Assembly (NCBI RefSeq): GCF_001425705.1
Contig: NZ_LMDC01000028.1
Span: 248,946-312,945, forward strand
DNA length: 64,000 nucleotides
Reading direction: 5' to 3'
Source: Pelomonas sp. Root1217
GTDB taxonomy: Bacteria > Pseudomonadota > Gammaproteobacteria > Burkholderiales > Burkholderiaceae_C
The position numbers were made by a program, and so were the translations under genes. Shown in pieces: positions 1-64,000 of this stretch (its first letter is position 1; every line of letters starts with the position of its first letter). Under the pieces are notes generated by a model, which was not told where the DNA came from, ran no database searches, and saw only the letters and a list, made by a program, of their open reading frames with translations.

Positions 1-44
1 CCGGCGTGACAGGCCGGTATTCTAACCAACTGAACTACCACTCC
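1..44 (-). tRNA. tRNA-Asp(GUC), 3' part cut by window edge
   Basis: These 44 bases match the 5' part of the complete tRNA-Asp at 432-508, from the acceptor 5' strand through the anticodon loop (GTC on the minus strand). The rest lies outside the window. It is the last member of the second Ala-Glu-Asp set. Confidence 0.85.
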
Positions 45-107
45 GCGTGGGATGAATTCGATACCGTCTTTCGACAATATCCAAGCTCATCAAACTTGCC
101 CGTCTTG

Positions 108-154
108 CGACGGGATTGCCAATCGCATTCCCATCATACGACGAGATTGCCAAT
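108..154. repeat. Direct repeat of 16 bp, two copies, in tRNA spacer
   Basis: CGACGGGATTGCCAAT at 108-123 recurs with one mismatch at 139-154, a period of 31 bp. The repeat lies in the 112-nt Glu-Asp spacer of the second tRNA set. The matching spacer of the first set (577-628) is only 52 nt and lacks it, so the repeat marks a local expansion or a later loss. Confidence 0.6.
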
Positions 155-156
155 AT

Positions 157-232
157 TGGCGTCCCCTAGGGGATTCGAACCCCTGTAATCACCGTGAAAG
201 GGTGGTGTCCTAGGCCTCTAGACGAAGGGGAC
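157..232 (-). tRNA. tRNA-Glu(UUC)
   Basis: A complete 76-nt tRNA read on the minus strand. The 5' end is GTCCCCTTCGTCTAG, the anticodon loop is CTTTCAC (anticodon TTC), the T arm contains GGTTCGAAT and the CCA end is encoded. It duplicates the gene at 629-704. Confidence 0.95.
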
Positions 233-280
233 AGAACTTTTTAAACAAACCACGTGCCACACAAAAACCACAAGAGTATT

Positions 281-356
<76 letters not shown>

Positions 357-369
357 GGTATAAACCGGT

Positions 370-402
370 CGCAAAAAGCAAACGGCCAATAAATTGGCCG
401 TT
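370..402 (-). terminator. Intrinsic terminator between the two tRNA sets
   Basis: The palindrome AACGGCCAAT-AA-ATTGGCCGTT at 381-402 is followed on the minus strand by a T-rich run (TTTGCTTTTTG). It lies just after the complete tRNA-Asp, so it should end the first set. Little room is left for a promoter before the second tRNA-Ala, so readthrough may feed the second set. Confidence 0.7.
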
Positions 403-431
403 CTTTTATCGGGTGGACCCGATGGAATCCT

Positions 432-508
432 TGGCGGAGTGGACGGGGCTCGAACCCGCGACCCCCGGCGTGACAGGCCGGTATTCTAACCAACTGAACT
501 ACCACTCC
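432..508 (-). tRNA. tRNA-Asp(GUC), complete
   Basis: A 77-nt tRNA on the minus strand with acceptor strands GGAGTGG and CCACTCC, a D arm containing TAGTTCAGTTGG, anticodon loop TGTCACG (GTC), a T arm with GGTTCGAGC, and encoded CCA. It is the only complete tRNA-Asp in the window. Confidence 0.95.
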
Positions 509-529
509 GCGTGGGATGAATTCGATACC

Positions 530-576
530 CCCCCGGCGTGACAGGCCGGTATTCTAACCAACTGAACTACCACTCC
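530..576 (-). pseudogene. Truncated tRNA-Asp (5' 47 nt only)
   Basis: This stretch equals the 5' 47 nt of tRNA-Asp, through the anticodon stem and the G-rich variable region. It then runs into the flanking sequence GGGTATCGAATTCATCCC in place of a T arm and 3' acceptor strand. The CCCCCGGCG motif recurs at 462 and 530, so the copy arose from a 68-bp tandem duplication of the 5' half of the gene plus its leader. It cannot fold as a full tRNA. It would be transcribed between tRNA-Glu and the intact tRNA-Asp. Confidence 0.85.
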
Positions 577-628
577 GCGTGGGATGAATTCGATACCGTC
601 TTTCGACAATATCCAAGCTCATCAAACT

Positions 629-704
629 TGGCGTCCCCTAGGGGATTCGAACCCCTGTAATCACCGTGAAAGGGTGGTGTCCTAGGCCTCTAGACGAAGG
701 GGAC
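629..704 (-). tRNA. tRNA-Glu(UUC)
   Basis: A complete 76-nt tRNA identical in form to the gene at 157-232, with anticodon TTC, the GGTTCGAAT T-loop and an encoded CCA. It is the second member of the first set. The gene for its synthetase, gltX, lies upstream on the same strand. Confidence 0.95.
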
Positions 705-754
705 GAAACCTTCGCAACTTGAACCGCGCGCCATCCAATAAGCCAAGGCCTTTT

Positions 755-830
<76 letters not shown>

Positions 831-906
831 GTGTTTTCGAGTTGACTGTTGCCAGTCTCTTCGTTAACAGCGCTGTTCAAGCGAGACCAAGAGTATATGA
901 CGAAAT

Positions 907-2310
907 TCAAATGGATTGCAAGCGTTCAAGGACTTTTTTCTTGTCGAAGTGCTCAAGCACGGCGTCCAGACTCGGTGTCTGGGAACGCCCGCACACCAGC
1001 ACGCGGACCGGCACGGCCAACTGCGGCATCTTCAGTCCGGTGGCTGCAAGGGTTTCCTTCAAGGCCTGCTGGATGCCGGCCTTGTTCCATTCGGCGATGG
1101 CCGAAAGTCGCTCCGCCAACACAGCCAGTGCCGGACGCACCGCATCGGTGATGTGAGCCGCAAGATCCTCGGCAGATGGCGCGACGGGCGCGAAATACAT
1201 GGCCAGCCATTCGGCCAGCGCGGCGGCCGTCGCGCAGCGATCCTTGAACAGACCGATCTTGGGCTGGGCCTGCTCCGCCGTGGCTTGAATACCCTTGGCC
1301 TTGAGTTGCATGACGACAAGATCAGCCAGCCGGCCCTCGTCGATCTGCTTCAGATAGTGGCCGTTGACCCAGTCCAGCTTGGCTGGGTCCCACTGCGCTG
1401 GGCTCTTGGACAGGTGGGAGCCATCGAACCAGGCCACCATCTGCTCGGCCGTGAACAACTCATCGTCGCCATGGCTCCAGCCCAGGCGGGCGAGGTAGTT
1501 CAGCATGGCCTCGGGCAGATAACCACCGTCGGCATAGGCCGTCACGCTGACGGCGCCGCGGCGCTTGGACAGCTTCTGGCCGTCATCGCCCAGGATGATC
1601 GGAAGATGGCCGAACTGCGGCAACGCTGCACCCAGCGCGTTGAAGATGTTGATCTGCCAGGGCGTGTTGTTGATGTGCTCGTCACCGCGGAAAACATGGC
1701 TGATGCGCATGTCCCAATCGTCGACAACAACGGCGAAGTTGTAGGTCGGCACACCGTCGGTGCGCACGATGATGAGGTCGTCGATCTCGCGGTTGTTGAT
1801 CGTGATCGGCCCCTTGACCAGGTCGCCCCAGGTCACGTCGCCGTCAATGGGGTTGGCGAAGCGGATGACGGGCTTCACACCCTCCGGCGGGGCGGGCAGC
1901 ACCTTGCCCGGCTCGGGGCGCCAGCGGCGGTCGTAGAGCTTTTTCTCGCCGCGGGCCTGCTGAGCCTCCTTCATCGCGTCGAGCTCTTCGGGCGTGGTGT
2001 AGCAGCGGTAGGCCTTGCCCTCACTGATCAGCTGCTCGACGACGGCTTGATAGCGGTCCAGACGCTGCATCTGGTAGATCGGACCTTCGTCATAGCTCAG
2101 GCCGAGCCAGTTCATCGCTGCAATGATCTGGTCGACCGAGTCCTGGGTGGAGCGGGCCACGTCCGTATCCTCGATGCGCAGCACGAAGTCACCGCCATGG
2201 TGGCGGGCATAGGCCCAGGAATAAAGGGCGGTGCGGGCCGTGCCCAGGTGCAGGAAGCCGGTCGGCGACGGCGCGATGCGCGTGCGGACCTTGTCGAAAG
2301 TGGAGCTCAT
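907..2310 (-). CDS. gltX: Glutamyl-tRNA synthetase
   Basis: This class I aminoacyl-tRNA synthetase charges tRNA-Glu with glutamate in the cytoplasm. The 467-residue length is normal for bacterial GltX. The HIGH-type signature PSPTGFLHLGTA is at residues 14-25, and the KMSKS-type loop is KLSKR near residue 245. The C-terminal helical anticodon-binding region follows. The ATG overlaps the metZ stop codon as ATGA, so translation is probably coupled. Two tRNA-Glu genes lie just downstream, so enzyme and substrate may be expressed together. No oddity was seen. Confidence 0.97.
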   Translation of the reverse strand: MSSTFDKVRTRIAPSPTGFLHLGTARTALYSWAYARHHGGDFVLRIEDTDVARSTQDSVDQIIAAMNWLGLSYDEGPIYQMQRLDRYQAVVEQLISEGKAYRCYTTPEELDAMKEAQQARGEKKLYDRRWRPEPGKVLPAPPEGVKPVIRFANPIDGDVTWGDLVKGPITINNREIDDLIIVRTDGVPTYNFAVVVDDWDMRISHVFRGDEHINNTPWQINIFNALGAALPQFGHLPIILGDDGQKLSKRRGAVSVTAYADGGYLPEAMLNYLARLGWSHGDDELFTAEQMVAWFDGSHLSKSPAQWDPAKLDWVNGHYLKQIDEGRLADLVVMQLKAKGIQATAEQAQPKIGLFKDRCATAAALAEWLAMYFAPVAPSAEDLAAHITDAVRPALAVLAERLSAIAEWNKAGIQQALKETLAATGLKMPQLAVPVRVLVCGRSQTPSLDAVLEHFDKKKVLERLQSI

Positions 2311-3533
2311 CGGATTTTCAAAGTGGAAAGGCCGCGCAGCAGATCGTCGGTGATGTCGTCGACATGCTCGAGGCCGATGGCGAGGCGGATCAGGCCCTGA
2401 CCAATGCCGGCGGCTTGACGCTGGTCCTCGGTCAGGCGGCCGTGCGAGGTCGTCGCCGGGTGAGTGATGATGGATTTCGTATCGCCGAGATTAGTGGCGA
2501 TGGACAGCACGCGGGTGCTGTCGATGACGTGGAAAGCCGCAGCGCGTGCGGCTTCGGTCGTGTCGGCGCGCAGGTCGAAGGACAGCACTGCACCGCCCTG
2601 CCCGCTCTGCTGGCGCATGGCCAGGTCATGCTGCGGATGGGAGGCGAGCGAAGGGTAGTAGACGCGGTCCACCTCCGGCTGCGCCTCCAGCCAGCGCGCA
2701 ACGACCAGGGCCTGCTCGCTCTGGGCCTTCATGCGCAGCGACAGCGTCTCCAAGCCCTTGAGCACGACCCAGGCGTTGAAAGGCGCCAGCGTCATGCCCA
2801 CCGTGCGCAGCACGGGGCCGAAGACATCGCGGATGAGTCTGTTGGGGCCGCACAGCGCGCCGGCCATCACGCGGCCCTGACCATCCATGTACTTGGTCGC
2901 CGAATGCATGACGATGTCGGCACCCAGCTCGGCCGGGCGCTGCAAGGCCGGCGTCGAATAGGTGTTGTCGACGGCCAGGATGGCGCCGCCAGCGTGTGCG
3001 ATATGGGCCAAGGCCCGGATGTCGCAGACCTCGGTCAACGGGTTGGTTGGCGTCTCGGCAAAGAGCAGCTTCGTCGTTGGCTTGACGGCCGCCCGCCACT
3101 CGGCCAGGTCGGTCTGGGAGACAAAGCTGGTCTCAACGCCGAACTTGGCGAATTCTTTGGCAAACAGGTTGATGGTCGAGCCGAACACCGAGCGCGAGCA
3201 GACGACGTGATCGCCGGCCTTCAGCACGCCCATGCCGAGCAGCAGGATGGCGCTCATGCCGGTGGACGTCGCGATCGCCCCCTCGGTGCCCTCCAGCGCG
3301 GCCAGGCGCGCTTCGAGGCTGCGCACGGTCGGGTTGCTGGTGCGTGAGTAGGTGAAGTCCTCGGAGTTGGAGAACTTGCGCGCCGATGTCTCGGCGTCGG
3401 GCTGGACGTAGGCCGTCGTCAGGAACAGGGCCTCGGAGTTCTCGCCATACTGGCTGGGCGCGAGCGCCGAGCGCACAGCCAGGGTCTCCGGGCGCAGGCC
3501 CTCCGGCAGCGTGCGGCGAGCGGGGTCGCTCAT
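2307..3533 (-). CDS. metZ: O-succinylhomoserine sulfhydrylase
   Basis: A PLP-dependent enzyme of the Cys/Met metabolism family. It is predicted to form homocysteine directly from O-succinylhomoserine and sulfide for methionine synthesis. It has 408 residues. The PLP lysine is K214 in SATKYMDGQG, and the cofactor aspartate lies in AVDNTYSTP near residue 189. The family includes cystathionine gamma-synthase and O-acetylhomoserine sulfhydrylase. The position next to purF and the MetZ-like N-terminus favour MetZ, but substrate preference is inferred. It starts 10 bp after the purF stop and overlaps gltX by 4 nt. Confidence 0.9.
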   Translation of the reverse strand: MSDPARRTLPEGLRPETLAVRSALAPSQYGENSEALFLTTAYVQPDAETSARKFSNSEDFTYSRTSNPTVRSLEARLAALEGTEGAIATSTGMSAILLLGMGVLKAGDHVVCSRSVFGSTINLFAKEFAKFGVETSFVSQTDLAEWRAAVKPTTKLLFAETPTNPLTEVCDIRALAHIAHAGGAILAVDNTYSTPALQRPAELGADIVMHSATKYMDGQGRVMAGALCGPNRLIRDVFGPVLRTVGMTLAPFNAWVVLKGLETLSLRMKAQSEQALVVARWLEAQPEVDRVYYPSLASHPQHDLAMRQQSGQGGAVLSFDLRADTTEAARAAAFHVIDSTRVLSIATNLGDTKSIITHPATTSHGRLTEDQRQAAGIGQGLIRLAIGLEHVDDITDDLLRGLSTLKIR

Positions 3534-3542
3534 GCCGTCAGC

Positions 3543-5054
3543 CTACTGCTCACTGCCGCCTTGCAGCGCCAGGCGGCCGCGCGCGTCGGCCTCTTCCTCG
3601 CTGGGCTGACTGGTTCGCTGCGCACGCAATGTGGCGAAGTCTTCCAGGCTGACGTCGCCGGTCACGTAGTGGCCATCGAAACAGCTCGCCTCGAAACCGG
3701 CAAGGCCCGGACGCAGCGCGGCAACAACGCGCTTCATTGCATCCACGTCCTGGTAGATCAGCGCATCGGCGCCGATGTATGCGCGGATCTCTTCGATGGA
3801 GCGGTTGTGTGCGATCAGCTCCTCGGTCGTCGGCATGTCGATGCCGTAGACATTGGGATAGCGCACCGGCGGCGCGGCGGAGGCCAGGTAGACCTTGCGC
3901 GCACCGGCCTCGCGGGCCATCTGCACGATTTCCTTGGACGTGGTGCCACGCACGATGGAGTCGTCCACCAGCAGCACATTCCGGTCCTTGAACTCGACAC
4001 CGATGGCATTGAGCTTCTGGCGCACCGACTTCTTGCGCGCGCCCTGCCCCGGCATGATGAAGGTGCGGCCGACATAGCGGTTCTTCACGAAGCCCTCGCG
4101 ATAGGGCTTGCCGATGCGGTGGGCCAGTTGCATGGCCGAGGGGCGGCTGCTTTCCGGAATCGGGATGACGACGTCGATCTCGTTGGGCGGCATCGTGGAG
4201 ATGACCCGCTGGGCCAGGGTCTCGCCCATGTTCAGCCGCGCCTGGTAGACGGAGATGCCGTCCATCACCGAGTCCGGGCGAGCCAGGTAGACGAACTCGA
4301 ACATACAGGGGTTCAACGTCGGGCTGTCATTGCACTGCTCGGTGTGCAGCTTGCCGGTCATGTCGATGAAGAGAGCCTCGCCGGGCGCCACGTCGCGCTC
4401 CAGCTGATGGCCGGTACCTTCCAACGCGACGCTTTCGCTGGCGACCATGACCTCGCCGTTAGCCGAGCGGCCGAAGCACAGCGGGCGGATACCGAAGGGG
4501 TCGCGGAAAGCCAGCAGGCCCTGGCCGGCGATCAGCGCGATGACGGCATAACTGCCCTTGATACGCTTTTGCACCGCGCGCACGGCGGAGAAGATCTCCT
4601 TGGGCGTCAACGGCAAATCGCGCGCGGCCAACTCCAGCTCGTGGGCCAGCACATTGATCAGCACCTCGGTGTCGCTCTCAGTGTTGATGTGGCGGCGGTC
4701 GATGTCGAAGAGCTCGTCCTTCAACGCATGGGCGTTCGTCAGGTTGCCGTTGTGCACCAGCACGATGCCGAACGGCGCATTCACGTAGAAGGGCTGGGCC
4801 TCTTCCTCGCTATAGGCATTGCCCGCCGTCGGGTAGCGCACCTGGCCGAGGCCGATGCTGCCCGGCAGCGCGCGCATATTGCGGGTGCGGAAGACGTCAC
4901 GCACCATGCCGCGCGCCTTGTGCATGAAGCACTTGTTGCCCTGCATGGTGACGATGCCGGCGGCGTCCTGGCCGCGGTGCTGCAGCAGCAGCAGCGCGTC
5001 ATACAGGAGCTGGTTGACGGGAGAGGCAGCGAGAGCGCCGACGATGCCGCACAT
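3543..5054 (-). CDS. purF: Amidophosphoribosyltransferase
   Basis: This enzyme catalyses the first committed step of purine synthesis, converting PRPP and glutamine to phosphoribosylamine. It has 503 residues. The N-terminus is MCGIVG, so Cys2 becomes the N-terminal nucleophile of the class II glutaminase domain after Met removal. The C-terminal phosphoribosyltransferase domain carries the PRPP loop [13 protein letters not shown] near residue 370. It follows cvpA by 11 bp, the classic cvpA-purF pairing. The C-terminal tail past residue 480 is polar and probably flexible. Confidence 0.97.
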
Positions 5055-5065
5055 GGCGAGGGTCC

Positions 5066-5608
5066 TTAATCAGTAGCGTCCGCTTCAGATGAGGTCATCG
5101 AGCGGGAAATAAAACGGGCAACCGGTTCGGGCAGCAACGGCGCGGCCTCCTGCAGCACGCCGGTCAGCACCGGCGCGGCACGCGAAGCCCGCCAGGTGGA
5201 GGACTCGGCCAGCGGAGATGCGCCAATGATGAGCACCAGCAGCAGCGCGATGAAAACGCCGCGCAGCGCGCCGAAGCCGGCGCCGCCGAGGCGGTCCACC
5301 ACCGACAGCGGCGTGGCGTGGATCAGGGTCTTGACCAGGCGCGAGGCCAGGCTCCAGACGAGCAGCACGAAGAAGAAGGCGATTGCCAGCGCGACGACAT
5401 GCAGTGCGGCGGGGCCGAATTTGCTGGTCATGGAGGCCGGCAGCAGATCCTCGACAACAGGCGCAAGCGGCGATGCGGCGAAATAGGCGACCACCCAGCC
5501 GGCGAGTGACATGACCTCGAAGATCAGGCCACGCCACAGGCCGATGCCGATCGAGATCAGCAGCACGGCCGCGAACGCGAGGTCGACCCAGCTGAGCGCG
5601 ACATCCAT
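5066..5608 (-). CDS. cvpA: CvpA family inner-membrane protein
   Basis: A 180-residue membrane protein with about four hydrophobic segments, beginning with a helix from residue 9 ([19 protein letters not shown]). This matches the CvpA family, named for colicin V production and usually found directly before purF, as here. The molecular role of CvpA is not settled; links to envelope integrity have been reported for the family. It starts 6 bp after the SPOR gene stop, so the two are probably co-transcribed. Confidence 0.92.
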
Positions 5609-5614
5609 GGCGGT

Positions 5615-6373
5615 CTACAGCGTCAGGATGGCGCCGGGCAGGCCCGCGCCCTTGAGCTTGGACGCGGCGCGCTCGGCCTCGTCGCGGCTGGCAAACGGAC
5701 CCAGGCGCACGCGCACGCGGCGTCCATCGGCCGTGTCCACGGCTTGGGCATAGGTCTTGAGGCCGAGCTTCTCGACCTTGCTGCGCACGTCCTGTGCGGT
5801 CTTGTTCTCGCCGTAGGCGCCTACCTGCACGATGAAGCGCGCGGCGGAAGCAGCAGGCGTGCTGGCCGATGACTCCTTGCCCTCCAGCAGGGCCTGGGCG
5901 CGTGCGCCGTCATTGGCGTGGGCCTTGGGTTTCTCTGCAGCCTTCTCGGCGGGTTTTTCAGCAGGCTTTTCGGCAAGTCTGACCTGTGGCTTCTCAGCAG
6001 ACTTTTCAGCCGGCTTGGCTTCCGCAGGCACGACAGCAGGGGCCACGGCGGGCGACGGCGTGATTTCGGGCACGGCGGCCGTATCGGCCTGGGCCAGCGG
6101 TTCGCGCGTCGGCACGGCCAGCGGCGGCGCGGTGTCCTTGCGCGGGATGTCGATGGGCAGGTCGACGGGGATCGGCCGTGGCTGGGTTTCGAAGATCAGT
6201 GGGAAGCCGACCACACCGGCCGCCACCAGCACGGCCGCGCCGATGAGACGGCGACGAGCGCGGATGCGCAGCAACTGCACGTCGTCGGCCGCCTTGGCGC
6301 CGGACTTGGCCGACTTTTTGGGCGGCGCCGCGGCGGCGGTGTCATCGCGCTTGAGAAAGGAAAACAGGCCCAT
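5615..6373 (-). CDS. SPOR-domain membrane protein (DedD-like)
   Basis: A 252-residue protein with a short cytoplasmic N-terminus, one transmembrane helix (about residues 42-61), a long low-complexity periplasmic linker and a C-terminal SPOR domain (about 175-252, RFIVQVGAYGENKTAQDV to the end). The linker has repeated Ala-Glu-Lys-Pro segments between about residues 120 and 150. SPOR domains bind denuded peptidoglycan at the division septum, and this architecture is that of DedD. The gene lies between folC and cvpA, a common betaproteobacterial order. The role in cell division is inferred from the domain. Confidence 0.9.
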   Translation of the reverse strand: MGLFSFLKRDDTAAAAPPKKSAKSGAKAADDVQLLRIRARRRLIGAAVLVAAGVVGFPLIFETQPRPIPVDLPIDIPRKDTAPPLAVPTREPLAQADTAAVPEITPSPAVAPAVVPAEAKPAEKSAEKPQVRLAEKPAEKPAEKAAEKPKAHANDGARAQALLEGKESSASTPAASAARFIVQVGAYGENKTAQDVRSKVEKLGLKTYAQAVDTADGRRVRVRLGPFASRDEAERAASKLKGAGLPGAILTL

Positions 6374-6388
6374 CGGCGGCGTCTGGCG

Positions 6389-7699
6389 TCAGTGGAGGGT
6401 GGGAGGCTGGGGTGCGGTAGCACCGGCCGTCACGCGCGGCAGGCCCTGTTGAAGCACCCCGCCCACGGTGTAGAAGGAACCGAAGACGAGGATTCTATCG
6501 GCCGTGGTCGCCCCAGCCGCCGCCGCATGCAAGGCGTCCAGGGGGTTGGCATGGGTGTGCGTCGCGACATCGGGCGGCGTCTTCAGCCCGGCGGCGAGAA
6601 AGGCCGCTTCGAGCTGCTCGGCCTTGGCGGCGCGGGGAATGGCCAGGTCGGTGAAATGCCAGACGTCCACCAGCGGTGCGATCCTGGCCAGGATGCCGGC
6701 CAGGTCCTTGTCCGCCATCGCGCCGAAAACGGCGTGTGTGCGCGGGAAAAAGCCCATCTGGTCGAGGTTCTGGGCCAGCGCCGCGACGGCGTGCGGGTTG
6801 TGGGCCACGTCCAGCACCACTGCCGGTTGGCCGGCCAGTACCTGGAAGCGACCGGGCAATTCGACCAGGGCCAGGCCGGTGCGCACGGCCTGGGCGCTGA
6901 TGGGCAGGCGATCCGTCAGCGCCTCGAAGGCGGCGAGCACGCCGGAAGCGTTCAGCAACTGGTTGACGCCGCGCAGCGCCGGGTAAGCCATGCCGGAGAA
7001 GCGCTTGTTGCGACCGGCCCATTGCCATTGCGTGCGGTCACCGCTGAAGGTGAAGTCGCGGCCCAGCTGGCGCAGATCCGCGCCGATCTCCAGGGCCCGC
7101 TCCGCCAGCGAGGCCGGCGGCACCGGATCACTGACGACGACGGGGCGGCCTGTGCGCATGATGCCGGCCTTCTCTCGGCCCACGCTTTCACGATCAGGGC
7201 CCAGAAACTCGGTGTGGTCAAGGTCGATGCTGGTGATGACGGCGCAGTCGGAATCGATGACATTGACAGCGTCCAGCCGACCGCCCAGGCCAACCTCGAG
7301 GATGACGAGGTCCAGCGGCTCATGCTGCAGGCGGCGCATGATGGCCAGCGTCGTGAACTCAAAATAGGTCAGCGTGATGTCGCCACGCGCGGCTTCGACG
7401 GCCTCGAAGTGCGGCTCCAGCGACTCGGCCGCCACCGGAGCACCACCGACGCGGCAGCGCTCCTGGAAGTGCACGAGATGCGGCTTGATGTAGAGGCCGA
7501 CGCGGTAGCCGGCGTGCAGCGCGATGGACTCCAGCATCGCGCAGGTCGAACCCTTGCCGTTGGTGCCGGCGACGACGATGGTCGGGCAGTCGAAGGCGAT
7601 GCCCAACTGCTCGCGAACGGTCGCGACGCGGTCCAGCGTCATGTCGATGGTCTTGGGGTGCAGGCGCTCGCAATGGGCGAGCCAGTCTTCAAGCGTCAT
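6389..7699 (-). CDS. folC: Folylpolyglutamate synthase / dihydrofolate synthase
   Basis: A bifunctional Mur-ligase-family enzyme that adds glutamate to dihydropteroate and extends the polyglutamate tail of folates. It has 436 residues. The ATP-binding loop GTNGKGST is at residues 45-52, and the central Mur ligase domain and C-terminal ligase domain follow. It lies after the accD terminator and starts 12 bp before the T-run of that hairpin, so it either has a promoter near the terminator or relies on readthrough. The SPOR gene follows after 15 bp. Confidence 0.96.
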   Translation of the reverse strand: MTLEDWLAHCERLHPKTIDMTLDRVATVREQLGIAFDCPTIVVAGTNGKGSTCAMLESIALHAGYRVGLYIKPHLVHFQERCRVGGAPVAAESLEPHFEAVEAARGDITLTYFEFTTLAIMRRLQHEPLDLVILEVGLGGRLDAVNVIDSDCAVITSIDLDHTEFLGPDRESVGREKAGIMRTGRPVVVSDPVPPASLAERALEIGADLRQLGRDFTFSGDRTQWQWAGRNKRFSGMAYPALRGVNQLLNASGVLAAFEALTDRLPISAQAVRTGLALVELPGRFQVLAGQPAVVLDVAHNPHAVAALAQNLDQMGFFPRTHAVFGAMADKDLAGILARIAPLVDVWHFTDLAIPRAAKAEQLEAAFLAAGLKTPPDVATHTHANPLDALHAAAAGATTADRILVFGSFYTVGGVLQQGLPRVTAGATAPQPPTLH

Positions 7700-7710
7700 G
7701 GCAGATCACT

Positions 7711-7742
7711 AAAAAACAAAAGCCAGGCGCGGAGCCTGGCTT
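7711..7742 (-). terminator. Intrinsic terminator after accD
   Basis: On the minus strand AAGCCAGGC-TCCGC-GCCTGGCTT forms a perfect 9-bp stem with a 5-nt loop, followed directly by TTTGTTTTTT. It sits 20 bp past the accD stop and should end the trpF-trpB-trpA-accD transcript. Confidence 0.92.
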
Positions 7743-7761
7743 GGAACTCTGCGAACGGCGT

Positions 7762-8634
7762 TCAGGCGACGGCGTCCGCGCTCTGGCGTTGCAGCATGGC
7801 AAGCTGGCGAGCGATGGTTTCGCGCAGCTGGCGGCGGTCCACGATCATGTCGATGGCGCCCTTCTCCATCAGGAACTCGGCGCGCTGGAAGCCGGCGGGC
7901 AGCTTCTCGCGCACGGTGTTCTCGATGACGCGGGGGCCGGCGAAGCCGATCAGCGCCTTGGGCTCGGCCAGCACGATGTCGCCAACGAAGGCGAAGCTGG
8001 CCGAAACACCGCCCATGGTCGGGTCGGTCAGCACGCTGATATAGGGCAACTTGGCCTTGGCCAGGCGGGTCAACGAGGCGTTGGTCTTCGCCATCTGCAT
8101 CAAGGAGAGCAGGCCTTCCTGCATGCGCGCGCCGCCGGTGGCGGTGAAGCAGATGAAGGGCGTCTTCTGCTCGATGGCGGTCTCGACGCCGCGCACGAAG
8201 CGCTCGCCGACCACCGAACCCATGGAGCCGCCCATGAAGTCGAACTCGAAGCAGGCGGTCACGACCGGCACGCTCATGATGGCGCCGCCCATGACGATCA
8301 GCGCGTCGGTCTCGCCGGTGTTTTCCAGCGCTTCCTTCAGGCGGTCGGGGTACTTCTTGCTGTCCTTGAACTTCAGCGCGTCGACCGGCAGCACTTCCTG
8401 GCCGATCTCGTAGCGCCCTTCACCATCGAGGAAGGCGTCCAGGCGCGCACGGGCGCCGATGCGGTGGTGGTGAGAGCACTTGGGGCAGACGTTGATGTTC
8501 TGCTCGAGGTCGGTCTTGTAGAGCACCGTCTCGCAGCTAGGGCACTTGATCCACAGGCCCTCAGGCACCGTGCGCCGGTCGGCGAGGTCGCCCTGCTGGA
8601 TCTTGGGCGGGAGCAGTTTGTCGATCCAACTCAT
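7762..8634 (-). CDS. accD: Acetyl-CoA carboxylase carboxyltransferase subunit beta
   Basis: This subunit pairs with AccA to transfer the carboxyl group from biotin to acetyl-CoA and form malonyl-CoA. It has 290 residues from the chosen ATG, which gives the usual [10 protein letters not shown] start and has AGAGGA 7 nt upstream; an in-frame upstream start would add 9 residues without a family match. The N-terminal zinc ribbon uses C31, C34, C50 and C53. The crotonase-fold carboxyltransferase domain follows. The start lies 1 nt from the trpA stop, the common trpBA-accD arrangement. Confidence 0.96.
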
Positions 8635-8635
8635 G

Positions 8636-9435
8636 TCAGTTCCTCTTGTCGAGTGCGGCACGGATGTCTTGGATGAACGCCGCGCCGGTCAGGGCGACAT
8701 TATCGGCTGGCTGGCGCTCCAGCAATTCGACCAGCTTGGAGCCGATGACGACCGCGTCGGAAACGTCGGCAACCGCCCGTGCCGTCGCGCCATCGCGGAT
8801 GCCAAAACCGACGCCCACCGGCACGCTGACATGCTGGCGGATGCGCGGCACGGCCTCGGCCACGGCCGCTGTGTTCAGGTGGCCGGCGCCGGTTACGCCC
8901 TTGAGCGAGACGTAATAGACATAGCCGCTGGCGAGCTTGCCGACCTGGGCCATGCGCGCCTCGGTGGACGTGGGCGCGAGCAGGAAGATCGCATCCATGT
9001 CGGCCGCGCGGAGCTTGGCAGCGAACTCCTCGCATTCCTCGGGCGGGTAGTCGACGATCAACACGCCGTCCACGCCGGCGTCCTTGGCATCGGCCACGAA
9101 GGCGTCCAGGCCATAGCGTTCGACCGGGTTGGCGTAGCCCATCAGCACCAGCGGTGTCTTGTTGTTGCGGGCACGGAACTCGCGCACGAAGCCAAGCACC
9201 TTGCGCAAGCCGATGCCGTTCTTCAAGGCCCGTTCACCGGCGCGCTGGATGACGGGGCCGTCGGCCATCGGGTCGGAGAACGGCACGCCCAGTTCAATGA
9301 CGTCAGCGCCGGCCTCGGCCATGGCCAGCAGCAGGTCGACGGTCGCGCTCGGGTAGGGATCACCGGCTGTGACGAAGGGGATCAGCGCCTTACGGCCGTC
9401 GGCCTTGAGCTGGTCGAAGGTGGTGGCGATGCGGC

Positions 9436-9439
<4 letters not shown>
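8636..9439 (-). CDS. trpA: Tryptophan synthase alpha subunit
   Basis: TrpA cleaves indole-3-glycerol phosphate to indole and glyceraldehyde 3-phosphate. It has 267 residues. The catalytic Glu49 ([10 protein letters not shown]) and Asp60 (MADGP) fall at the same numbers as in the enterobacterial enzyme. The phosphate-binding GVGFGIRDG lies in the C-terminal half. The frame is open far upstream, but [10 protein letters not shown] is the family start and overlaps the trpB stop as ATGA, consistent with coupled synthesis of the alpha and beta subunits. Confidence 0.97.
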
Positions 9440-10698
<1,259 letters not shown>

Positions 10699-10710
10699 GG
10701 CTTTCCTCTG

Positions 10711-11349
10711 TCAGGTCAGTTCTGCATCGACGCCGTCATCAGCAAGACGAACCGCGCGGCAGAACTCATGGATCAGGTCGGCGCTCTTGATGCCCTTGGA
10801 CACCTCGACGCCGGAACTCACATCAACGGCCCAGGGCCGCACCTGCCTGATGCCATCGGCGACGTTTGCTGCATTCAACCCACCAGACAAAACGAGGCGA
10901 GAGCTGACGCTTGGAGGAATGAGTGACCAATCGAAGACCTTGCCGCCACCGCCGTAGCCATCGACATGAGCGTCGAGCAGCAGGGCCTGGGCGTTGGGAA
11001 ATTGAGTTGCGAAGTCTAGCAAATCGACCCCGGGCGCCATGCGGGCAGCGCGCAGATAGGGTCGCTTCACGCGGTCGCAGTCGGCGGACGTCTCGTCGCC
11101 ATGGAACTGGACGAGCATGTTGGGCAGCGCATCGAAGCCCGCTTGAAACTCGGCGTCGGTCGCGTTGACGAACAGGCCGACCGGCGTGACGAAGGGCGGT
11201 AGCAGCTTGGCAAGCGCCCTCGCCCGCTCCGCCGTCACGGCGCGCGGGCTCTTGGCGTAGAAGACGAAGCCGATGGCGTCGGCGCCGGCTTCGACGGCCG
11301 CCTCCACGTCGGCTTCACGGGTCAGGCCGCAGATCTTGATTCGTGTCAT
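10711..11349 (-). CDS. trpF: Phosphoribosylanthranilate isomerase
   Basis: TrpF carries out the Amadori rearrangement of phosphoribosylanthranilate in tryptophan synthesis. It has 212 residues in a single TIM barrel. The catalytic cysteine is C7 in RIKICGLTR, and the conserved acid lies in LLLDAHVDGYGGGGK near residue 127. The start codon overlaps the truA stop as ATGA. It is separate from trpC, which is not in the window. Confidence 0.96.
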   Translation of the reverse strand: MTRIKICGLTREADVEAAVEAGADAIGFVFYAKSPRAVTAERARALAKLLPPFVTPVGLFVNATDAEFQAGFDALPNMLVQFHGDETSADCDRVKRPYLRAARMAPGVDLLDFATQFPNAQALLLDAHVDGYGGGGKVFDWSLIPPSVSSRLVLSGGLNAANVADGIRQVRPWAVDVSSGVEVSKGIKSADLIHEFCRAVRLADDGVDAELT

Positions 11350-12128
11350 GGGAGCCAGTTCAGTGCCGCGACCTCGCGCGGGATGTCGAGTTCCGCATCG
11401 TAGGTCGGGCCGAGGAAGTAGAGGCCGTCAGGAGCAAAGGTCGGAGCCGCCACCTTGCGGTCCCGCGCGGCGAGCACGTCCGACACCCAATCCGCCGAGC
11501 GAGTACCGCTGCCGACGGCAAGGATGCAGCCCATCAGGTTGCGCACCATGTGATGCAGGAAGGCGCTGGCCTCGAATTCGAAGCGCCAGTAGGCGCCGCG
11601 CCGCTGCACACGGATCTCGCGCAGCGTCTTCACCGGCGATGCGGCCTGGCATTCGGACGAACGGAAGGACGAGAAGTCGTGTTCGCCAATGAGGCGTTCG
11701 GCAGCGGCTTCGAGGGCGGCCTGATCGAGCGGGCGGAACACCCAGCCACACTGCCCGGATTCGATGGCCGGCCGCACGGCGGATTCCAGAAGCAGATAGG
11801 CGTAGCGCCGCCCTCGCGCGGAATTGCGGGCGTGAAAGGTGTCGCCCGGAAAGCGGCACCACTGGATGGCGATGTCGGGCGGCAGATAGCGGTTGCTGCC
11901 GCGCACCCAGGAAAACAGCTCGCGCTCGACCTCGGTGTCGAAATGGATGACCTGGTTGATGCCATGCACGCCCGCATCAGTGCGGCCGGCGCAGACCGTG
12001 CGGATGGGCTGTGCAGCGAACGCGGACAGGCCTTTTTCAAGCGCATCCTGCACAGTGCGGCCGTCCGGCTGGCTCTGCCAGCCGTTGTAGCCGCCACCGC
12101 GGTAGCTGACTCCTAGTGCGACTCTCAT
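11346..12128 (-). CDS. truA: tRNA pseudouridine(38-40) synthase
   Basis: TruA converts uridines 38-40 in the anticodon arm of many tRNAs to pseudouridine. It has 260 residues from the ATG at 12128, which gives MRVALGVSYR; a TTG 9 nt upstream is also in frame. GGAG lies 3 nt before the ATG, a little close. The catalytic aspartate is D51 in CAGRTDAGVH. It sits between fimV and trpF, a conserved Burkholderiales order, and starts right after the fimV terminator. Confidence 0.95.
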   Translation of the reverse strand: MRVALGVSYRGGGYNGWQSQPDGRTVQDALEKGLSAFAAQPIRTVCAGRTDAGVHGINQVIHFDTEVERELFSWVRGSNRYLPPDIAIQWCRFPGDTFHARNSARGRRYAYLLLESAVRPAIESGQCGWVFRPLDQAALEAAAERLIGEHDFSSFRSSECQAASPVKTLREIRVQRRGAYWRFEFEASAFLHHMVRNLMGCILAVGSGTRSADWVSDVLAARDRKVAAPTFAPDGLYFLGPTYDAELDIPREVAALNWLP

Positions 12129-12139
12129 GGGCTCCAAGT

Positions 12140-12164
12140 AAAAACGCCCGGCAAGCCGGGCGTT
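12140..12164 (-). terminator. Intrinsic terminator after fimV
   Basis: On the minus strand AACGCCCGGC-TT-GCCGGGCGTT is a perfect 10-bp inverted repeat followed by TTTTTAC. It lies 19 bp past the fimV stop codon and just before the truA ribosome binding site. Confidence 0.92.
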
Positions 12165-12183
12165 GAAGTATCGCGGCTGAGCC

Positions 12184-14700
12184 TTAGCGCAGCTCGTTCA
12201 GCATGGCCTGCGCCTTGTCACGCAACGGGCCGCTGGCACGCTGGATCAGCTCCTGGAGCACTTCGCGGGCGCCTTCGGTGTCACCGATCTGACGGAATTC
12301 GTCGGCCAGCTCGAGCTGACGCAGCAGCGGGTCGCCTTCGTCATCACTCAGCCCTTCGAGAGCCGACCCCAGCACCTCGGGATTCGTCTCGCCGGGCTGC
12401 GTGGGCTCGCCGAAGTCGAAGTCCAGGTCGGTGGAGGCAGATGCCGGAAGCGCGGGTGAAGGTGCCAGGCCACCCATGCTGCTGAGATCAAAGTTCAAAT
12501 CCGGCGCGGGCGGCGCCGTGCGGGTGCCGCGGCTGGAGATGTCGAAGTCCATCGTCATCGGCGCCTGCTCGATCGAAGCAGGCAAGGCCTGGGTAGCCGC
12601 CATGGCATTCGGCGAAACCGGCTCGGGTGCATCCAGATCCAGATCAAGCGCCAGGTCGAAGCCGCTGACCGGACCGGTGTCGGGACCGCCGCGCAACGCA
12701 TCGGTCGCCATATGAGCCGCAGCCGCCGCAGCAGCGGCTGATGCACCGCTGGGCAACGCCGTCTGGGGCAGCGTGCTGGCATTCATCGGCTCGGGGCGGA
12801 GCTCGGGGCCATCCTCGACATGAGCAGGCGCGCCGCCGGGCTGATAGAGCGGGTTGTCCGGGTCGATGCCGCGCCCCAGCTCCTGAGCCTTGCCCCAGTC
12901 CTCGCCCGAACCCTTGGTCTCGGCGTAAAGCTGCACGGCCAGTTGCTCGAAGCCCTTGGTGTCACGGCGCTTGGCGTAGACCTCCAGCAGCTTCAGGCGG
13001 ATGGCCAGGCGCGTGGGGTTGGCGCGCAGGGCTTCCTTGAGGATTTCCTCGGCCTGCAGGTCGCGGCCATAGGCCAGGTAGACGTCGGCTTCCGCAACCG
13101 GATCGACGTCACCAATCGCGTCGAGCTGGCTGAGCGAATAGCTCATCGACGACTGGCCGCTGTTCTGCGCATCGCGCGTGTCGACGCGCTGGCCGCCGGT
13201 GCCGCCGAAGAAGGAATCGGGCTGCAGGCGGCTTTCGTGGAAGCCGGTCTCGGCTGCATGAGCCGGGCGGCGCGAGCGCAGTCGGAGCAAGCCCAATACA
13301 CCCAGCACGGCGACGAGCATGCCGGCCAGCGGCAGCACGATGGGGCTGTCGATCAGTTGCTCAATGAAGCCCGGTGGCTCTGCAGCGGGCGGCGGTGCCA
13401 GCGGTGCACTGGCGCGCGGCGCAGGACGGGACGCGGCCGCACTCGCCGCAGCCGCAACCGGCGTCGAGGCAGCAGCGGATGCGGGCTCGGCAGTCGCCAC
13501 GACCGGCGCGGGCAGCACCGGCGTTGCGGGCGCGGGCGCAGACGCTGTGGTGGGCGCCGGCGCCGCTGGCTTGGCCGCACTGGATAGCTTTTTCAGCTCC
13601 TCGACATTGCGGGTCAGCTCGGCTACGCGGGCGGCGGCGTCCTTCTTCTCGGTGTCCTTGGACAGCTTGGCCTCGGCGGCGCTGGCGGCGGTGCTGCCAG
13701 CCTTGCTGAGGGTGAGCTTGTCGGGCGTCGGCGCAGCGGCGGGCTTGCGGTCCTCGACGGCGGCCTGCACCTGTCCTTTGGACTGGCGCTCGCTCCCGCT
13801 GTTTTGCAGCGTCGGCGCGGCGGAGGCCAGGCGCTGGCGGTAGGCCGAGAAATCGGCGCTCTGGGCCAGGATGACACGACGCGCTTCGGGCGCGGGCACC
13901 GCGGCCAGCGAGTCGCTGGTCGGGACCTGCAACACGGCACCCGACTTCAGCAGGTTCATGTTGCCGTCGATGAAGGCGTCGGGATTGTTTCGGAACAGGC
14001 CGACCAGCATCTGGTCCAGCGAGATGCCGCTGACCTGGGTGCGCGTGGCAATCTTGGACAGCGAGTCGCCAGGGCGCACGGCGTACTCGGAGGCCGCCGT
14101 GGCCGGTGGTCGAACGGGAGCGGGTGCGGCAGCAGGCGGGCGGGCCGCTGCCACCGGCGCTGGCGCCGATGCGGAACCGTTGCGCGGCAAGGCTGAAGTC
14201 ACAGCCGGCGCCGGTGCGGGAACAGCCTCGCTCGACGCAGCGGTGGCCGGCGCAGGCGCGGCGGCCACGGCCGGCGGTGCCGTGATGATCGGCGCGGGCT
14301 TGGGCAGGCTTGGCGGGTCGAACAGCAGCGTGTATTCGCGCACCAGGCGGCCACTGGACCAGCTCAATTCGAGGATGACGTCGACAAACGGCTCCTGGAC
14401 CGAGCGATCACTGCTGACGCGCAGCAGGGTGCGGCCGTTGCTGCGCACGATCTGAACCTGGGTCGACGTCAGCACCGGGTTGTATTCCACGCCAGTGGCG
14501 CGGTAGGACTCGGGGGGTGCGACGCGCACCTTCAGCGTCGACGCCTCCTCGGGTGTCAGGCTGGTGACGTCGATCTCGGCGCGCATGGTCTCGCCCAGGG
14601 CCGACTGCACATTCAGCTTGCCCAGGCCAAGCGCTTGCGCACCACCGCCGGCTACGAGCAGCGCAGCAGCAAGCGCCAGATGATGGCGAGCAAATCCCAT
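12184..14700 (-). CDS. fimV: FimV-type peptidoglycan-binding pilus assembly protein
   Basis: FimV-family inner-membrane proteins organise type IV pili, type II secretion and polar structures in relatives. From the ATG at 14700 the protein has 838 residues and a signal peptide (hydrophobic segment LALAAALLVAGGG, then AQALGLGKLN). A GTG start 72 nt upstream would bury the signal. The order is the FimV N-terminal domain (about 25-130), a Pro/Ala-rich linker, a LysM-like domain (about 210-275, YAVRPGDSLSKIA), further low-complexity sequence, one transmembrane helix (IVLPLAGMLVAVLGVLGLL), a TPR-like cytoplasmic region and the conserved C-terminal FimV motif (about 780-838). Confidence 0.93.
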   Translation of the reverse strand: MGFARHHLALAAALLVAGGGAQALGLGKLNVQSALGETMRAEIDVTSLTPEEASTLKVRVAPPESYRATGVEYNPVLTSTQVQIVRSNGRTLLRVSSDRSVQEPFVDVILELSWSSGRLVREYTLLFDPPSLPKPAPIITAPPAVAAAPAPATAASSEAVPAPAPAVTSALPRNGSASAPAPVAAARPPAAAPAPVRPPATAASEYAVRPGDSLSKIATRTQVSGISLDQMLVGLFRNNPDAFIDGNMNLLKSGAVLQVPTSDSLAAVPAPEARRVILAQSADFSAYRQRLASAAPTLQNSGSERQSKGQVQAAVEDRKPAAAPTPDKLTLSKAGSTAASAAEAKLSKDTEKKDAAARVAELTRNVEELKKLSSAAKPAAPAPTTASAPAPATPVLPAPVVATAEPASAAASTPVAAAASAAASRPAPRASAPLAPPPAAEPPGFIEQLIDSPIVLPLAGMLVAVLGVLGLLRLRSRRPAHAAETGFHESRLQPDSFFGGTGGQRVDTRDAQNSGQSSMSYSLSQLDAIGDVDPVAEADVYLAYGRDLQAEEILKEALRANPTRLAIRLKLLEVYAKRRDTKGFEQLAVQLYAETKGSGEDWGKAQELGRGIDPDNPLYQPGGAPAHVEDGPELRPEPMNASTLPQTALPSGASAAAAAAAAHMATDALRGGPDTGPVSGFDLALDLDLDAPEPVSPNAMAATQALPASIEQAPMTMDFDISSRGTRTAPPAPDLNFDLSSMGGLAPSPALPASASTDLDFDFGEPTQPGETNPEVLGSALEGLSDDEGDPLLRQLELADEFRQIGDTEGAREVLQELIQRASGPLRDKAQAMLNELR

Positions 14701-15010
14701 GGGTCGAACTCCCTCGAATGCGTCGCGGATGTAATCTTTCAAGGCATTCCCCAAAGCAACAAGGCGGGGCACAAAGCCCCGCCTGTCTCGATCTTCAGAA
14801 CGCGCAGCACGAGCCTGGTCTGCACGCTGGTTTGCACGCTGGGCTGCACGCTGGGCTGCACGTTATAGCCTGTGTCGAGTCTGGAATAAAAAACACAACG
14901 GCATCAAGCATATACGCTGAAATGCTCAAGGGGTACCTGATGTGTCGCTTCGTTCCAATATCGACGCCCGGGTGAACCCTAGGTCAAACCGTAAAAGACC
15001 GTAAGCAAAT
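14701..15010. other. fimV upstream region: hairpin, tandem repeat, no gene
   Basis: The gap between fimV and asd has no convincing gene. It holds a perfect 9-bp inverted repeat, AGGCGGGGC-ACAAA-GCCCCGCCT at 14762-14784 (a strong RNA hairpin in the fimV leader), the 12-bp tandem repeat at 14819-14866 and an AT-richer stretch at 14880-14930 that is the likeliest promoter area. The GAGGGAG site for fimV is at 14709-14715. Confidence 0.6.
14819..14866. repeat. 12-bp tandem repeat, four copies
   Basis: Four consecutive 12-mers of the form [TG][CT]TGCACGCTGG lie between the fimV start and the likely promoter: 14819-14830, 14831-14842, 14843-14854 and a diverged fourth at 14855-14866. In-phase 12-bp copies suggest repeated regulator sites or slippage. 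No open frame uses them convincingly. Confidence 0.8.
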
Positions 15011-15042
15011 CATGCCTTGCGCCACGCGGGGCGCAAGGCATG
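15011..15042 (-). terminator. Intrinsic terminator after asd
   Basis: CATGCCTTGCGCC and its exact complement GGCGCAAGGCATG (13-bp stem, 6-nt loop) lie 9 bp past the asd stop. On the minus strand they are followed by ATTTGCTTAC and then TCTTTTACGG, a weak T-rich tail. It probably ends the leu-asd transcript before fimV. Confidence 0.8.
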
Positions 15043-15051
15043 TTCGGTCTA

Positions 15052-16164
15052 TCAACGCTCGAGCAGGATGCGCAGCATGCGGCGCAGCGGCTCGGCGGCG
15101 CCCCACAGCAGCTGGTCACCGATGGTGAAGGCACCCAGGTACTCGGGGCCCATGGCCAGCTTGCGCAGGCGGCCGACGGGGATGGTCATCGTGCCAGTGA
15201 CGGCCACGGGCGTCAGGTCGCGGATGGTGGCTTCGCGCGTGTTCGGCACGACCTTCACCCAGGCGTTGTCGGCGGCGATCATGGCCTCGATGTCGGCCAG
15301 GGGCACGTCCTTCTTCAGCTTGAAGGTCAGGGCCTGGCTGTGGCAGCGCATTGCGCCGACGCGGACGCAGAAGCCGTCGACGGGAATGGCGCCCGAGCCG
15401 AGGATCTTGTTCGTCTCGGCCATGCCCTTCCACTCTTCCTTGGATTGGCCGTTGCCGAGGTCCTTGTCGATCCAGGGAATCAGCGAGCCGCCCAGCGGCA
15501 CGCCAAAGTTGGCCACCTCGTCGGGCGACAGCGTGCGCTGCTTCTCGGCCAACAGGCGGTCGATGTCGAGGATGGCACTCTTCGGGTCGTCCAGCAGCGA
15601 CCTGACCGACGCGTTCAGCGTGCCGTACTGGGTCAGCAGTTCGCGCATGTGCTGGGCACCGCCGCCGGAAGCGGCCTGGTAGGTCTGGGTGGACATCCAC
15701 TCAACGAGGCCGGCCTTGTAGAGCGCGCCCACGCCCATCAGCATGCAGCTGACGGTGCAGTTGCCGCCGATCCAGTTCTTGCCGCCGTTGCTCAGCGCCT
15801 GGTCGATGACGGGGCGGTTGACCGGGTCCAGGATGATGACGGCGTCGTCCGCCATGCGCAGCGTGGAAGCGGCATCGATCCAGTGGCCCGTCCAGCCCGC
15901 GGCGCGCAGCTTGGGGTAGACCTCGGTCGTGTAGTCGCCGCCCTGGGCGGTGATGATGATGTCGCAGCGCTTGAGCTGTTCGATGTCGAAGGCGTTCTGC
16001 AGCGACTTCTCGTTCTTGGCCTGGGCCGGGGCAGCGCCGCCGGCGTTGGACGTCGAGAAGAACAGCGGCTCGATCAGGTCGAAATCGCGTTCAGTGGTCA
16101 TGCGCTCCATGAGCACCGAGCCCACCATGCCGCGCCAGCCTACGAGGCCTACCAAGGTCGTCAT
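15052..16164 (-). CDS. asd: Aspartate-semialdehyde dehydrogenase
   Basis: Asd reduces aspartyl phosphate to aspartate semialdehyde with NADPH, the branch point to lysine/diaminopimelate, threonine and methionine. Three consecutive ATG codons lie at the start. The third, at 16164, is preferred because AAAGGA is then 6 nt upstream, giving 370 residues. The N-terminal nucleotide-binding [10 protein letters not shown] and the catalytic C136 in GGNCTVSCM (close to Cys135 of the enterobacterial enzyme) are present. It follows leuB with a hairpin-containing gap of 85 bp. Confidence 0.96.
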
Positions 16165-16180
16165 CATCATTCCTTTGCTT

Positions 16181-16229
16181 CACCAAACCCCATCCACTTT
16201 GGGCCCCGGCTCGTTCGCCGGGTTTGGTG
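16181..16229 (-). other. Inverted repeat between leuB and asd
   Basis: CACCAAACCC at 16181-16190 is complementary to GGGTTTGGTG at 16220-16229. An alternative inner stem, CCCGGC-TCGTTC-GCCGGG, is at 16205-16222. There is no T-run on the minus strand, so this looks more like an RNA-stability or attenuation structure in the leuB-asd gap than a full terminator. Confidence 0.5.
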
Positions 16230-16249
16230 GGGCGAGACGAGACGGAGCT

Positions 16250-17344
16250 TTAGCTCTTGATGGTTTTCGTGGTCGTAATGGCTTTGACGACTGCGTCGCC
16301 CATCTCGATGGTCGTGACCTTCGAGGTGCCTTCGGACCAGATGTCGGCAGTGCGCAAGCCCTGGGCCAGCACCGATTGCACGGCCTGCTCGATACGAGCG
16401 GCAGCGTCGGCTTGGTTGAGGGAGAACTTGAGCATCATGGCAGCGGACAGGATTGTAGCCAGAGGATTGGCGATGCCCTTGCCTGCGATGTCCGGCGCGC
16501 TGCCGTGGCTGGGTTCGTAGAGGCCCTTGTTGTTGGCGTCCAACGAGGCCGACGGCAGCATGCCGATGGACCCGGTCAGCATCGCGGCTTCATCGGACAG
16601 GATGTCGCCGAACATGTTGCCGGTCACGACGACGTCGAACTTCTTCGGCGCCTTGACGAGCTGCATGGCTGCGTTGTCCACGTACATGTGGTCCAGCTCG
16701 ACGTCGGGGTACTGGGCGTGGACTTCGATGACGATGTCCTTCCAGAACTGCGAGGTCTCCAGCACATTCGCCTTGTCGACGCTGGTCAGGCGCTTGCCAC
16801 GCTTGCGGGCGGCCTGGAAGGCAACATGGGCGATGCGCTCGATCTCGGGACGCGAGTAGCGCATCGTGTCGAAGGCTTCGTCGGCGCCGGGGAAGTGGCC
16901 GTCCACGGCCGTGCGGCGGCCGCGCGGCTGGCCGAAGTAGATGTCGCCGGTCAGTTCGCGAATCAGCAGGATGTCGAGGCCCGCCACCAGCTCAGGCTTC
17001 AGCGACGAGGCGTGCGTGAGCTGCTCGTAGCAGATGGCCGGTCGAAAGTTGGCGAACAGGCCCAGGGCCTTGCGCAGGCCGAGGATGGCCTGCTCGGGGC
17101 GCAGCGAGCGCTCCAGCTTGTCGTACATCCAGTCGCCCACGGCGCCGAACAGTACGGCGTCGGCTTCCTGGGCCAGCTTCAGCGTGGCGGGCGGCAGCGG
17201 GTGGCCGCTGGTCTCGTAGGCCTTGCCGCCGACGTCGGCCCAGTCGAGCTGCAAAGGCAGGTCCAGCGCCTTCAGCACCTTGACGGCCTCGGCCATGATT
17301 TCTGGGCCGATGCCGTCGCCCGGCAGTACTGCAATCTTCTTCAT
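16250..17344 (-). CDS. leuB: 3-isopropylmalate dehydrogenase
   Basis: LeuB oxidatively decarboxylates 3-isopropylmalate with NAD+ in leucine synthesis. It has 364 residues. The N-terminal [12 protein letters not shown] and the substrate and metal-binding acidic residues in [13 protein letters not shown] and [11 protein letters not shown] are present. It follows leuD by 1 nt, in the order leuC-leuD-leuB. The length is normal for the family. Confidence 0.97.
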
Positions 17345-17345
17345 C

Positions 17346-17993
17346 TCAAATCACTCGGTTGTTCAGCCAGGGCTTGGCGGCAATGCGCTGAGCCTCGTAG
17401 GCGCGGATCTTGTCGGTGTGCTGCAGCGTCAGGCCGATTTCATCCAGGCCGCCGATCAGGCACTCCTTACGGAAGGGCTCGATGTCGAACGGGAGCTCGG
17501 CACCGTCGGGCTTGACCACCACCTGGCGCGGCAGGTCGACGACCAGCTGGTAGCCGGGGAAGGCATAGACCTCGTCGAACAGGCGCACGATGGCGCTTTC
17601 CGGCAGGACGATGGGCAGCAGGCCGTTCTTGAAGCAGTTGTTGAAGAAGATGTCGGCGAAGCTCGGCGCCAGGATGGCGCGGAAGCCGTACTGCTGCAAC
17701 GCCCAGGGCGCGTGCTCGCGGCTGGAACCACAGCCGAAGTTGCTGCGCGCGACCAGCACGCTGGCGCCGGCATAGCGCGGCAGGTTCAGCACGAAGTCGG
17801 GGTTGGGCTTGCGGCTGGCCGGGTCCTGGCCGGGCTCGCCGTGGTCCAGGTAGCGCCACTCGTCGAACAGGTTGGGGCCGAAGCCGCTGCGCTTGATCGA
17901 CTTCAGGAACTGCTTGGGGATGATCGCGTCGGTATCGACGTTGTCGCGGTCCATGGGCGCGACGAGGCCCTTGTGGATGGTGAACTTGTCCAT
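17346..17993 (-). CDS. leuD: 3-isopropylmalate dehydratase small subunit
   Basis: LeuD is the swivelling-domain subunit that pairs with LeuC to isomerise 2- to 3-isopropylmalate. It has 215 residues. The family motif [15 protein letters not shown] is present near residue 85. It begins 2 nt after the leuC stop and is followed at 1 nt by leuB, so the three are surely co-transcribed. No oddity was seen. Confidence 0.97.
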
Positions 17994-17995
17994 GG

Positions 17996-19408
17996 TCAGC
18001 TCAGCGTGCGAACGTCAACGAAATGGCCGGTCATCGCCGCTGCGGCAGCCATCGCCGGGCTGACCAGATGGGTACGGCCGCCGGCGCCCTGACGGCCTTC
18101 GAAGTTGCGGTTGCTGGTGGACGCGCAGCGCTCGCCCGGCTCCAGCCGGTCGGCGTTCATGGCCAGGCACATGGAGCAGCCCGGCTCGCGCCACTCGAAG
18201 CCGGCGGCCTTGAAGACCTGGTCCAGGCCTTCGGCTTCGGCTTGCGCCTTGACGAGGCCGGAACCCGGCACAACCAGGGCCAGCTTGATGTTCTTGGCCA
18301 GCCGGCCACCGACACGGCGCACGACGGCCGCAGCCTCGCGCATGTCCTCGATGCGGCTGTTGGTGCAGGAGCCGATGAAGACCTTATCGACATGGATGTC
18401 GCTGATGGCCTTGTTGGGTTCCAGGGCCATATAGGTCAGCGCGCGCTCGATGGCGCCGCGCTTGACGGCGTCCTTTTCCTTGTCGGGGTCGGGCACGCGG
18501 TCGTCGATGGCCAGCACCATCTCGGGCGAGGTGCCCCAGGTCACTTGCGGGCGGATCTGCGCGGCGTCGATCTCGACGACCTTGTCGAAGTGGGCGCCCG
18601 GGTCGGAATGCAGGGTGCGCCAGTAGGCGACGGCCTGCTCCCACTCGACACCTTGCGGCGAGAACGGGCGGCCCTTGACGTAGTTGATGGTCGTGTCGTC
18701 GACACCGATCAGCCCGGCGCGGGCACCGGCCTCGATGGCCATGTTGCAGACCGTCATGCGGCCTTCCATCGACAGCGAGCGGATGGCCGAACCCGCGAAC
18801 TCGATGGTGTAACCGTTTCCGCCGGCGGTGCCGATCTTGCCGATGATGGCCAGCACGATGTCCTTGGCGCCGCAGCCCTTGGGTAAAGTCCCTTCGACAT
18901 TGACGAGCAGGTTCTTCGCCTTCTTGGCCGACAGCGTCTGCGTGGCCAGCACATGCTCGACCTCGCTGGTGCCAATGCCATGCGCCAGCGCGCCAAAGGC
19001 ACCGTGGGTGGAGGTGTGGCTGTCGCCGCAGACGACGGTCATGCCGGGCAGCGTCGCACCCTGCTCCGGGCCGATGACGTGCACGATGCCCTGGCGCTTG
19101 TCGTTCATCTTGAACTGCGTGATGCCGACGCGGTCGCAGTTGGCGTCCAGCGTGTCGACCTGCAGCTTGGAGATGGGATCTGCGATGCCTTGCGAGCGGT
19201 CGGTCGTTGGCACGTTGTGGTCGCTGACGGCGAGGTTCGCGCTCAGGCGCCAGACCTTGCGGCCGGCCAGGTCCAGGCCTTCGAAGGCCTGCGGGCTGGT
19301 CACCTCATGGACGAGGTGCCGGTCGATGTAGAGCAGCGCCGTGCCATCGGGCTCGGTGTGCACGACATGCTCGTCCCAGAGCTTGTCGTAAAGGGTTCTT
19401 GAAGTCAT
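17996..19408 (-). CDS. leuC: 3-isopropylmalate dehydratase large subunit
   Basis: LeuC is the aconitase-type subunit carrying a [4Fe-4S] cluster. It has 470 residues. The cluster cysteines are in [11 protein letters not shown] and in GCSMCLAMN near the C-terminus, and the [17 protein letters not shown] motif lies near residue 130. The ATG overlaps the stop of the upstream LysR gene as ATGA, so the regulator and leuC are probably translated from one mRNA. Confidence 0.97.
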
Positions 19409-20298
19409 TGCTTCTCTCGAGGAATCAGGGTGTCCACGAAGCGTTGCACCACAGTGGGCAGACGCTGCTGGCGCAGGACACCCAATACATATTCGCGCTC
19501 GGCCCAGGGCTCTTCAAGGCGCAGGCAGCGCACGCCGAAGACGCGGGTGAAGCGTTCGGCTGGTTGCTCGGGCAGCACGGCCACGCCCAGGCCTGCCTCG
19601 ACGAGCTGGGCGATGGCATCAAAGCCCCGCACCTGCCAGCGCGCGTTCAGCGTCTTGCCGCGTGCGGCCGCCTGCTCGCGCATCAGCTCCTGGGCGCTGG
19701 CGCCGGCATGCAGGCCGATGAGGTCATAGGCCAGCAGGTCGTCGAAGGTGACTTCCTCGCGCTGGGCCAGCGGGTGCTTCAAGGGCACGAGCGCCGCGAG
19801 GCGACCATGCGCAAACGTCCACGTCTGCAGCCGGTTGTCCAGCAGAGGCGGCGAGAACACACCGATGTCGGCACGCCCTTCCGCCACCGCGGCCTGGGCC
19901 TCGGCGCTGGTCAGGTCTTCCAGGCTGATGCGGATCTGGCTGTGCGCCTGCGAGAAACCCACCAGATGCGGCGGCAGCGCCTCGGTGATGGCACTGCTGT
20001 TGGCGGCGATGCGCAGATGGCCCTTGATGCCCCGCGAGAACTCCATGACCTCGGTCTCGAGTGCATAGAGGGATGCGTGCAGCGAACGGATATGGCGCAC
20101 CAAGGCGCGGCCGGCCTCGGTAGGTTCGACCCCCCTCGCGCGCCGCTCAAAGAGCTGCACGCCAAGGCGGCTTTCCAGATCAGACAGGCGCTTGCTGGCG
20201 GCTGCCAGCGCCAGGTGTTCCTGGGCGGCGCCGCGCGTGATCGAGCGGGTCTGCTCGATGGCGAGCACGAGATTGAGAGTGGTGAGGTCGTGGCGCAT
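19405..20298 (-). CDS. LysR-family transcriptional regulator
   Basis: A 297-residue regulator with an N-terminal winged helix-turn-helix (about 5-65, with [22 protein letters not shown]-type recognition) and a C-terminal co-inducer domain. It is the first gene of the leu series and is coupled to leuC by a 4-nt overlap, instead of lying divergently as most LysR regulators do. Control of leuCDB is a reasonable inference; the effector is not visible. Its promoter should lie in 20299-20382. Confidence 0.88.
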
Positions 20299-20382
20299 GT
20301 TGATCGTCCAACTCCAGCATAGCCTTCGTGAAGATCGAGATTCTGCGCCAGAAAACGACTGGCGTTTCGTGGTTTGCGAAGA

Positions 20383-21720
20383 TCAATGCGGCGCGCTGGC
20401 CTGCTTCAACATCCCACGCAGTGCGTTGCGGCTGTGCGCGCCGAAATGGCCCAGCAGCTCAGCGATGGCCCGGTGCAAGGCATCGCGTTGACCCTGCAGG
20501 TCGCGCGCCAGCTCGGGGCCGAACTGGGCTTCGTTGGCAGCAAAGTCCAAATTGGGGTCAGTGACGAATTTCGCCGGCGCGCCGATCACGACGGCTGCAT
20601 CCGTCGCCGGCCCGGCCTTGAACGCCTCGGCCGCGACGACCTCGCGCACATAGTCGAAACCCCAGGCCGGGTAGCGCCCATCGCGGGTGGCGTCGCGCAG
20701 CGCGAGCTCCAGCGGGCCATCGCGACGCTGCTGCGCGTTGTCGATGATCCAGCGCGTCTGGAACTGCTCCAGCACGAAATGGCGGTTGCTTTGCAGCACG
20801 ACCAATCCCTGGCGATCCGCCGGCGCGCCCAGCTGGGCCTTGAGATTGACCCACATCATGTGGCCCAGCGTCGCGCCCGGCGCAGCGCTGGAGTGATAAG
20901 GCTGCGTCAGGTCCTCGACGTGGTGCAGGGCCATGCCCGCAAAGCGCCAACCCCAATAGGCATGGCCGCTCTGCCAGGCCAGCGCGGCCAATGCGCTGTA
21001 CTGCTGCACGCGCAACTCGGTGAAGGTGCGCGCAAAGCTGGGCGCCAACGTGTTGAAGACGGCGCCCTGGTGGAAGAAGCCCATGTGGAAAGGCGCCTGC
21101 GAGCCGATCGCGACGGCCGCGTTCCCGAAAGGCTGCTTGCCGAAGCCGTAAGCCGGGTCGGCCGGGCTGCCCGGGTTGTCGTCGAAGAGATTGAGGTCGT
21201 GGCCGTAGTCGGGTTCATCGCAAGCCGAAGCAAGCACCGCCAGCGGCGCCACCGCCTCGCCGGGCTGCAGCGCCACGAAGCGCTGGGTCGCGCCCTTGCC
21301 CGGGGTGGCGGCGCTGACCACGCCGACATCCAGTGCAGGGCGGCCGGCGTCGGGGTTGCGCGGGTCGATCTGCAGATAGAGGGCCAACCTGGCCTGGGGC
21401 GACAAACGCAGCGCGCGCAGGAAGGCGGCGCGTCGCTCGTCATCGCTGCGTTTGGCATCGGCCACAAAGCGCAGCGCGTCGGGGCGGGGGGCATGCCCCT
21501 TCAGGCGCTCGCGCAGCAAAGCCTCCTGAGCGTCGAGCCGAGCGGCGATGGCCACTTCCTGGTCGCGAAGGAAGTCGACGAGAGGTTCGGCCTTCACGAC
21601 CGCAACGTTCGCAACCTCGGGCATGCGCTCGAAGGCGCGGTAGCACATGGGCGTGTGGTTGCCCCAGGCCTGCGCAAAGGTAGGCAGCAGCAGGGCGGAC
21701 AGGGCAAAGAGGAGGCGCAT
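20383..21720 (-). CDS. Exported zinc-dependent phospholipase C / S1-P1 nuclease-like protein
   Basis: From the ATG at 21720 the protein has 445 residues with a clear signal peptide, MRLLFALSALLLPTFAQA, cleaved before WGNHTP. In the zinc phospholipase C/S1-P1 nuclease superfamily the mature protein begins with a Trp whose amino group binds zinc, so cleavage at A18/W19 fits. Further likely zinc ligands are in GMALHHVEDLTQPYH (the HxxxDxxxPxH-type signature) and in HMGFFHQG. It is predicted to act outside the inner membrane on phospholipids or nucleic acids; which one is not clear. It is divergent from the solute-binding gene at 22018. Confidence 0.7.
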   Translation of the reverse strand: MRLLFALSALLLPTFAQAWGNHTPMCYRAFERMPEVANVAVVKAEPLVDFLRDQEVAIAARLDAQEALLRERLKGHAPRPDALRFVADAKRSDDERRAAFLRALRLSPQARLALYLQIDPRNPDAGRPALDVGVVSAATPGKGATQRFVALQPGEAVAPLAVLASACDEPDYGHDLNLFDDNPGSPADPAYGFGKQPFGNAAVAIGSQAPFHMGFFHQGAVFNTLAPSFARTFTELRVQQYSALAALAWQSGHAYWGWRFAGMALHHVEDLTQPYHSSAAPGATLGHMMWVNLKAQLGAPADRQGLVVLQSNRHFVLEQFQTRWIIDNAQQRRDGPLELALRDATRDGRYPAWGFDYVREVVAAEAFKAGPATDAAVVIGAPAKFVTDPNLDFAANEAQFGPELARDLQGQRDALHRAIAELLGHFGAHSRNALRGMLKQASAPH

Positions 21721-21897
21721 CGGCGGCAGCGGCATGAGAAGCCGCGCATTCTGGCCCGTGCTGAGCAAAGCCTTGCGACCGAACTCGCGAAACGGCTTGT
21801 GGCCCCCTCGCCTCCCGGTGTGCCACGGGCCGGTCAGCCCAGCGCGGCACGCGCAAGTTTTGCTGCATGCAGGTTACGGGTGGGTACGACTTCGCAG

Positions 21898-21923
21898 AAG
21901 CGGCGATTCGGGAATCACCGCTT
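21898..21923. promoter_or_regulatory. Imperfect inverted repeat in divergent promoter region
   Basis: AAGCGGCGATTC-GG-GAATCACCGCTT is a 12-bp inverted repeat with one mismatch, in the 297-bp gap between the two divergent genes (starts at 21720 and 22018). GCTTCGC-rich segments continue to about 21950. It could be an operator or an RNA hairpin; nothing else was seen in the gap. Confidence 0.45.
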
Positions 21924-22017
21924 CGCGACCAGCGAACCGCTTCGCAGCGATGCAAGCATGGCTTGCCACGCTCGGGCCCTGTGCGAGGATGCCGTCCTCA
22001 GCGGACCCGCAGGTTTC

Positions 22018-22779
22018 ATGCGACGACTCCAGGCTCGATTCATCACCTGCCTCGCGGTGCTGCTGGCCGCTGGCGGCACTCGCGCCGACCACTTCGTCAT
22101 TGGCGTGGAGGACGTTGACTACGCCCCCATCATGAGCACGGCCGGCAACGGTGACTACCGCGGCTATGCGCGCGACCTGCTGGACTTGTTCGCCCGCCGT
22201 CACGATCACCGCTTCGACTACTTGCCCCTGCCCACCAAGCGGCTGACGGCCGAGCATGCCGCGGGTCGCCTCGATGGCGTCTTTCCGGACAACCCCAATT
22301 GGGAGGCCGAAGCCAAGCGCGGCCTGGCGCTGGCCTATTCCGAGCCGGCCGTGCCCTTCCAGGACGTCGTCATGGTGCCGGCGGCCAATCGCGACCTGCC
22401 GGTGCACAACCTGGGCATCGTGCGCGGCTTCACGCCCAAACGCTTCCTGCCACAGATCCAGGGCGGCAGCCTGCGCCTGACCGAAGCGGGCGACCCTTCG
22501 CGGCTGATCCGCATGGCCCTGGCCGGCCGTGTCGACGGCGTGCATGTCGCATTGCCGGTGGGCCGGTATCAGCTGGAACAACTGGGCCGACCGGGTGCAT
22601 TGGTGCCGTCCACCGCCCTGGCGCCAGCCCCCTACGAGTACCACTACCGGCTTTCGAGCCTGAAGCACGCCGACCTGGTCGCCCAGTTCGACCGCTTCCT
22701 GCACGAGGAGCAGGTCGCACTGGTCGCCCTGCAGCGCCGCTACGGCCTCGACGAGAGGCTCAGCCCAGCGCCGCGATGA
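22018..22779 (+). CDS. Periplasmic solute-binding-like protein (family 3)
   Basis: A 253-residue protein with a signal peptide ([20 protein letters not shown], then TRA before DHF). The body resembles the substrate-binding proteins of amino-acid ABC transporters: [20 protein letters not shown] early on and a [13 protein letters not shown] segment. No permease or ATPase gene is nearby, so it may be an orphan binding protein or a periplasmic sensor. The frame is open for a long way upstream, but that part is antisense to the phospholipase-like gene. Its 3' end overlaps the convergent VOC gene by 20 bp. Confidence 0.75.
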
Positions 22780-23221
22780 CCTCGGCCGGCGCCTGAACGA
22801 GCTCGATCAGGACGCCCTCGCCACCAATCGGGAACTCCTCGCTCGACTTGGGATGGATGAAGCAGATGTCATGGCCGGCCGCGCCCTTGCGAATGCCCCC
22901 CGGCGCAAAGCGCACACCTTGTTCCGTCATCGCCGCAACCGCCGCCGGCAGGTCGTCCACCCAAAGGCCGACATGGTTGAGCGGCGTCGTGTGCACTGCC
23001 GGCTTCCTGTCGGGGTCCAGCGGCTGCATCAGGTCGACTTCGACACGGTGCGGACCGTCGCCAAGGGTGCAGATGTCCTCGTCGACGTTCTCGCGCTCGG
23101 AAACGTATTGGCCGGTGACCTGCAGGCCGAGCACGTCGACCCACAACTTGCGCAGCGCGGCCTTGTCCGGCCCGCCGATGGCGATCTGCTGCAGACCGAG
23201 AATCTTGTAGGGACGCGTCAT
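22760..23221 (-). CDS. VOC-fold protein, probable methylmalonyl-CoA epimerase
   Basis: A 153-residue protein of the vicinal oxygen chelate fold with two beta-alpha-beta-beta-beta modules. The C-terminal [10 protein letters not shown] and GVLIELVQ segments resemble methylmalonyl-CoA epimerase, and it lies in the operon with the mutase and carboxylase that would need such an enzyme. The later metal ligands (His in [11 protein letters not shown], Glu in LIELVQ) are present, but the first position usually filled by His is Gln (LQQIAIGG). It is therefore either a variant epimerase or a related VOC enzyme. GAGG lies 6 nt before the ATG. Confidence 0.65.
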
Positions 23222-23266
23222 GTCAACCTCGAGAAGTAGAAAAGCGAAAAAGCGCCAGCACCTGGG

Positions 23267-24463
23267 TCAGAGCTTGAGCCGGCCCCAAAGCCAGCCCGTC
23301 TTGACGCCAGCCAGCGTCGCGATGGATTGCTGGTGGATATAGGGCAGACGACCACCCCAGCCAAAGAAGCGGTCACGCAACCAGGGCGCGACAACCGCAT
23401 GGGACTGGAACATCGGCGTCAGCCCCTTGCTGGCCTGGCCGTAGAAGCGCAGGTGCGCACGGCGGCGCCGGCTGTAGCGCTCGAAGACCTGCGGCCAGTC
23501 GTCACCCACCTCGGCTGCGAGCTCATGCGCATCGATCAGGGCCATGTTGGCGCCCTGGCCCAGTTGCGGACTCATGCCATGGGCACAGTCGCCAATGGCC
23601 AGCACGCGGCCGTCATGCCAGCGGCGCATCCACACATCGGCATAGCGCGCCTCGCGCAACTGGGCCGCGTCATGCAAGCTGGTGAGTAGGGGCGCCACGT
23701 CGGGAAACAGCGTCGTCATCTGCTGCTTGAGCCGGTCAAGCCCGAGGCGCTGCTGCCAGCCTTCGAGATCGGCCACCGGCAAACTCCAGAACAGATTGAT
23801 GCCTCGCTCGCCGTCGCCGGGATGCGTCTTGCCGACGGGCATGAGGCCCAGCATCTGCGACGCCGAGCGGAAGCGCTGGCGCAGTTCGATCTCAGGATAC
23901 CCTGGTGGCGCGGGCAGCACGGTCCAGACGGCGCCCCACGGAAAGGCCCGCACATGCTGGTCGACATTCATGCGCTCGCGCAGCCGCGAGAAGCTCCCGT
24001 TGGCGAGGATCAGCGCCGAGTGCCGGACCGCGGCACCGTCGGCCAGCTTCAATGCCACGCCCTGTTCATCCTGCTCAAAGCCTTCGACCGCCACGCCGCA
24101 GTGCCAGCGGATGCCCAGCTCGCGCACCCGCCCCCACAGCAAGCCCATCAACGCCCCGCGCTGGATGCCCAGGCCGTAGGCCTCGGGATGGAAGCGGCGG
24201 TAGCTCATGTCCAGCACGGCGCGGCCGCTTGCCGTGTCGCCAAAAAGCCGGTCCACGCGCCTGCCCAGTGCCAGTGCGCCATCCAGCAGGCCCATGGCCG
24301 TCAGCACGCGTTGGCCGGTCGGCTGCAACAGCAGGCCGGCGCCGATGGGACGGGGCTCGGCCACCGCCTCGTACAGCTCGACCGATACACCGCGCTCGGC
24401 CAACCGGATGGCCGCAGCCGCGCCGGCGACACCGGCGCCGACGATGGCGATCGATTCAGGCAA
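23267..24463 (-). CDS. FAD-dependent monooxygenase (UbiH / salicylate hydroxylase type)
   Basis: A 398-residue flavoprotein hydroxylase. The dinucleotide-binding motif IVGAGVAGAAAAIRLAERG is at residues 7-25, and the second FAD motif, AIGDCAHGMSPQLGQGANM, lies near residue 285. The substrate is not evident. The start is probably TTG (24463), which overlaps the pccA stop by 8 nt; no ATG is available near the Rossmann motif. It is an unexpected member of a propionyl-CoA operon, and any link to that pathway is unknown. Confidence 0.8.
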   Translation of the reverse strand: MPESIAIVGAGVAGAAAAIRLAERGVSVELYEAVAEPRPIGAGLLLQPTGQRVLTAMGLLDGALALGRRVDRLFGDTASGRAVLDMSYRRFHPEAYGLGIQRGALMGLLWGRVRELGIRWHCGVAVEGFEQDEQGVALKLADGAAVRHSALILANGSFSRLRERMNVDQHVRAFPWGAVWTVLPAPPGYPEIELRQRFRSASQMLGLMPVGKTHPGDGERGINLFWSLPVADLEGWQQRLGLDRLKQQMTTLFPDVAPLLTSLHDAAQLREARYADVWMRRWHDGRVLAIGDCAHGMSPQLGQGANMALIDAHELAAEVGDDWPQVFERYSRRRRAHLRFYGQASKGLTPMFQSHAVVAPWLRDRFFGWGGRLPYIHQQSIATLAGVKTGWLWGRLKL

Positions 24464-26508
24464 AGCGCAGGATAGGCTGATCCACCGACAAGCTCTCGCC
24501 CGGCTTGGCCAGGATCTCGGCGACCGTCACGTCCTGCAGGGCGGTCAGGATGTTCTCCATCTTCATCGCCTCAATCACCGCGACCCGCTCACCCGCCTGC
24601 ACGGTCTGGCCGACCTGGGCGGCCAGGTGCACGAGCAGCCCCGGCATCGGCGACAGCAGGAACTTGCTTGTGTCCGGCGGCGCCTTGTAGGGCATCAGCG
24701 CCTGCAATTCGGCCGCGCGCGGGCTCAGCACGGTCAGCTCGACGGAGCGTCCGCCATGATGAATGCGGTAGGCCAGCGGGTTCCTGGCCGTGCCGCGCTC
24801 CGCCTGGGCCGTGAAGGCCAGGCCGTTGACGGTGCCGGTGATGCGCACATCGTTCAGGCGCGAGCTGGAGGCAATCCGGTAGTCCTTGTCACCGACCTGC
24901 ACGCGCGCCTCGCCCAAGGCGCCGGCGTACTCGCTGATGTGCAGCGCATGGCGCTCCGTCCTGCCCTGCCCCTGGTTCACCACGGCCACATAGTCGTGCT
25001 CGATTTGCACCTCGTGGCCGCGCAACTGGCCGCTGATGCCGGCCTCGCGCTCGCGGGCCTTGCGGCGGATGAAGCCGGCCAATGCGACGAGGAAGAGCGG
25101 ATCGTCATGCGGCACGTCCTCGGCCTTGAAGCCGCCGGCATAGTGCTGGGCGATGAAGCCGGTGTTGAAGTTGCCGGTCGCAAAGTCAGGATGAGCCAGC
25201 AGGGCGGCCTGGAAGGGGATGTTGCTGGACACGCCGCGGATGACGAAGCCGTTCAGCGCCTCGCGCATCTTGGCGATCGCCTCGCCGCGGTCGCGGCCGT
25301 GCACGATGAGCTTGGCGATCATCGAATCGTAGAACATCGGGATCTCGCCGCCCTCGTAGACGCCGGTGTCCACGCGCACGCCAAAGCGTTGCGGCTCGGC
25401 CTGCGCCATGGTGGTTTCAGGTGGCTGGTATCGGACGAGGCGGCCGGTCGACGGCAGGAAATTGCGGAAGGGATCTTCCGCATTGATCCGGCACTCGATG
25501 GCCCAGCCCTCGCGCTTGATCTGCTCCTGCGTGAAGGTCAGCGGCTCGCCGGCGGCGACGCGGATCATCTGCTCGACGAGATCCAGCCCCGTGATGCACT
25601 CGGTAACCGGGTGCTCCACCTGCAGGCGGGTGTTCATTTCCAGGAAGTAGAAGTCCTGGTCCTTGCCGACGACGAACTCCACCGTGCCGGCGCTCTGGTA
25701 GTTGACCGCCCTGGCCAGGGCCACGGCCTGCTCGCCCATCGCCCATCGCGCGGCGGGTGGCCTCGCTGATGAAGGGCGACGGCGCTTCCTCGATGACCTT
25801 CTGGTGGCGGCGCTGGATGGAGCATTCGCGCTCCCACAGGTAGACGACGTTGCCTTGCGAGTCGCCCAGCACCTGGATCTCGATGTGGCGCGGCTGCTCG
25901 ACGAACTTCTCCATGAAGACCCGGTCGTCACCGAAGCTGTTGCGCGCCTCGTTGCGGCAGGACGTGAAGCCCTCGAAGGCCTCCTTGTCGTTGAAGGCCA
26001 CCCGCAGGCCCTTGCCACCGCCGCCCGCGCTGGCCTTGATCATGACCGGGTAGCCGATCCTGGCGGCGATGCCCACGGCTTCCTCGGCCGACAGGATGGG
26101 CTCGTTGTGGCCGGGGATGGTGCTGACCTTGGCCTCGTTGGCCAGCTTCTTGGAAGCGATCTTGTCGCCCATCGCGGCGATGGAGGCGTGCTTGGGTCCG
26201 ATGAAGACGAGGCCTTCCTCCTCGACGCGGCGAGCGAAGGCCTCGTTCTCGGACAGGAAGCCGTAGCCGGGATGGATGGCCTGCGCGCCGGTGCTCCTGG
26301 CCGCGGCAATGATCTTGTCGGCGACGAGATAGCTCTCGCGCGACGGCGCCGGGCCGAGCAGCACGGCCTCGTCAGCCAGCTCGACATGGCGGGCGTCCTT
26401 GTCGGCTTCGGAGTAGACGGCGACCGTCTTGATGCCCATCTTCTGGGCCGTGGCAATCACCCGGCAGGCGATTTCACCCCGGTTGGCAATCAGGATCTTG
26501 GTGAACAT
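24456..26508 (-). pseudogene. pccA: Propionyl-CoA carboxylase alpha subunit, frameshifted
   Basis: The biotin-dependent subunit: biotin carboxylase (N-terminal [21 protein letters not shown]-grasp [13 protein letters not shown]) and C-terminal biotin carrier (EAMKMEN). The reading frame breaks at 25734-25747, where the 7-mer GCCCATC occurs twice in tandem. Removing one copy restores a continuous 681-residue frame through [15 protein letters not shown], the normal PccA length. As written, translation gives about 255 native residues and roughly 107 wrong ones, ending at 25417. A downstream ATG at 25739 is in the carrier-half frame. It may be a real mutation, a phase-variable state or an assembly error. 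Confidence 0.9.
25734..25747. repeat. 7-bp tandem duplication causing pccA frameshift
   Basis: GCCCATC at 25734-25740 is repeated exactly at 25741-25747. Homologous protein sequence continues across the site in two different frames, which differ by one 7-bp unit. Confidence 0.95.
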
Positions 26509-26518
26509 AGTTGCCTCG

Positions 26519-26805
26519 TTATTTCGTCTTGCCCAGCAGCTTCTTGCGCTGCTCGGTGAAGTGCCACCACGGCTGGGCGGGCCCACCGTTCATGAAGTCG
26601 TGGGCAGCCATGAAGGTGTCCAGCACGCAGGGGTCATGGCGCTGGCCCATGGGGTCGCGCAGGCGGTCGTAGGTCTTGTACGGGTCCATGCGCTTCACGT
26701 CCGCGGGCGTTGCGATGCCCAGACCGATCAGGTCGGCTTCCATCGCCTTGCCGATGTTCGGGATGTCGGTGAGGCGCCTGGCCTCGGCCGCGCAGCTTGC
26801 CTTGC

Positions 26806-26809
<4 letters not shown>
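26519..26809 (-). CDS. Small helix-hairpin-helix protein (Cdd1/pathogenicity-locus type)
   Basis: A protein of about 96 residues with one helix-hairpin-helix motif, [20 protein letters not shown], followed by a Trp/His-containing C-terminal half ([13 protein letters not shown]). Such small HhH proteins of the Cdd1 type are common, but their role is unknown. The GTG at 26809 overlaps the pccB stop as GTGA; another GTG at 26836, inside pccB, has GGAG 5 nt upstream and would add 9 residues. It is translated between the two carboxylase subunit genes, an odd place for a possible nucleic-acid-binding protein. Confidence 0.75.
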
Positions 26810-28338
<1,529 letters not shown>

Positions 28339-28344
28339 GTCGGT

Positions 28345-28740
28345 TCAACCCTCGAACGGGAAATTGATCTCCACGCCGTTGCCGGCGGGGTCTTGGAAGA
28401 AGAACTGGTGCTGGCCGGTGACGGGCGAGCGGGACTCGTGGAAGGCCACGCCCAGCGTACGCAAATGCGCTGCGGTGGCCGTCGGGTCGGTGCCGAAGAA
28501 GGCGGTGTGGTCGTAGGTCGTCGGTGCGGCGGGGTTGACCGGGCCGCGCACCGCCTCATTGGCGCGCTGCGTGGATAGGTGCACGACCGGGTGGCCGCCG
28601 GCATAAAGCCAGTAACCCGCGCTGTCGAAATCCGGCCGCGGGCCTTGCTCGAGGCCAAGCACGTCGCGGTAGAAATCGCGCAGCACGGCGAGCAGCTCGG
28701 CGGGTGCGCGCAGGTTGATGTGATGCAGGCCGGTGATCAT
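28345..28740 (-). CDS. VOC/glyoxalase-fold protein
   Basis: A 131-residue single VOC protein starting [13 protein letters not shown]. Likely metal ligands are the His in LHHINL, the His in HPVVHL and the Glu in [11 protein letters not shown]. It lies between meaB (4-nt ATGA overlap) and pccB. It could be an epimerase, a glyoxalase or a dioxygenase relative. The first ligand, absent from the other VOC protein of this operon, is intact here, so it remains a rival candidate for methylmalonyl-CoA epimerase. Confidence 0.75.
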
Positions 28741-29699
28741 GGGTTGCTCCTGAAGGTGGCCAGCAACTGGCGTGCCGCGGTGGAAGCCGGCGTGTGGCCG
28801 TCCCGCACGGCTGCCGTTGCGGCATCGAGTTGGTTCTTGACGGCAGGATGCGCGACAAAGGCTTGTTTCAGACCGGACTGGATGCGTTCCCACATCCACG
28901 CCAGCGACTGCTCGCGGCGCCTGGTGTTCCAGGCACCGCTGGCTTCTCGCTCGCTGCGCAACGCGGCCAGTGCGTCCCACACGGGTTCGATGCCTTTGGA
29001 TTTGAGGGCACTGACCTTCATGACGCGCTGCGTGGCGTGCGCATGCGTGGGCAGCAGCCGCAGCGCCGACGTGATCTGAGCCTGCGCACGTGTAGCGGCG
29101 GCATCGTCCAGGTCGGCCTTGTTGATGACGACGAGGTCGGCCAGCTCCATGACGCCCTTCTTGATCGCCTGCAGATCGTCGCCCGCGTTGGGCAGCTGCA
29201 GCAGCAGGTAGAGGTCGGTCATGCCTGCCACGGCGGTCTCGCTCTGGCCGACGCCGACCGTCTCGACGATGACGACGTCGTAGCCCGCCGCTTCGCACAG
29301 CAGCATGGCCTCGCGCGTCTTCTCGGCCACGCCGCCGAGCGTGCCGCTGCTGGGGCTGGGGCGGATGAAGGCGCGCGTGTCCATGGAGAGCTTCTCCATG
29401 CGCGTCTTGTCGCCCAGGATGGCGCCGCCCGACAGCGTGCTGGACGGGTCCACCGTCAGCACCGCCACACGGTGGCCGCGCTCCAGCAGGAAGAGGCCGA
29501 AGGCCTCGATGAAGGTGCTCTTGCCCACGCCCGGCACGCCGGAGATGCCCAGGCGCAGCGAGTGGCCCGTCGCCGGCATCAGCTCGGTCAACAGCGCATC
29601 GGCCTGCTCGCGATGGTCGGCCCGCGTGGACTCGATGAGCGTGATGGCCTTGGCCAGCGCCCGGCGGTCGCCGGCTTGCAGCGGTCCGGCGACGCTCAA
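28737..29699 (-). CDS. meaB: Methylmalonyl-CoA mutase-associated GTPase MeaB
   Basis: A G3E-family GTPase that protects and reloads the cobalamin cofactor of methylmalonyl-CoA mutase. It has 320 residues. The Walker A motif GVPGVGKST is at residues 54-62, followed by [19 protein letters not shown] and the guanine-specificity motif NKAD. The start is TTG (29699), overlapping the GNAT stop as TTGA. Older annotations call this family ArgK. Its place in an operon with the mutase supports the MeaB role. Confidence 0.95.
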
Positions 29700-30120
29700 G
29701 CGGCCTCCCAGCGATATTCGATGTCGAAATCCTGCTCTTCGACCACCTTGAATCCGTGTCGGCGATAGAAGTCGTTGGCGCGGCTCTCGCGCAATGCGGC
29801 CAAGGTGATGGGCAGGCCGCGCGACTTGACCTGATCGAGCACCCAGGCGCCGATGCGCTGCCCTTGCGCCGCCGGGCGCAGATACAGGTGATGCAGTCGC
29901 AGCTCGCCTTCGCGCGGCTCGACGGTGAAGTAGCCGACGCGCTCACCATCCACAACCAGGTGCTGCATCCACTCGGGCCGGAACTGGCTTCTCAGCCGCG
30001 CCCGCGCCACCTCGGGGTTGAAGCGGCCGAGCCGCTCCAGGCTCTCGCGCAGCGCTTCCATGCGGATGCTCAGCATGGCCTCGAAGTCGGCGTCGACGAC
30101 GGGCGCCAGCGTCGGCGTCA

Positions 30121-30121
<1 letters not shown>
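29696..30121 (-). CDS. GNAT-family N-acetyltransferase
   Basis: A 141-residue protein with the GNAT fold: the acetyl-CoA-binding segment [18 protein letters not shown] and the terminal [23 protein letters not shown]. The ATG overlaps the mutase stop as ATGA, and the end overlaps meaB. The frame is open further upstream inside the mutase gene, but that part is not GNAT-like. The substrate is unknown. Its coupling to the mutase could point to lysine acetylation of a pathway enzyme or to detoxification of a CoA intermediate; both are guesses. Confidence 0.85.
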
Positions 30122-32295
<2,174 letters not shown>

Positions 32296-32338
32296 CGAAA
32301 CTCTCCTGTAACTGGGCTGACATCTTAGCCGAACCGTT

Positions 32339-32354
32339 ATTCATAATTATGAAT
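32339..32354. promoter_or_regulatory. 16-bp palindrome, probable GntR operator
   Basis: ATTCATAATTATGAAT is a perfect 16-bp palindrome in the short gap between the divergent mutase and GntR genes. AT-rich palindromes of this size are typical of FadR/FCD-type GntR operators. It overlaps an upstream in-frame ATG (32349) of the regulator, which argues for the later start at 32379. Confidence 0.7.
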
Positions 32355-32378
32355 TCAGAATCGCTACACTCGGCCGCC

Positions 32379-33035
32379 ATGCCCGGCTCACTCGACCATG
32401 CCCCTCTCGCCGCATCGGCTCTGTACGAGCAGGTGGCCGACCGGCTGCGCCAGCAGATCCTGGCACGGGAACTGGAACCAGGGTCGTGGATCGACGAACT
32501 CAAGCTCTGCGCCGAGCTGGGGATCAGCCGCACGCCGATGCGCGAGGCGCTGAAGGTTCTGGCCGCCGAGGGCCTGGTGACGATGAAGCTGCGCCGCGGC
32601 GCCTACGTGACCGAGATGAGCGAACGGGATGTGCGGGAAGCCTACCAACTGCTCTCCCTTCTCGAAAGTGACGCCGCCGCCGAAGTCGCCAATCGCGCGA
32701 GCGATGCCGAATTGACGGAGCTGAGCGAATTGCACCGGGCGCTGGAAGAAGCGTTACCCGATAGGGACGCCTTCTTCGCCGCCAACGAGCGCTTCCATCT
32801 GCGCGTGCTGGAGATCGACGGCAACCGCTGGCGGCTGCAGATCGTGGGGGATCTGCGCCGGTTGATGAAGCTGAATCGCCACCACTCGCTGTTCCGGGAG
32901 GGACGGCTGGCCGAATCGCTGGATGAGCACCGGGCGATCGTCGGTGCGCTGCTTGCGCGGGATGCACAAGCCTGCCGGCAACTTGTCACGGCCCATTTTT
33001 GTAACGGACTGAACGCCACACAGACAGCTTTGTGA
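32379..33035 (+). CDS. GntR-family (FadR/FCD type) transcriptional regulator
   Basis: From the ATG at 32379 the protein has 218 residues: an N-terminal winged helix (about 10-75, ISRTPMREALKVLAAEGLV) and an all-helical FCD ligand domain with metal-binding type residues (ANERFHLRVLE, EHRAIVGALL). An ATG at 32349 would add 10 residues but lies inside the palindrome. It probably represses or activates the divergent methylmalonyl-CoA operon in response to a propionate-derived acid or acyl-CoA. It also directly precedes the giant-repeat genes on the same strand, 318 bp away. Confidence 0.85.
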   Translation: MPGSLDHAPLAASALYEQVADRLRQQILARELEPGSWIDELKLCAELGISRTPMREALKVLAAEGLVTMKLRRGAYVTEMSERDVREAYQLLSLLESDAAAEVANRASDAELTELSELHRALEEALPDRDAFFAANERFHLRVLEIDGNRWRLQIVGDLRRLMKLNRHHSLFREGRLAESLDEHRAIVGALLARDAQACRQLVTAHFCNGLNATQTAL

Positions 33036-33107
33036 AGGCAGACGGGCGGTGCGTGAACTGCCACCGAAAGCCCGCGCTTATCGGCGCGTGGTTTCGCTAA
33101 GTCCTTA

Positions 33108-33115
33108 CTAGCATG
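33108..33115 (+). promoter_or_regulatory. Shared leader element CTAGCATG (gene 1 copy)
   Basis: TCCTTACTAGCATGGCA at 33102-33118 resembles TCCTCCCTAGCATGACA ahead of the second giant gene. The core lies 246 bp before this start and 245 bp before the other, with a hairpin upstream of each. It may be a promoter -10 region (TAGCAT) or a protein or RNA element. Confidence 0.35.
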
Positions 33116-33210
33116 GCAATTACTGGGAAAACCACCCCCGGTCCGGGTGTTCGGGCCGTGGGCGGCGGCCTCGGTTCGGGTCGATTCCGGCCGATTTGAG
33201 ACTTTGTTCC

Positions 33211-33237
33211 TCAAGTCAAGCGGGGCCGGCCCGATAA
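33211..33237 (+). promoter_or_regulatory. Candidate sigma-28 (FliA) promoter
   Basis: TCAAGTCA, 11 bp, then CCCGATAA. The flagellar sigma-28 pattern is about T[AC]AAGTTT-N11-GCCGATAA, so the -35 matches in the key TCAAGT and the -10 in 7 of 8 bases, with correct spacing. It lies 117 bp before the first giant gene. No equal site was found before the second. Confidence 0.35.
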
Positions 33238-33353
33238 CCGATCGAAGCACTTGAAATCTAGGGATACGGCCGTGCCACGGCATTGGCCGGCTGCCCCGGG
33301 TTGCAAGCCGCCACCTCCATGAGGGCGTGGCCGTCAGCACAGCAGGTACAACC

Positions 33354-36300
33354 ATGGCAAGCATCGTCCCCTTCATCCCGGTCTCCAAGATCCCTGGCCT
33401 CACGACCACGTCGATCCGGGATTTCACGACCGAAGACTGGGCTGCCTTCAGCACCGACCAGCTGATTGCGCTGACCACCGTACAGGCCGCTGTGATCACC
33501 TCCAGCGGCCTTTCTGTCTTGAGCAGCGACCAACTCCGCGCTTTCCAGACCGAAGACCTGCGTGCCATTTCGACAGCCTCCATCGGCGGCTTCAACTCCG
33601 ACCAGATCGGTGTCCTGACCACCGAGCAGCTGCAAGCCCTGAGCACCGGCCAGATCCTGCAGCTGAGCACCGCCCAGTTGCAGGGCTTCAATGCCGCCGA
33701 CATGGTGGCCCTGACCACCGCCCAGGTCGGCGCCCTGACCTCGACACAAGCCAAGGGCTTGTCGACGGACCAGCTGTCGGCCATGGAAGCGACCGACATC
33801 CGCTTCATCACCACGGCCGCTCTGCGCGCCCTGACCAGCACCCAGTTGGACGGCCTGACCTCCGACCAGCTGCGCGGCCTTTCGTCCAGCCAGATCCTCG
33901 CCCTGACCACCGCCCAGGTCAGCACGCTGAACACCGACGATCTGAACAGCCTCGGGACCGACCAGGTCAACAAGTTCTCCACGGCCCAGGTCCAGTCGCT
34001 GACGACCGCCCAGCTCAGCCACCTGAGCACCGACAGCCTCAACGCGATGGGCTCGGCCCAGTTCGCCTCGCTGTCGTCCAGCCAGGTGGGCTCGCTGACC
34101 TCCGACCAGCTGCCCAAGATGGAGACGGCCGACCTGCGCGCCATCACCACTGCGGCACTGCGCGGCCTGAGTTCGGACCAGATCCAGACGCTGACCTCCG
34201 ACGAGGTCGCCAGCCTGAGCACCGCCCAGATCGGCGCGCTGATGACGGCCCAGATCCAGGGCCTGACGGCCGCCGACATGGCGGCACTGGACACCGCCCA
34301 GGTGGCGGTGCTGAGCTCGGCCCAGGCCCAGTCGTTGTCCACCGACCAGCTGTCCGCCATTGAAGCAGCCGACATGAGGTCGCTGACGACGGGGGCGCTG
34401 CGCGCCCTGTCCAGCACCCAGCTCGACGGCCTGACCTCCGACCAACTGCGGGCCTTAAGCTCCAGCCAGGTCAATGCCCTGACCACCGACCAGGTCCGCA
34501 CGCTGAACACGGACGACCTGAACAGCTTGTCGTCCGACCAGTTCAACAAGCTCTCCACCGCCCAGGTCGCGGTGCTGACGACGGCCCAGTTGAGCCATCT
34601 GACGACGGACAGCCTCAACGCGATGGGCTCGACCCAGTTCGCCGCGCTGAACTCGACGCAGTTCAGCGCGTTGACGTCCGACCAGCTGCCGACGATGGAG
34701 ACGGCCGACCTGCGCGCCGTCACGACCGCCGCACTGCGCGGCCTCTCCTCCGACCAGATCCAGACGCTGACTTCCGATGAAGTGGGCGCACTGACCACCG
34801 GCCAGATCGCGGCCCTGACGACGGTGCAGGTCAAAGGCCTGACGGCCGGCGACATGACGGCCCTGGGCACCGCCCAGATCGCCGCGCTGGGCTCGGCCCA
34901 GGTGTCGGCCCTGAACACCGACCAGCTGTCCGCCATCGAAGCGGCCGACATGAGGTCACTGACGACAGCGGCCCTGCGCGCCCTGTCCAGCACTCAGCTC
35001 GACGGCCTCACGTCCGACCAGCTGCGCGGCCTGACCTCCGGCCAGGTCAACTCGCTGACCACGGCCCAGGTCAGCACGCTGAACACCGACGACCTGAACG
35101 CCCTCTCGTCCGACCAGTTCAACAAGCTGTCGACAGCCCAGGTCCAGTCGCTGACGAGCACTCAGCTCAGCAACCTGACGACGGACAACCTGAACGCCCT
35201 GGGCACGGCCCAGTTCGCCACGCTGTCGTCCAGCCAGTTCGGCTCGCTGACGACCGACCAGCTCTCCAAGATGGAGTCGGCCGACCTGCGCTCGGTCACG
35301 ACGACGGCCCTGCGCGGCCTGTCCTCCGACCAGATCGAATCGCTGGCCTCCGACGTGGTGGCCAGCCTCACGACGGCGCAGATCGGCGCGCTGACGACGG
35401 CCCAGGTCAAGGGCCTGGAGGCCGACGACATGGCCGCCCTGGGTACCGCCCAGATCGCGGCCCTGAGCTCGGTCCAGGCGGCCGCGCTGTCCACCGATCA
35501 GCTGTCCGCCATCGAGGCGGCCGACATGAGGTCACTGTCGACGGGCGCGCTGCGCGCCCTGACCAGCACCCAGCTCGATGGCCTGACCAGCGACCAGCTG
35601 CGCGCCCTCTCCTCCAGCCAGATCAACTCGCTGACCACCGACCAGGTCCGCACGCTGAACACGGACGACCTCAACAGCCTGGCGTCCGACCAGTTCAACA
35701 AGCTCTCCACCGCCCAGGTGCAGGCGCTGACGACCGCCCAGCTGAGCAGCCTGACTTCCGACAGCCTCAATGCGATGGGCTCGGCCCAGTTCGCCACGCT
35801 GTCGTCGGTCCAGTTCGGTTCGCTGACCACCGACCAGCTGTCCCAGCTCGAGACGGCCGACCTGCGCGCCGTGACGACCGCCGCCCTGCGCGGCCTGAGC
35901 TCCGATCAGGTCCAGGCGCTGACCTCCGATGAGGTGGCCAGCTTCAGCACCGCCCAGATCGGCGCGCTGACGACGGCCCAGATCCAGGGGCTGCAAGCCG
36001 TCGACATGACGGCCCTGGGTACCGCCCAGATCGCAGTCCTGAGCTCGGCCCAGGCCCAGTCGCTGAGCACGGACCAGCTGTCCGCCATTGAAGCTGCCGA
36101 CATGCGCTCGCTGACGACGGCGGCCCTGCGCGCCTTGTCCAGCACCCAGCTCGACGGCCTGACCTCCGACCAGTTGCGCGCCCTGTCGTCCAGCCAGATC
36201 AACGCGCTGACCACCGCCCAGGTCAGCACGCTGAACACCGATGACCTCAACGTCCTGACGTCCGACCAGTTCAACAAGCTCTCCACGGCCCAGGTCCAGT

Positions 36301-39300
36301 CGCTGACGACCAGCCAGCTCAGCAACCTGACGACGGACAACCTCAACGCGATGGGTTCGGCCCAGTTCGCGACGCTGTCGTCCACGCAATTCGGCTCCCT
36401 GACCTCGGATCAGCTGCCCACGCTCGAGACCGCCGACCTGCGCGCCGTCACGACGGCGGCCCTGCGCGGCCTGTCGTCCGACCAGATCCTGACGCTGACC
36501 TCCGACGAGGTGGCCGGCCTGTCCACGGGCCAGATCGCCTCGCTGTCCGCCACCCAAGTCCAGGGCCTGGAGGCTGCCGACATGGCGGCCCTGTCCACCG
36601 CCCAGGTGGCGGTGCTGAGCTCGACCCAGGTGCAGGCGCTGTCCACCGACCAGCTGTCCGCCATCGACGCGGCCGACATGAAGTCGCTGACGACGGCCGC
36701 CCTGCGCGCCCTGTCCAGCACCCAGATCGACGGCCTGACCAGCGATCAACTGCGGGCACTGACCAGCGCCCAGCTCAATGCGCTGACCACCGCCCCGCAG
36801 ATCGTCGGCCTCAACACCGATGACCTGAACGTCCTGACGACGGACCAGATCGCCCGCCTGTCGACCTCGCAGATCCAGGCGCTGACGACGACCCAGTTGA
36901 GCAACCTGGTCACCGACAGCTTGAATGCGATGGGCTCGGCCCAGTTCGCCACGCTGTCGTCCAACCAGTTCGGCTCGCTGACGACCGACCAGCTCTCCAA
37001 GATGGAGACGGCCGACCTGCGCGCCGTCACGACCAATGCGCTGCGCGGCCTGAACTCCGACCAGATCCAGTCGCTGACCTCGGACGAAGTCGGCAGCCTG
37101 TCCACCGGCCAGATTGCCGCGCTGACGACGGCCCAGGTCAAGGGCCTCGAAGCCGCCGACATGACGGCCATGGGCACGGCCCAGGTCGCGGCGCTGACCT
37201 CGGCCCAGGCCCAGAACCTGTCGACCGACCAGCTCTCGGCCATCGATGCGTCCGACATGCGTGCGCTGACGACGGCCGCGCTGCGGGCTCTCAGCAGCAC
37301 CCAGCTGGACGGCCTGACCTCCGACCAGCTGCGTGCGCTGTCTTCCAGCCAGATCAATTCGCTGACCACCGACCAGGTCCGCACGCTGAACACGGACGAC
37401 CTCAACAGCCTCACGTCCGACCAGTTCAACAAGCTCTCCACCGCTCAGGTCGCCGTACTCACGACGACCCAGCTGAGCAGCCTGGCCACCGATAACCTCA
37501 ACGCGATGGGCTCGGCCCAGTTCGCCACGCTGAACTCGTCGCAATTGGGTTCACTGACGTCGGACCAGTTGCCCAAGATGGAGACGGCCGATCTGCGCGC
37601 CGTCACCACGGCGGCGCTGCGTGGCCTGAGTTCGGACCAAGTCCTGACGCTGACCTCCGACGAGGTGTCCAGCCTCAGCACTGCCCAGATCGCTTCGCTG
37701 ACGACGTCGCAAGTCCAGGGCCTGACCGCTGCCGACATGACGGCCCTGGGCACCGCCCAGGTGGCCATGCTGAGCTCGGCCCAGGCCGCCGCACTGAACA
37801 CCGACCAGCTGGCCGCCATCGACGCGGCCGACATGAAGTCGCTGACGACGGCCGCCCTGCGCGCACTCAGCAGCACCCAGTTGGACGGCCTGACCTCGGA
37901 CCAGTTGCGCGCGCTGTCCTCCAGCCAGATCAGCTCGCTGACCACCGACCAGGTCCGCACGCTGAACACCGACGACCTCAACAGTCTCGCATCCGACCAG
38001 TTCAACAAGCTCTCGACCGCGCAGATCCAGGTGCTGACAACGACGCAGCTCAGCAACCTGACGACGGACAACCTCAATGCCCTCGGCTCTGCCCAGTTCG
38101 CCTCACTGAACTCCACGCAGTTCGGTTCGCTGACGAGCGACCAGTTGCCCAAGCTGGAAACGGCCGACCTGCGTGCGGTCACGACCGCAGCCCTGCGCGG
38201 CCTCTCCTCGGATCAGGTCCTGACGTTGACTTCCGACGAGGTGGCCAGCCTCAGCACTGCACAGATCGGCTCGCTCACCACCAGCCAGATCCAGGGCCTG
38301 ACAGCGGCGGACATGACGGCCTTGGGCACCGCCCAGGTCGCCGTGCTGAGCTCGACCCAGGCGCAGTCGCTGTCCACCGACCAGCTGTCCGCCATCGACG
38401 CGGCCGACATGAAGTCGCTGACGACGGCCGCCCTGCGCGCGCTGTCCAGCACCCAGCTGGATGGCCTGACCTCTGACCAGCTGCGTTCGCTGACCAGCAC
38501 CCAGCTCAACGCTCTGACCACCAACCCGCAGGTCATCAGCCTCAACACGGACGACCTCAACGTCCTGACGACGGACCAGATCGCTCGCCTGTCAACCTCG
38601 CAGATCCAGGCGCTGACGACGACGCAGCTGTCCAACCTGGCCACCGACAGCCTCAATGCGATGGGCTCGGCCCAGTTCGCGACGCTGTCGTCCAGCCAGT
38701 TCGGCTCGCTGACGACCGACCAGCTGTCCAAGCTCGAGACGGCCGACCTGCGCGCCGTCACGACCAACGCGCTGCGCGGCCTGAGCTCCGACCAAGTCCA
38801 GTCGCTGACCTCCGACGAGGTGTCCAGCCTGTCCACGGGCCAGGTGGCGGCCTTCACGACCGCCCAGGTCAAGGGCCTGACGGCCAACGACATGACGGCC
38901 TTGTCCACTGCCCAGGTGGCGGCACTGAACTCGGCCCAGGCCGCAGCGCTGGACACGGACCAGCTCTCGGCGATTGATGCGGCCGACATGAAGTCGCTGA
39001 CGACGGCCGCCCTGCGTGCGCTGTCCAGCGCTCAGCTCGATGGCCTGACCAGCGACCAGCTGCGGGCGCTGACCAGCGCCCAGCTCAATGCGCTAACCAC
39101 CAGCCCGCAGATCGTCGGCCTGAGCACGGATGACCTCAACGTCCTGACGACGGACCAGATCGCTCGCCTGTCCACCGGCCAGATCCAGGCACTGACGACG
39201 ACCCAGCTGAGCAACCTGGTCACCGACAGCTTGAACGCCATGGGCTCGGCCCAGTTCGCCACGCTGTCGTCCAACCAGTTCGGCTCGCTGACCACCGACC

Positions 39301-42300
39301 AGCTCTCCAAGATGGAGACGGCCGACCTGCGTGCCGTCACGACCAATGCGCTGCGCGGCTTGAGCTCCGATCAGGTCCAGTCGCTGACTTCCGACGAGGT
39401 CGGTTCGATGACGACGGCCCAGATCGCCACGTTGACGACCGCCCAGGTCAAGGGCCTGACGGCCGGCGACATGACGGCACTCGGTACCGCCCAGGTCGCC
39501 GCATTGAGCTCGGCCCAGGCCCAGAACCTGTCGACCGACCAGCTCTCGGCCATCGAAGCTGCCGACATGAAGTCGCTGACGACGGCGACCCTGCGGGCGC
39601 TGACCAGCACCCAACTGGATGGCCTGACCTCCGACCAGCTGCGTGCACTCTCCTCAAGCCAGATCAACTCGCTGACCACCGACCAGGTCCGCACGCTGAA
39701 CACGGACGACCTCAACAGCCTCACGTCCGACCAGTTCAACAAGCTCTCCACCGCCCAGGTGCAGGTACTGACCACCGCTCAGCTGAGCAACCTGACGACG
39801 GACAACCTCAACGCGATGGGCTCGGCCCAGTTCGCCACGCTGAACTCCACCCAGCTTGGCTCGCTGACGTCTGACCAATTGCCATCGATGGAGACGGCCG
39901 ACTTGCGCGCCGTCACGACTGCGGCTCTGCGTGGCCTGAGCTCGGATCAGATCCTGACGCTGACCTCCGACGAAGTCGGTTCGATGACAACGGCGCAGAT
40001 CGCCTCACTGTCCGCCACACAGGTCAAGGGCCTGACGGCGGGTGACATGACGGCCCTGGGTACGGCCCAGGTCGGCGTGCTGAGCTCAACCCAGGCGGCG
40101 GCGCTGAGTACGGATCAACTGTCTGCCATCGATGCGTCCGACATGAGGTCACTGACGACGGCGGCACTGCGCTCGCTGAGCAGCACCCAACTGGATGGAC
40201 TCACCTCCGACCAGCTGCGCGCCCTGTCTTCCAGCCAGATCAATTCGCTGACGACCGACCAGGTCCGCACGCTGAACACCGACGACCTCAACAGCCTGGC
40301 GTCCGACCAGTTCAACAAGCTCTCCACCGCCCAGGTGCAGGTGCTGACCACCACGCAGTTGAGCAATCTGTCGACCGACAGCCTGAATGCGCTGGGCTCA
40401 GCCCAGTTCGCGACGCTGAACTCCAACCAGTTCGGTTCACTGACCTCCGACCAGTTGCCCAAGCTGGAAACGGCCGACTTGCGCGCCGTCACCACGGCCG
40501 CGCTGCGTGGCCTGTCCTCGGATCAGATCCTGACGCTGAGCTCCGACGAGGTCTCCAGCCTCAGCACCGCCCAGATCGCTTCGCTGACGACGTCGCAGGT
40601 CCAAGGCCTGACGGCCGCCGACATGACGGCCCTGTCCACGGCCCAGGTTGCCGTGCTGAGCTCGGCCCAGGTCCAGTCGCTGTCCACCGACCAGCTGGCG
40701 GCCATCGACGCTTCCGACATGAAGTCGCTGACGACGGCCGCACTGCGCGCCCTGTCCAGCACCCAGATCGACGGCCTGACCAGCGATCAGTTGCGCGGCC
40801 TCACCAGCACGCAGCTCAATGCGCTGACCACCAACCCGCAGATCATCGGCCTGAACACCGATGACCTCAACGTCCTGACGACGGACCAGATCGCCCGCCT
40901 GTCGACTTCGCAGATCCAGGCGCTGACGACCTCGCAGCTGAGCAACCTGGGCACCGACAGCCTGAACGCGATGGGCTCGGCCCAGTTCGCGACGCTGTCC
41001 TCCAGCCAGTTCGGCTCGTTGACGACCGACCAGCTCGCCAAGCTGGAAACCGCCGACCTGCGCGCCGTCACGACCAACGCGCTGCGCGGCCTGAGTTCCG
41101 ACCAAGTCCAGTCGCTGACCTCCGACGAGGTGTCCAGCCTGTCCACGGGCCAGGTGGCGGCCTTCACGACCGCCCAGGTCAAGGGCCTCACCGCGGCCGA
41201 CATGACGGCCCTGTCCACCGCTCAGGTCGCGGCGCTGAGCTCGGCGCAGGCCCAGAACCTGTCGACCGACCAGCTCTCCGCCATCGACGCGGCCGACATG
41301 AAGTCGCTGACGACGGCCTCCCTGCGTGCCCTGTCCAGCACCCAGCTGGACGGCCTGACCAGCGACCAGCTGCGCGCCCTGACCAGTGCCCAGATCAACT
41401 CGCTGACGACCGACCAGGTCCGCACGCTGAACACCGACGATCTCAACAGCCTGACGTCGGACCAGTTCAACAAGCTCTCGACCGCCCAGGTCGCCGTGCT
41501 GACGACGGCCCAGTTGAGCAGCCTGGCCAGCGACAACCTCAACGCCATGGGGACGGCCCAGTTCGCAACGCTGAACTCCAGCCAGTTCGGTTCACTGACC
41601 TCCGACCAGTTGCCCAAGCTGGAGACGGCCGACCTACGCGCCGTCACCACGGCGGCGCTGCGTGGCCTGTCCTCGGATCAGATCCTGACGCTGAGCTCCG
41701 ATGAGGTCTCCAGCCTCAGCACCGCCCAGATCGGCTCGCTGACCACGTCGCAGGTCCAGGGCCTGACGGCCGCTGACATGACGGCGCTGGGTACCGCCCA
41801 GGTGGCCGTGCTGAGTTCCGCCCAGGCGTTTGCGCTGAGCACCGATCAGCTGTCCGCCATCGAGACCGGCGACATTCGCTTCCTGACCACGACCGCACTG
41901 CGCGCCCTGACCAGCACCCAGCTGGACGGCCTGACCAGCGACCAGCTGCAATCGCTGACCTCGGCCCAGGTGAACTCGCTGACGACGGCGCAGCTGTCGA
42001 CGATGAACAGCGACGACCTGAACGCGTTCACGACCGACCAGTTCGCTCGCATGAGCACGGGCCAGGTCCAGGCGTTGACGGCCAGCCAGCTGTCGCACCT
42101 GACGACGGATGACCTGACGGCCCTGGGCACGCAGCACTACGCGGTGATGAACGCGACCCAGTTCGGCTCGCTGACAACCGACCAGCTGCCGAATCTGCAG
42201 ACGGCCGACCTGCGCGCCGTGACGACGGCGGCGCTGTCCAGCCTGAGCTCGGATCAGATCGCCTCGCTGCAGACCGAGCACATCGCCGCGCTCAGCACGG

Positions 42301-43694
42301 CGCAGGTGATGTCCCTGTCCACCGCGCAGATACAGGGTCTGGCCGCGGCCGACCTGACGGCCATGGGCTCGGCGCAGGTCGCTGTGCTGACCACGGCCCA
42401 GGTGAATTCGCTGTCCACCGACCAGATCGTGGCCATCGACTCCGACGACCTGGCCAAGCTGACTTCGGCATCGCTGCAGGCCATTACCAACACCCAGCTG
42501 GGTGCGCTGACGACCGATCAGTTGACCGGCCTGGGCACCCGCGTGTCGGTGCTGACGACCAGCCAGATCAACAACCTGGCCACCGACGACCTGAACACCT
42601 TCACGACGGCGCAGTTCGCCTCCTTGAGCTCCACCCAGGTCAAGGCCTTCACGAACTCGCAGATCGCGGCGCTGGAAACCGACGACCTGCGCGCGCTCAC
42701 CACGGCCCACGTCGCCGCGATGAGCAATGCGCAGATCCAGGCCATCACCAGTGACCAGTTCAGCACGCTGAAGGCGACGCAGATCACGGCGCTGACCACG
42801 GCGCAGGCGGCGGCCCTGACCACGGATCAGATCCACAGCCTCACGACGGATCAGATCAGCGGCCTGGAAACCCGCGACATCACCGCCATGAGCATGGCTC
42901 AGCTCGACGCGCTGCAAGGCACGACCTTCGGCGAGATGAGCGCGGCGCAGATGAACGCCTACTTCAACGTCACGCCCATCGTGCTGGACCTGGACGGCCA
43001 CGGCGTCAACACGCTGGCAGCCGCCCAGGGCGTCAACTTCGATCTGCTGGGCACCGGCCAGGTCAACAAGGTGGGCTGGGTGGCTGGCGGCGATGGCCTG
43101 CTGGTGATGGACCGCAACCATGACGGCCTCATCAACAGCGGCGGCGAGCTCTTCGGCATGGGCACCGTGCTGGCCAACGGCAAGCATGCCAAGGATGGCT
43201 ACGCCGCCATGGCCGAGCAGGACAGCAACCATGACGGCAAGCTCGACAGCCACGACGCCAACTGGAAGCAGCTGCAGGTCTGGGTCGATGCCAACCACGA
43301 TGGCAAGACCGATGCCGGCGAGCTGAAGACGCTGGACGAGCTGGGCGTCACCTCGCTGGACCTGAATGCCACCAAGGGCTCCGGGTCAGACAGCGGCAAC
43401 CTCATCGGCCTGGTGTCCAGCTACACGACGACCGACGGTGGCAAGCACGACGTGGCCGACGTCTGGTTCGCCAAGGACGTGCAGCCGCAGAAGGCCGACG
43501 ACGGCAAGGACGCGACGGTGAGCCTGCACGACGTGCTGGCGCCACCAAGCGCCCCGCTGCTCGGTGCCGAACACGTCGACCTGGCCAAGGCGGCCGTGCC
43601 ACATCCGTCGGCCGACGCCCACCTTGCGGCCATCGACCGCAAGCTGGCCGAGGACGACGAGTTGCGACGCAACAACGGCGGCAACTGGGTATGA
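33354..43694 (+). CDS. Giant octad-repeat protein 1 (3446 residues)
   Basis: Function unknown; probably secreted or surface-exposed. ATG 33354 is chosen because AGG lies 7 nt upstream and it aligns residue for residue with the second giant protein; an ATG 27 nt earlier lacks this support. Residues 1-16 are unique, with no signal peptide. About 397 octads follow, pattern [ST][ST]x[QD][ILVF]xx[LMF]. From E145 they form 15 periods of 24 octads. Residues about 3207-3446 are a different module: TPIVLDLDGHG, then EF-hand-like loops at 3253 (DRNHDGLINSGGE), 3290 (DSNHDGKLDSHD) and 3312 (DANHDGKTDAGE), and a charged tail ending RRNNGGNWV. I saw no Cys; Trp occurs only in the end regions. No stop or frameshift in 10.3 kb argues for selection. 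Confidence 0.95.
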   Translation: MASIVPFIPVSKIPGLTTTSIRDFTTEDWAAFSTDQLIALTTVQAAVITSSGLSVLSSDQLRAFQTEDLRAISTASIGGFNSDQIGVLTTEQLQALSTGQILQLSTAQLQGFNAADMVALTTAQVGALTSTQAKGLSTDQLSAMEATDIRFITTAALRALTSTQLDGLTSDQLRGLSSSQILALTTAQVSTLNTDDLNSLGTDQVNKFSTAQVQSLTTAQLSHLSTDSLNAMGSAQFASLSSSQVGSLTSDQLPKMETADLRAITTAALRGLSSDQIQTLTSDEVASLSTAQIGALMTAQIQGLTAADMAALDTAQVAVLSSAQAQSLSTDQLSAIEAADMRSLTTGALRALSSTQLDGLTSDQLRALSSSQVNALTTDQVRTLNTDDLNSLSSDQFNKLSTAQVAVLTTAQLSHLTTDSLNAMGSTQFAALNSTQFSALTSDQLPTMETADLRAVTTAALRGLSSDQIQTLTSDEVGALTTGQIAALTTVQVKGLTAGDMTALGTAQIAALGSAQVSALNTDQLSAIEAADMRSLTTAALRALSSTQLDGLTSDQLRGLTSGQVNSLTTAQVSTLNTDDLNALSSDQFNKLSTAQVQSLTSTQLSNLTTDNLNALGTAQFATLSSSQFGSLTTDQLSKMESADLRSVTTTALRGLSSDQIESLASDVVASLTTAQIGALTTAQVKGLEADDMAALGTAQIAALSSVQAAALSTDQLSAIEAADMRSLSTGALRALTSTQLDGLTSDQLRALSSSQINSLTTDQVRTLNTDDLNSLASDQFNKLSTAQVQALTTAQLSSLTSDSLNAMGSAQFATLSSVQFGSLTTDQLSQLETADLRAVTTAALRGLSSDQVQALTSDEVASFSTAQIGALTTAQIQGLQAVDMTALGTAQIAVLSSAQAQSLSTDQLSAIEAADMRSLTTAALRALSSTQLDGLTSDQLRALSSSQINALTTAQVSTLNTDDLNVLTSDQFNKLSTAQVQSLTTSQLSNLTTDNLNAMGSAQFATLSSTQFGSLTSDQLPTLETADLRAVTTAALRGLSSDQILTLTSDEVAGLSTGQIASLSATQVQGLEAADMAALSTAQVAVLSSTQVQALSTDQLSAIDAADMKSLTTAALRALSSTQIDGLTSDQLRALTSAQLNALTTAPQIVGLNTDDLNVLTTDQIARLSTSQIQALTTTQLSNLVTDSLNAMGSAQFATLSSNQFGSLTTDQLSKMETADLRAVTTNALRGLNSDQIQSLTSDEVGSLSTGQIAALTTAQVKGLEAADMTAMGTAQVAALTSAQAQNLSTDQLSAIDASDMRALTTAALRALSSTQLDGLTSDQLRALSSSQINSLTTDQVRTLNTDDLNSLTSDQFNKLSTAQVAVLTTTQLSSLATDNLNAMGSAQFATLNSSQLGSLTSDQLPKMETADLRAVTTAALRGLSSDQVLTLTSDEVSSLSTAQIASLTTSQVQGLTAADMTALGTAQVAMLSSAQAAALNTDQLAAIDAADMKSLTTAALRALSSTQLDGLTSDQLRALSSSQISSLTTDQVRTLNTDDLNSLASDQFNKLSTAQIQVLTTTQLSNLTTDNLNALGSAQFASLNSTQFGSLTSDQLPKLETADLRAVTTAALRGLSSDQVLTLTSDEVASLSTAQIGSLTTSQIQGLTAADMTALGTAQVAVLSSTQAQSLSTDQLSAIDAADMKSLTTAALRALSSTQLDGLTSDQLRSLTSTQLNALTTNPQVISLNTDDLNVLTTDQIARLSTSQIQALTTTQLSNLATDSLNAMGSAQFATLSSSQFGSLTTDQLSKLETADLRAVTTNALRGLSSDQVQSLTSDEVSSLSTGQVAAFTTAQVKGLTANDMTALSTAQVAALNSAQAAALDTDQLSAIDAADMKSLTTAALRALSSAQLDGLTSDQLRALTSAQLNALTTSPQIVGLSTDDLNVLTTDQIARLSTGQIQALTTTQLSNLVTDSLNAMGSAQFATLSSNQFGSLTTDQLSKMETADLRAVTTNALRGLSSDQVQSLTSDEVGSMTTAQIATLTTAQVKGLTAGDMTALGTAQVAALSSAQAQNLSTDQLSAIEAADMKSLTTATLRALTSTQLDGLTSDQLRALSSSQINSLTTDQVRTLNTDDLNSLTSDQFNKLSTAQVQVLTTAQLSNLTTDNLNAMGSAQFATLNSTQLGSLTSDQLPSMETADLRAVTTAALRGLSSDQILTLTSDEVGSMTTAQIASLSATQVKGLTAGDMTALGTAQVGVLSSTQAAALSTDQLSAIDASDMRSLTTAALRSLSSTQLDGLTSDQLRALSSSQINSLTTDQVRTLNTDDLNSLASDQFNKLSTAQVQVLTTTQLSNLSTDSLNALGSAQFATLNSNQFGSLTSDQLPKLETADLRAVTTAALRGLSSDQILTLSSDEVSSLSTAQIASLTTSQVQGLTAADMTALSTAQVAVLSSAQVQSLSTDQLAAIDASDMKSLTTAALRALSSTQIDGLTSDQLRGLTSTQLNALTTNPQIIGLNTDDLNVLTTDQIARLSTSQIQALTTSQLSNLGTDSLNAMGSAQFATLSSSQFGSLTTDQLAKLETADLRAVTTNALRGLSSDQVQSLTSDEVSSLSTGQVAAFTTAQVKGLTAADMTALSTAQVAALSSAQAQNLSTDQLSAIDAADMKSLTTASLRALSSTQLDGLTSDQLRALTSAQINSLTTDQVRTLNTDDLNSLTSDQFNKLSTAQVAVLTTAQLSSLASDNLNAMGTAQFATLNSSQFGSLTSDQLPKLETADLRAVTTAALRGLSSDQILTLSSDEVSSLSTAQIGSLTTSQVQGLTAADMTALGTAQVAVLSSAQAFALSTDQLSAIETGDIRFLTTTALRALTSTQLDGLTSDQLQSLTSAQVNSLTTAQLSTMNSDDLNAFTTDQFARMSTGQVQALTASQLSHLTTDDLTALGTQHYAVMNATQFGSLTTDQLPNLQTADLRAVTTAALSSLSSDQIASLQTEHIAALSTAQVMSLSTAQIQGLAAADLTAMGSAQVAVLTTAQVNSLSTDQIVAIDSDDLAKLTSASLQAITNTQLGALTTDQLTGLGTRVSVLTTSQINNLATDDLNTFTTAQFASLSSTQVKAFTNSQIAALETDDLRALTTAHVAAMSNAQIQAITSDQFSTLKATQITALTTAQAAALTTDQIHSLTTDQISGLETRDITAMSMAQLDALQGTTFGEMSAAQMNAYFNVTPIVLDLDGHGVNTLAAAQGVNFDLLGTGQVNKVGWVAGGDGLLVMDRNHDGLINSGGELFGMGTVLANGKHAKDGYAAMAEQDSNHDGKLDSHDANWKQLQVWVDANHDGKTDAGELKTLDELGVTSLDLNATKGSGSDSGNLIGLVSSYTTTDGGKHDVADVWFAKDVQPQKADDGKDATVSLHDVLAPPSAPLLGAEHVDLAKAAVPHPSADAHLAAIDRKLAEDDELRRNNGGNWV
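33786..42437 (+). repeat. 576-bp tandem array, 15 periods (gene 1)
   Basis: Each unit is 24 octads (192 codons). Unit starts (the E/D of SAIEAADMRSL-type octads) fall at 33786 and every 576 bp after it, ending at 42438. The total of 8652 bp equals 15 x 576 plus 12; the 12 bp are four codons, one in each of the four units carrying a nine-residue octad (TT[ANS]PQ[IV][VI][GS]L). No other insertion or deletion has occurred. Confidence 0.95.
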
Positions 43695-43714
43695 AGTCCG
43701 TGAATTCGTTCAGG

Positions 43715-43740
43715 ACCGTTCGGCGAATCCGCCGAACGGT
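43715..43740 (+). terminator. Strong hairpin after giant gene 1
   Basis: ACCGTTCGGCG-AATC-CGCCGAACGGT is a perfect 11-bp stem with a 4-nt loop, 20 bp past the stop codon. There is no T-run directly after it, so it may only stabilise the mRNA or cause partial termination before giant gene 2. Confidence 0.55.
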
Positions 43741-43795
43741 CGGCCTCTGGACGGAAAACCCGGCCTTTTTGCCGGTTGCTCCAGCGGACTCCTCC

Positions 43796-43803
43796 CTAGC
43801 ATG
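43796..43803 (+). promoter_or_regulatory. Shared leader element CTAGCATG (gene 2 copy)
   Basis: TCCTCCCTAGCATGACA, with the core 245 bp before the second giant gene start, mirrors the copy at 33108. Its place suggests that each giant gene has its own copy of the same promoter or leader instead of one operon promoter. Confidence 0.35.
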
Positions 43804-44040
43804 ACAGCACGAGCCCACTCCGTCGCGGCGCTCCAGGCGGGATCGCACCCCGCCTGCAACCGCATCGGCTTGGGTTCGCGCTCCAGTTTCCTTGTCTCTC
43901 AGGCACGTCGGCTTGGCCGCTCGACACGCCGGGGCAAAGGCTCAGATCAGCACAACGCTTCCAGTTTCGGGGGCGGGCCAGAAATGGCCCAACGCCGCCA
44001 TGCCGCAAGGCAAGGCGGCCATCAGTACAGGTGAGAAAAC

Positions 44041-47000
44041 ATGTCAACCGTCATCCCCGGCATTTCGCCATCTGTCATCCCGAACCTCAGCACGACGACG
44101 ATCCGAAATTGGACGACGGAGGACTACGCGGCCCTCAGCACCGACCAGCTGATCGCGTTCACCACCGCCCAGGCCTCGGTCATCCTGTCCAGCAGCCTGG
44201 CGGTCCTGAAGAGCGACCAGATCCGGGCCTTCCAGACCGAAGACCTGCGGGCCATCGCAACCAGCGCCCTGGCCGGCTTCAGCTCTGACCAGATCCAGGC
44301 CCTCAAGACCGACCAGGTCCAGGCCCTGAGCACCTCGCAGATCGCCGTCCTGTCGACGGTCCAGATCCAGGGCCTGAGCAGCGCCGACATGGTGGCGCTG
44401 ACCTCCGCCCAGATCGGCGCGCTGACGTCCGCCCAGCTGGGCAACCTCTCCACGGCCCAAATAGCCGCCGTCGAGACGGCCGACATCAAGTCGATCACCA
44501 CCGCCGCGTTGCGCAACCTGTCGTCCACCCAGTTGGACGCCTTCACCAGCGACCAGCTCCGCGCCCTCTCCAGTGGCCAGGTCAATTCACTGACGACGAG
44601 TCAGGTCAATACGCTCGGTACGGCTGACCTGAACAGCCTGAGCAGCAGCCAGTTCGCCAACCTCTCCACGGCCCAGGCCCAGGCCCTGACCGCCACCCAG
44701 CTCGGCAACCTGGCCACCGACAACCTGAACGCGCTGGGCACGGGCCATTTCGCCGTACTGTCGTCGACCCAGTTCGGCGGGCTGACCACCAGCCAGCTGG
44801 CCAAGCTCGAGACCGCTGACCTGCGTGCGGTCACGACCGCCGCCCTCAGCGGCCTGTCATCCGACCAGGTCGGCGCCCTGGCCAGCGACGCCGTGGGCTC
44901 GCTGACCACCAGCCAGATCGCAGCCCTGGGCAGCAACCAGGTTCAGGGCTTGACCACCGCCGACATGGTTGCGCTGACTTCAGCGCAGGTCTCTTCGCTC
45001 ACCTCCACCCAGGCGGCCAAGCTCTCCACGGCCCAGATCGCGGCCATCGAGACCGCGGACGTCAAGGCGCTGACCACCGGCGCCCTGCGCAATCTGTCGT
45101 CCGACCAGCTCGACGCCTTCACCAGCGACCAGCTGCGTGCGCTCAGCAGTGGCCAGATCAATTCGCTGACGACGGCCCAAGTCAACACGCTCGGCACGGC
45201 CGACCTGAACAGCCTGACCAGCGGCCAGTTCGCCAACCTGTCGTCCGCGCAGGTCCAGGCGCTGACCAACACCCAGCTCGCCAATCTCGCGACCGATAAC
45301 CTCAATGCCTTGGGCACCGCCCAGTTCGCAGCGCTGAACTCCAGCCAGTTCGGCGCTCTGACGACAGGCCAACTCGGCAAGCTCGAAACCGCCGACCTGC
45401 GCGCCGTCACGACCGCGGCCTTGAGAGGCCTGTCCTCCGACCAGATTGGCGCCCTGGCCAGCGACGCCGTGGGCTCGCTGAGCACCGCCCAGGTGGCCTC
45501 GCTGGGCACCGCCCAGGTCAAGGGCTTGACCACCGGCGACATGGTTGCCCTGACCTCGGGTCAGGTCGCCGCGCTGAACTCAACCCAAGCCGGCACATTG
45601 TCGACCGCCCAGTTGGCGGCCATCGAGACGGCCGACATCAAGTCGCTGACCACGGGCGCCCTGCGCAACCTGTCCTCCGACCAGCTCGACGCCTTCACCA
45701 GCGACCAGCTGCGCGCCTTGAGCAGCGGCCAGGTCAATTCGCTGACGACGGCCCAGATCAACACGCTGGGTACGGCCGACCTGAACAGCCTGACCAGCAG
45801 CCAGTTCGCCAACCTGTCCACGGCCCAAGCCCAGGCGCTGACCAACACCCAGCTCGCCAACCTCGCCACCGACAACTTGAACGCGCTGGGCACGGCTCAA
45901 TTTGCGGCCCTGTCGTCCAGCCAGTTCGGCGCGCTGACCACCGGCCAGCTCGGCAAGCTCGAAACCGCCGACCTGCGTGCGGTGACTACCGCAGCCCTCA
46001 ACGGCTTGTCCTCTGATCAAGTCGGTGCGCTGGCCAGCGACGCCGTCGGCTCGCTGACGACCGCTCAAGTTGCTTCGCTGGGCACCGCCCAGATCGACGG
46101 CCTGACCACGGGTGACATGGTCGCCCTGACTTCGGCCCAGGTCGCTGCCATCAATTCGGCCCAGGCCGGCAGCCTGTCCACCGCCCAGCTCGCGGCCATC
46201 GAGACCGGTGACATCAAGTCGCTGACCACCGGCGCCCTGCGCAATCTGTCGTCCGACCAGCTCGACGCTTTCACCAGCGACCAGCTCCGCGCGCTCAGCA
46301 GCGGCCAGATCAACTCGCTGACGACGGCCCAGATCAACACACTGGGTACGGCGGATCTGAACAGCCTGACCAGCGGCCAGTTCGCCAACCTGTCGTCCGC
46401 GCAGGTCCAGGCGCTGACCAACACCCAGCTCGCCAACCTGGCGACAGACAACCTCAACGCGCTGGGCACCGCCCAGTTCGCTGCGCTGAGCTCCAGCCAG
46501 TTCGGCGCATTGACCACCGGCCAGTTGGGCAAGCTCGAGACGGCCGACCTGCGCGCCGTCACCACCGCTGCGCTCAACAATCTGTCGTCCGACCAGGTCG
46601 GCGCATTGGCCAGCGACGCGGTCGGCTCGCTGTCGACCGCTCAAGTGGCCTCGCTGGGCACTGCCCAGATCAAGGGCCTGACGACCGGTGACATGGTCGC
46701 CCTGACCTCGGGTCAGGTTGCAGCGCTGAACTCCACGCAGGCGGGCAGCTTGTCCACCGCGCAAATCGCTGCGATCGAGACGGCCGACGTCAAGTCGCTG
46801 ACGACGGGTGCCCTGCGCAACCTGTCTTCCGACCAGCTCGACGCTTTCACCAGCGACCAGCTCCGCGCGCTCAGCAGCGGCCAGATCAACTCGCTGACGA
46901 CGGCCCAGATCAACACACTGGGTACGGCGGATCTGAACAGCCTGACCAGCGGCCAGTTCGCCAACCTGTCGTCCGCGCAGGTCCAGGCGCTGACCAATGC

Positions 47001-50000
47001 CCAGCTCGCCAATCTGGCGACGGACAACCTCAATGCGCTGGGCACCGCTCAGTTTGCGGCACTGAACTCCAGCCAGTTCGGCGCGCTGACGACCAACCAG
47101 CTTGGCAATCTCCAGACGGCCGACCTGCGCGCCGTCACCACGGCCGCACTCAACGGCCTGTCCTCAGACCAGGTCGGTGCGCTCGCCAGCGACGCCGTCG
47201 GCTCGCTGACCACCGCTCAAGTGGCCTCGCTGGGCACCGCCCAGATCGACGGCCTGACCACGGGTGACATGGTCGCCCTGACCTCCGCCCAGATCGCTTC
47301 GCTGAACTCCACGCAGACGGGCTCTTTGTCCACCGCCCAACTGGCTGCGATCGAGACGGCCGACATCAAGTCGCTGACGACCGGCGCCCTGCGCAACCTG
47401 TCCTCCGACCAGCTCGACGCCTTCGCCAGCGACCAGCTCCGCGCGCTGAGCAGTGGCCAGATCAACAGCCTCACCACCGGCCAGATCAACACGCTGGGTA
47501 CGGCGGATCTGAACAGCCTCACCAGCAGCCAGTTCGCCAACCTGTCCTCGGCCCAAGTCCAGGCACTGACGAACACCCAGCTCGCCAACCTCGCCAGCGA
47601 CAACCTCAATGCCCTGGGCACCGCCCAGTTCGCGGCGCTGTCGTCCAGCCAGTTCGCGGCGCTGACCACCGGCCAGCTTGGCAAGCTCGAGACCGCTGAC
47701 CTGCGCGCCGTCACGACGGCTGCCCTCAACGGCCTTTCTTCCGACCAGATCGGCTCACTGGCCAGCGACGCCGTCGGCTCGCTGTCGACCGCTCAGGTAG
47801 CCTCTCTGGGCACTGCCCAGGTCAAGGGCCTGACCACGGGCGACATGGTCGCCCTGACCTCGGCCCAGGTCGCCTCGCTGAACTCGACCCAGGCGGGTGC
47901 GCTCTCCACCGCCCAGATCGCCGCCATCGAGACGGCCGACGTCAAGGCCATCTCCACCGGCGCCCTGCGCAACCTGTCATCGGATCAACTGGACGCCCTG
48001 ACCAGCGACCAGCTGCGCGCACTGAGTTCGACGCAGCTGAACGCGCTGACCACCAGCCCGCAGCTCGTCAACATCTCCACGGGCGACCTGAACGTGCTGA
48101 CGACGGCCCAGATGGCCAACCTGTCGACAGCCCAGATCCGTTCGCTGACGACCGACCAGCTCGGCAACCTGTCGACCGACAACCTCAACGCCCTGGGCAG
48201 CGCCCAGTTCGCGGCCCTGTCCTCCAGCCAGTTCGGTGCACTGACGACCAGCCAGCTCGGCAAGCTCGAAACCGCTGACCTGCGTGCGGTCACGACCGCC
48301 GCCCTCAACGGCCTCTCCTCAGACCAAATCGGCGCCCTGGCCAGCGACGCCGTCGGCTCACTGACCACGGCGCAAGTCGCCTCTTTGGGCACTGCGCAGA
48401 TCAAGGGCTTGACCACGGGCGACATGGTCGCGCTGACCTCGGGCCAGGTCGCCTCGCTGAACTCCACGCAGGCAGGCAGCCTGTCTACCGCGCAACTGGC
48501 CGCGATCGAGACTGCAGACGTCAAGTCGCTGACCACGGGCGCCTTGCGCAATCTGTCTTCCGACCAGCTCGACGCCTTCACCAGCGATCAGCTCCGCGCC
48601 TTGAGCAGCGGCCAGGTCAATTCGCTGACGACAGCACAGATCAATACGCTGGGCACGGCCGACCTCAACAGCCTGACCAGCGGCCAGTTTGCCAATCTGT
48701 CCTCGGCCCAAGTCCAGGCACTGACCAACACCCAGCTCGCCAACCTCGCCACGGACAACTTGAACGCGTTGGGCACGGCCCAGTTCGCAGCCTTGTCGTC
48801 TAGCCAGTTCGGCGCGCTGAGCACCACCCAACTGGCCAAGCTCGAGACTGCCGACCTGCGCGCCGTCACGACCGCTGCCCTCAACGGTCTGTCTTCCGAT
48901 CAAGTCGGTGCGCTGGCCAGCGATGCCGTCGGCTCGCTGACCACCGCTCAAGTCGCTTCGCTGGGCACCGCCCAGATCGACGGCCTGACCACGGGTGACA
49001 TGGTCGCCCTGACCTCCGCCCAGATCGCTTCGCTGAATTCCACGCAGGCGGGCTCCTTGTCCACGGCCCAATTGGCCGCCATCGAGACCGCGGACGTCAA
49101 GTCATTGACCACCGGCGCCCTGCGCAACCTGTCGTCCGACCAGCTCGACGCCTTCACCAGCGATCAACTGCGCGCCTTGAGCAGCGGCCAGATCAACTCG
49201 CTGACGACCAGCCAGATCAATACGCTGGGCACGGCCGATCTGAACAGCCTGACCAGCAGCCAGTTCGCCAACCTGTCCTCCGGTCAAGTTCAGGCGCTGA
49301 CCAACACCCAGCTCGGCAACCTCGCCACTGACAACCTGAACGCGCTGGGCACCGCCCAGTTCGCAGCCCTGTCGTCCAGCCAGTTTGGTGCGCTGACCAC
49401 CGGCCAACTCGGCAAGCTCGAAACCGCTGACCTGCGCGCCGTCACCACAGCAGCCCTCAATGGCCTGTCCTCAGACCAGGTCGGTGCTCTGGCCAGCGAC
49501 GCCGTCGGCTCGCTGACCACCGCTCAAGTCGCCTCGCTGGGCACGGCCCAGATCAAGGGCCTGACCACCGGCGACATGGTCGCCCTGACCTCGGCCCAGG
49601 TCGCTGCGCTGAACTCCACGCAGGCGGCCAGCCTGTCCACCGCCCAACTGGCGGCCATCGAGACGGCTGACATCAAGTCGCTGAGCACAGGTGCGCTGCG
49701 CAATCTATCTTCCGACCAGCTCGACGCCTTCACCAGCGACCAGCTGCGTGCGCTCAGCAGCGGCCAAGTCAACAGCCTGACCACGTCCCAGATCAACACA
49801 CTGGGCACGGCCGATTTGAACAGCCTCACCAGCGGCCAGTTCGCCAACCTGTCCTCTGGCCAAGTCCAGGCGCTGACCAACACCCAGCTCGCCAACCTGG
49901 CGACAGACAACCTGAACGCGCTGGGCACCGCCCAGTTCGCGGCGCTGAACTCCAGCCAGTTCGGTGCATTGACGACGAGCCAGCTCGGCAAGCTCGAAAC

Positions 50001-53000
50001 CGCTGACCTGCGTGCCGTCACGACGGCCACCCTCAACGGCCTGTCTTCCGACCAGATCGGCGCGTTGGCCAGCGATGCCGTCGGCTCGCTCACGACGGCG
50101 CAAGTGGCCTCGCTGGGCACCGCCCAGATCGACGGCCTGACCACGGGTGACATGGTCGCACTGACCTCGGCCCAGGTCGCGGCCATCAGTTCGACCCAGG
50201 CCGGCAGCCTGTCCACCGCCCAGATTGCCGCCATCGAAACCGGCGACGTCAAGTCGCTGACGACTGGCGCCCTGCGCAATCTGTCGTCCGACCAGCTGGA
50301 CGCCTTCACCAGCGACCAGTTGCGTGCGCTCAGCAGCGGCCAGATCAATTCCCTGACCACGGGCCAGATCAATACGCTCGGCACGGCGGACCTGAACAGT
50401 CTCACCAGCAGCCAGTTCGCCAACCTGTCCTCGGGCCAGGTCCAGGCGCTGACCAACACCCAGCTCGCCAACCTGGCGACAGACAACCTCAATGCCCTGG
50501 GCACCGCTCAGTTCGCGGCGCTGTCGTCCAGCCAGTTCGGTGCGCTGACCACCGGCCAACTGGGCAAGCTGGAGACGGCCGACCTGCGCGCCGTCACCAC
50601 TGCAGCCCTCAATGGCCTGTCCTCAGACCAGGTCGGTGCGCTCGCCAGTGACGCGGTCGGCTCGCTGACCACCGCTCAAGTCGCTTCGCTGGGCACCGCT
50701 CAGATCGACGGCCTGACCACGGGTGACATGGTCGCCCTGACCTCCGCCCAGATCGCTTCGCTGAACTCCACGCAGGCAGGCTCTTTGTCCACGGCCCAAC
50801 TGGCTGCGATCGAGACGGCCGACATCAAGTCGCTGACGACCGGCGCCCTGCGCAATCTGTCCTCCGACCAGCTCGACGCCTTCACGAGTGACCAGTTGCG
50901 CGCCCTGAGCAGCAGCCAGATCAACTCGCTGACCACCAGTCAGATCAACACGCTGGGCACCGCCGACCTGAACAGCCTGACCAGCGGCCAGTTTGCCAAC
51001 CTGTCCTCCGGTCAGGTTCAAGCGCTGACCAACACCCAGCTCAGCAATCTCGCCACTGACAACCTCAACGCCCTGGGCACCGCCCAGTTCGCGGCGCTGA
51101 GTTCCAGCCAGTTCGGCGCCCTGACCACCAGCCAGTTGGGCAAGCTGGAGACGGCCGATCTGCGTGCCGTCACGACCGCGTCGCTCAACGGCCTGTCCTC
51201 AGACCAGGTCGGTGCGCTGGCCAGTGACGCCGTGGGCTCGCTGACGACCACTCAAGTGGGCTCGCTGGGTACCGCCCAGATCAAGGGCCTGACTACCGGC
51301 GACATGGTCGCCCTGACCTCGGCCCAGATCGCTGCCATCAATTCGACCCAGGCTGGTAGCCTGTCCACTGCGCAAATCGCTGCCATCGAGACGGCCGACG
51401 TCAAGTCGCTGACCACCGGCGCCCTGCGCAACCTGTCCTCCGACCAGCTCGACGCCTTCACCAGCGACCAGTTGCGCGCCTTGAGCAGCGGCCAGGTCAA
51501 TTCGTTGACGACGGCCCAGATCAACACGCTGGGCACGGCCGACCTGAACAGCCTCACCAGCAGCCAGTTCGCCAACCTGTCGTCCGCGCAGGTTCAGGCG
51601 CTGACCAACACCCAACTCGCCAACCTGGCCACGGACAACCTCAACGCACTGGGCACGGCCCAGTTCGCGGCGCTGTCATCCAGCCAGTTGGGCGCGTTGA
51701 CCACTGGCCAGCTCGGCAAGCTCGAAACGGCTGATCTGCGCGCCGTCACGACCGCCGCATTGAACGGCCTGTCTTCCGATCAGGTCGGCGCCCTGGCCAG
51801 TGACGCCGTGGGCTCGCTGACGACCGCTCAAGTGGCCTCACTGGGCACCGCCCAAATCAAGGGCCTGACCACCGGCGACATGGTCGCGCTGACCTCAGCC
51901 CAGGTCGCTGCCATCAATTCGACCCAGGCCGGTAGCCTGTCCACGGCGCAAATCGCTGCGATCGAGACGGCCGACGTCAAGTCGCTGTCCACCGGTGCCC
52001 TGCGCAACCTGTCCTCCGACCAGCTCGACGCCTTCACCAGCGACCAGCTCCGCGCCTTGAGCAGCAGCCAGGTCAACAGCCTCACCACGAGCCAGGTCAA
52101 CACGCTCGGCACGGCCGACCTGAACAGCCTGACCAGTGGCCAGTTCGGCAACCTGTCCTCGACCCAGGTCCAGGCGCTGACGAGCACCCAGCTCAGCAAC
52201 CTCGCCACAGACAACCTGAACGCGCTGGGCACCAGCCAGTTCGCTTCCCTGAACTCCGGCCAGTTCGGCTCGCTGACCACCGCCCAACTCGGCAAGCTCG
52301 AGACCGCCGACCTGCGCGCCGTCTCGACGACCGCGCTCAACGGCCTGTCTTCCGACCAGGTCGGCGCCCTGGCCAGCGACGCTGTTGGCTCGCTGACCAC
52401 GGCACAGGTCGGCTCGCTGGGCACCGCCCAGATCAAGGGCCTGACCACCGGCGACATGGTCGCCCTGACCTCGGGCCAGATTGCCGCCATCAACTCCAAC
52501 CAGGCGGGCGCACTGTCCACCGCCCAGATCGCTGCCATCGAGACGGCTGACGTCAAGTCGATCTCTACCGGCGCGTTGCGCAACTTGTCCACCGATCAGC
52601 TCGATGCACTGACGAGCGACCAGCTGCGCGCCCTGTCGTCCACCCAGCTGAACGCGCTGACCACCAGCCCGCAGCTCGTCAACATCTCCACGGGCGACCT
52701 GAACGTGCTGACGACGGGCCAGATGGCCAATCTGTCGACGGCGCAGATCCGTTCGCTGACGACAGACCAGCTCGGCAACCTGGCGACCGACAACCTCAAC
52801 GCGCTGGGCACTGCCCAGTTCGCGGCCCTGTCGTCCAGCCAGTTCGGCGCGCTCAGCACCAGCCAGCTGGCCAAGCTCGAAACGGCTGACCTGCGTGCCG
52901 TCACGACCGCAGCCCTCAATGGCCTGTCTTCCGATCAAGTTGGTGCCCTGGCCAGCGACGCCGTCGGCTCGCTGACGACGGCGCAAGTCGCCTCGCTGGG

Positions 53001-56000
53001 CACCGCCCAGATCAAGGGCCTGACCACGGGTGACATGGTCGCCCTGACCTCGGGCCAGGTCGCCTCGCTGAACTCCACGCAGGCAGGCAGCCTGTCTACC
53101 GCGCAACTGGCCGCGATCGAGACTGCTGACGTCAAGTCGCTGACGACTGGCGCCCTGCGCAACCTGTCGTCCGACCACCTTGACGCCTTCACCAGCGACC
53201 AACTGCGCGCGCTCAGCAGCAGCCAGGTCAACAGCCTCACCACGAGCCAGGTCAACACGCTCGGCACGGCCGACCTGAACAGTCTGACCAGCGGCCAGTT
53301 CGCCAACCTGTCCTCGGGCCAGGTCCAGGCGCTGACCAGCACCCAGCTCGGCAACCTCGCCACCGACAACCTGAACGCGCTGGGCACCAGCCAGTTCGCT
53401 TCCCTGAACTCCGGCCAGTTCGGCTCGCTGACCACCGCCCAGCTCGGCAAGCTCGAGACCGCTGACCTGCGCGCCGTCACGACGGCCGCCCTTAACGGCT
53501 TGTCTTCCGACCAGGTCGGCGCTCTGGCCAGCGACGCCGTCGGCTCGCTGACCACGGCACAGGTGGGCTCGCTGGGCACGGCCCAGATCAAGGGCCTGAC
53601 CACGGGCGACATGGTCGCCCTGACCTCGGCCCAAATTGCCTCCATCAACTCCAACCAAGCGGGTGCGCTGTCCACCGCCCAGATCGCCGCCATCGAGACC
53701 GGTGACGTCAAGTCCATCTCCACCGGCGCCCTGCGCAACCTGTCGACGGACCAACTCGACGCCCTCACGAGCGACCAGCTGCGCGCGCTGAGCTCGACGC
53801 AGCTCAATGCGCTGACGACCGCCCCGCAGGTCAGCAATCTGTCGACGGCCGATCTGAATGTGCTGACCACCGGCCAGATTGCCAATCTGTCGACAGCCCA
53901 GGTCCGCGCGCTGACCACCGACCAGCTCGGCCACCTGACCACCGACAACCTCAATGCGCTGGGCACCGCTCAATTCGCGGCGCTGAGTTCCAGCCAGTTC
54001 GGTGCGCTGAGCACCAGCCAACTGGGCAAGCTCGAAACCGCTGACCTGCGTGCCGTCACGACCGCCGCCCTCAATGGCCTGAGCTCCGACCAGATCGGTG
54101 CGCTGGCCAGCGACGCCGTCGGCTCGTTGACCACTGCCCAGATCGCTGCACTCGGCACCGACCAGATCAAGGGCCTGACCACGGGTGACATGGTGGCCTT
54201 GACCTCGGCCCAGGTCGCCGCCCTCAACTCCGCGCAGGCGGCTGTGCTGTCCACGGCCCAGATTGCCGCCATCGAGACCGCTGACGTCAAGTCGCTGTCC
54301 ACGGCTGCGCTGCGCAACCTGTCTACGGACCAGCTGGATGCCCTCACGAGCGACCAGCTGCGTGCCCTGTCCTCCACCCAGCTCAATGCGCTGACCACCA
54401 GCCCGCAGCTCGCCAACCTGTCGACGTCCGACCTGAACTCACTGACGACCGGCCAGATGGCCAATCTGTCGACGGCCCAGGTCCGCGCGCTGACCACTGA
54501 CCAGCTCGGCCATCTGAGCACGGATAACCTCAATGCCCTGGGCACCGCCCAGTTCGCGGCGCTGAGCTCCAGCCAGTTCGGTGGCCTCGCCACCAGCCAG
54601 CTGGCCAAGCTCGAAACGGCTGACCTGCGCGCCGTCACCACGGCGGCTTTGAATGGCTTGTCCTCCGACCAGGTCGGTGCCCTGGCCAGCGATGCCGTCG
54701 GCTCGTTGTCCACGGCGCAGGTCGCCTCGCTGGGCACCGCCCAGATCAAGGGCCTGACCACCGGTGACATGGTCGCCCTGACCTCGGGCCAGATCGCCTC
54801 GCTGAACTCCACGCAGGCCGGCAGCCTGACCACGGCCCAGATCGCCGCGATCGAGACAGCCGACGTCAAGTCGCTGACCACCGGTGCCCTGCGCAACCTG
54901 TCCTCTGACCAGCTCGACGCCTTCACCAGCGACCAGCTGCGTGCGCTGAGCAGCAGCCAGGTCAACAGCCTGACCACGGCCCAGGTCAACGCCCTGGGCA
55001 CGGCCGACCTGAACAGCCTCACCAGCGGCCAGTTCGGCAACCTGTCTTCGACCCAGGTCCAGGCCCTGACGAGCACCCAGCTCGCCAACCTCGCCAGTGA
55101 CAACCTGAACGCCCTGGGCACGGCCCAGTTCGCAGCCCTCACTTCGGGCCAGTTCGGCGGCCTGAGCACCAGCCAACTGGCCAAGCTCGAAACCGCTGAC
55201 CTGCGCGCCGTGACGACGGCCGCCCTCAATGCCCTGAGCTCCGACCAGATCGGTGCCCTGGCCAGCGACGCGGTCGGCGCCCTGTCCACGGCGCAAGTCG
55301 CCTCGCTGGGCACCGCCCAGATCAAGGGCCTGACCACGGGTGACATGGTCGCCCTGACCTCGGCCCAGGTCGCCGCCATCAACTCGGCCCAGGTGGCCGG
55401 CCTGTCCACCGCCCAGATCGCGGCCATCGAGACGGCCGACATCAAGGCCCTGTCGACGGCTGCCCTGCGCAACTTCTCGACCGACCAACTGGACGCGCTG
55501 ACCAGCGACCAGCTGCGTGCGCTGTCCTCGGCCCAGCTCAACGCGCTGAGCACCAGCCCGCAGTTCGCCAACCTGGGTACCGCCGACCTGAACGCGCTGA
55601 CCACCGGCCAGGTCGCCAGCCTGTCGACGGGGCAAGTCCGTGCGCTGACTTCCGATCAGCTTGGCAACCTGAGTACCGACAACCTCAACGCCCTGGGAAC
55701 CGCTCAATTCGCGGCGCTGAGCTCCAGCCAGTTCGGCGCCCTCGCCACCAGCCAGCTGGCCAAGCTCGAGACGGCCGACCTGCGCGCCGTCACGACGGCA
55801 GCCCTCAACGGCCTGTCTTCCGACCAGGTCGGTGCTTTGGCGAGCGACGCCGTCGGCGCCATGACCAGCGCCCAGGTGGCCTCGCTGGGCACCGCCCAGA
55901 TCCAGGGCTTGACCACGGGTGACATGGTCGCCCTGACCTCGGCCCAGGTCGCGGCCCTGAACTCTGCCCAGGCCGGCTCGCTGTCCACCGCCCAGGTCAC

Positions 56001-59000
56001 CGCCATCGAGACGGCCGACATCAAGTCGCTGACGACCGGTGCCCTGCGCAACCTGTCCTCCGACCAGCTCGACGCCTTCACCAGCGACCAGCTCCGTGCG
56101 CTGAGCAGCGGCCAGGTCAACAGCCTGACCACGGCCCAGATCAACACCCTGGGCACGGCCGACCTCAACAGCCTGAGCAGCGGCCAGTTCGCCAACCTGT
56201 CCACGGCCCAGGTCCAGGCGCTGACCAACACCCAGATCGGCAACCTGAAGACGGACAGCCTGAACGCCCTGGGCAGCTCGCAGTTCGCGGCCCTGTCGTC
56301 CAGCCAGCTCGGCGCCCTGACCACCAGCCAGCTGGCCAAGCTCGAAACCGGTGACCTGCGTTCGGTCTCGACGGCGTCCCTCAACGGCCTGTCGTCCGAC
56401 CAGATCGGTGCCCTGGCCAGCGACGCCGTCGGCGCCATGACCACGGCCCAGATCGCCGGCCTCGGCACGGCCCAGATCCAGGGCCTGAGCACGGCCGATA
56501 TGGTGGCCCTGACCTCGGGCCAGATCGCGGCGCTGAACTCCGCCCAGGCGGCCAGCCTGTCCACGGCCCAGATCGCGGCCATCGAGACCGCCGACATCAA
56601 GTCGCTGTCCACCGCCGCGCTGCGCAACCTGTCCACCGACCAGCTCGACGCCCTCACCAGCGACCAGCTGCGCGCCCTGTCCTCGGCCCAGCTCAATGCG
56701 CTGAGCACCAGCCCGCAGTTCGCCAACCTGGGTACCGCAGACCTGAACGCGCTGACCACCGCCCAGGTCGCCAACCTGTCCACGGCCCAGGTCCAGGCGC
56801 TGACCAGCGTCCAGCTCGCCAACCTGGCGACGGACAGCCTCAACGCGATGGGTTCGGCACAGTTCGCGGCCCTGTCGTCCAGCCAGTTCGGTGCGCTGAC
56901 CACCAGCCAGCTCGGCAAGCTCGAAACCGCCGACCTGCGCGGCGTGACGACCGCGGCCCTCAACGCGCTGAGCTCAGACCAGATCGGTGCGCTGGCCAGT
57001 GATGCCGTCGGCACGCTGACCACGGCGCAGGTCGGGTCGCTGGGCACCGCCCAGATCAAGGGCCTCAGCACGGCCGACATGGTCGCGCTGACCTCGACCC
57101 AGGTCGCGGCCTTGAACTCTGCCCAGGCCGGCACGCTGTCCACCGCCCAGTTGGCGGCCATCGAGACCGGCGACATCAAGTCGCTGTCCACGGCCGCCCT
57201 GCGCAACCTGTCCTCCGACCAGCTCGACGCCTTCACCAGCGACCAGCTGCGCGCACTGAGCAGCGGCCAGGTCAACAGCCTGACCACGGCCCAGATCAAC
57301 ACCCTGGGTACGGCCGACCTGAACAGCCTGACCAGCGGCCAGTTCGCCAACCTGTCCTCCGGCCAGGTGCAGGCCCTGACCAACGCACAGCTCGCCAACC
57401 TGGCGACCGACAACCTCAACGCCTTGGGCACCGCGCAGTTCGCTGCGCTGGGTTCCAGCCAGTTCGGCGCGCTGACCACCAGCCAGCTGGGCAAGCTGGA
57501 GACAGCCGACCTGCGCGCGGTGTCCACCGCCGCGCTGAACGCGCTGAGCTCAGACCAGGTCGCGGCGCTCGCCAGTGATGCCGTCGGCTCGCTGACCGCG
57601 ACACAGGTGGGTGCACTGGGCACGACCCAGATCCAGGGCCTGAGCACGGCCGACATGGTGGCCCTGACGTCGACGCAGATCGCCGCGATCAGCTCGACGC
57701 AAGCCGACGTGTTGTCCACGGCCCAGGTCGCCGCCATCGAGACGGCCGACATCAAGTCGCTGTCCACGGCAGCCCTGCGCAACCTGTCGTCCGACCAGCT
57801 CGACGCCTTCACCAGCGACCAGCTGCGCGCACTGAGCAGCACGCAGATCAACAATCTGACGACGGCGCAGATCAACACTCTGGGCACGGCCGACCTGAAC
57901 AGCCTGACCACCAGCCAGTTCAGCAACCTGTCGTCCGCCCAGGCCGAGGCACTCACCACCAGCCAGCTCGGCCACCTGGCCACCGACAACCTCAACGCCC
58001 TGGGCACGGCGCAGTTCGCCGCGCTGGACTCCGACCAGTTCGGCGCGCTGACCACCAGCCAGCTCGCCAAGCTGGAAACCGCCGACCTGCGCGCCATCAC
58101 GACGGCCGCCCTGGCCGGCCTGGATTCCGACCAGTTCGCCGCCCTGTCGACCGACCACATCGCCGCGCTGAGCACCGCCCAGGTGCTGTCGCTGACGACT
58201 GCTCAGCTCGACGGCTTCTCGGCAGCCGACATGACGGCGATGAGTTCGACGCAGATCTCGGTGCTGACGACGGAACAGGCAGCCTCGTTGTCGACTGACC
58301 AGATCGCGGCCATCGACGCCACGGACCTGGCCAAGCTGTCCACGGCCTCGCTGCGTGCCCTGACCGACACCCAGCTGGCAGCCCTGACGACCGACCAGCT
58401 GACCGGCCTGGCTGGCCGCGTCAATGTGCTGACGACCAGCCAGATCAACCACCTGTCCACGGACGACCTGAACTCGTTCACGGCCTCGCAGTTCGGCGTC
58501 ATGACCTCGAGTCAGGTCCAGTCCTTCAGCACCGACCAGATGAGAGCGCTGGAGACCGACGACCTGCGCGCCCTGACCACGGCCAACTTCGCGGCCCTGA
58601 GCAATGCGCAGATCGACGCCATCACCACGGCCCAGTTCACGACGCTGAAGGTGACCCAGATCACCGCGCTGACGACGGACCAGGCCGCCGCGCTGACGAC
58701 CGACCAGGTCCATGCCATCACGACCGACCAGGTCGCAGGCCTGGAGACCCGCGACATCGCCGCCATGAGCATGGCCCAGTTGGACGCGTTGACCAACGCG
58801 GCCGTCGGCGAGATGAACGGCGCCCAGCTCGACGCCTACTTCTCCAAGACGCCGATCGTGCTCGACCTGGACGGCCACGGCGTCAACACGCTGGCCGCCG
58901 CCCAGGGCGTCAACTTCGACCTGATCGGCTCCGGCCACGTGGACAAGGTCGGCTGGATTGCCGGCGGCGATGGCCTGCTCGTCATGGACCGCAACCTCGA

Positions 59001-59565
59001 CGGCATCATCAACAACGGCAGCGAGCTCTTCGGCATGGGCACCATCCTGGCCAATGGCAAGCACGCCAAGGACGGCTATGCCGCCATGGCCGAGCAGGAC
59101 AGCAACCATGACGGCAAGCTCGACAGCCACGACGCCAACTGGAAGCAGCTGCAGGTCTGGGTCGACGCCAACCATGACGGCAAGACCGACGCCGGCGAAC
59201 TGAAGACGCTGGACGAAGTGGGCATCGCTTCGCTCGACCTGAACGCCACCAAGGGTTCGGGCAGCGACCACGGCAACCTCATCGGCCTGGTCTCCAGCTA
59301 CACGACCACCGACGGTGGCAAGCACGATGTGGCCGACGTCTGGTTCGCCAAGGACGTGCAGCCGCAAAAGGCCGACGACGGCAAGGACGCGACGGTCAGC
59401 CTGAGCGACCTGCTGACCGCGCCGGCCGACGCCCTGCTGGGGGCGCCATCCGTGGACCTGGCCAGGGCAGCCCTGCCGAACGCCGACGCCCACCTCGCGG
59501 CCATCGACCGCAAGTTGGCCGAGGATGACGAGCACCGTCGCAACAACGGCGGCAACTGGATCTGA
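44041..59565 (+). CDS. Giant octad-repeat protein 2 (5174 residues)
   Basis: A paralogue of the preceding giant protein, function unknown. The ATG has AGGTGAG at good spacing. The N-terminus (MSTVIPGISPSVIPNL, 16 residues, no signal peptide) is followed by 16 octads, then 24 periods of 24 octads from E145 to D4759, about 20 more octads, and the C-terminal module from about residue 4937 (TPIVLDLDGHG). Its EF-hand-like loops start at 4983 (DRNLDGIINNGSE), 5020 and 5042, the last two identical to those of protein 1. The tail ends RRNNGGNWI. In all it has about 613 octads. At about 103 Da per residue the mass is near 530 kDa. I saw no Cys. The frame is open for 15.5 kb. The lack of a Sec signal plus the C-terminal Ca-binding module suggests type I secretion; this is inference. 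Confidence 0.95.
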   Translation: MSTVIPGISPSVIPNLSTTTIRNWTTEDYAALSTDQLIAFTTAQASVILSSSLAVLKSDQIRAFQTEDLRAIATSALAGFSSDQIQALKTDQVQALSTSQIAVLSTVQIQGLSSADMVALTSAQIGALTSAQLGNLSTAQIAAVETADIKSITTAALRNLSSTQLDAFTSDQLRALSSGQVNSLTTSQVNTLGTADLNSLSSSQFANLSTAQAQALTATQLGNLATDNLNALGTGHFAVLSSTQFGGLTTSQLAKLETADLRAVTTAALSGLSSDQVGALASDAVGSLTTSQIAALGSNQVQGLTTADMVALTSAQVSSLTSTQAAKLSTAQIAAIETADVKALTTGALRNLSSDQLDAFTSDQLRALSSGQINSLTTAQVNTLGTADLNSLTSGQFANLSSAQVQALTNTQLANLATDNLNALGTAQFAALNSSQFGALTTGQLGKLETADLRAVTTAALRGLSSDQIGALASDAVGSLSTAQVASLGTAQVKGLTTGDMVALTSGQVAALNSTQAGTLSTAQLAAIETADIKSLTTGALRNLSSDQLDAFTSDQLRALSSGQVNSLTTAQINTLGTADLNSLTSSQFANLSTAQAQALTNTQLANLATDNLNALGTAQFAALSSSQFGALTTGQLGKLETADLRAVTTAALNGLSSDQVGALASDAVGSLTTAQVASLGTAQIDGLTTGDMVALTSAQVAAINSAQAGSLSTAQLAAIETGDIKSLTTGALRNLSSDQLDAFTSDQLRALSSGQINSLTTAQINTLGTADLNSLTSGQFANLSSAQVQALTNTQLANLATDNLNALGTAQFAALSSSQFGALTTGQLGKLETADLRAVTTAALNNLSSDQVGALASDAVGSLSTAQVASLGTAQIKGLTTGDMVALTSGQVAALNSTQAGSLSTAQIAAIETADVKSLTTGALRNLSSDQLDAFTSDQLRALSSGQINSLTTAQINTLGTADLNSLTSGQFANLSSAQVQALTNAQLANLATDNLNALGTAQFAALNSSQFGALTTNQLGNLQTADLRAVTTAALNGLSSDQVGALASDAVGSLTTAQVASLGTAQIDGLTTGDMVALTSAQIASLNSTQTGSLSTAQLAAIETADIKSLTTGALRNLSSDQLDAFASDQLRALSSGQINSLTTGQINTLGTADLNSLTSSQFANLSSAQVQALTNTQLANLASDNLNALGTAQFAALSSSQFAALTTGQLGKLETADLRAVTTAALNGLSSDQIGSLASDAVGSLSTAQVASLGTAQVKGLTTGDMVALTSAQVASLNSTQAGALSTAQIAAIETADVKAISTGALRNLSSDQLDALTSDQLRALSSTQLNALTTSPQLVNISTGDLNVLTTAQMANLSTAQIRSLTTDQLGNLSTDNLNALGSAQFAALSSSQFGALTTSQLGKLETADLRAVTTAALNGLSSDQIGALASDAVGSLTTAQVASLGTAQIKGLTTGDMVALTSGQVASLNSTQAGSLSTAQLAAIETADVKSLTTGALRNLSSDQLDAFTSDQLRALSSGQVNSLTTAQINTLGTADLNSLTSGQFANLSSAQVQALTNTQLANLATDNLNALGTAQFAALSSSQFGALSTTQLAKLETADLRAVTTAALNGLSSDQVGALASDAVGSLTTAQVASLGTAQIDGLTTGDMVALTSAQIASLNSTQAGSLSTAQLAAIETADVKSLTTGALRNLSSDQLDAFTSDQLRALSSGQINSLTTSQINTLGTADLNSLTSSQFANLSSGQVQALTNTQLGNLATDNLNALGTAQFAALSSSQFGALTTGQLGKLETADLRAVTTAALNGLSSDQVGALASDAVGSLTTAQVASLGTAQIKGLTTGDMVALTSAQVAALNSTQAASLSTAQLAAIETADIKSLSTGALRNLSSDQLDAFTSDQLRALSSGQVNSLTTSQINTLGTADLNSLTSGQFANLSSGQVQALTNTQLANLATDNLNALGTAQFAALNSSQFGALTTSQLGKLETADLRAVTTATLNGLSSDQIGALASDAVGSLTTAQVASLGTAQIDGLTTGDMVALTSAQVAAISSTQAGSLSTAQIAAIETGDVKSLTTGALRNLSSDQLDAFTSDQLRALSSGQINSLTTGQINTLGTADLNSLTSSQFANLSSGQVQALTNTQLANLATDNLNALGTAQFAALSSSQFGALTTGQLGKLETADLRAVTTAALNGLSSDQVGALASDAVGSLTTAQVASLGTAQIDGLTTGDMVALTSAQIASLNSTQAGSLSTAQLAAIETADIKSLTTGALRNLSSDQLDAFTSDQLRALSSSQINSLTTSQINTLGTADLNSLTSGQFANLSSGQVQALTNTQLSNLATDNLNALGTAQFAALSSSQFGALTTSQLGKLETADLRAVTTASLNGLSSDQVGALASDAVGSLTTTQVGSLGTAQIKGLTTGDMVALTSAQIAAINSTQAGSLSTAQIAAIETADVKSLTTGALRNLSSDQLDAFTSDQLRALSSGQVNSLTTAQINTLGTADLNSLTSSQFANLSSAQVQALTNTQLANLATDNLNALGTAQFAALSSSQLGALTTGQLGKLETADLRAVTTAALNGLSSDQVGALASDAVGSLTTAQVASLGTAQIKGLTTGDMVALTSAQVAAINSTQAGSLSTAQIAAIETADVKSLSTGALRNLSSDQLDAFTSDQLRALSSSQVNSLTTSQVNTLGTADLNSLTSGQFGNLSSTQVQALTSTQLSNLATDNLNALGTSQFASLNSGQFGSLTTAQLGKLETADLRAVSTTALNGLSSDQVGALASDAVGSLTTAQVGSLGTAQIKGLTTGDMVALTSGQIAAINSNQAGALSTAQIAAIETADVKSISTGALRNLSTDQLDALTSDQLRALSSTQLNALTTSPQLVNISTGDLNVLTTGQMANLSTAQIRSLTTDQLGNLATDNLNALGTAQFAALSSSQFGALSTSQLAKLETADLRAVTTAALNGLSSDQVGALASDAVGSLTTAQVASLGTAQIKGLTTGDMVALTSGQVASLNSTQAGSLSTAQLAAIETADVKSLTTGALRNLSSDHLDAFTSDQLRALSSSQVNSLTTSQVNTLGTADLNSLTSGQFANLSSGQVQALTSTQLGNLATDNLNALGTSQFASLNSGQFGSLTTAQLGKLETADLRAVTTAALNGLSSDQVGALASDAVGSLTTAQVGSLGTAQIKGLTTGDMVALTSAQIASINSNQAGALSTAQIAAIETGDVKSISTGALRNLSTDQLDALTSDQLRALSSTQLNALTTAPQVSNLSTADLNVLTTGQIANLSTAQVRALTTDQLGHLTTDNLNALGTAQFAALSSSQFGALSTSQLGKLETADLRAVTTAALNGLSSDQIGALASDAVGSLTTAQIAALGTDQIKGLTTGDMVALTSAQVAALNSAQAAVLSTAQIAAIETADVKSLSTAALRNLSTDQLDALTSDQLRALSSTQLNALTTSPQLANLSTSDLNSLTTGQMANLSTAQVRALTTDQLGHLSTDNLNALGTAQFAALSSSQFGGLATSQLAKLETADLRAVTTAALNGLSSDQVGALASDAVGSLSTAQVASLGTAQIKGLTTGDMVALTSGQIASLNSTQAGSLTTAQIAAIETADVKSLTTGALRNLSSDQLDAFTSDQLRALSSSQVNSLTTAQVNALGTADLNSLTSGQFGNLSSTQVQALTSTQLANLASDNLNALGTAQFAALTSGQFGGLSTSQLAKLETADLRAVTTAALNALSSDQIGALASDAVGALSTAQVASLGTAQIKGLTTGDMVALTSAQVAAINSAQVAGLSTAQIAAIETADIKALSTAALRNFSTDQLDALTSDQLRALSSAQLNALSTSPQFANLGTADLNALTTGQVASLSTGQVRALTSDQLGNLSTDNLNALGTAQFAALSSSQFGALATSQLAKLETADLRAVTTAALNGLSSDQVGALASDAVGAMTSAQVASLGTAQIQGLTTGDMVALTSAQVAALNSAQAGSLSTAQVTAIETADIKSLTTGALRNLSSDQLDAFTSDQLRALSSGQVNSLTTAQINTLGTADLNSLSSGQFANLSTAQVQALTNTQIGNLKTDSLNALGSSQFAALSSSQLGALTTSQLAKLETGDLRSVSTASLNGLSSDQIGALASDAVGAMTTAQIAGLGTAQIQGLSTADMVALTSGQIAALNSAQAASLSTAQIAAIETADIKSLSTAALRNLSTDQLDALTSDQLRALSSAQLNALSTSPQFANLGTADLNALTTAQVANLSTAQVQALTSVQLANLATDSLNAMGSAQFAALSSSQFGALTTSQLGKLETADLRGVTTAALNALSSDQIGALASDAVGTLTTAQVGSLGTAQIKGLSTADMVALTSTQVAALNSAQAGTLSTAQLAAIETGDIKSLSTAALRNLSSDQLDAFTSDQLRALSSGQVNSLTTAQINTLGTADLNSLTSGQFANLSSGQVQALTNAQLANLATDNLNALGTAQFAALGSSQFGALTTSQLGKLETADLRAVSTAALNALSSDQVAALASDAVGSLTATQVGALGTTQIQGLSTADMVALTSTQIAAISSTQADVLSTAQVAAIETADIKSLSTAALRNLSSDQLDAFTSDQLRALSSTQINNLTTAQINTLGTADLNSLTTSQFSNLSSAQAEALTTSQLGHLATDNLNALGTAQFAALDSDQFGALTTSQLAKLETADLRAITTAALAGLDSDQFAALSTDHIAALSTAQVLSLTTAQLDGFSAADMTAMSSTQISVLTTEQAASLSTDQIAAIDATDLAKLSTASLRALTDTQLAALTTDQLTGLAGRVNVLTTSQINHLSTDDLNSFTASQFGVMTSSQVQSFSTDQMRALETDDLRALTTANFAALSNAQIDAITTAQFTTLKVTQITALTTDQAAALTTDQVHAITTDQVAGLETRDIAAMSMAQLDALTNAAVGEMNGAQLDAYFSKTPIVLDLDGHGVNTLAAAQGVNFDLIGSGHVDKVGWIAGGDGLLVMDRNLDGIINNGSELFGMGTILANGKHAKDGYAAMAEQDSNHDGKLDSHDANWKQLQVWVDANHDGKTDAGELKTLDEVGIASLDLNATKGSGSDHGNLIGLVSSYTTTDGGKHDVADVWFAKDVQPQKADDGKDATVSLSDLLTAPADALLGAPSVDLARAALPNADAHLAAIDRKLAEDDEHRRNNGGNWI
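44473..58314 (+). repeat. 576-bp tandem array, 24 periods (gene 2)
   Basis: Unit starts (E/D of ETADIKSL-type octads) run from 44473 to 58315, a distance of 13842 bp, exactly 24 x 576 plus 18. The 18 bp are six single-codon insertions, in the six units that carry a proline-containing nine-residue octad (for example TTSPQLVNI). The register is otherwise unbroken. Some stretches are nearly identical between distant units, such as 48421 and 53032. Confidence 0.95.
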
Positions 59566-59603
59566 GTCTGATCTCCTGACGTCGGCACGGGGTGCCGGCC
59601 CAC

Positions 59604-59641
59604 GCAGGCCCTGTGGTGCAAACCGCGGGGCCTGCTTCTTT
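59604..59641 (+). terminator. Intrinsic terminator after giant gene 2
   Basis: GCAGGCCC (59604-59611) pairs with GGGCCTGC (59628-59635) and is followed by TTCTTT. It lies 38 bp past the stop and ends plus-strand transcription before the convergent signalling genes. Confidence 0.8.
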
Positions 59642-59719
59642 GCTGGGCTTGAAAAGCGGACGGCTACCAAGGGCCTCATCGTCCCCAGCGGCCGGCCAAT
59701 GCAGCTTGAACGGCTGGCG

Positions 59720-60163
59720 CTAGTCGTTGCTCGGCAACTCGATGCCCTTCAGCAATTGCCGCATGGAGTCGTCGACTTCACGGCTGCGTACCCGCTGCCT
59801 GCGGCCTGAGGAGGCGAGTTCTCCAATGATCGACAGCAACGCCTCGACGTCATAGGGCTTGGCCACGAAGCCGTCGTAATCGCCGAACGATTTCTGTACG
59901 ACCTCCTCATTGGTTCCGCTCATGAACACGAACGGGATGTCGGCCCAATTCGAGTTCTGGCGCAGCGCCGTCCCGAGTTCGCCGCCGTTCATGTGGGGCA
60001 TCATGAAATCGGAGACGATCACTGCCGGTCGCTCACCGCTGAGCGTCTGCAGCGCATCACGACCGTTGGACGCCGATGTAACGCGGTAGCCGTGCGCCTC
60101 GAGGATCAGCTGCAGGACTTCCGCTGCGCCGTACTCGTCTTCCACGATCAGAATGAGCTGCAT
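59720..60163 (-). CDS. Single-domain response regulator
   Basis: From the ATG at 60163 (GAGGAG 9 nt upstream) the protein has 147 residues, nearly all receiver domain: acidic pocket in IVEDEYG, phospho-acceptor Asp in VIVSDFMMPHMNG, signalling Ser in FMSGTNEE and Lys in VAKPYD. It has no output domain. A start at 60208 would overlap the kaiC-like stop as ATGA and add 15 residues. It is last in the kinase-KaiC-receiver series and may relay phosphate to a partner elsewhere or act on the KaiC-like ATPase. Confidence 0.9.
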   Translation of the reverse strand: MQLILIVEDEYGAAEVLQLILEAHGYRVTSASNGRDALQTLSGERPAVIVSDFMMPHMNGGELGTALRQNSNWADIPFVFMSGTNEEVVQKSFGDYDGFVAKPYDVEALLSIIGELASSGRRQRVRSREVDDSMRQLLKGIELPSND

Positions 60164-60204
60164 CTGCGGTGGCTCCTCTACCCGTTGTGCTCGCATGGAA
60201 GCGA

Positions 60205-61545
60205 TCAATCCCTCAACGAAATGACGGTCGCTTCGCCATGTTGCCCTCTCATCTTGCGTACGGCCAATTGCCTGGACGCCCCGGCGTCGCGCGGCGCCTC
60301 GAGCGCCAGTACGTTGTCGAACAAGGCCGCCAGACCTGGGGCAAGCGGCGTGCCGCTGGCCAGGCTGATCTCCGCCGGGTCCAGGGTAAACAAGGCGGTG
60401 ACGGCACGCCGACGCAGCTCCATCAGCAAACGACCGAGGAAACGGTAGCCTCGATCCTGAAAGGCGCGCGTGTCGGCGAGAGCCGCCACGCCGTCCAACA
60501 CCAGCCGCCGGGCCTTCGCTTCGTCCACCAGACGCAGGATTTTGTGGCCCATCTCGTCCAGCGACTCGTCTGACTGCCCAAGAGTCTCCACGCGAAGCCC
60601 GCCGCTGCGTAGCGCGCGCTCGAGGTCAATGTTGAATCGACCAGCAAGGTGGCAGGCGCCAGCCTTCGTCTCGGGCGCCCCGATCAACAGAAGCCCTGGC
60701 TCTTCAGCGGTCGATGCTGCAGCGAAGCGGTATCCCATGAGGGTCTTGCCCGCGCCACTTTCCCCGACGACGAGCGAAATGCTCCCCGTCCACAGCCCTC
60801 GCCCCCCCAAGGCGGCGTCGATTTCGGGAATGCCCAGCGTGACACTGCTTGCGTCGGCGAGTCCGCCGTCAGGCAGGGGCATGCTCTCCAACCGAGGAAA
60901 GAATTGCAGGCCTTCGTCGGTGATGCAGAAGGAATGCTGCCCGCGCACCACCCCGCTGCCGCGGAATTTCCTGACCTGGACGACGCGTTCCGCCCTGCCC
61001 TTGAACAGTTGATCCTCGAACGAGAAGATGCCATCGACCATCGTCTGTTCGGCGCTCAGCGCGTTCCCTCGACCGGTGGTCAAGAGCAGGCAGGTGCAGC
61101 CCATCGCGCTGACCAGGCTCTGTAGCTCGTGCACAAACTGGCGAACGCCCTCGTCGATGCCCGGCGCGCTGAGAACCAGCCCGTCGACGACGAGCAAGGT
61201 GGCGCCGCTGCGGGCCAGCTCATTGCGCAGAAGACCGAGCACCCCCTTGAGGCCGTCGCTTTCCAATTCCCGATAGCCACTCAGGTAGAACACGTCAGCG
61301 TTGACCGCGGCCTTCCGAAAAAAGGTCTGGTTGCTCATGTGCTGCACCATGCGCGAATGCGATTCGGCAAGCATGGTCACGTAAAGCGTCTTGTGGCCAG
61401 CACTGGCCTGGTTGTAGGCGATCTGATTGGCGAGCGTCGTCTTGCCAACCCCAGGCGGGCCTTCGAGGATGTAGACCCCGCCCTCGAAAAGACCGCCGCA
61501 CAGGATGTCGTCCAGGCCTGCAACAGTCGATGGAAACCTATTCAT
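60205..61545 (-). CDS. KaiC-like double-domain ATPase
   Basis: A 446-residue protein with two RecA-fold KaiC domains. Walker A motifs are GPPGVGKT at 29-36 and GESGAGKT at 261-268, with Walker B aspartates in TLLVVDGL (D121) and RRLVLDGV. In cyanobacterial KaiC each domain has a catalytic Glu pair after its second strand. Here the positions read TMLAESH (A60-E61) and GAPETK (P291-E292), one Glu each. It is shorter than clock KaiC (about 520) and lacks an obvious C-terminal KaiA-binding tail. No kaiA or kaiB is nearby, so a signalling or stress role with the neighbouring kinase and receiver is more likely than a clock. Confidence 0.9.
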   Translation of the reverse strand: MNRFPSTVAGLDDILCGGLFEGGVYILEGPPGVGKTTLANQIAYNQASAGHKTLYVTMLAESHSRMVQHMSNQTFFRKAAVNADVFYLSGYRELESDGLKGVLGLLRNELARSGATLLVVDGLVLSAPGIDEGVRQFVHELQSLVSAMGCTCLLLTTGRGNALSAEQTMVDGIFSFEDQLFKGRAERVVQVRKFRGSGVVRGQHSFCITDEGLQFFPRLESMPLPDGGLADASSVTLGIPEIDAALGGRGLWTGSISLVVGESGAGKTLMGYRFAAASTAEEPGLLLIGAPETKAGACHLAGRFNIDLERALRSGGLRVETLGQSDESLDEMGHKILRLVDEAKARRLVLDGVAALADTRAFQDRGYRFLGRLLMELRRRAVTALFTLDPAEISLASGTPLAPGLAALFDNVLALEAPRDAGASRQLAVRKMRGQHGEATVISLRD

Positions 61546-61773
61546 GGGATACGCCTGAAATCAGAAAAGTAGCTGCTCGATCTGGCCGATGGCCAGATGC
61601 CGCTGAACGCAGCTCGCGGCCATTTATGTTATTTAAATTCTAGGAAAGATCGCGGTACGGGCGCTGCGGTTGTGACCAGAAGCGTTTGCTTCGGCAGGCG
61701 TTTGGCGCGGGTTGGCCCCGGCCCAGGCGCATGACATCCACCACCCACCCGGCGCTGCTTTCAGGCAACCGGG

Positions 61774-64000
61774 TCACGGGTTGCGCAGCTGGCCGGTCGT
61801 GTCTCCTACGTTCGAGCGCAACAGCGCCACCACGCCCTCGACGAGCGCGACCGGCTCCAACGGCTTGGCCAGGTGCATCTCGAAACCGGCGTCGATGGCA
61901 CGCTGGCGGTCTTCCGCGCGGGCAAAGGCCGTGAGCGCGGCGGCCGGCGTATGGCGACCTGCGGCATGTTCGATCTCGCGGACCATCCGGATGAAGTCGT
62001 AGCCATCGACGACCGGCATGCCGATGTCGCTCAGGATGGCGTGCGGCCGCCGTGCCCGAAAGATCTCCAGCGCCTGCTCGGCGCTGCCCGCCTCGATCAC
62101 TTCGGCCCCCGCGACGCGCAACGCATAGGCCGCGGCACCCCGACCGTCCGGCTCGTCGTCAACCAGCAGCAGGCTGAACCCGCTCAGGCGGTCTTCGTTC
62201 TCCAGAGCGTCGACACCTTCAGGCGCCGGCTCGGGTTCGGTAGGCTGCTGGCGCTGGGGCGCGAGCGCGGGCAGGCACAGCGTGAAGGTCGATCCCTTGC
62301 CCGGCCCCGCACTGCGGGCCTTCACCTTCCCGCCATGCAGATGGGTGAGTTCACGCACGATCGACAGGCCGAGCCCCAGGCCGCCATGGCGGCGCGTCAT
62401 GGACGAGTCCTGCTGCTTGAAACGCTCGAAGGCCTGTTCGATGAACGCGGGCTCCATGCCCTGTCCGTCGTCGGCCACGGCAATCTCCACCGTGTCGGCC
62501 TCACGTCGCACGGCGACGTCGATGTGGCCGTCACGCGGTGTGAACTTCACCGCGTTGTTCAGCAGATTGAGCACCATCTGCTGCAGCCTGGCGGCGTCAG
62601 CCATGAGCACGCCGGCGTCAGGGTCGACCTCCGTCGTCACGGCAATGCCCTTGGCCGTGGCGGCCGGCATGATCGCGTCCACCGCCGCCCGCACGATGAC
62701 GGTCGGGTCGGTGGGTTGAAGCTCCAGGCGGAGCTGGCCCGATTCGATGCGGCTGACGTCGAGCAGGTCTTCGACCAGCCGGGCCTGCATGCCGGCGTTG
62801 CGAGCGATCGCGTCGATGGCGTGCTTGAGCGTTTCGGGGTCCGGAACCCGGCGCTGCAGCACCTGTGACCAGCTCAGGATGGCGCTGAGCGGCGTGCGCA
62901 ACTCGTGCGAGACGGTCGCCACAAATTCGTCCTTCGCCCGGCTGGCCTGTTCGGCGGCGACCCTTGCCGCTTCCGCGTTGCGCAGCGTCTGGTCGCGCTG
63001 CGCCTCCACGTTCTTGCGATGGGTGATGTCCTGTGTCAGCTTGAGATAGCCCAGCAGTTCGCCGCGCGGGCCACGCAGCGCGGTCAGCACCACCTCGGCG
63101 ACGAACCGCGCACCACTCTTGCGCAGCCGAGTGCCTTCGCCCTTGTATTCGCCGGTGCCGGCGGCCACATCCATCTCGTACTGTGGTCGCCCCTTGTCGC
63201 GGTCTTCCGGCGTGAACAGCTGCGCGAACGGCATGCCGATGGCCTCTTCGGCGGTGTAGCCCTTCATCAGCTGCGCCCCGACATGCCACGACGAGATGCG
63301 GCCATCCACGTCGACGGTGAAGATGGCGTAGTCGCGCACGCCGCTCACCAGTGCCCGAAACTCTTCCTCGCGCTCGCGCAACTGGTTCGCCATCTGCGAG
63401 ATCGCGTGGCGCTGCTCCTCCATCTCCATGCGGTAGGTGAGGTCGCTGTTGATGGCGATGGCGCCGACGATCTCGTTGTCGACGCGGATCGGAGCCGCCG
63501 TGCCACGGATCAGCACGTCTTCACCGGTGGCCTTGGTCAACCACGTGTCCAGCATGGCAGTCTCGCCCTTCAGCGCACGCGCGAAGGGCAGACGCTCGGG
63601 TTCCAGCAGCGGGCCGTCACGTTCGTACCGCACGCGAAAACGCTCGCCGAGTTCGCCGATGGGCTGCTGCAGGTCCGCCAGCGACGCCGCCCCAAGCAGC
63701 GCCAGGCCCTTGTCGTTGCATTCGGTGATGCCTTCGGCATTGCCGACGTACAACGCGTCCGGAATCGCATCGATGATGGCGCGCAGCTTGGCGGCCTCGC
63801 GTTCGGCCTTGGCATGCTCTTCCTGTTCGGCAGCCAGTGCGCGCTGGTATTCCTCGGCCGCAAGCCGCAGGCCAGTCCCGTCATGCATCACCTTCAGGAA
63901 GGCGACGATCGTGCCGTCGGTCTGGCGAATCGGCGTGACGCTGCCATTGCAGTAAAAACGTGAACCCCCTCGCCTGAGCATCCAGCGGGAGTCGTCGGCC
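61774..64000 (-). CDS. Hybrid PAS sensor histidine kinase with receiver (5' end outside window)
   Basis: About 741 C-terminal residues are visible; the frame runs off the window edge (ADDSRWMLRRGGSRF continues a PAS domain). The order is a PAS end, a coiled linker, a PAS domain (about 45-160), another PAS with PAC (about 190-320), HisKA with SHELRTPL, HATPase with N, G1 and G2 boxes (NLLNNAVKF, DDGQGM, GLGLGLSIV) and a C-terminal receiver (Asp in ILSDIGMPVVDGYDF). No transmembrane helix is seen in this part. It precedes the kaiC-like gene by 228 bp on the same strand. PAS ligands are unknown. Confidence 0.93.
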   Translation of the reverse strand, partial: ADDSRWMLRRGGSRFYCNGSVTPIRQTDGTIVAFLKVMHDGTGLRLAAEEYQRALAAEQEEHAKAEREAAKLRAIIDAIPDALYVGNAEGITECNDKGLALLGAASLADLQQPIGELGERFRVRYERDGPLLEPERLPFARALKGETAMLDTWLTKATGEDVLIRGTAAPIRVDNEIVGAIAINSDLTYRMEMEEQRHAISQMANQLREREEEFRALVSGVRDYAIFTVDVDGRISSWHVGAQLMKGYTAEEAIGMPFAQLFTPEDRDKGRPQYEMDVAAGTGEYKGEGTRLRKSGARFVAEVVLTALRGPRGELLGYLKLTQDITHRKNVEAQRDQTLRNAEAARVAAEQASRAKDEFVATVSHELRTPLSAILSWSQVLQRRVPDPETLKHAIDAIARNAGMQARLVEDLLDVSRIESGQLRLELQPTDPTVIVRAAVDAIMPAATAKGIAVTTEVDPDAGVLMADAARLQQMVLNLLNNAVKFTPRDGHIDVAVRREADTVEIAVADDGQGMEPAFIEQAFERFKQQDSSMTRRHGGLGLGLSIVRELTHLHGGKVKARSAGPGKGSTFTLCLPALAPQRQQPTEPEPAPEGVDALENEDRLSGFSLLLVDDEPDGRGAAAYALRVAGAEVIEAGSAEQALEIFRARRPHAILSDIGMPVVDGYDFIRMVREIEHAAGRHTPAAALTAFARAEDRQRAIDAGFEMHLAKPLEPVALVEGVVALLRSNVGDTTGQLRNP

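Follow-up and report, generated by a model that had tools for sequence, protein, structure and literature searches.

A tandem pair of giant PF20080 octad-repeat proteins in Pelomonas sp. Root1217, predicted substrates of type I secretion and possible targets of a linked GT41 glycosyltransferase

Giant, repetitive adhesins such as LapA are linked to type I secretion systems (T1SS), and in the serine-rich-repeat adhesins a glycosyltransferase serves a large exported protein. Family GT41 enzymes that bear TPR repeats are protein glycosyltransferases; to our knowledge, the targets of the bacterial OGT-like members are largely unknown. SiiE is another very large, repetitive, T1SS-linked adhesin, built of Ig domains, and HMW1 is a large exported adhesin that is served by the glycosyltransferase HMW1C, carries an Asn-linked sugar and leaves the cell by two-partner secretion. 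In PMC7078468, the self-processing module (SPM) of the RTX protein FrpC (structures 6sjw and 6sjx) has D414 as its cleavable Asp. The two proteins studied here, A and B, share size, repetitiveness and T1SS linkage with SiiE and LapA, and the proposed service of a glycosyltransferase with HMW1. They differ from SiiE in their predicted short-helix superhelix and linked GT41 gene, and from HMW1 in their T1SS and in the OGT-type GT41 that may glycosylate them. They are members of family PF20080, are not RTX proteins and, in our best reading, work like the giant T1SS adhesins. No account of this system, or of a partnership of octads, T1SS and GT41, was found in the open-access literature, preprints excluded.

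The window, i.e. the whole stretch of DNA analysed, comprises 64,000 nucleotides of contig NZ_LMDC01000028.1, and carries A and B in tandem (Table 1). The preliminary description, made from the sequence alone, had reported co-oriented ORFs of 3446 and 5174 codons; both are present, and a composition count over the whole ORFs bore out its statement that neither protein contains Cys. Ser and Thr together account for 27.5% of A and 25.6% of B, and no signal peptide was seen by eye in either. The mechanical ORF of A opens 9 codons before 33354, the position that matches the N-terminal Met of the proteins in genomes G009 and G018. A and B are probably two transcription units. ORFs with ends similar to those of the GntR/FCD regulator precede octad genes in G009, G011, G012 and G018.

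Table 1. Features of the A–B locus, with positions counted from the first nucleotide of the window.
Feature	Position	Strand	Remarks
GntR/FCD regulator	32349..33035	+	upstream of A
Gene A	33354..43694	+	3446 aa, 355 kDa, pI 4.1; PF20080 octad-repeat protein
A N-terminal head, MASIVPFIPVSKIPGL...	33354..33449	+	like heads in G009 and G018; signal peptide absent by eye
A octad array	33450..42974	+	~397 octad slots, 192/193-residue units
A C-terminal module	42975..43478	+	putative FrpC SPM homolog; end approximate
A linker and C-terminal tail	43479..43694	+	tail ends NNGGNWV
A–B intergenic region	43695..44040	+	inverted repeats by eye
Gene B	44041..59565	+	5174 aa, 518 kDa, pI 4.1; paralog of A
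B N-terminal head	44041..44136	+	
B octad array	44137..58851	+	~613 octad slots, 192/193-residue units
B calcium module, FrpC-SPM-like	58852..59355	+	Thr-Pro replaces Asp-Pro; end approximate
B linker, C-terminal helix and tail	59356..59565	+	linker predicted with low confidence; tail ends NNGGNWI
Response regulator	59720..60208	-	convergent neighbor of B
KaiC-like ATPase	60205..61545	-	convergent neighbor of B

The strict octad pattern, [ST][ST]x[QD][ILVF]xx[LMF], matched A 184 times and B 261 times (means of 2.4 and 2.0 in 20 shuffled controls each), and not ~397 and ~613 times as first reported; a relaxed pattern gave 328 and 459 matches. The values 397 and 613 are numbers of slots, obtained arithmetically by splitting each octad array into steps of eight residues. 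The higher-order unit consists of 24 octads, or 192 residues, with some units of 193 residues, and self-identity at a lag of 192 residues was 0.51 in A and 0.61 in B (median across lags, 0.08). When the exact 192-residue units were compared (9 from A, 15 from B), mismatches at codon position 3 were 0.298 and 0.311 for A and B, versus 0.093 and 0.060 at position 2. The differences between units thus fall mostly at third codon positions, which shows that the protein is under purifying selection. Amino acid identity between the exact units was 82% within A, 88% within B and 67% between the genes. Because units are closer within than between genes, while the C-terminal modules, already recognized in the preliminary description as common to both proteins, are 88% identical, A and B appear to have arisen by tandem duplication followed by homogenization within each gene.

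A Pfam profile search assigned the octads to a named family, PF20080 (ALTTAQ repeat), with 2148.5 bits over 117 stretches of A (cut-off 26.4). For B the scan covered residues 1–1320 (1025.2 bits) and 4321–5174 (467.2 bits). By sequence the octads are therefore PF20080 members, and the repeat, which had been thought undescribed, belongs to a named family and has similar octads in PDB entry 9ZEM. Neither an account of the function of PF20080 nor the term "ALTTAQ" was found in the open-access literature searched (preprints excluded). 9ZEM (HeliScrew4) is the closest relative of solved structure by sequence (phmmer E 2.3e-10 and 1e-13, profile E 6.9e-22), followed by LRR proteins with weaker scores. 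It is a 120-residue chain of LTPEQIAAL-type octads, presumably designed, judging by its regularity; it is short, unlike the giant A and B, and the likeness is one of sequence.

Several other models also matched the repeats of A, namely CAAP1 (214.9, whole-protein cut-off 25), Phage_TAC_7 (48.8, cut-off 25), HTH_25 (30.4, cut-off 24.6) and LRR_EndoS (33.2, whole-protein cut-off 27.9, with no single stretch passing), and LRR chains appeared in PDB sequence searches with the octads. These matches were taken as compositional. For such stray models, mostly no stretch exceeded the cut-off by itself. NCBIfam gave nothing above cut-off for A or the two scanned parts of B, and in PHROGs the matches were phrog_15773 (function unknown), a number of weaker families and, over the C-terminal module, a profile labeled "protease". 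The initial view that the repeat is not of RTX, Ig-like or pentapeptide type agrees with the absence of GGxGxD from A and B and of Ig-like and pentapeptide families from the listed Pfam matches; HemolysinCabind, searched to E ≤ 1, was likewise not matched by A or the two scanned parts of B.

A superhelical fold is predicted for the octads. AlphaFold2 modeling of 384 residues of B (45385–46536), with 30 aligned stretches as input, resulted in a model with pLDDT 94.4 and pTM 0.81, containing 48 helices of 4–6 residues, one per octad, in agreement with the chain of very short helices anticipated in the preliminary description. An LRR solenoid, also discounted there, was rejected, as its repeat would be expected to contain strands, and the model has short helices throughout. 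A Foldseek search of a PDB copy to 2026-04-08 revealed no close fold among the best 50 of 581 matches. The top-ranked of those listed was the superhelix of mesothelin (TM ≤ 0.38), which is yet unrelated in sequence (12–16% identity), and 9ZEM was not among these best 50. A search of viral models gave weak matches, with TM ≤ 0.29 among the best 50.

Near the C-terminus, the array is capped by a module of ~168 residues, which in B matched the FrpC SPM with E 8.2e-34. A model of the B C-terminus (pLDDT 76.1 for the whole) matched 6sjw with TMt 0.79, and placed a low-confidence linker and then a terminal helix downstream of the module. By sequence and model, the module is a homolog of the FrpC SPM with a predicted calcium-binding fold; for A, the homology is drawn from similarity to B, and a Thr precedes the first Pro. 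In FrpC the module sits within an RTX protein, whereas here it follows an octad array. The alignment was mapped by hand onto the numbering in PMC7078468, in which count N468 had no match. D419, D421, D462, N464, E474, D499, N501, D503, D521, N523, D525 and E532, as well as D456, D579, W451 and W519, are kept, and D414, D478 and D423 are changed to Thr, Met and His, respectively. Most calcium ligands of FrpC are thus kept in A and B, while the scissile Asp-Pro bond of the self-processing module is Thr-Pro in both. Neither the FrpC-type homology nor the missing cleavable Asp had been seen in the preliminary description.

In a tree of 99 modules, the D414 site was Thr (60) or Ser (28) in 88 of 88 octad-type modules. 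Two RTX-type proteins have Asp, one of them encoded in the Pelomonas genome itself (L029); a third RTX-labeled row has Arg, and the eight others have Thr or Ser. Among the 79 named loci described below (the best 80 of at least 242), the motif was found in 76, with Thr in 49 and Ser in 21 of the 70 octad-type loci, and Thr in four and Ser in two of the six others. Three loci in which the module is preceded by no more than one octad match (L050, L051, L145) still have Thr, and Thr or Ser is therefore not exclusive to octad proteins. The sequence of the module in A and B suggests a clip-and-link module that has been turned into a plain calcium cap.

We then considered the genomic context. Beyond the window, on the same contig and the opposite strand, genes for an outer-membrane efflux protein (~22 kb downstream of B), HlyD (~23 kb), an ABC transporter (~25 kb) and a GT41 enzyme lie 22–29 kb past B. 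The ABC protein belongs to the LssB class (TIGR03375, 767.7 bits, cut-off 693.1), which we take to be the class of LapB, and HlyD matched TIGR01843 (313.7 bits, cut-off 208.65). The efflux protein has a Pfam OEP match, and its score with the TolC-family NCBIfam model (57.4) is far under the cut-off of 225.15. The GT41 gene (251.4 bits) encodes TPR repeats and is O-GlcNAc-transferase-like. These T1SS and GT41 genes are not in one operon with A and B. Closer to B are glycosyltransferase and GSCFA genes, and the equivalent neighborhood in G018 also contains DegT and FdtA/hexapeptide genes. The T1SS, GT41 and sugar genes lie outside the window and were invisible to the earlier reader, whose suggestion of type I secretion gains from this linkage and its retention in relatives. 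A second T1SS is present elsewhere in the genome (C9).

To assess this linkage, 60 genomes were surveyed, including that of Pelomonas sp. Root1217; counts were partly tallied by hand and are not independent, because the genomes are related. The C-terminal module was matched in 28 of the 60 genomes, and 20 have an octad-type C-terminus. Octads were seen in 19 of these 20, with G004 showing the tail alone. LssB shares a contig with the octad locus, at a distance of 5–28 kb, in 16 of the 20; the exceptions are G004 and G016, in which the contigs are short, G017, in which octads and LssB are on separate contigs, and G031, in which octads are present but LssB was not detected at the limit applied. 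GT41 shares the contig in 17 of the 20. LssB above cut-off was found in 19 of 20 octad-type genomes versus 11 of the 40 others, and G010 has LssB and no match to the C-terminal module.

A wider locus scan gave at least 594 pattern matches, of which 242 were confirmed and the best 80 kept, resulting in 79 named loci, mostly from Burkholderiales, with flanks of up to 10 kb (1.215 Mb in total). Many contigs end inside a flank, so the GT41 and ABC–HlyD counts that follow are lower bounds. GT41 (tblastn, ≥250 bits) was present in the flanks of 20 of the 79 loci and absent from 59 (best 80 of at least 242), where less than one piece would be expected by chance across the 79 stretches, based on 145 GT41 pieces in ~260 Mb of the 60 genomes. 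In 14 of the 20 GT41 loci of this set (best 80 of at least 242), the gene is on the same strand and <600 nt from the octad stop codon. An ABC–HlyD pair was present in 14 of the 79 loci and absent from 65, and in four of the 14 the LssB is close to that of the Pelomonas genome (again among the best 80 of at least 242). Five of the ten other pairs were typed (L108, L112, L121, L133, L152); their ABC segments, which are partial, scored best with the HlyB model at 564–579 bits, below its cut-off of 725.55, and the one HlyD tested, from L112, scored 305.2, above cut-off. An HlyB-like ABC with HlyD thus adjoins octad genes in other genera. Tails ending in two hydrophobic residues occurred in 4 of 4 close-LssB loci versus 0 of 14 distant-ABC loci, the latter being hand-picked, with five of their ABC genes typed and with L107, L109 and L119 lacking an HlyD match; L131, L143 and L156 were left out for weak ABC matches. 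This correlation between tail and exporter class fits a tail signal, is confounded by phylogeny, and was not relied on.

At the scale of the phylum, PF20080 was detected at E 1e-7 in 17 of 299 genomes, including that of Pelomonas; 15 of them belong to a second family and one to a third. Of the 15, 13 were examined, and in five (G093, G100, G104, G132, G136) the octads have a type I HlyD no more than 5 kb away and a GT41 no more than 13 kb away; these five are of one genus and may represent one evolutionary event. Genomes like these hold many HlyD and GT41 genes. All four octad proteins there with a complete C-terminus (G104, G124, G163 C92, G175) lack the cap module, and a pattern search of the G251 stretch revealed no octad ORF. 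A tblastn search of plasmids with the octads matched 57 records, from which 16 loci were taken, one per genus or label except for two from Pseudomonas; 41 records, among them a weak Spiroplasma match, were left out. Within ~15 kb, GT41 was found at 8 of the 16 loci (confirmed by Pfam at four) and ABC with HlyD at 5. Both T1SS and GT41 were absent within ~15 kb at eight loci (Shinella, Sinorhizobium, Allorhizobium, Thioclava, Polaromonas, Pararhizobium, Roseateles XES5 and Hyphomicrobiales), the association thus being strong in certain branches and missing from others.

Based on these observations, we think it likely that A and B are octad solenoids that are exported by the T1SS, calcium-capped and probably O-glycosylated, and that they reside on the cell surface or close to it. 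Export by the T1SS is strongly inferred, from repeated linkage to two T1SS classes. O-glycosylation by the linked GT41 is proposed with moderate confidence, from the adjacency of GT41 in lineages that are unlike one another in exporter and cap, and a calcium role of the cap and a surface function are likewise proposed. In the proposed mechanism, A and B would be synthesized without a signal peptide, and their Ser/Thr-rich octads O-glycosylated in the cytoplasm by the OGT-like, TPR-containing GT41. The C-terminal tail, a proposed type I secretion signal (in A partly by reference to the model of B), would then route them through the LssB-class ABC transporter, the HlyD adaptor and the outer-membrane channel encoded 22–27 kb downstream. 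Outside the cell, calcium would fold the C-terminal cap, proposed to be a folding cap and not a protease because the cleavable Asp is lost. Folding of the octads would follow, giving a rigid superhelix in which ~400 to 600 helices, each of four to six residues, succeed one another. The product would be an acidic glycoprotein that forms a very long filament on the cell surface or close to it, and it may act as an adhesin, matrix or surface coat.

An unlikely, though by no means negligible, alternative is that A and B are T1SS-exported octad solenoids without glycosylation, the GT41 and sugar genes serving a surface polysaccharide or another protein and co-occurring as surface-coat genes. The GT41 of this genome could have a different target or take part in making a glycan; the nearby glycosyltransferase, DegT, FdtA-like, acetyltransferase and methyltransferase genes resemble a surface glycan locus (DegT, FdtA and acetyltransferase as tested in G018), and half of the plasmid loci lack GT41. 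However, the same-strand position of GT41 close behind the octad gene in most GT41 loci argues against this alternative, as do its occurrence next to octad genes that have another type of exporter or lack the SPM-type cap and the protein-glycosyltransferase nature of TPR-bearing GT41 enzymes.

The remaining alternatives differ in the fate of the protein. A reversible adhesin like LapA, held in the outer membrane by its N-terminus and freed by a LapG-type protease, would suit the LssB-class exporter and the single Peptidase_C93 gene of the genome, but that gene is unlinked (C28:939 kb) and a Pfam scan of A and of residues 1–1320 of B revealed no domain for N-terminal retention, making this improbable. 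Calcium-triggered clipping and linking as in FrpC, to which the homology and predicted fold of the module would point, is very hard to reconcile with the loss of the reactive Asp throughout the octad modules, the Met at the D478 position and the lack of GGxGxD repeats, and self-processing activity was rejected. We consider it just as implausible that A and B are cytoplasmic scaffold or storage proteins with an incidental T1SS linkage: no signal peptide is apparent by eye and some octad genes elsewhere stand alone, but linkage to two T1SS classes extends across several families, and both the calcium-type cap and the lack of Cys argue against a cytoplasmic location.

Export and glycosylation of A and B, as preferred here, would provide a testable function for a named, apparently uncharacterized repeat family of very large proteins in Burkholderiales and also in alpha- and gamma-proteobacteria, and would add a predicted one-helix-per-octad solenoid to the secreted proteins. 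The octad proteins are also proposed as natural substrates of bacterial OGT-like GT41 enzymes. More tentatively, and with the balance slightly against it, they may define a class of Gram-negative export system in which the Ser/Thr residues of a giant octad superhelix are decorated by a dedicated OGT-like GT41 and the protein is then sent out by the type I route. The calcium cap would be a non-processing derivative of the SPM, and the octad proteins would be chief substrates, in nature, of many bacterial OGT-like GT41 enzymes. Partnerships of a similar kind occur on alpha- and gamma-proteobacterial plasmids. In plasmid pA of the laboratory strain Cereibacter sphaeroides 2.4.1, an octad gene (DQL45_RS23715) annotated as "ICE nucleation protein", without the cap module, neighbors a divergent OGT (DQL45_RS20570), a peptidase-domain ABC transporter (DQL45_RS20575), HlyD and rfbABCD, and a Pseudomonas plasmid carries a compact cluster of an octad gene with the cap, GT41, ABC, HlyD and TolC.

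Two further secretion-related loci were found in the own genome. A second type I secretion system (T1SS), comprising an HlyB-class ABC exporter, HlyD and an OEP, is present on contig C9 and adjoins a matrixin-type metalloprotease, a sulfotransferase and an APS kinase. Contig C31 encodes an RTX protein whose self-processing module has the Asp-Pro pair; a short ABC-exporter-like fragment nearby is perhaps the remnant of a decayed T1SS.

The exporter LssB and the O-GlcNAc-transferase-like GT41 were also encountered in other genomes. A match to the C-terminal module in genome G030 (45% identity, in an open frame of 2208 aa) adjoins a second LssB gene. GT41 pieces were very numerous in G100, G148 and G160, genomes of the other octad-bearing family, with 27 to 41 matches. 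Caulobacter vibrioides, the named control genome, gave matches in the PF20080, GT41 and Peptidase_C93 searches.

Octad proteins in public plasmid records (L183, L188 and others) are labelled 'heme utilization protein' or 'ICE nucleation protein', and no sequence support for either label was seen in these proteins. The octad genes in loci L059-L061, L187 and L188 are broken across frames, perhaps because long repeats were misassembled or else through genuine decay.

Coordinates of loci and features
Feature	Sequence	Positions	Strand or orientation
RTX protein	L058, C31	10664-14740	
Second T1SS	L024, C9	5678-15995	
Second LssB gene beside the C-terminal-module match	G030, C8	271904-274976	
Response regulator, KaiC-like ATPase, hybrid histidine kinase	window	59720-63981	convergent to gene B
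tRNA-Ala within gene B (ARAGORN)	window	58016-58104	minus
tRNA cluster (Glu, Ala, Asp, Glu, Ala)	window	includes 462-597	minus
Perfect 68-bp tandem duplication	window	462-597	
Additional weaker tRNA (Rfam)	window	512-576	

Within the window, the tRNA-Ala predicted inside gene B is probably spurious, because it is absent from the Rfam listing. The tandem duplication at the other end of the window overlaps part of the tRNA-Asp of the tRNA cluster.
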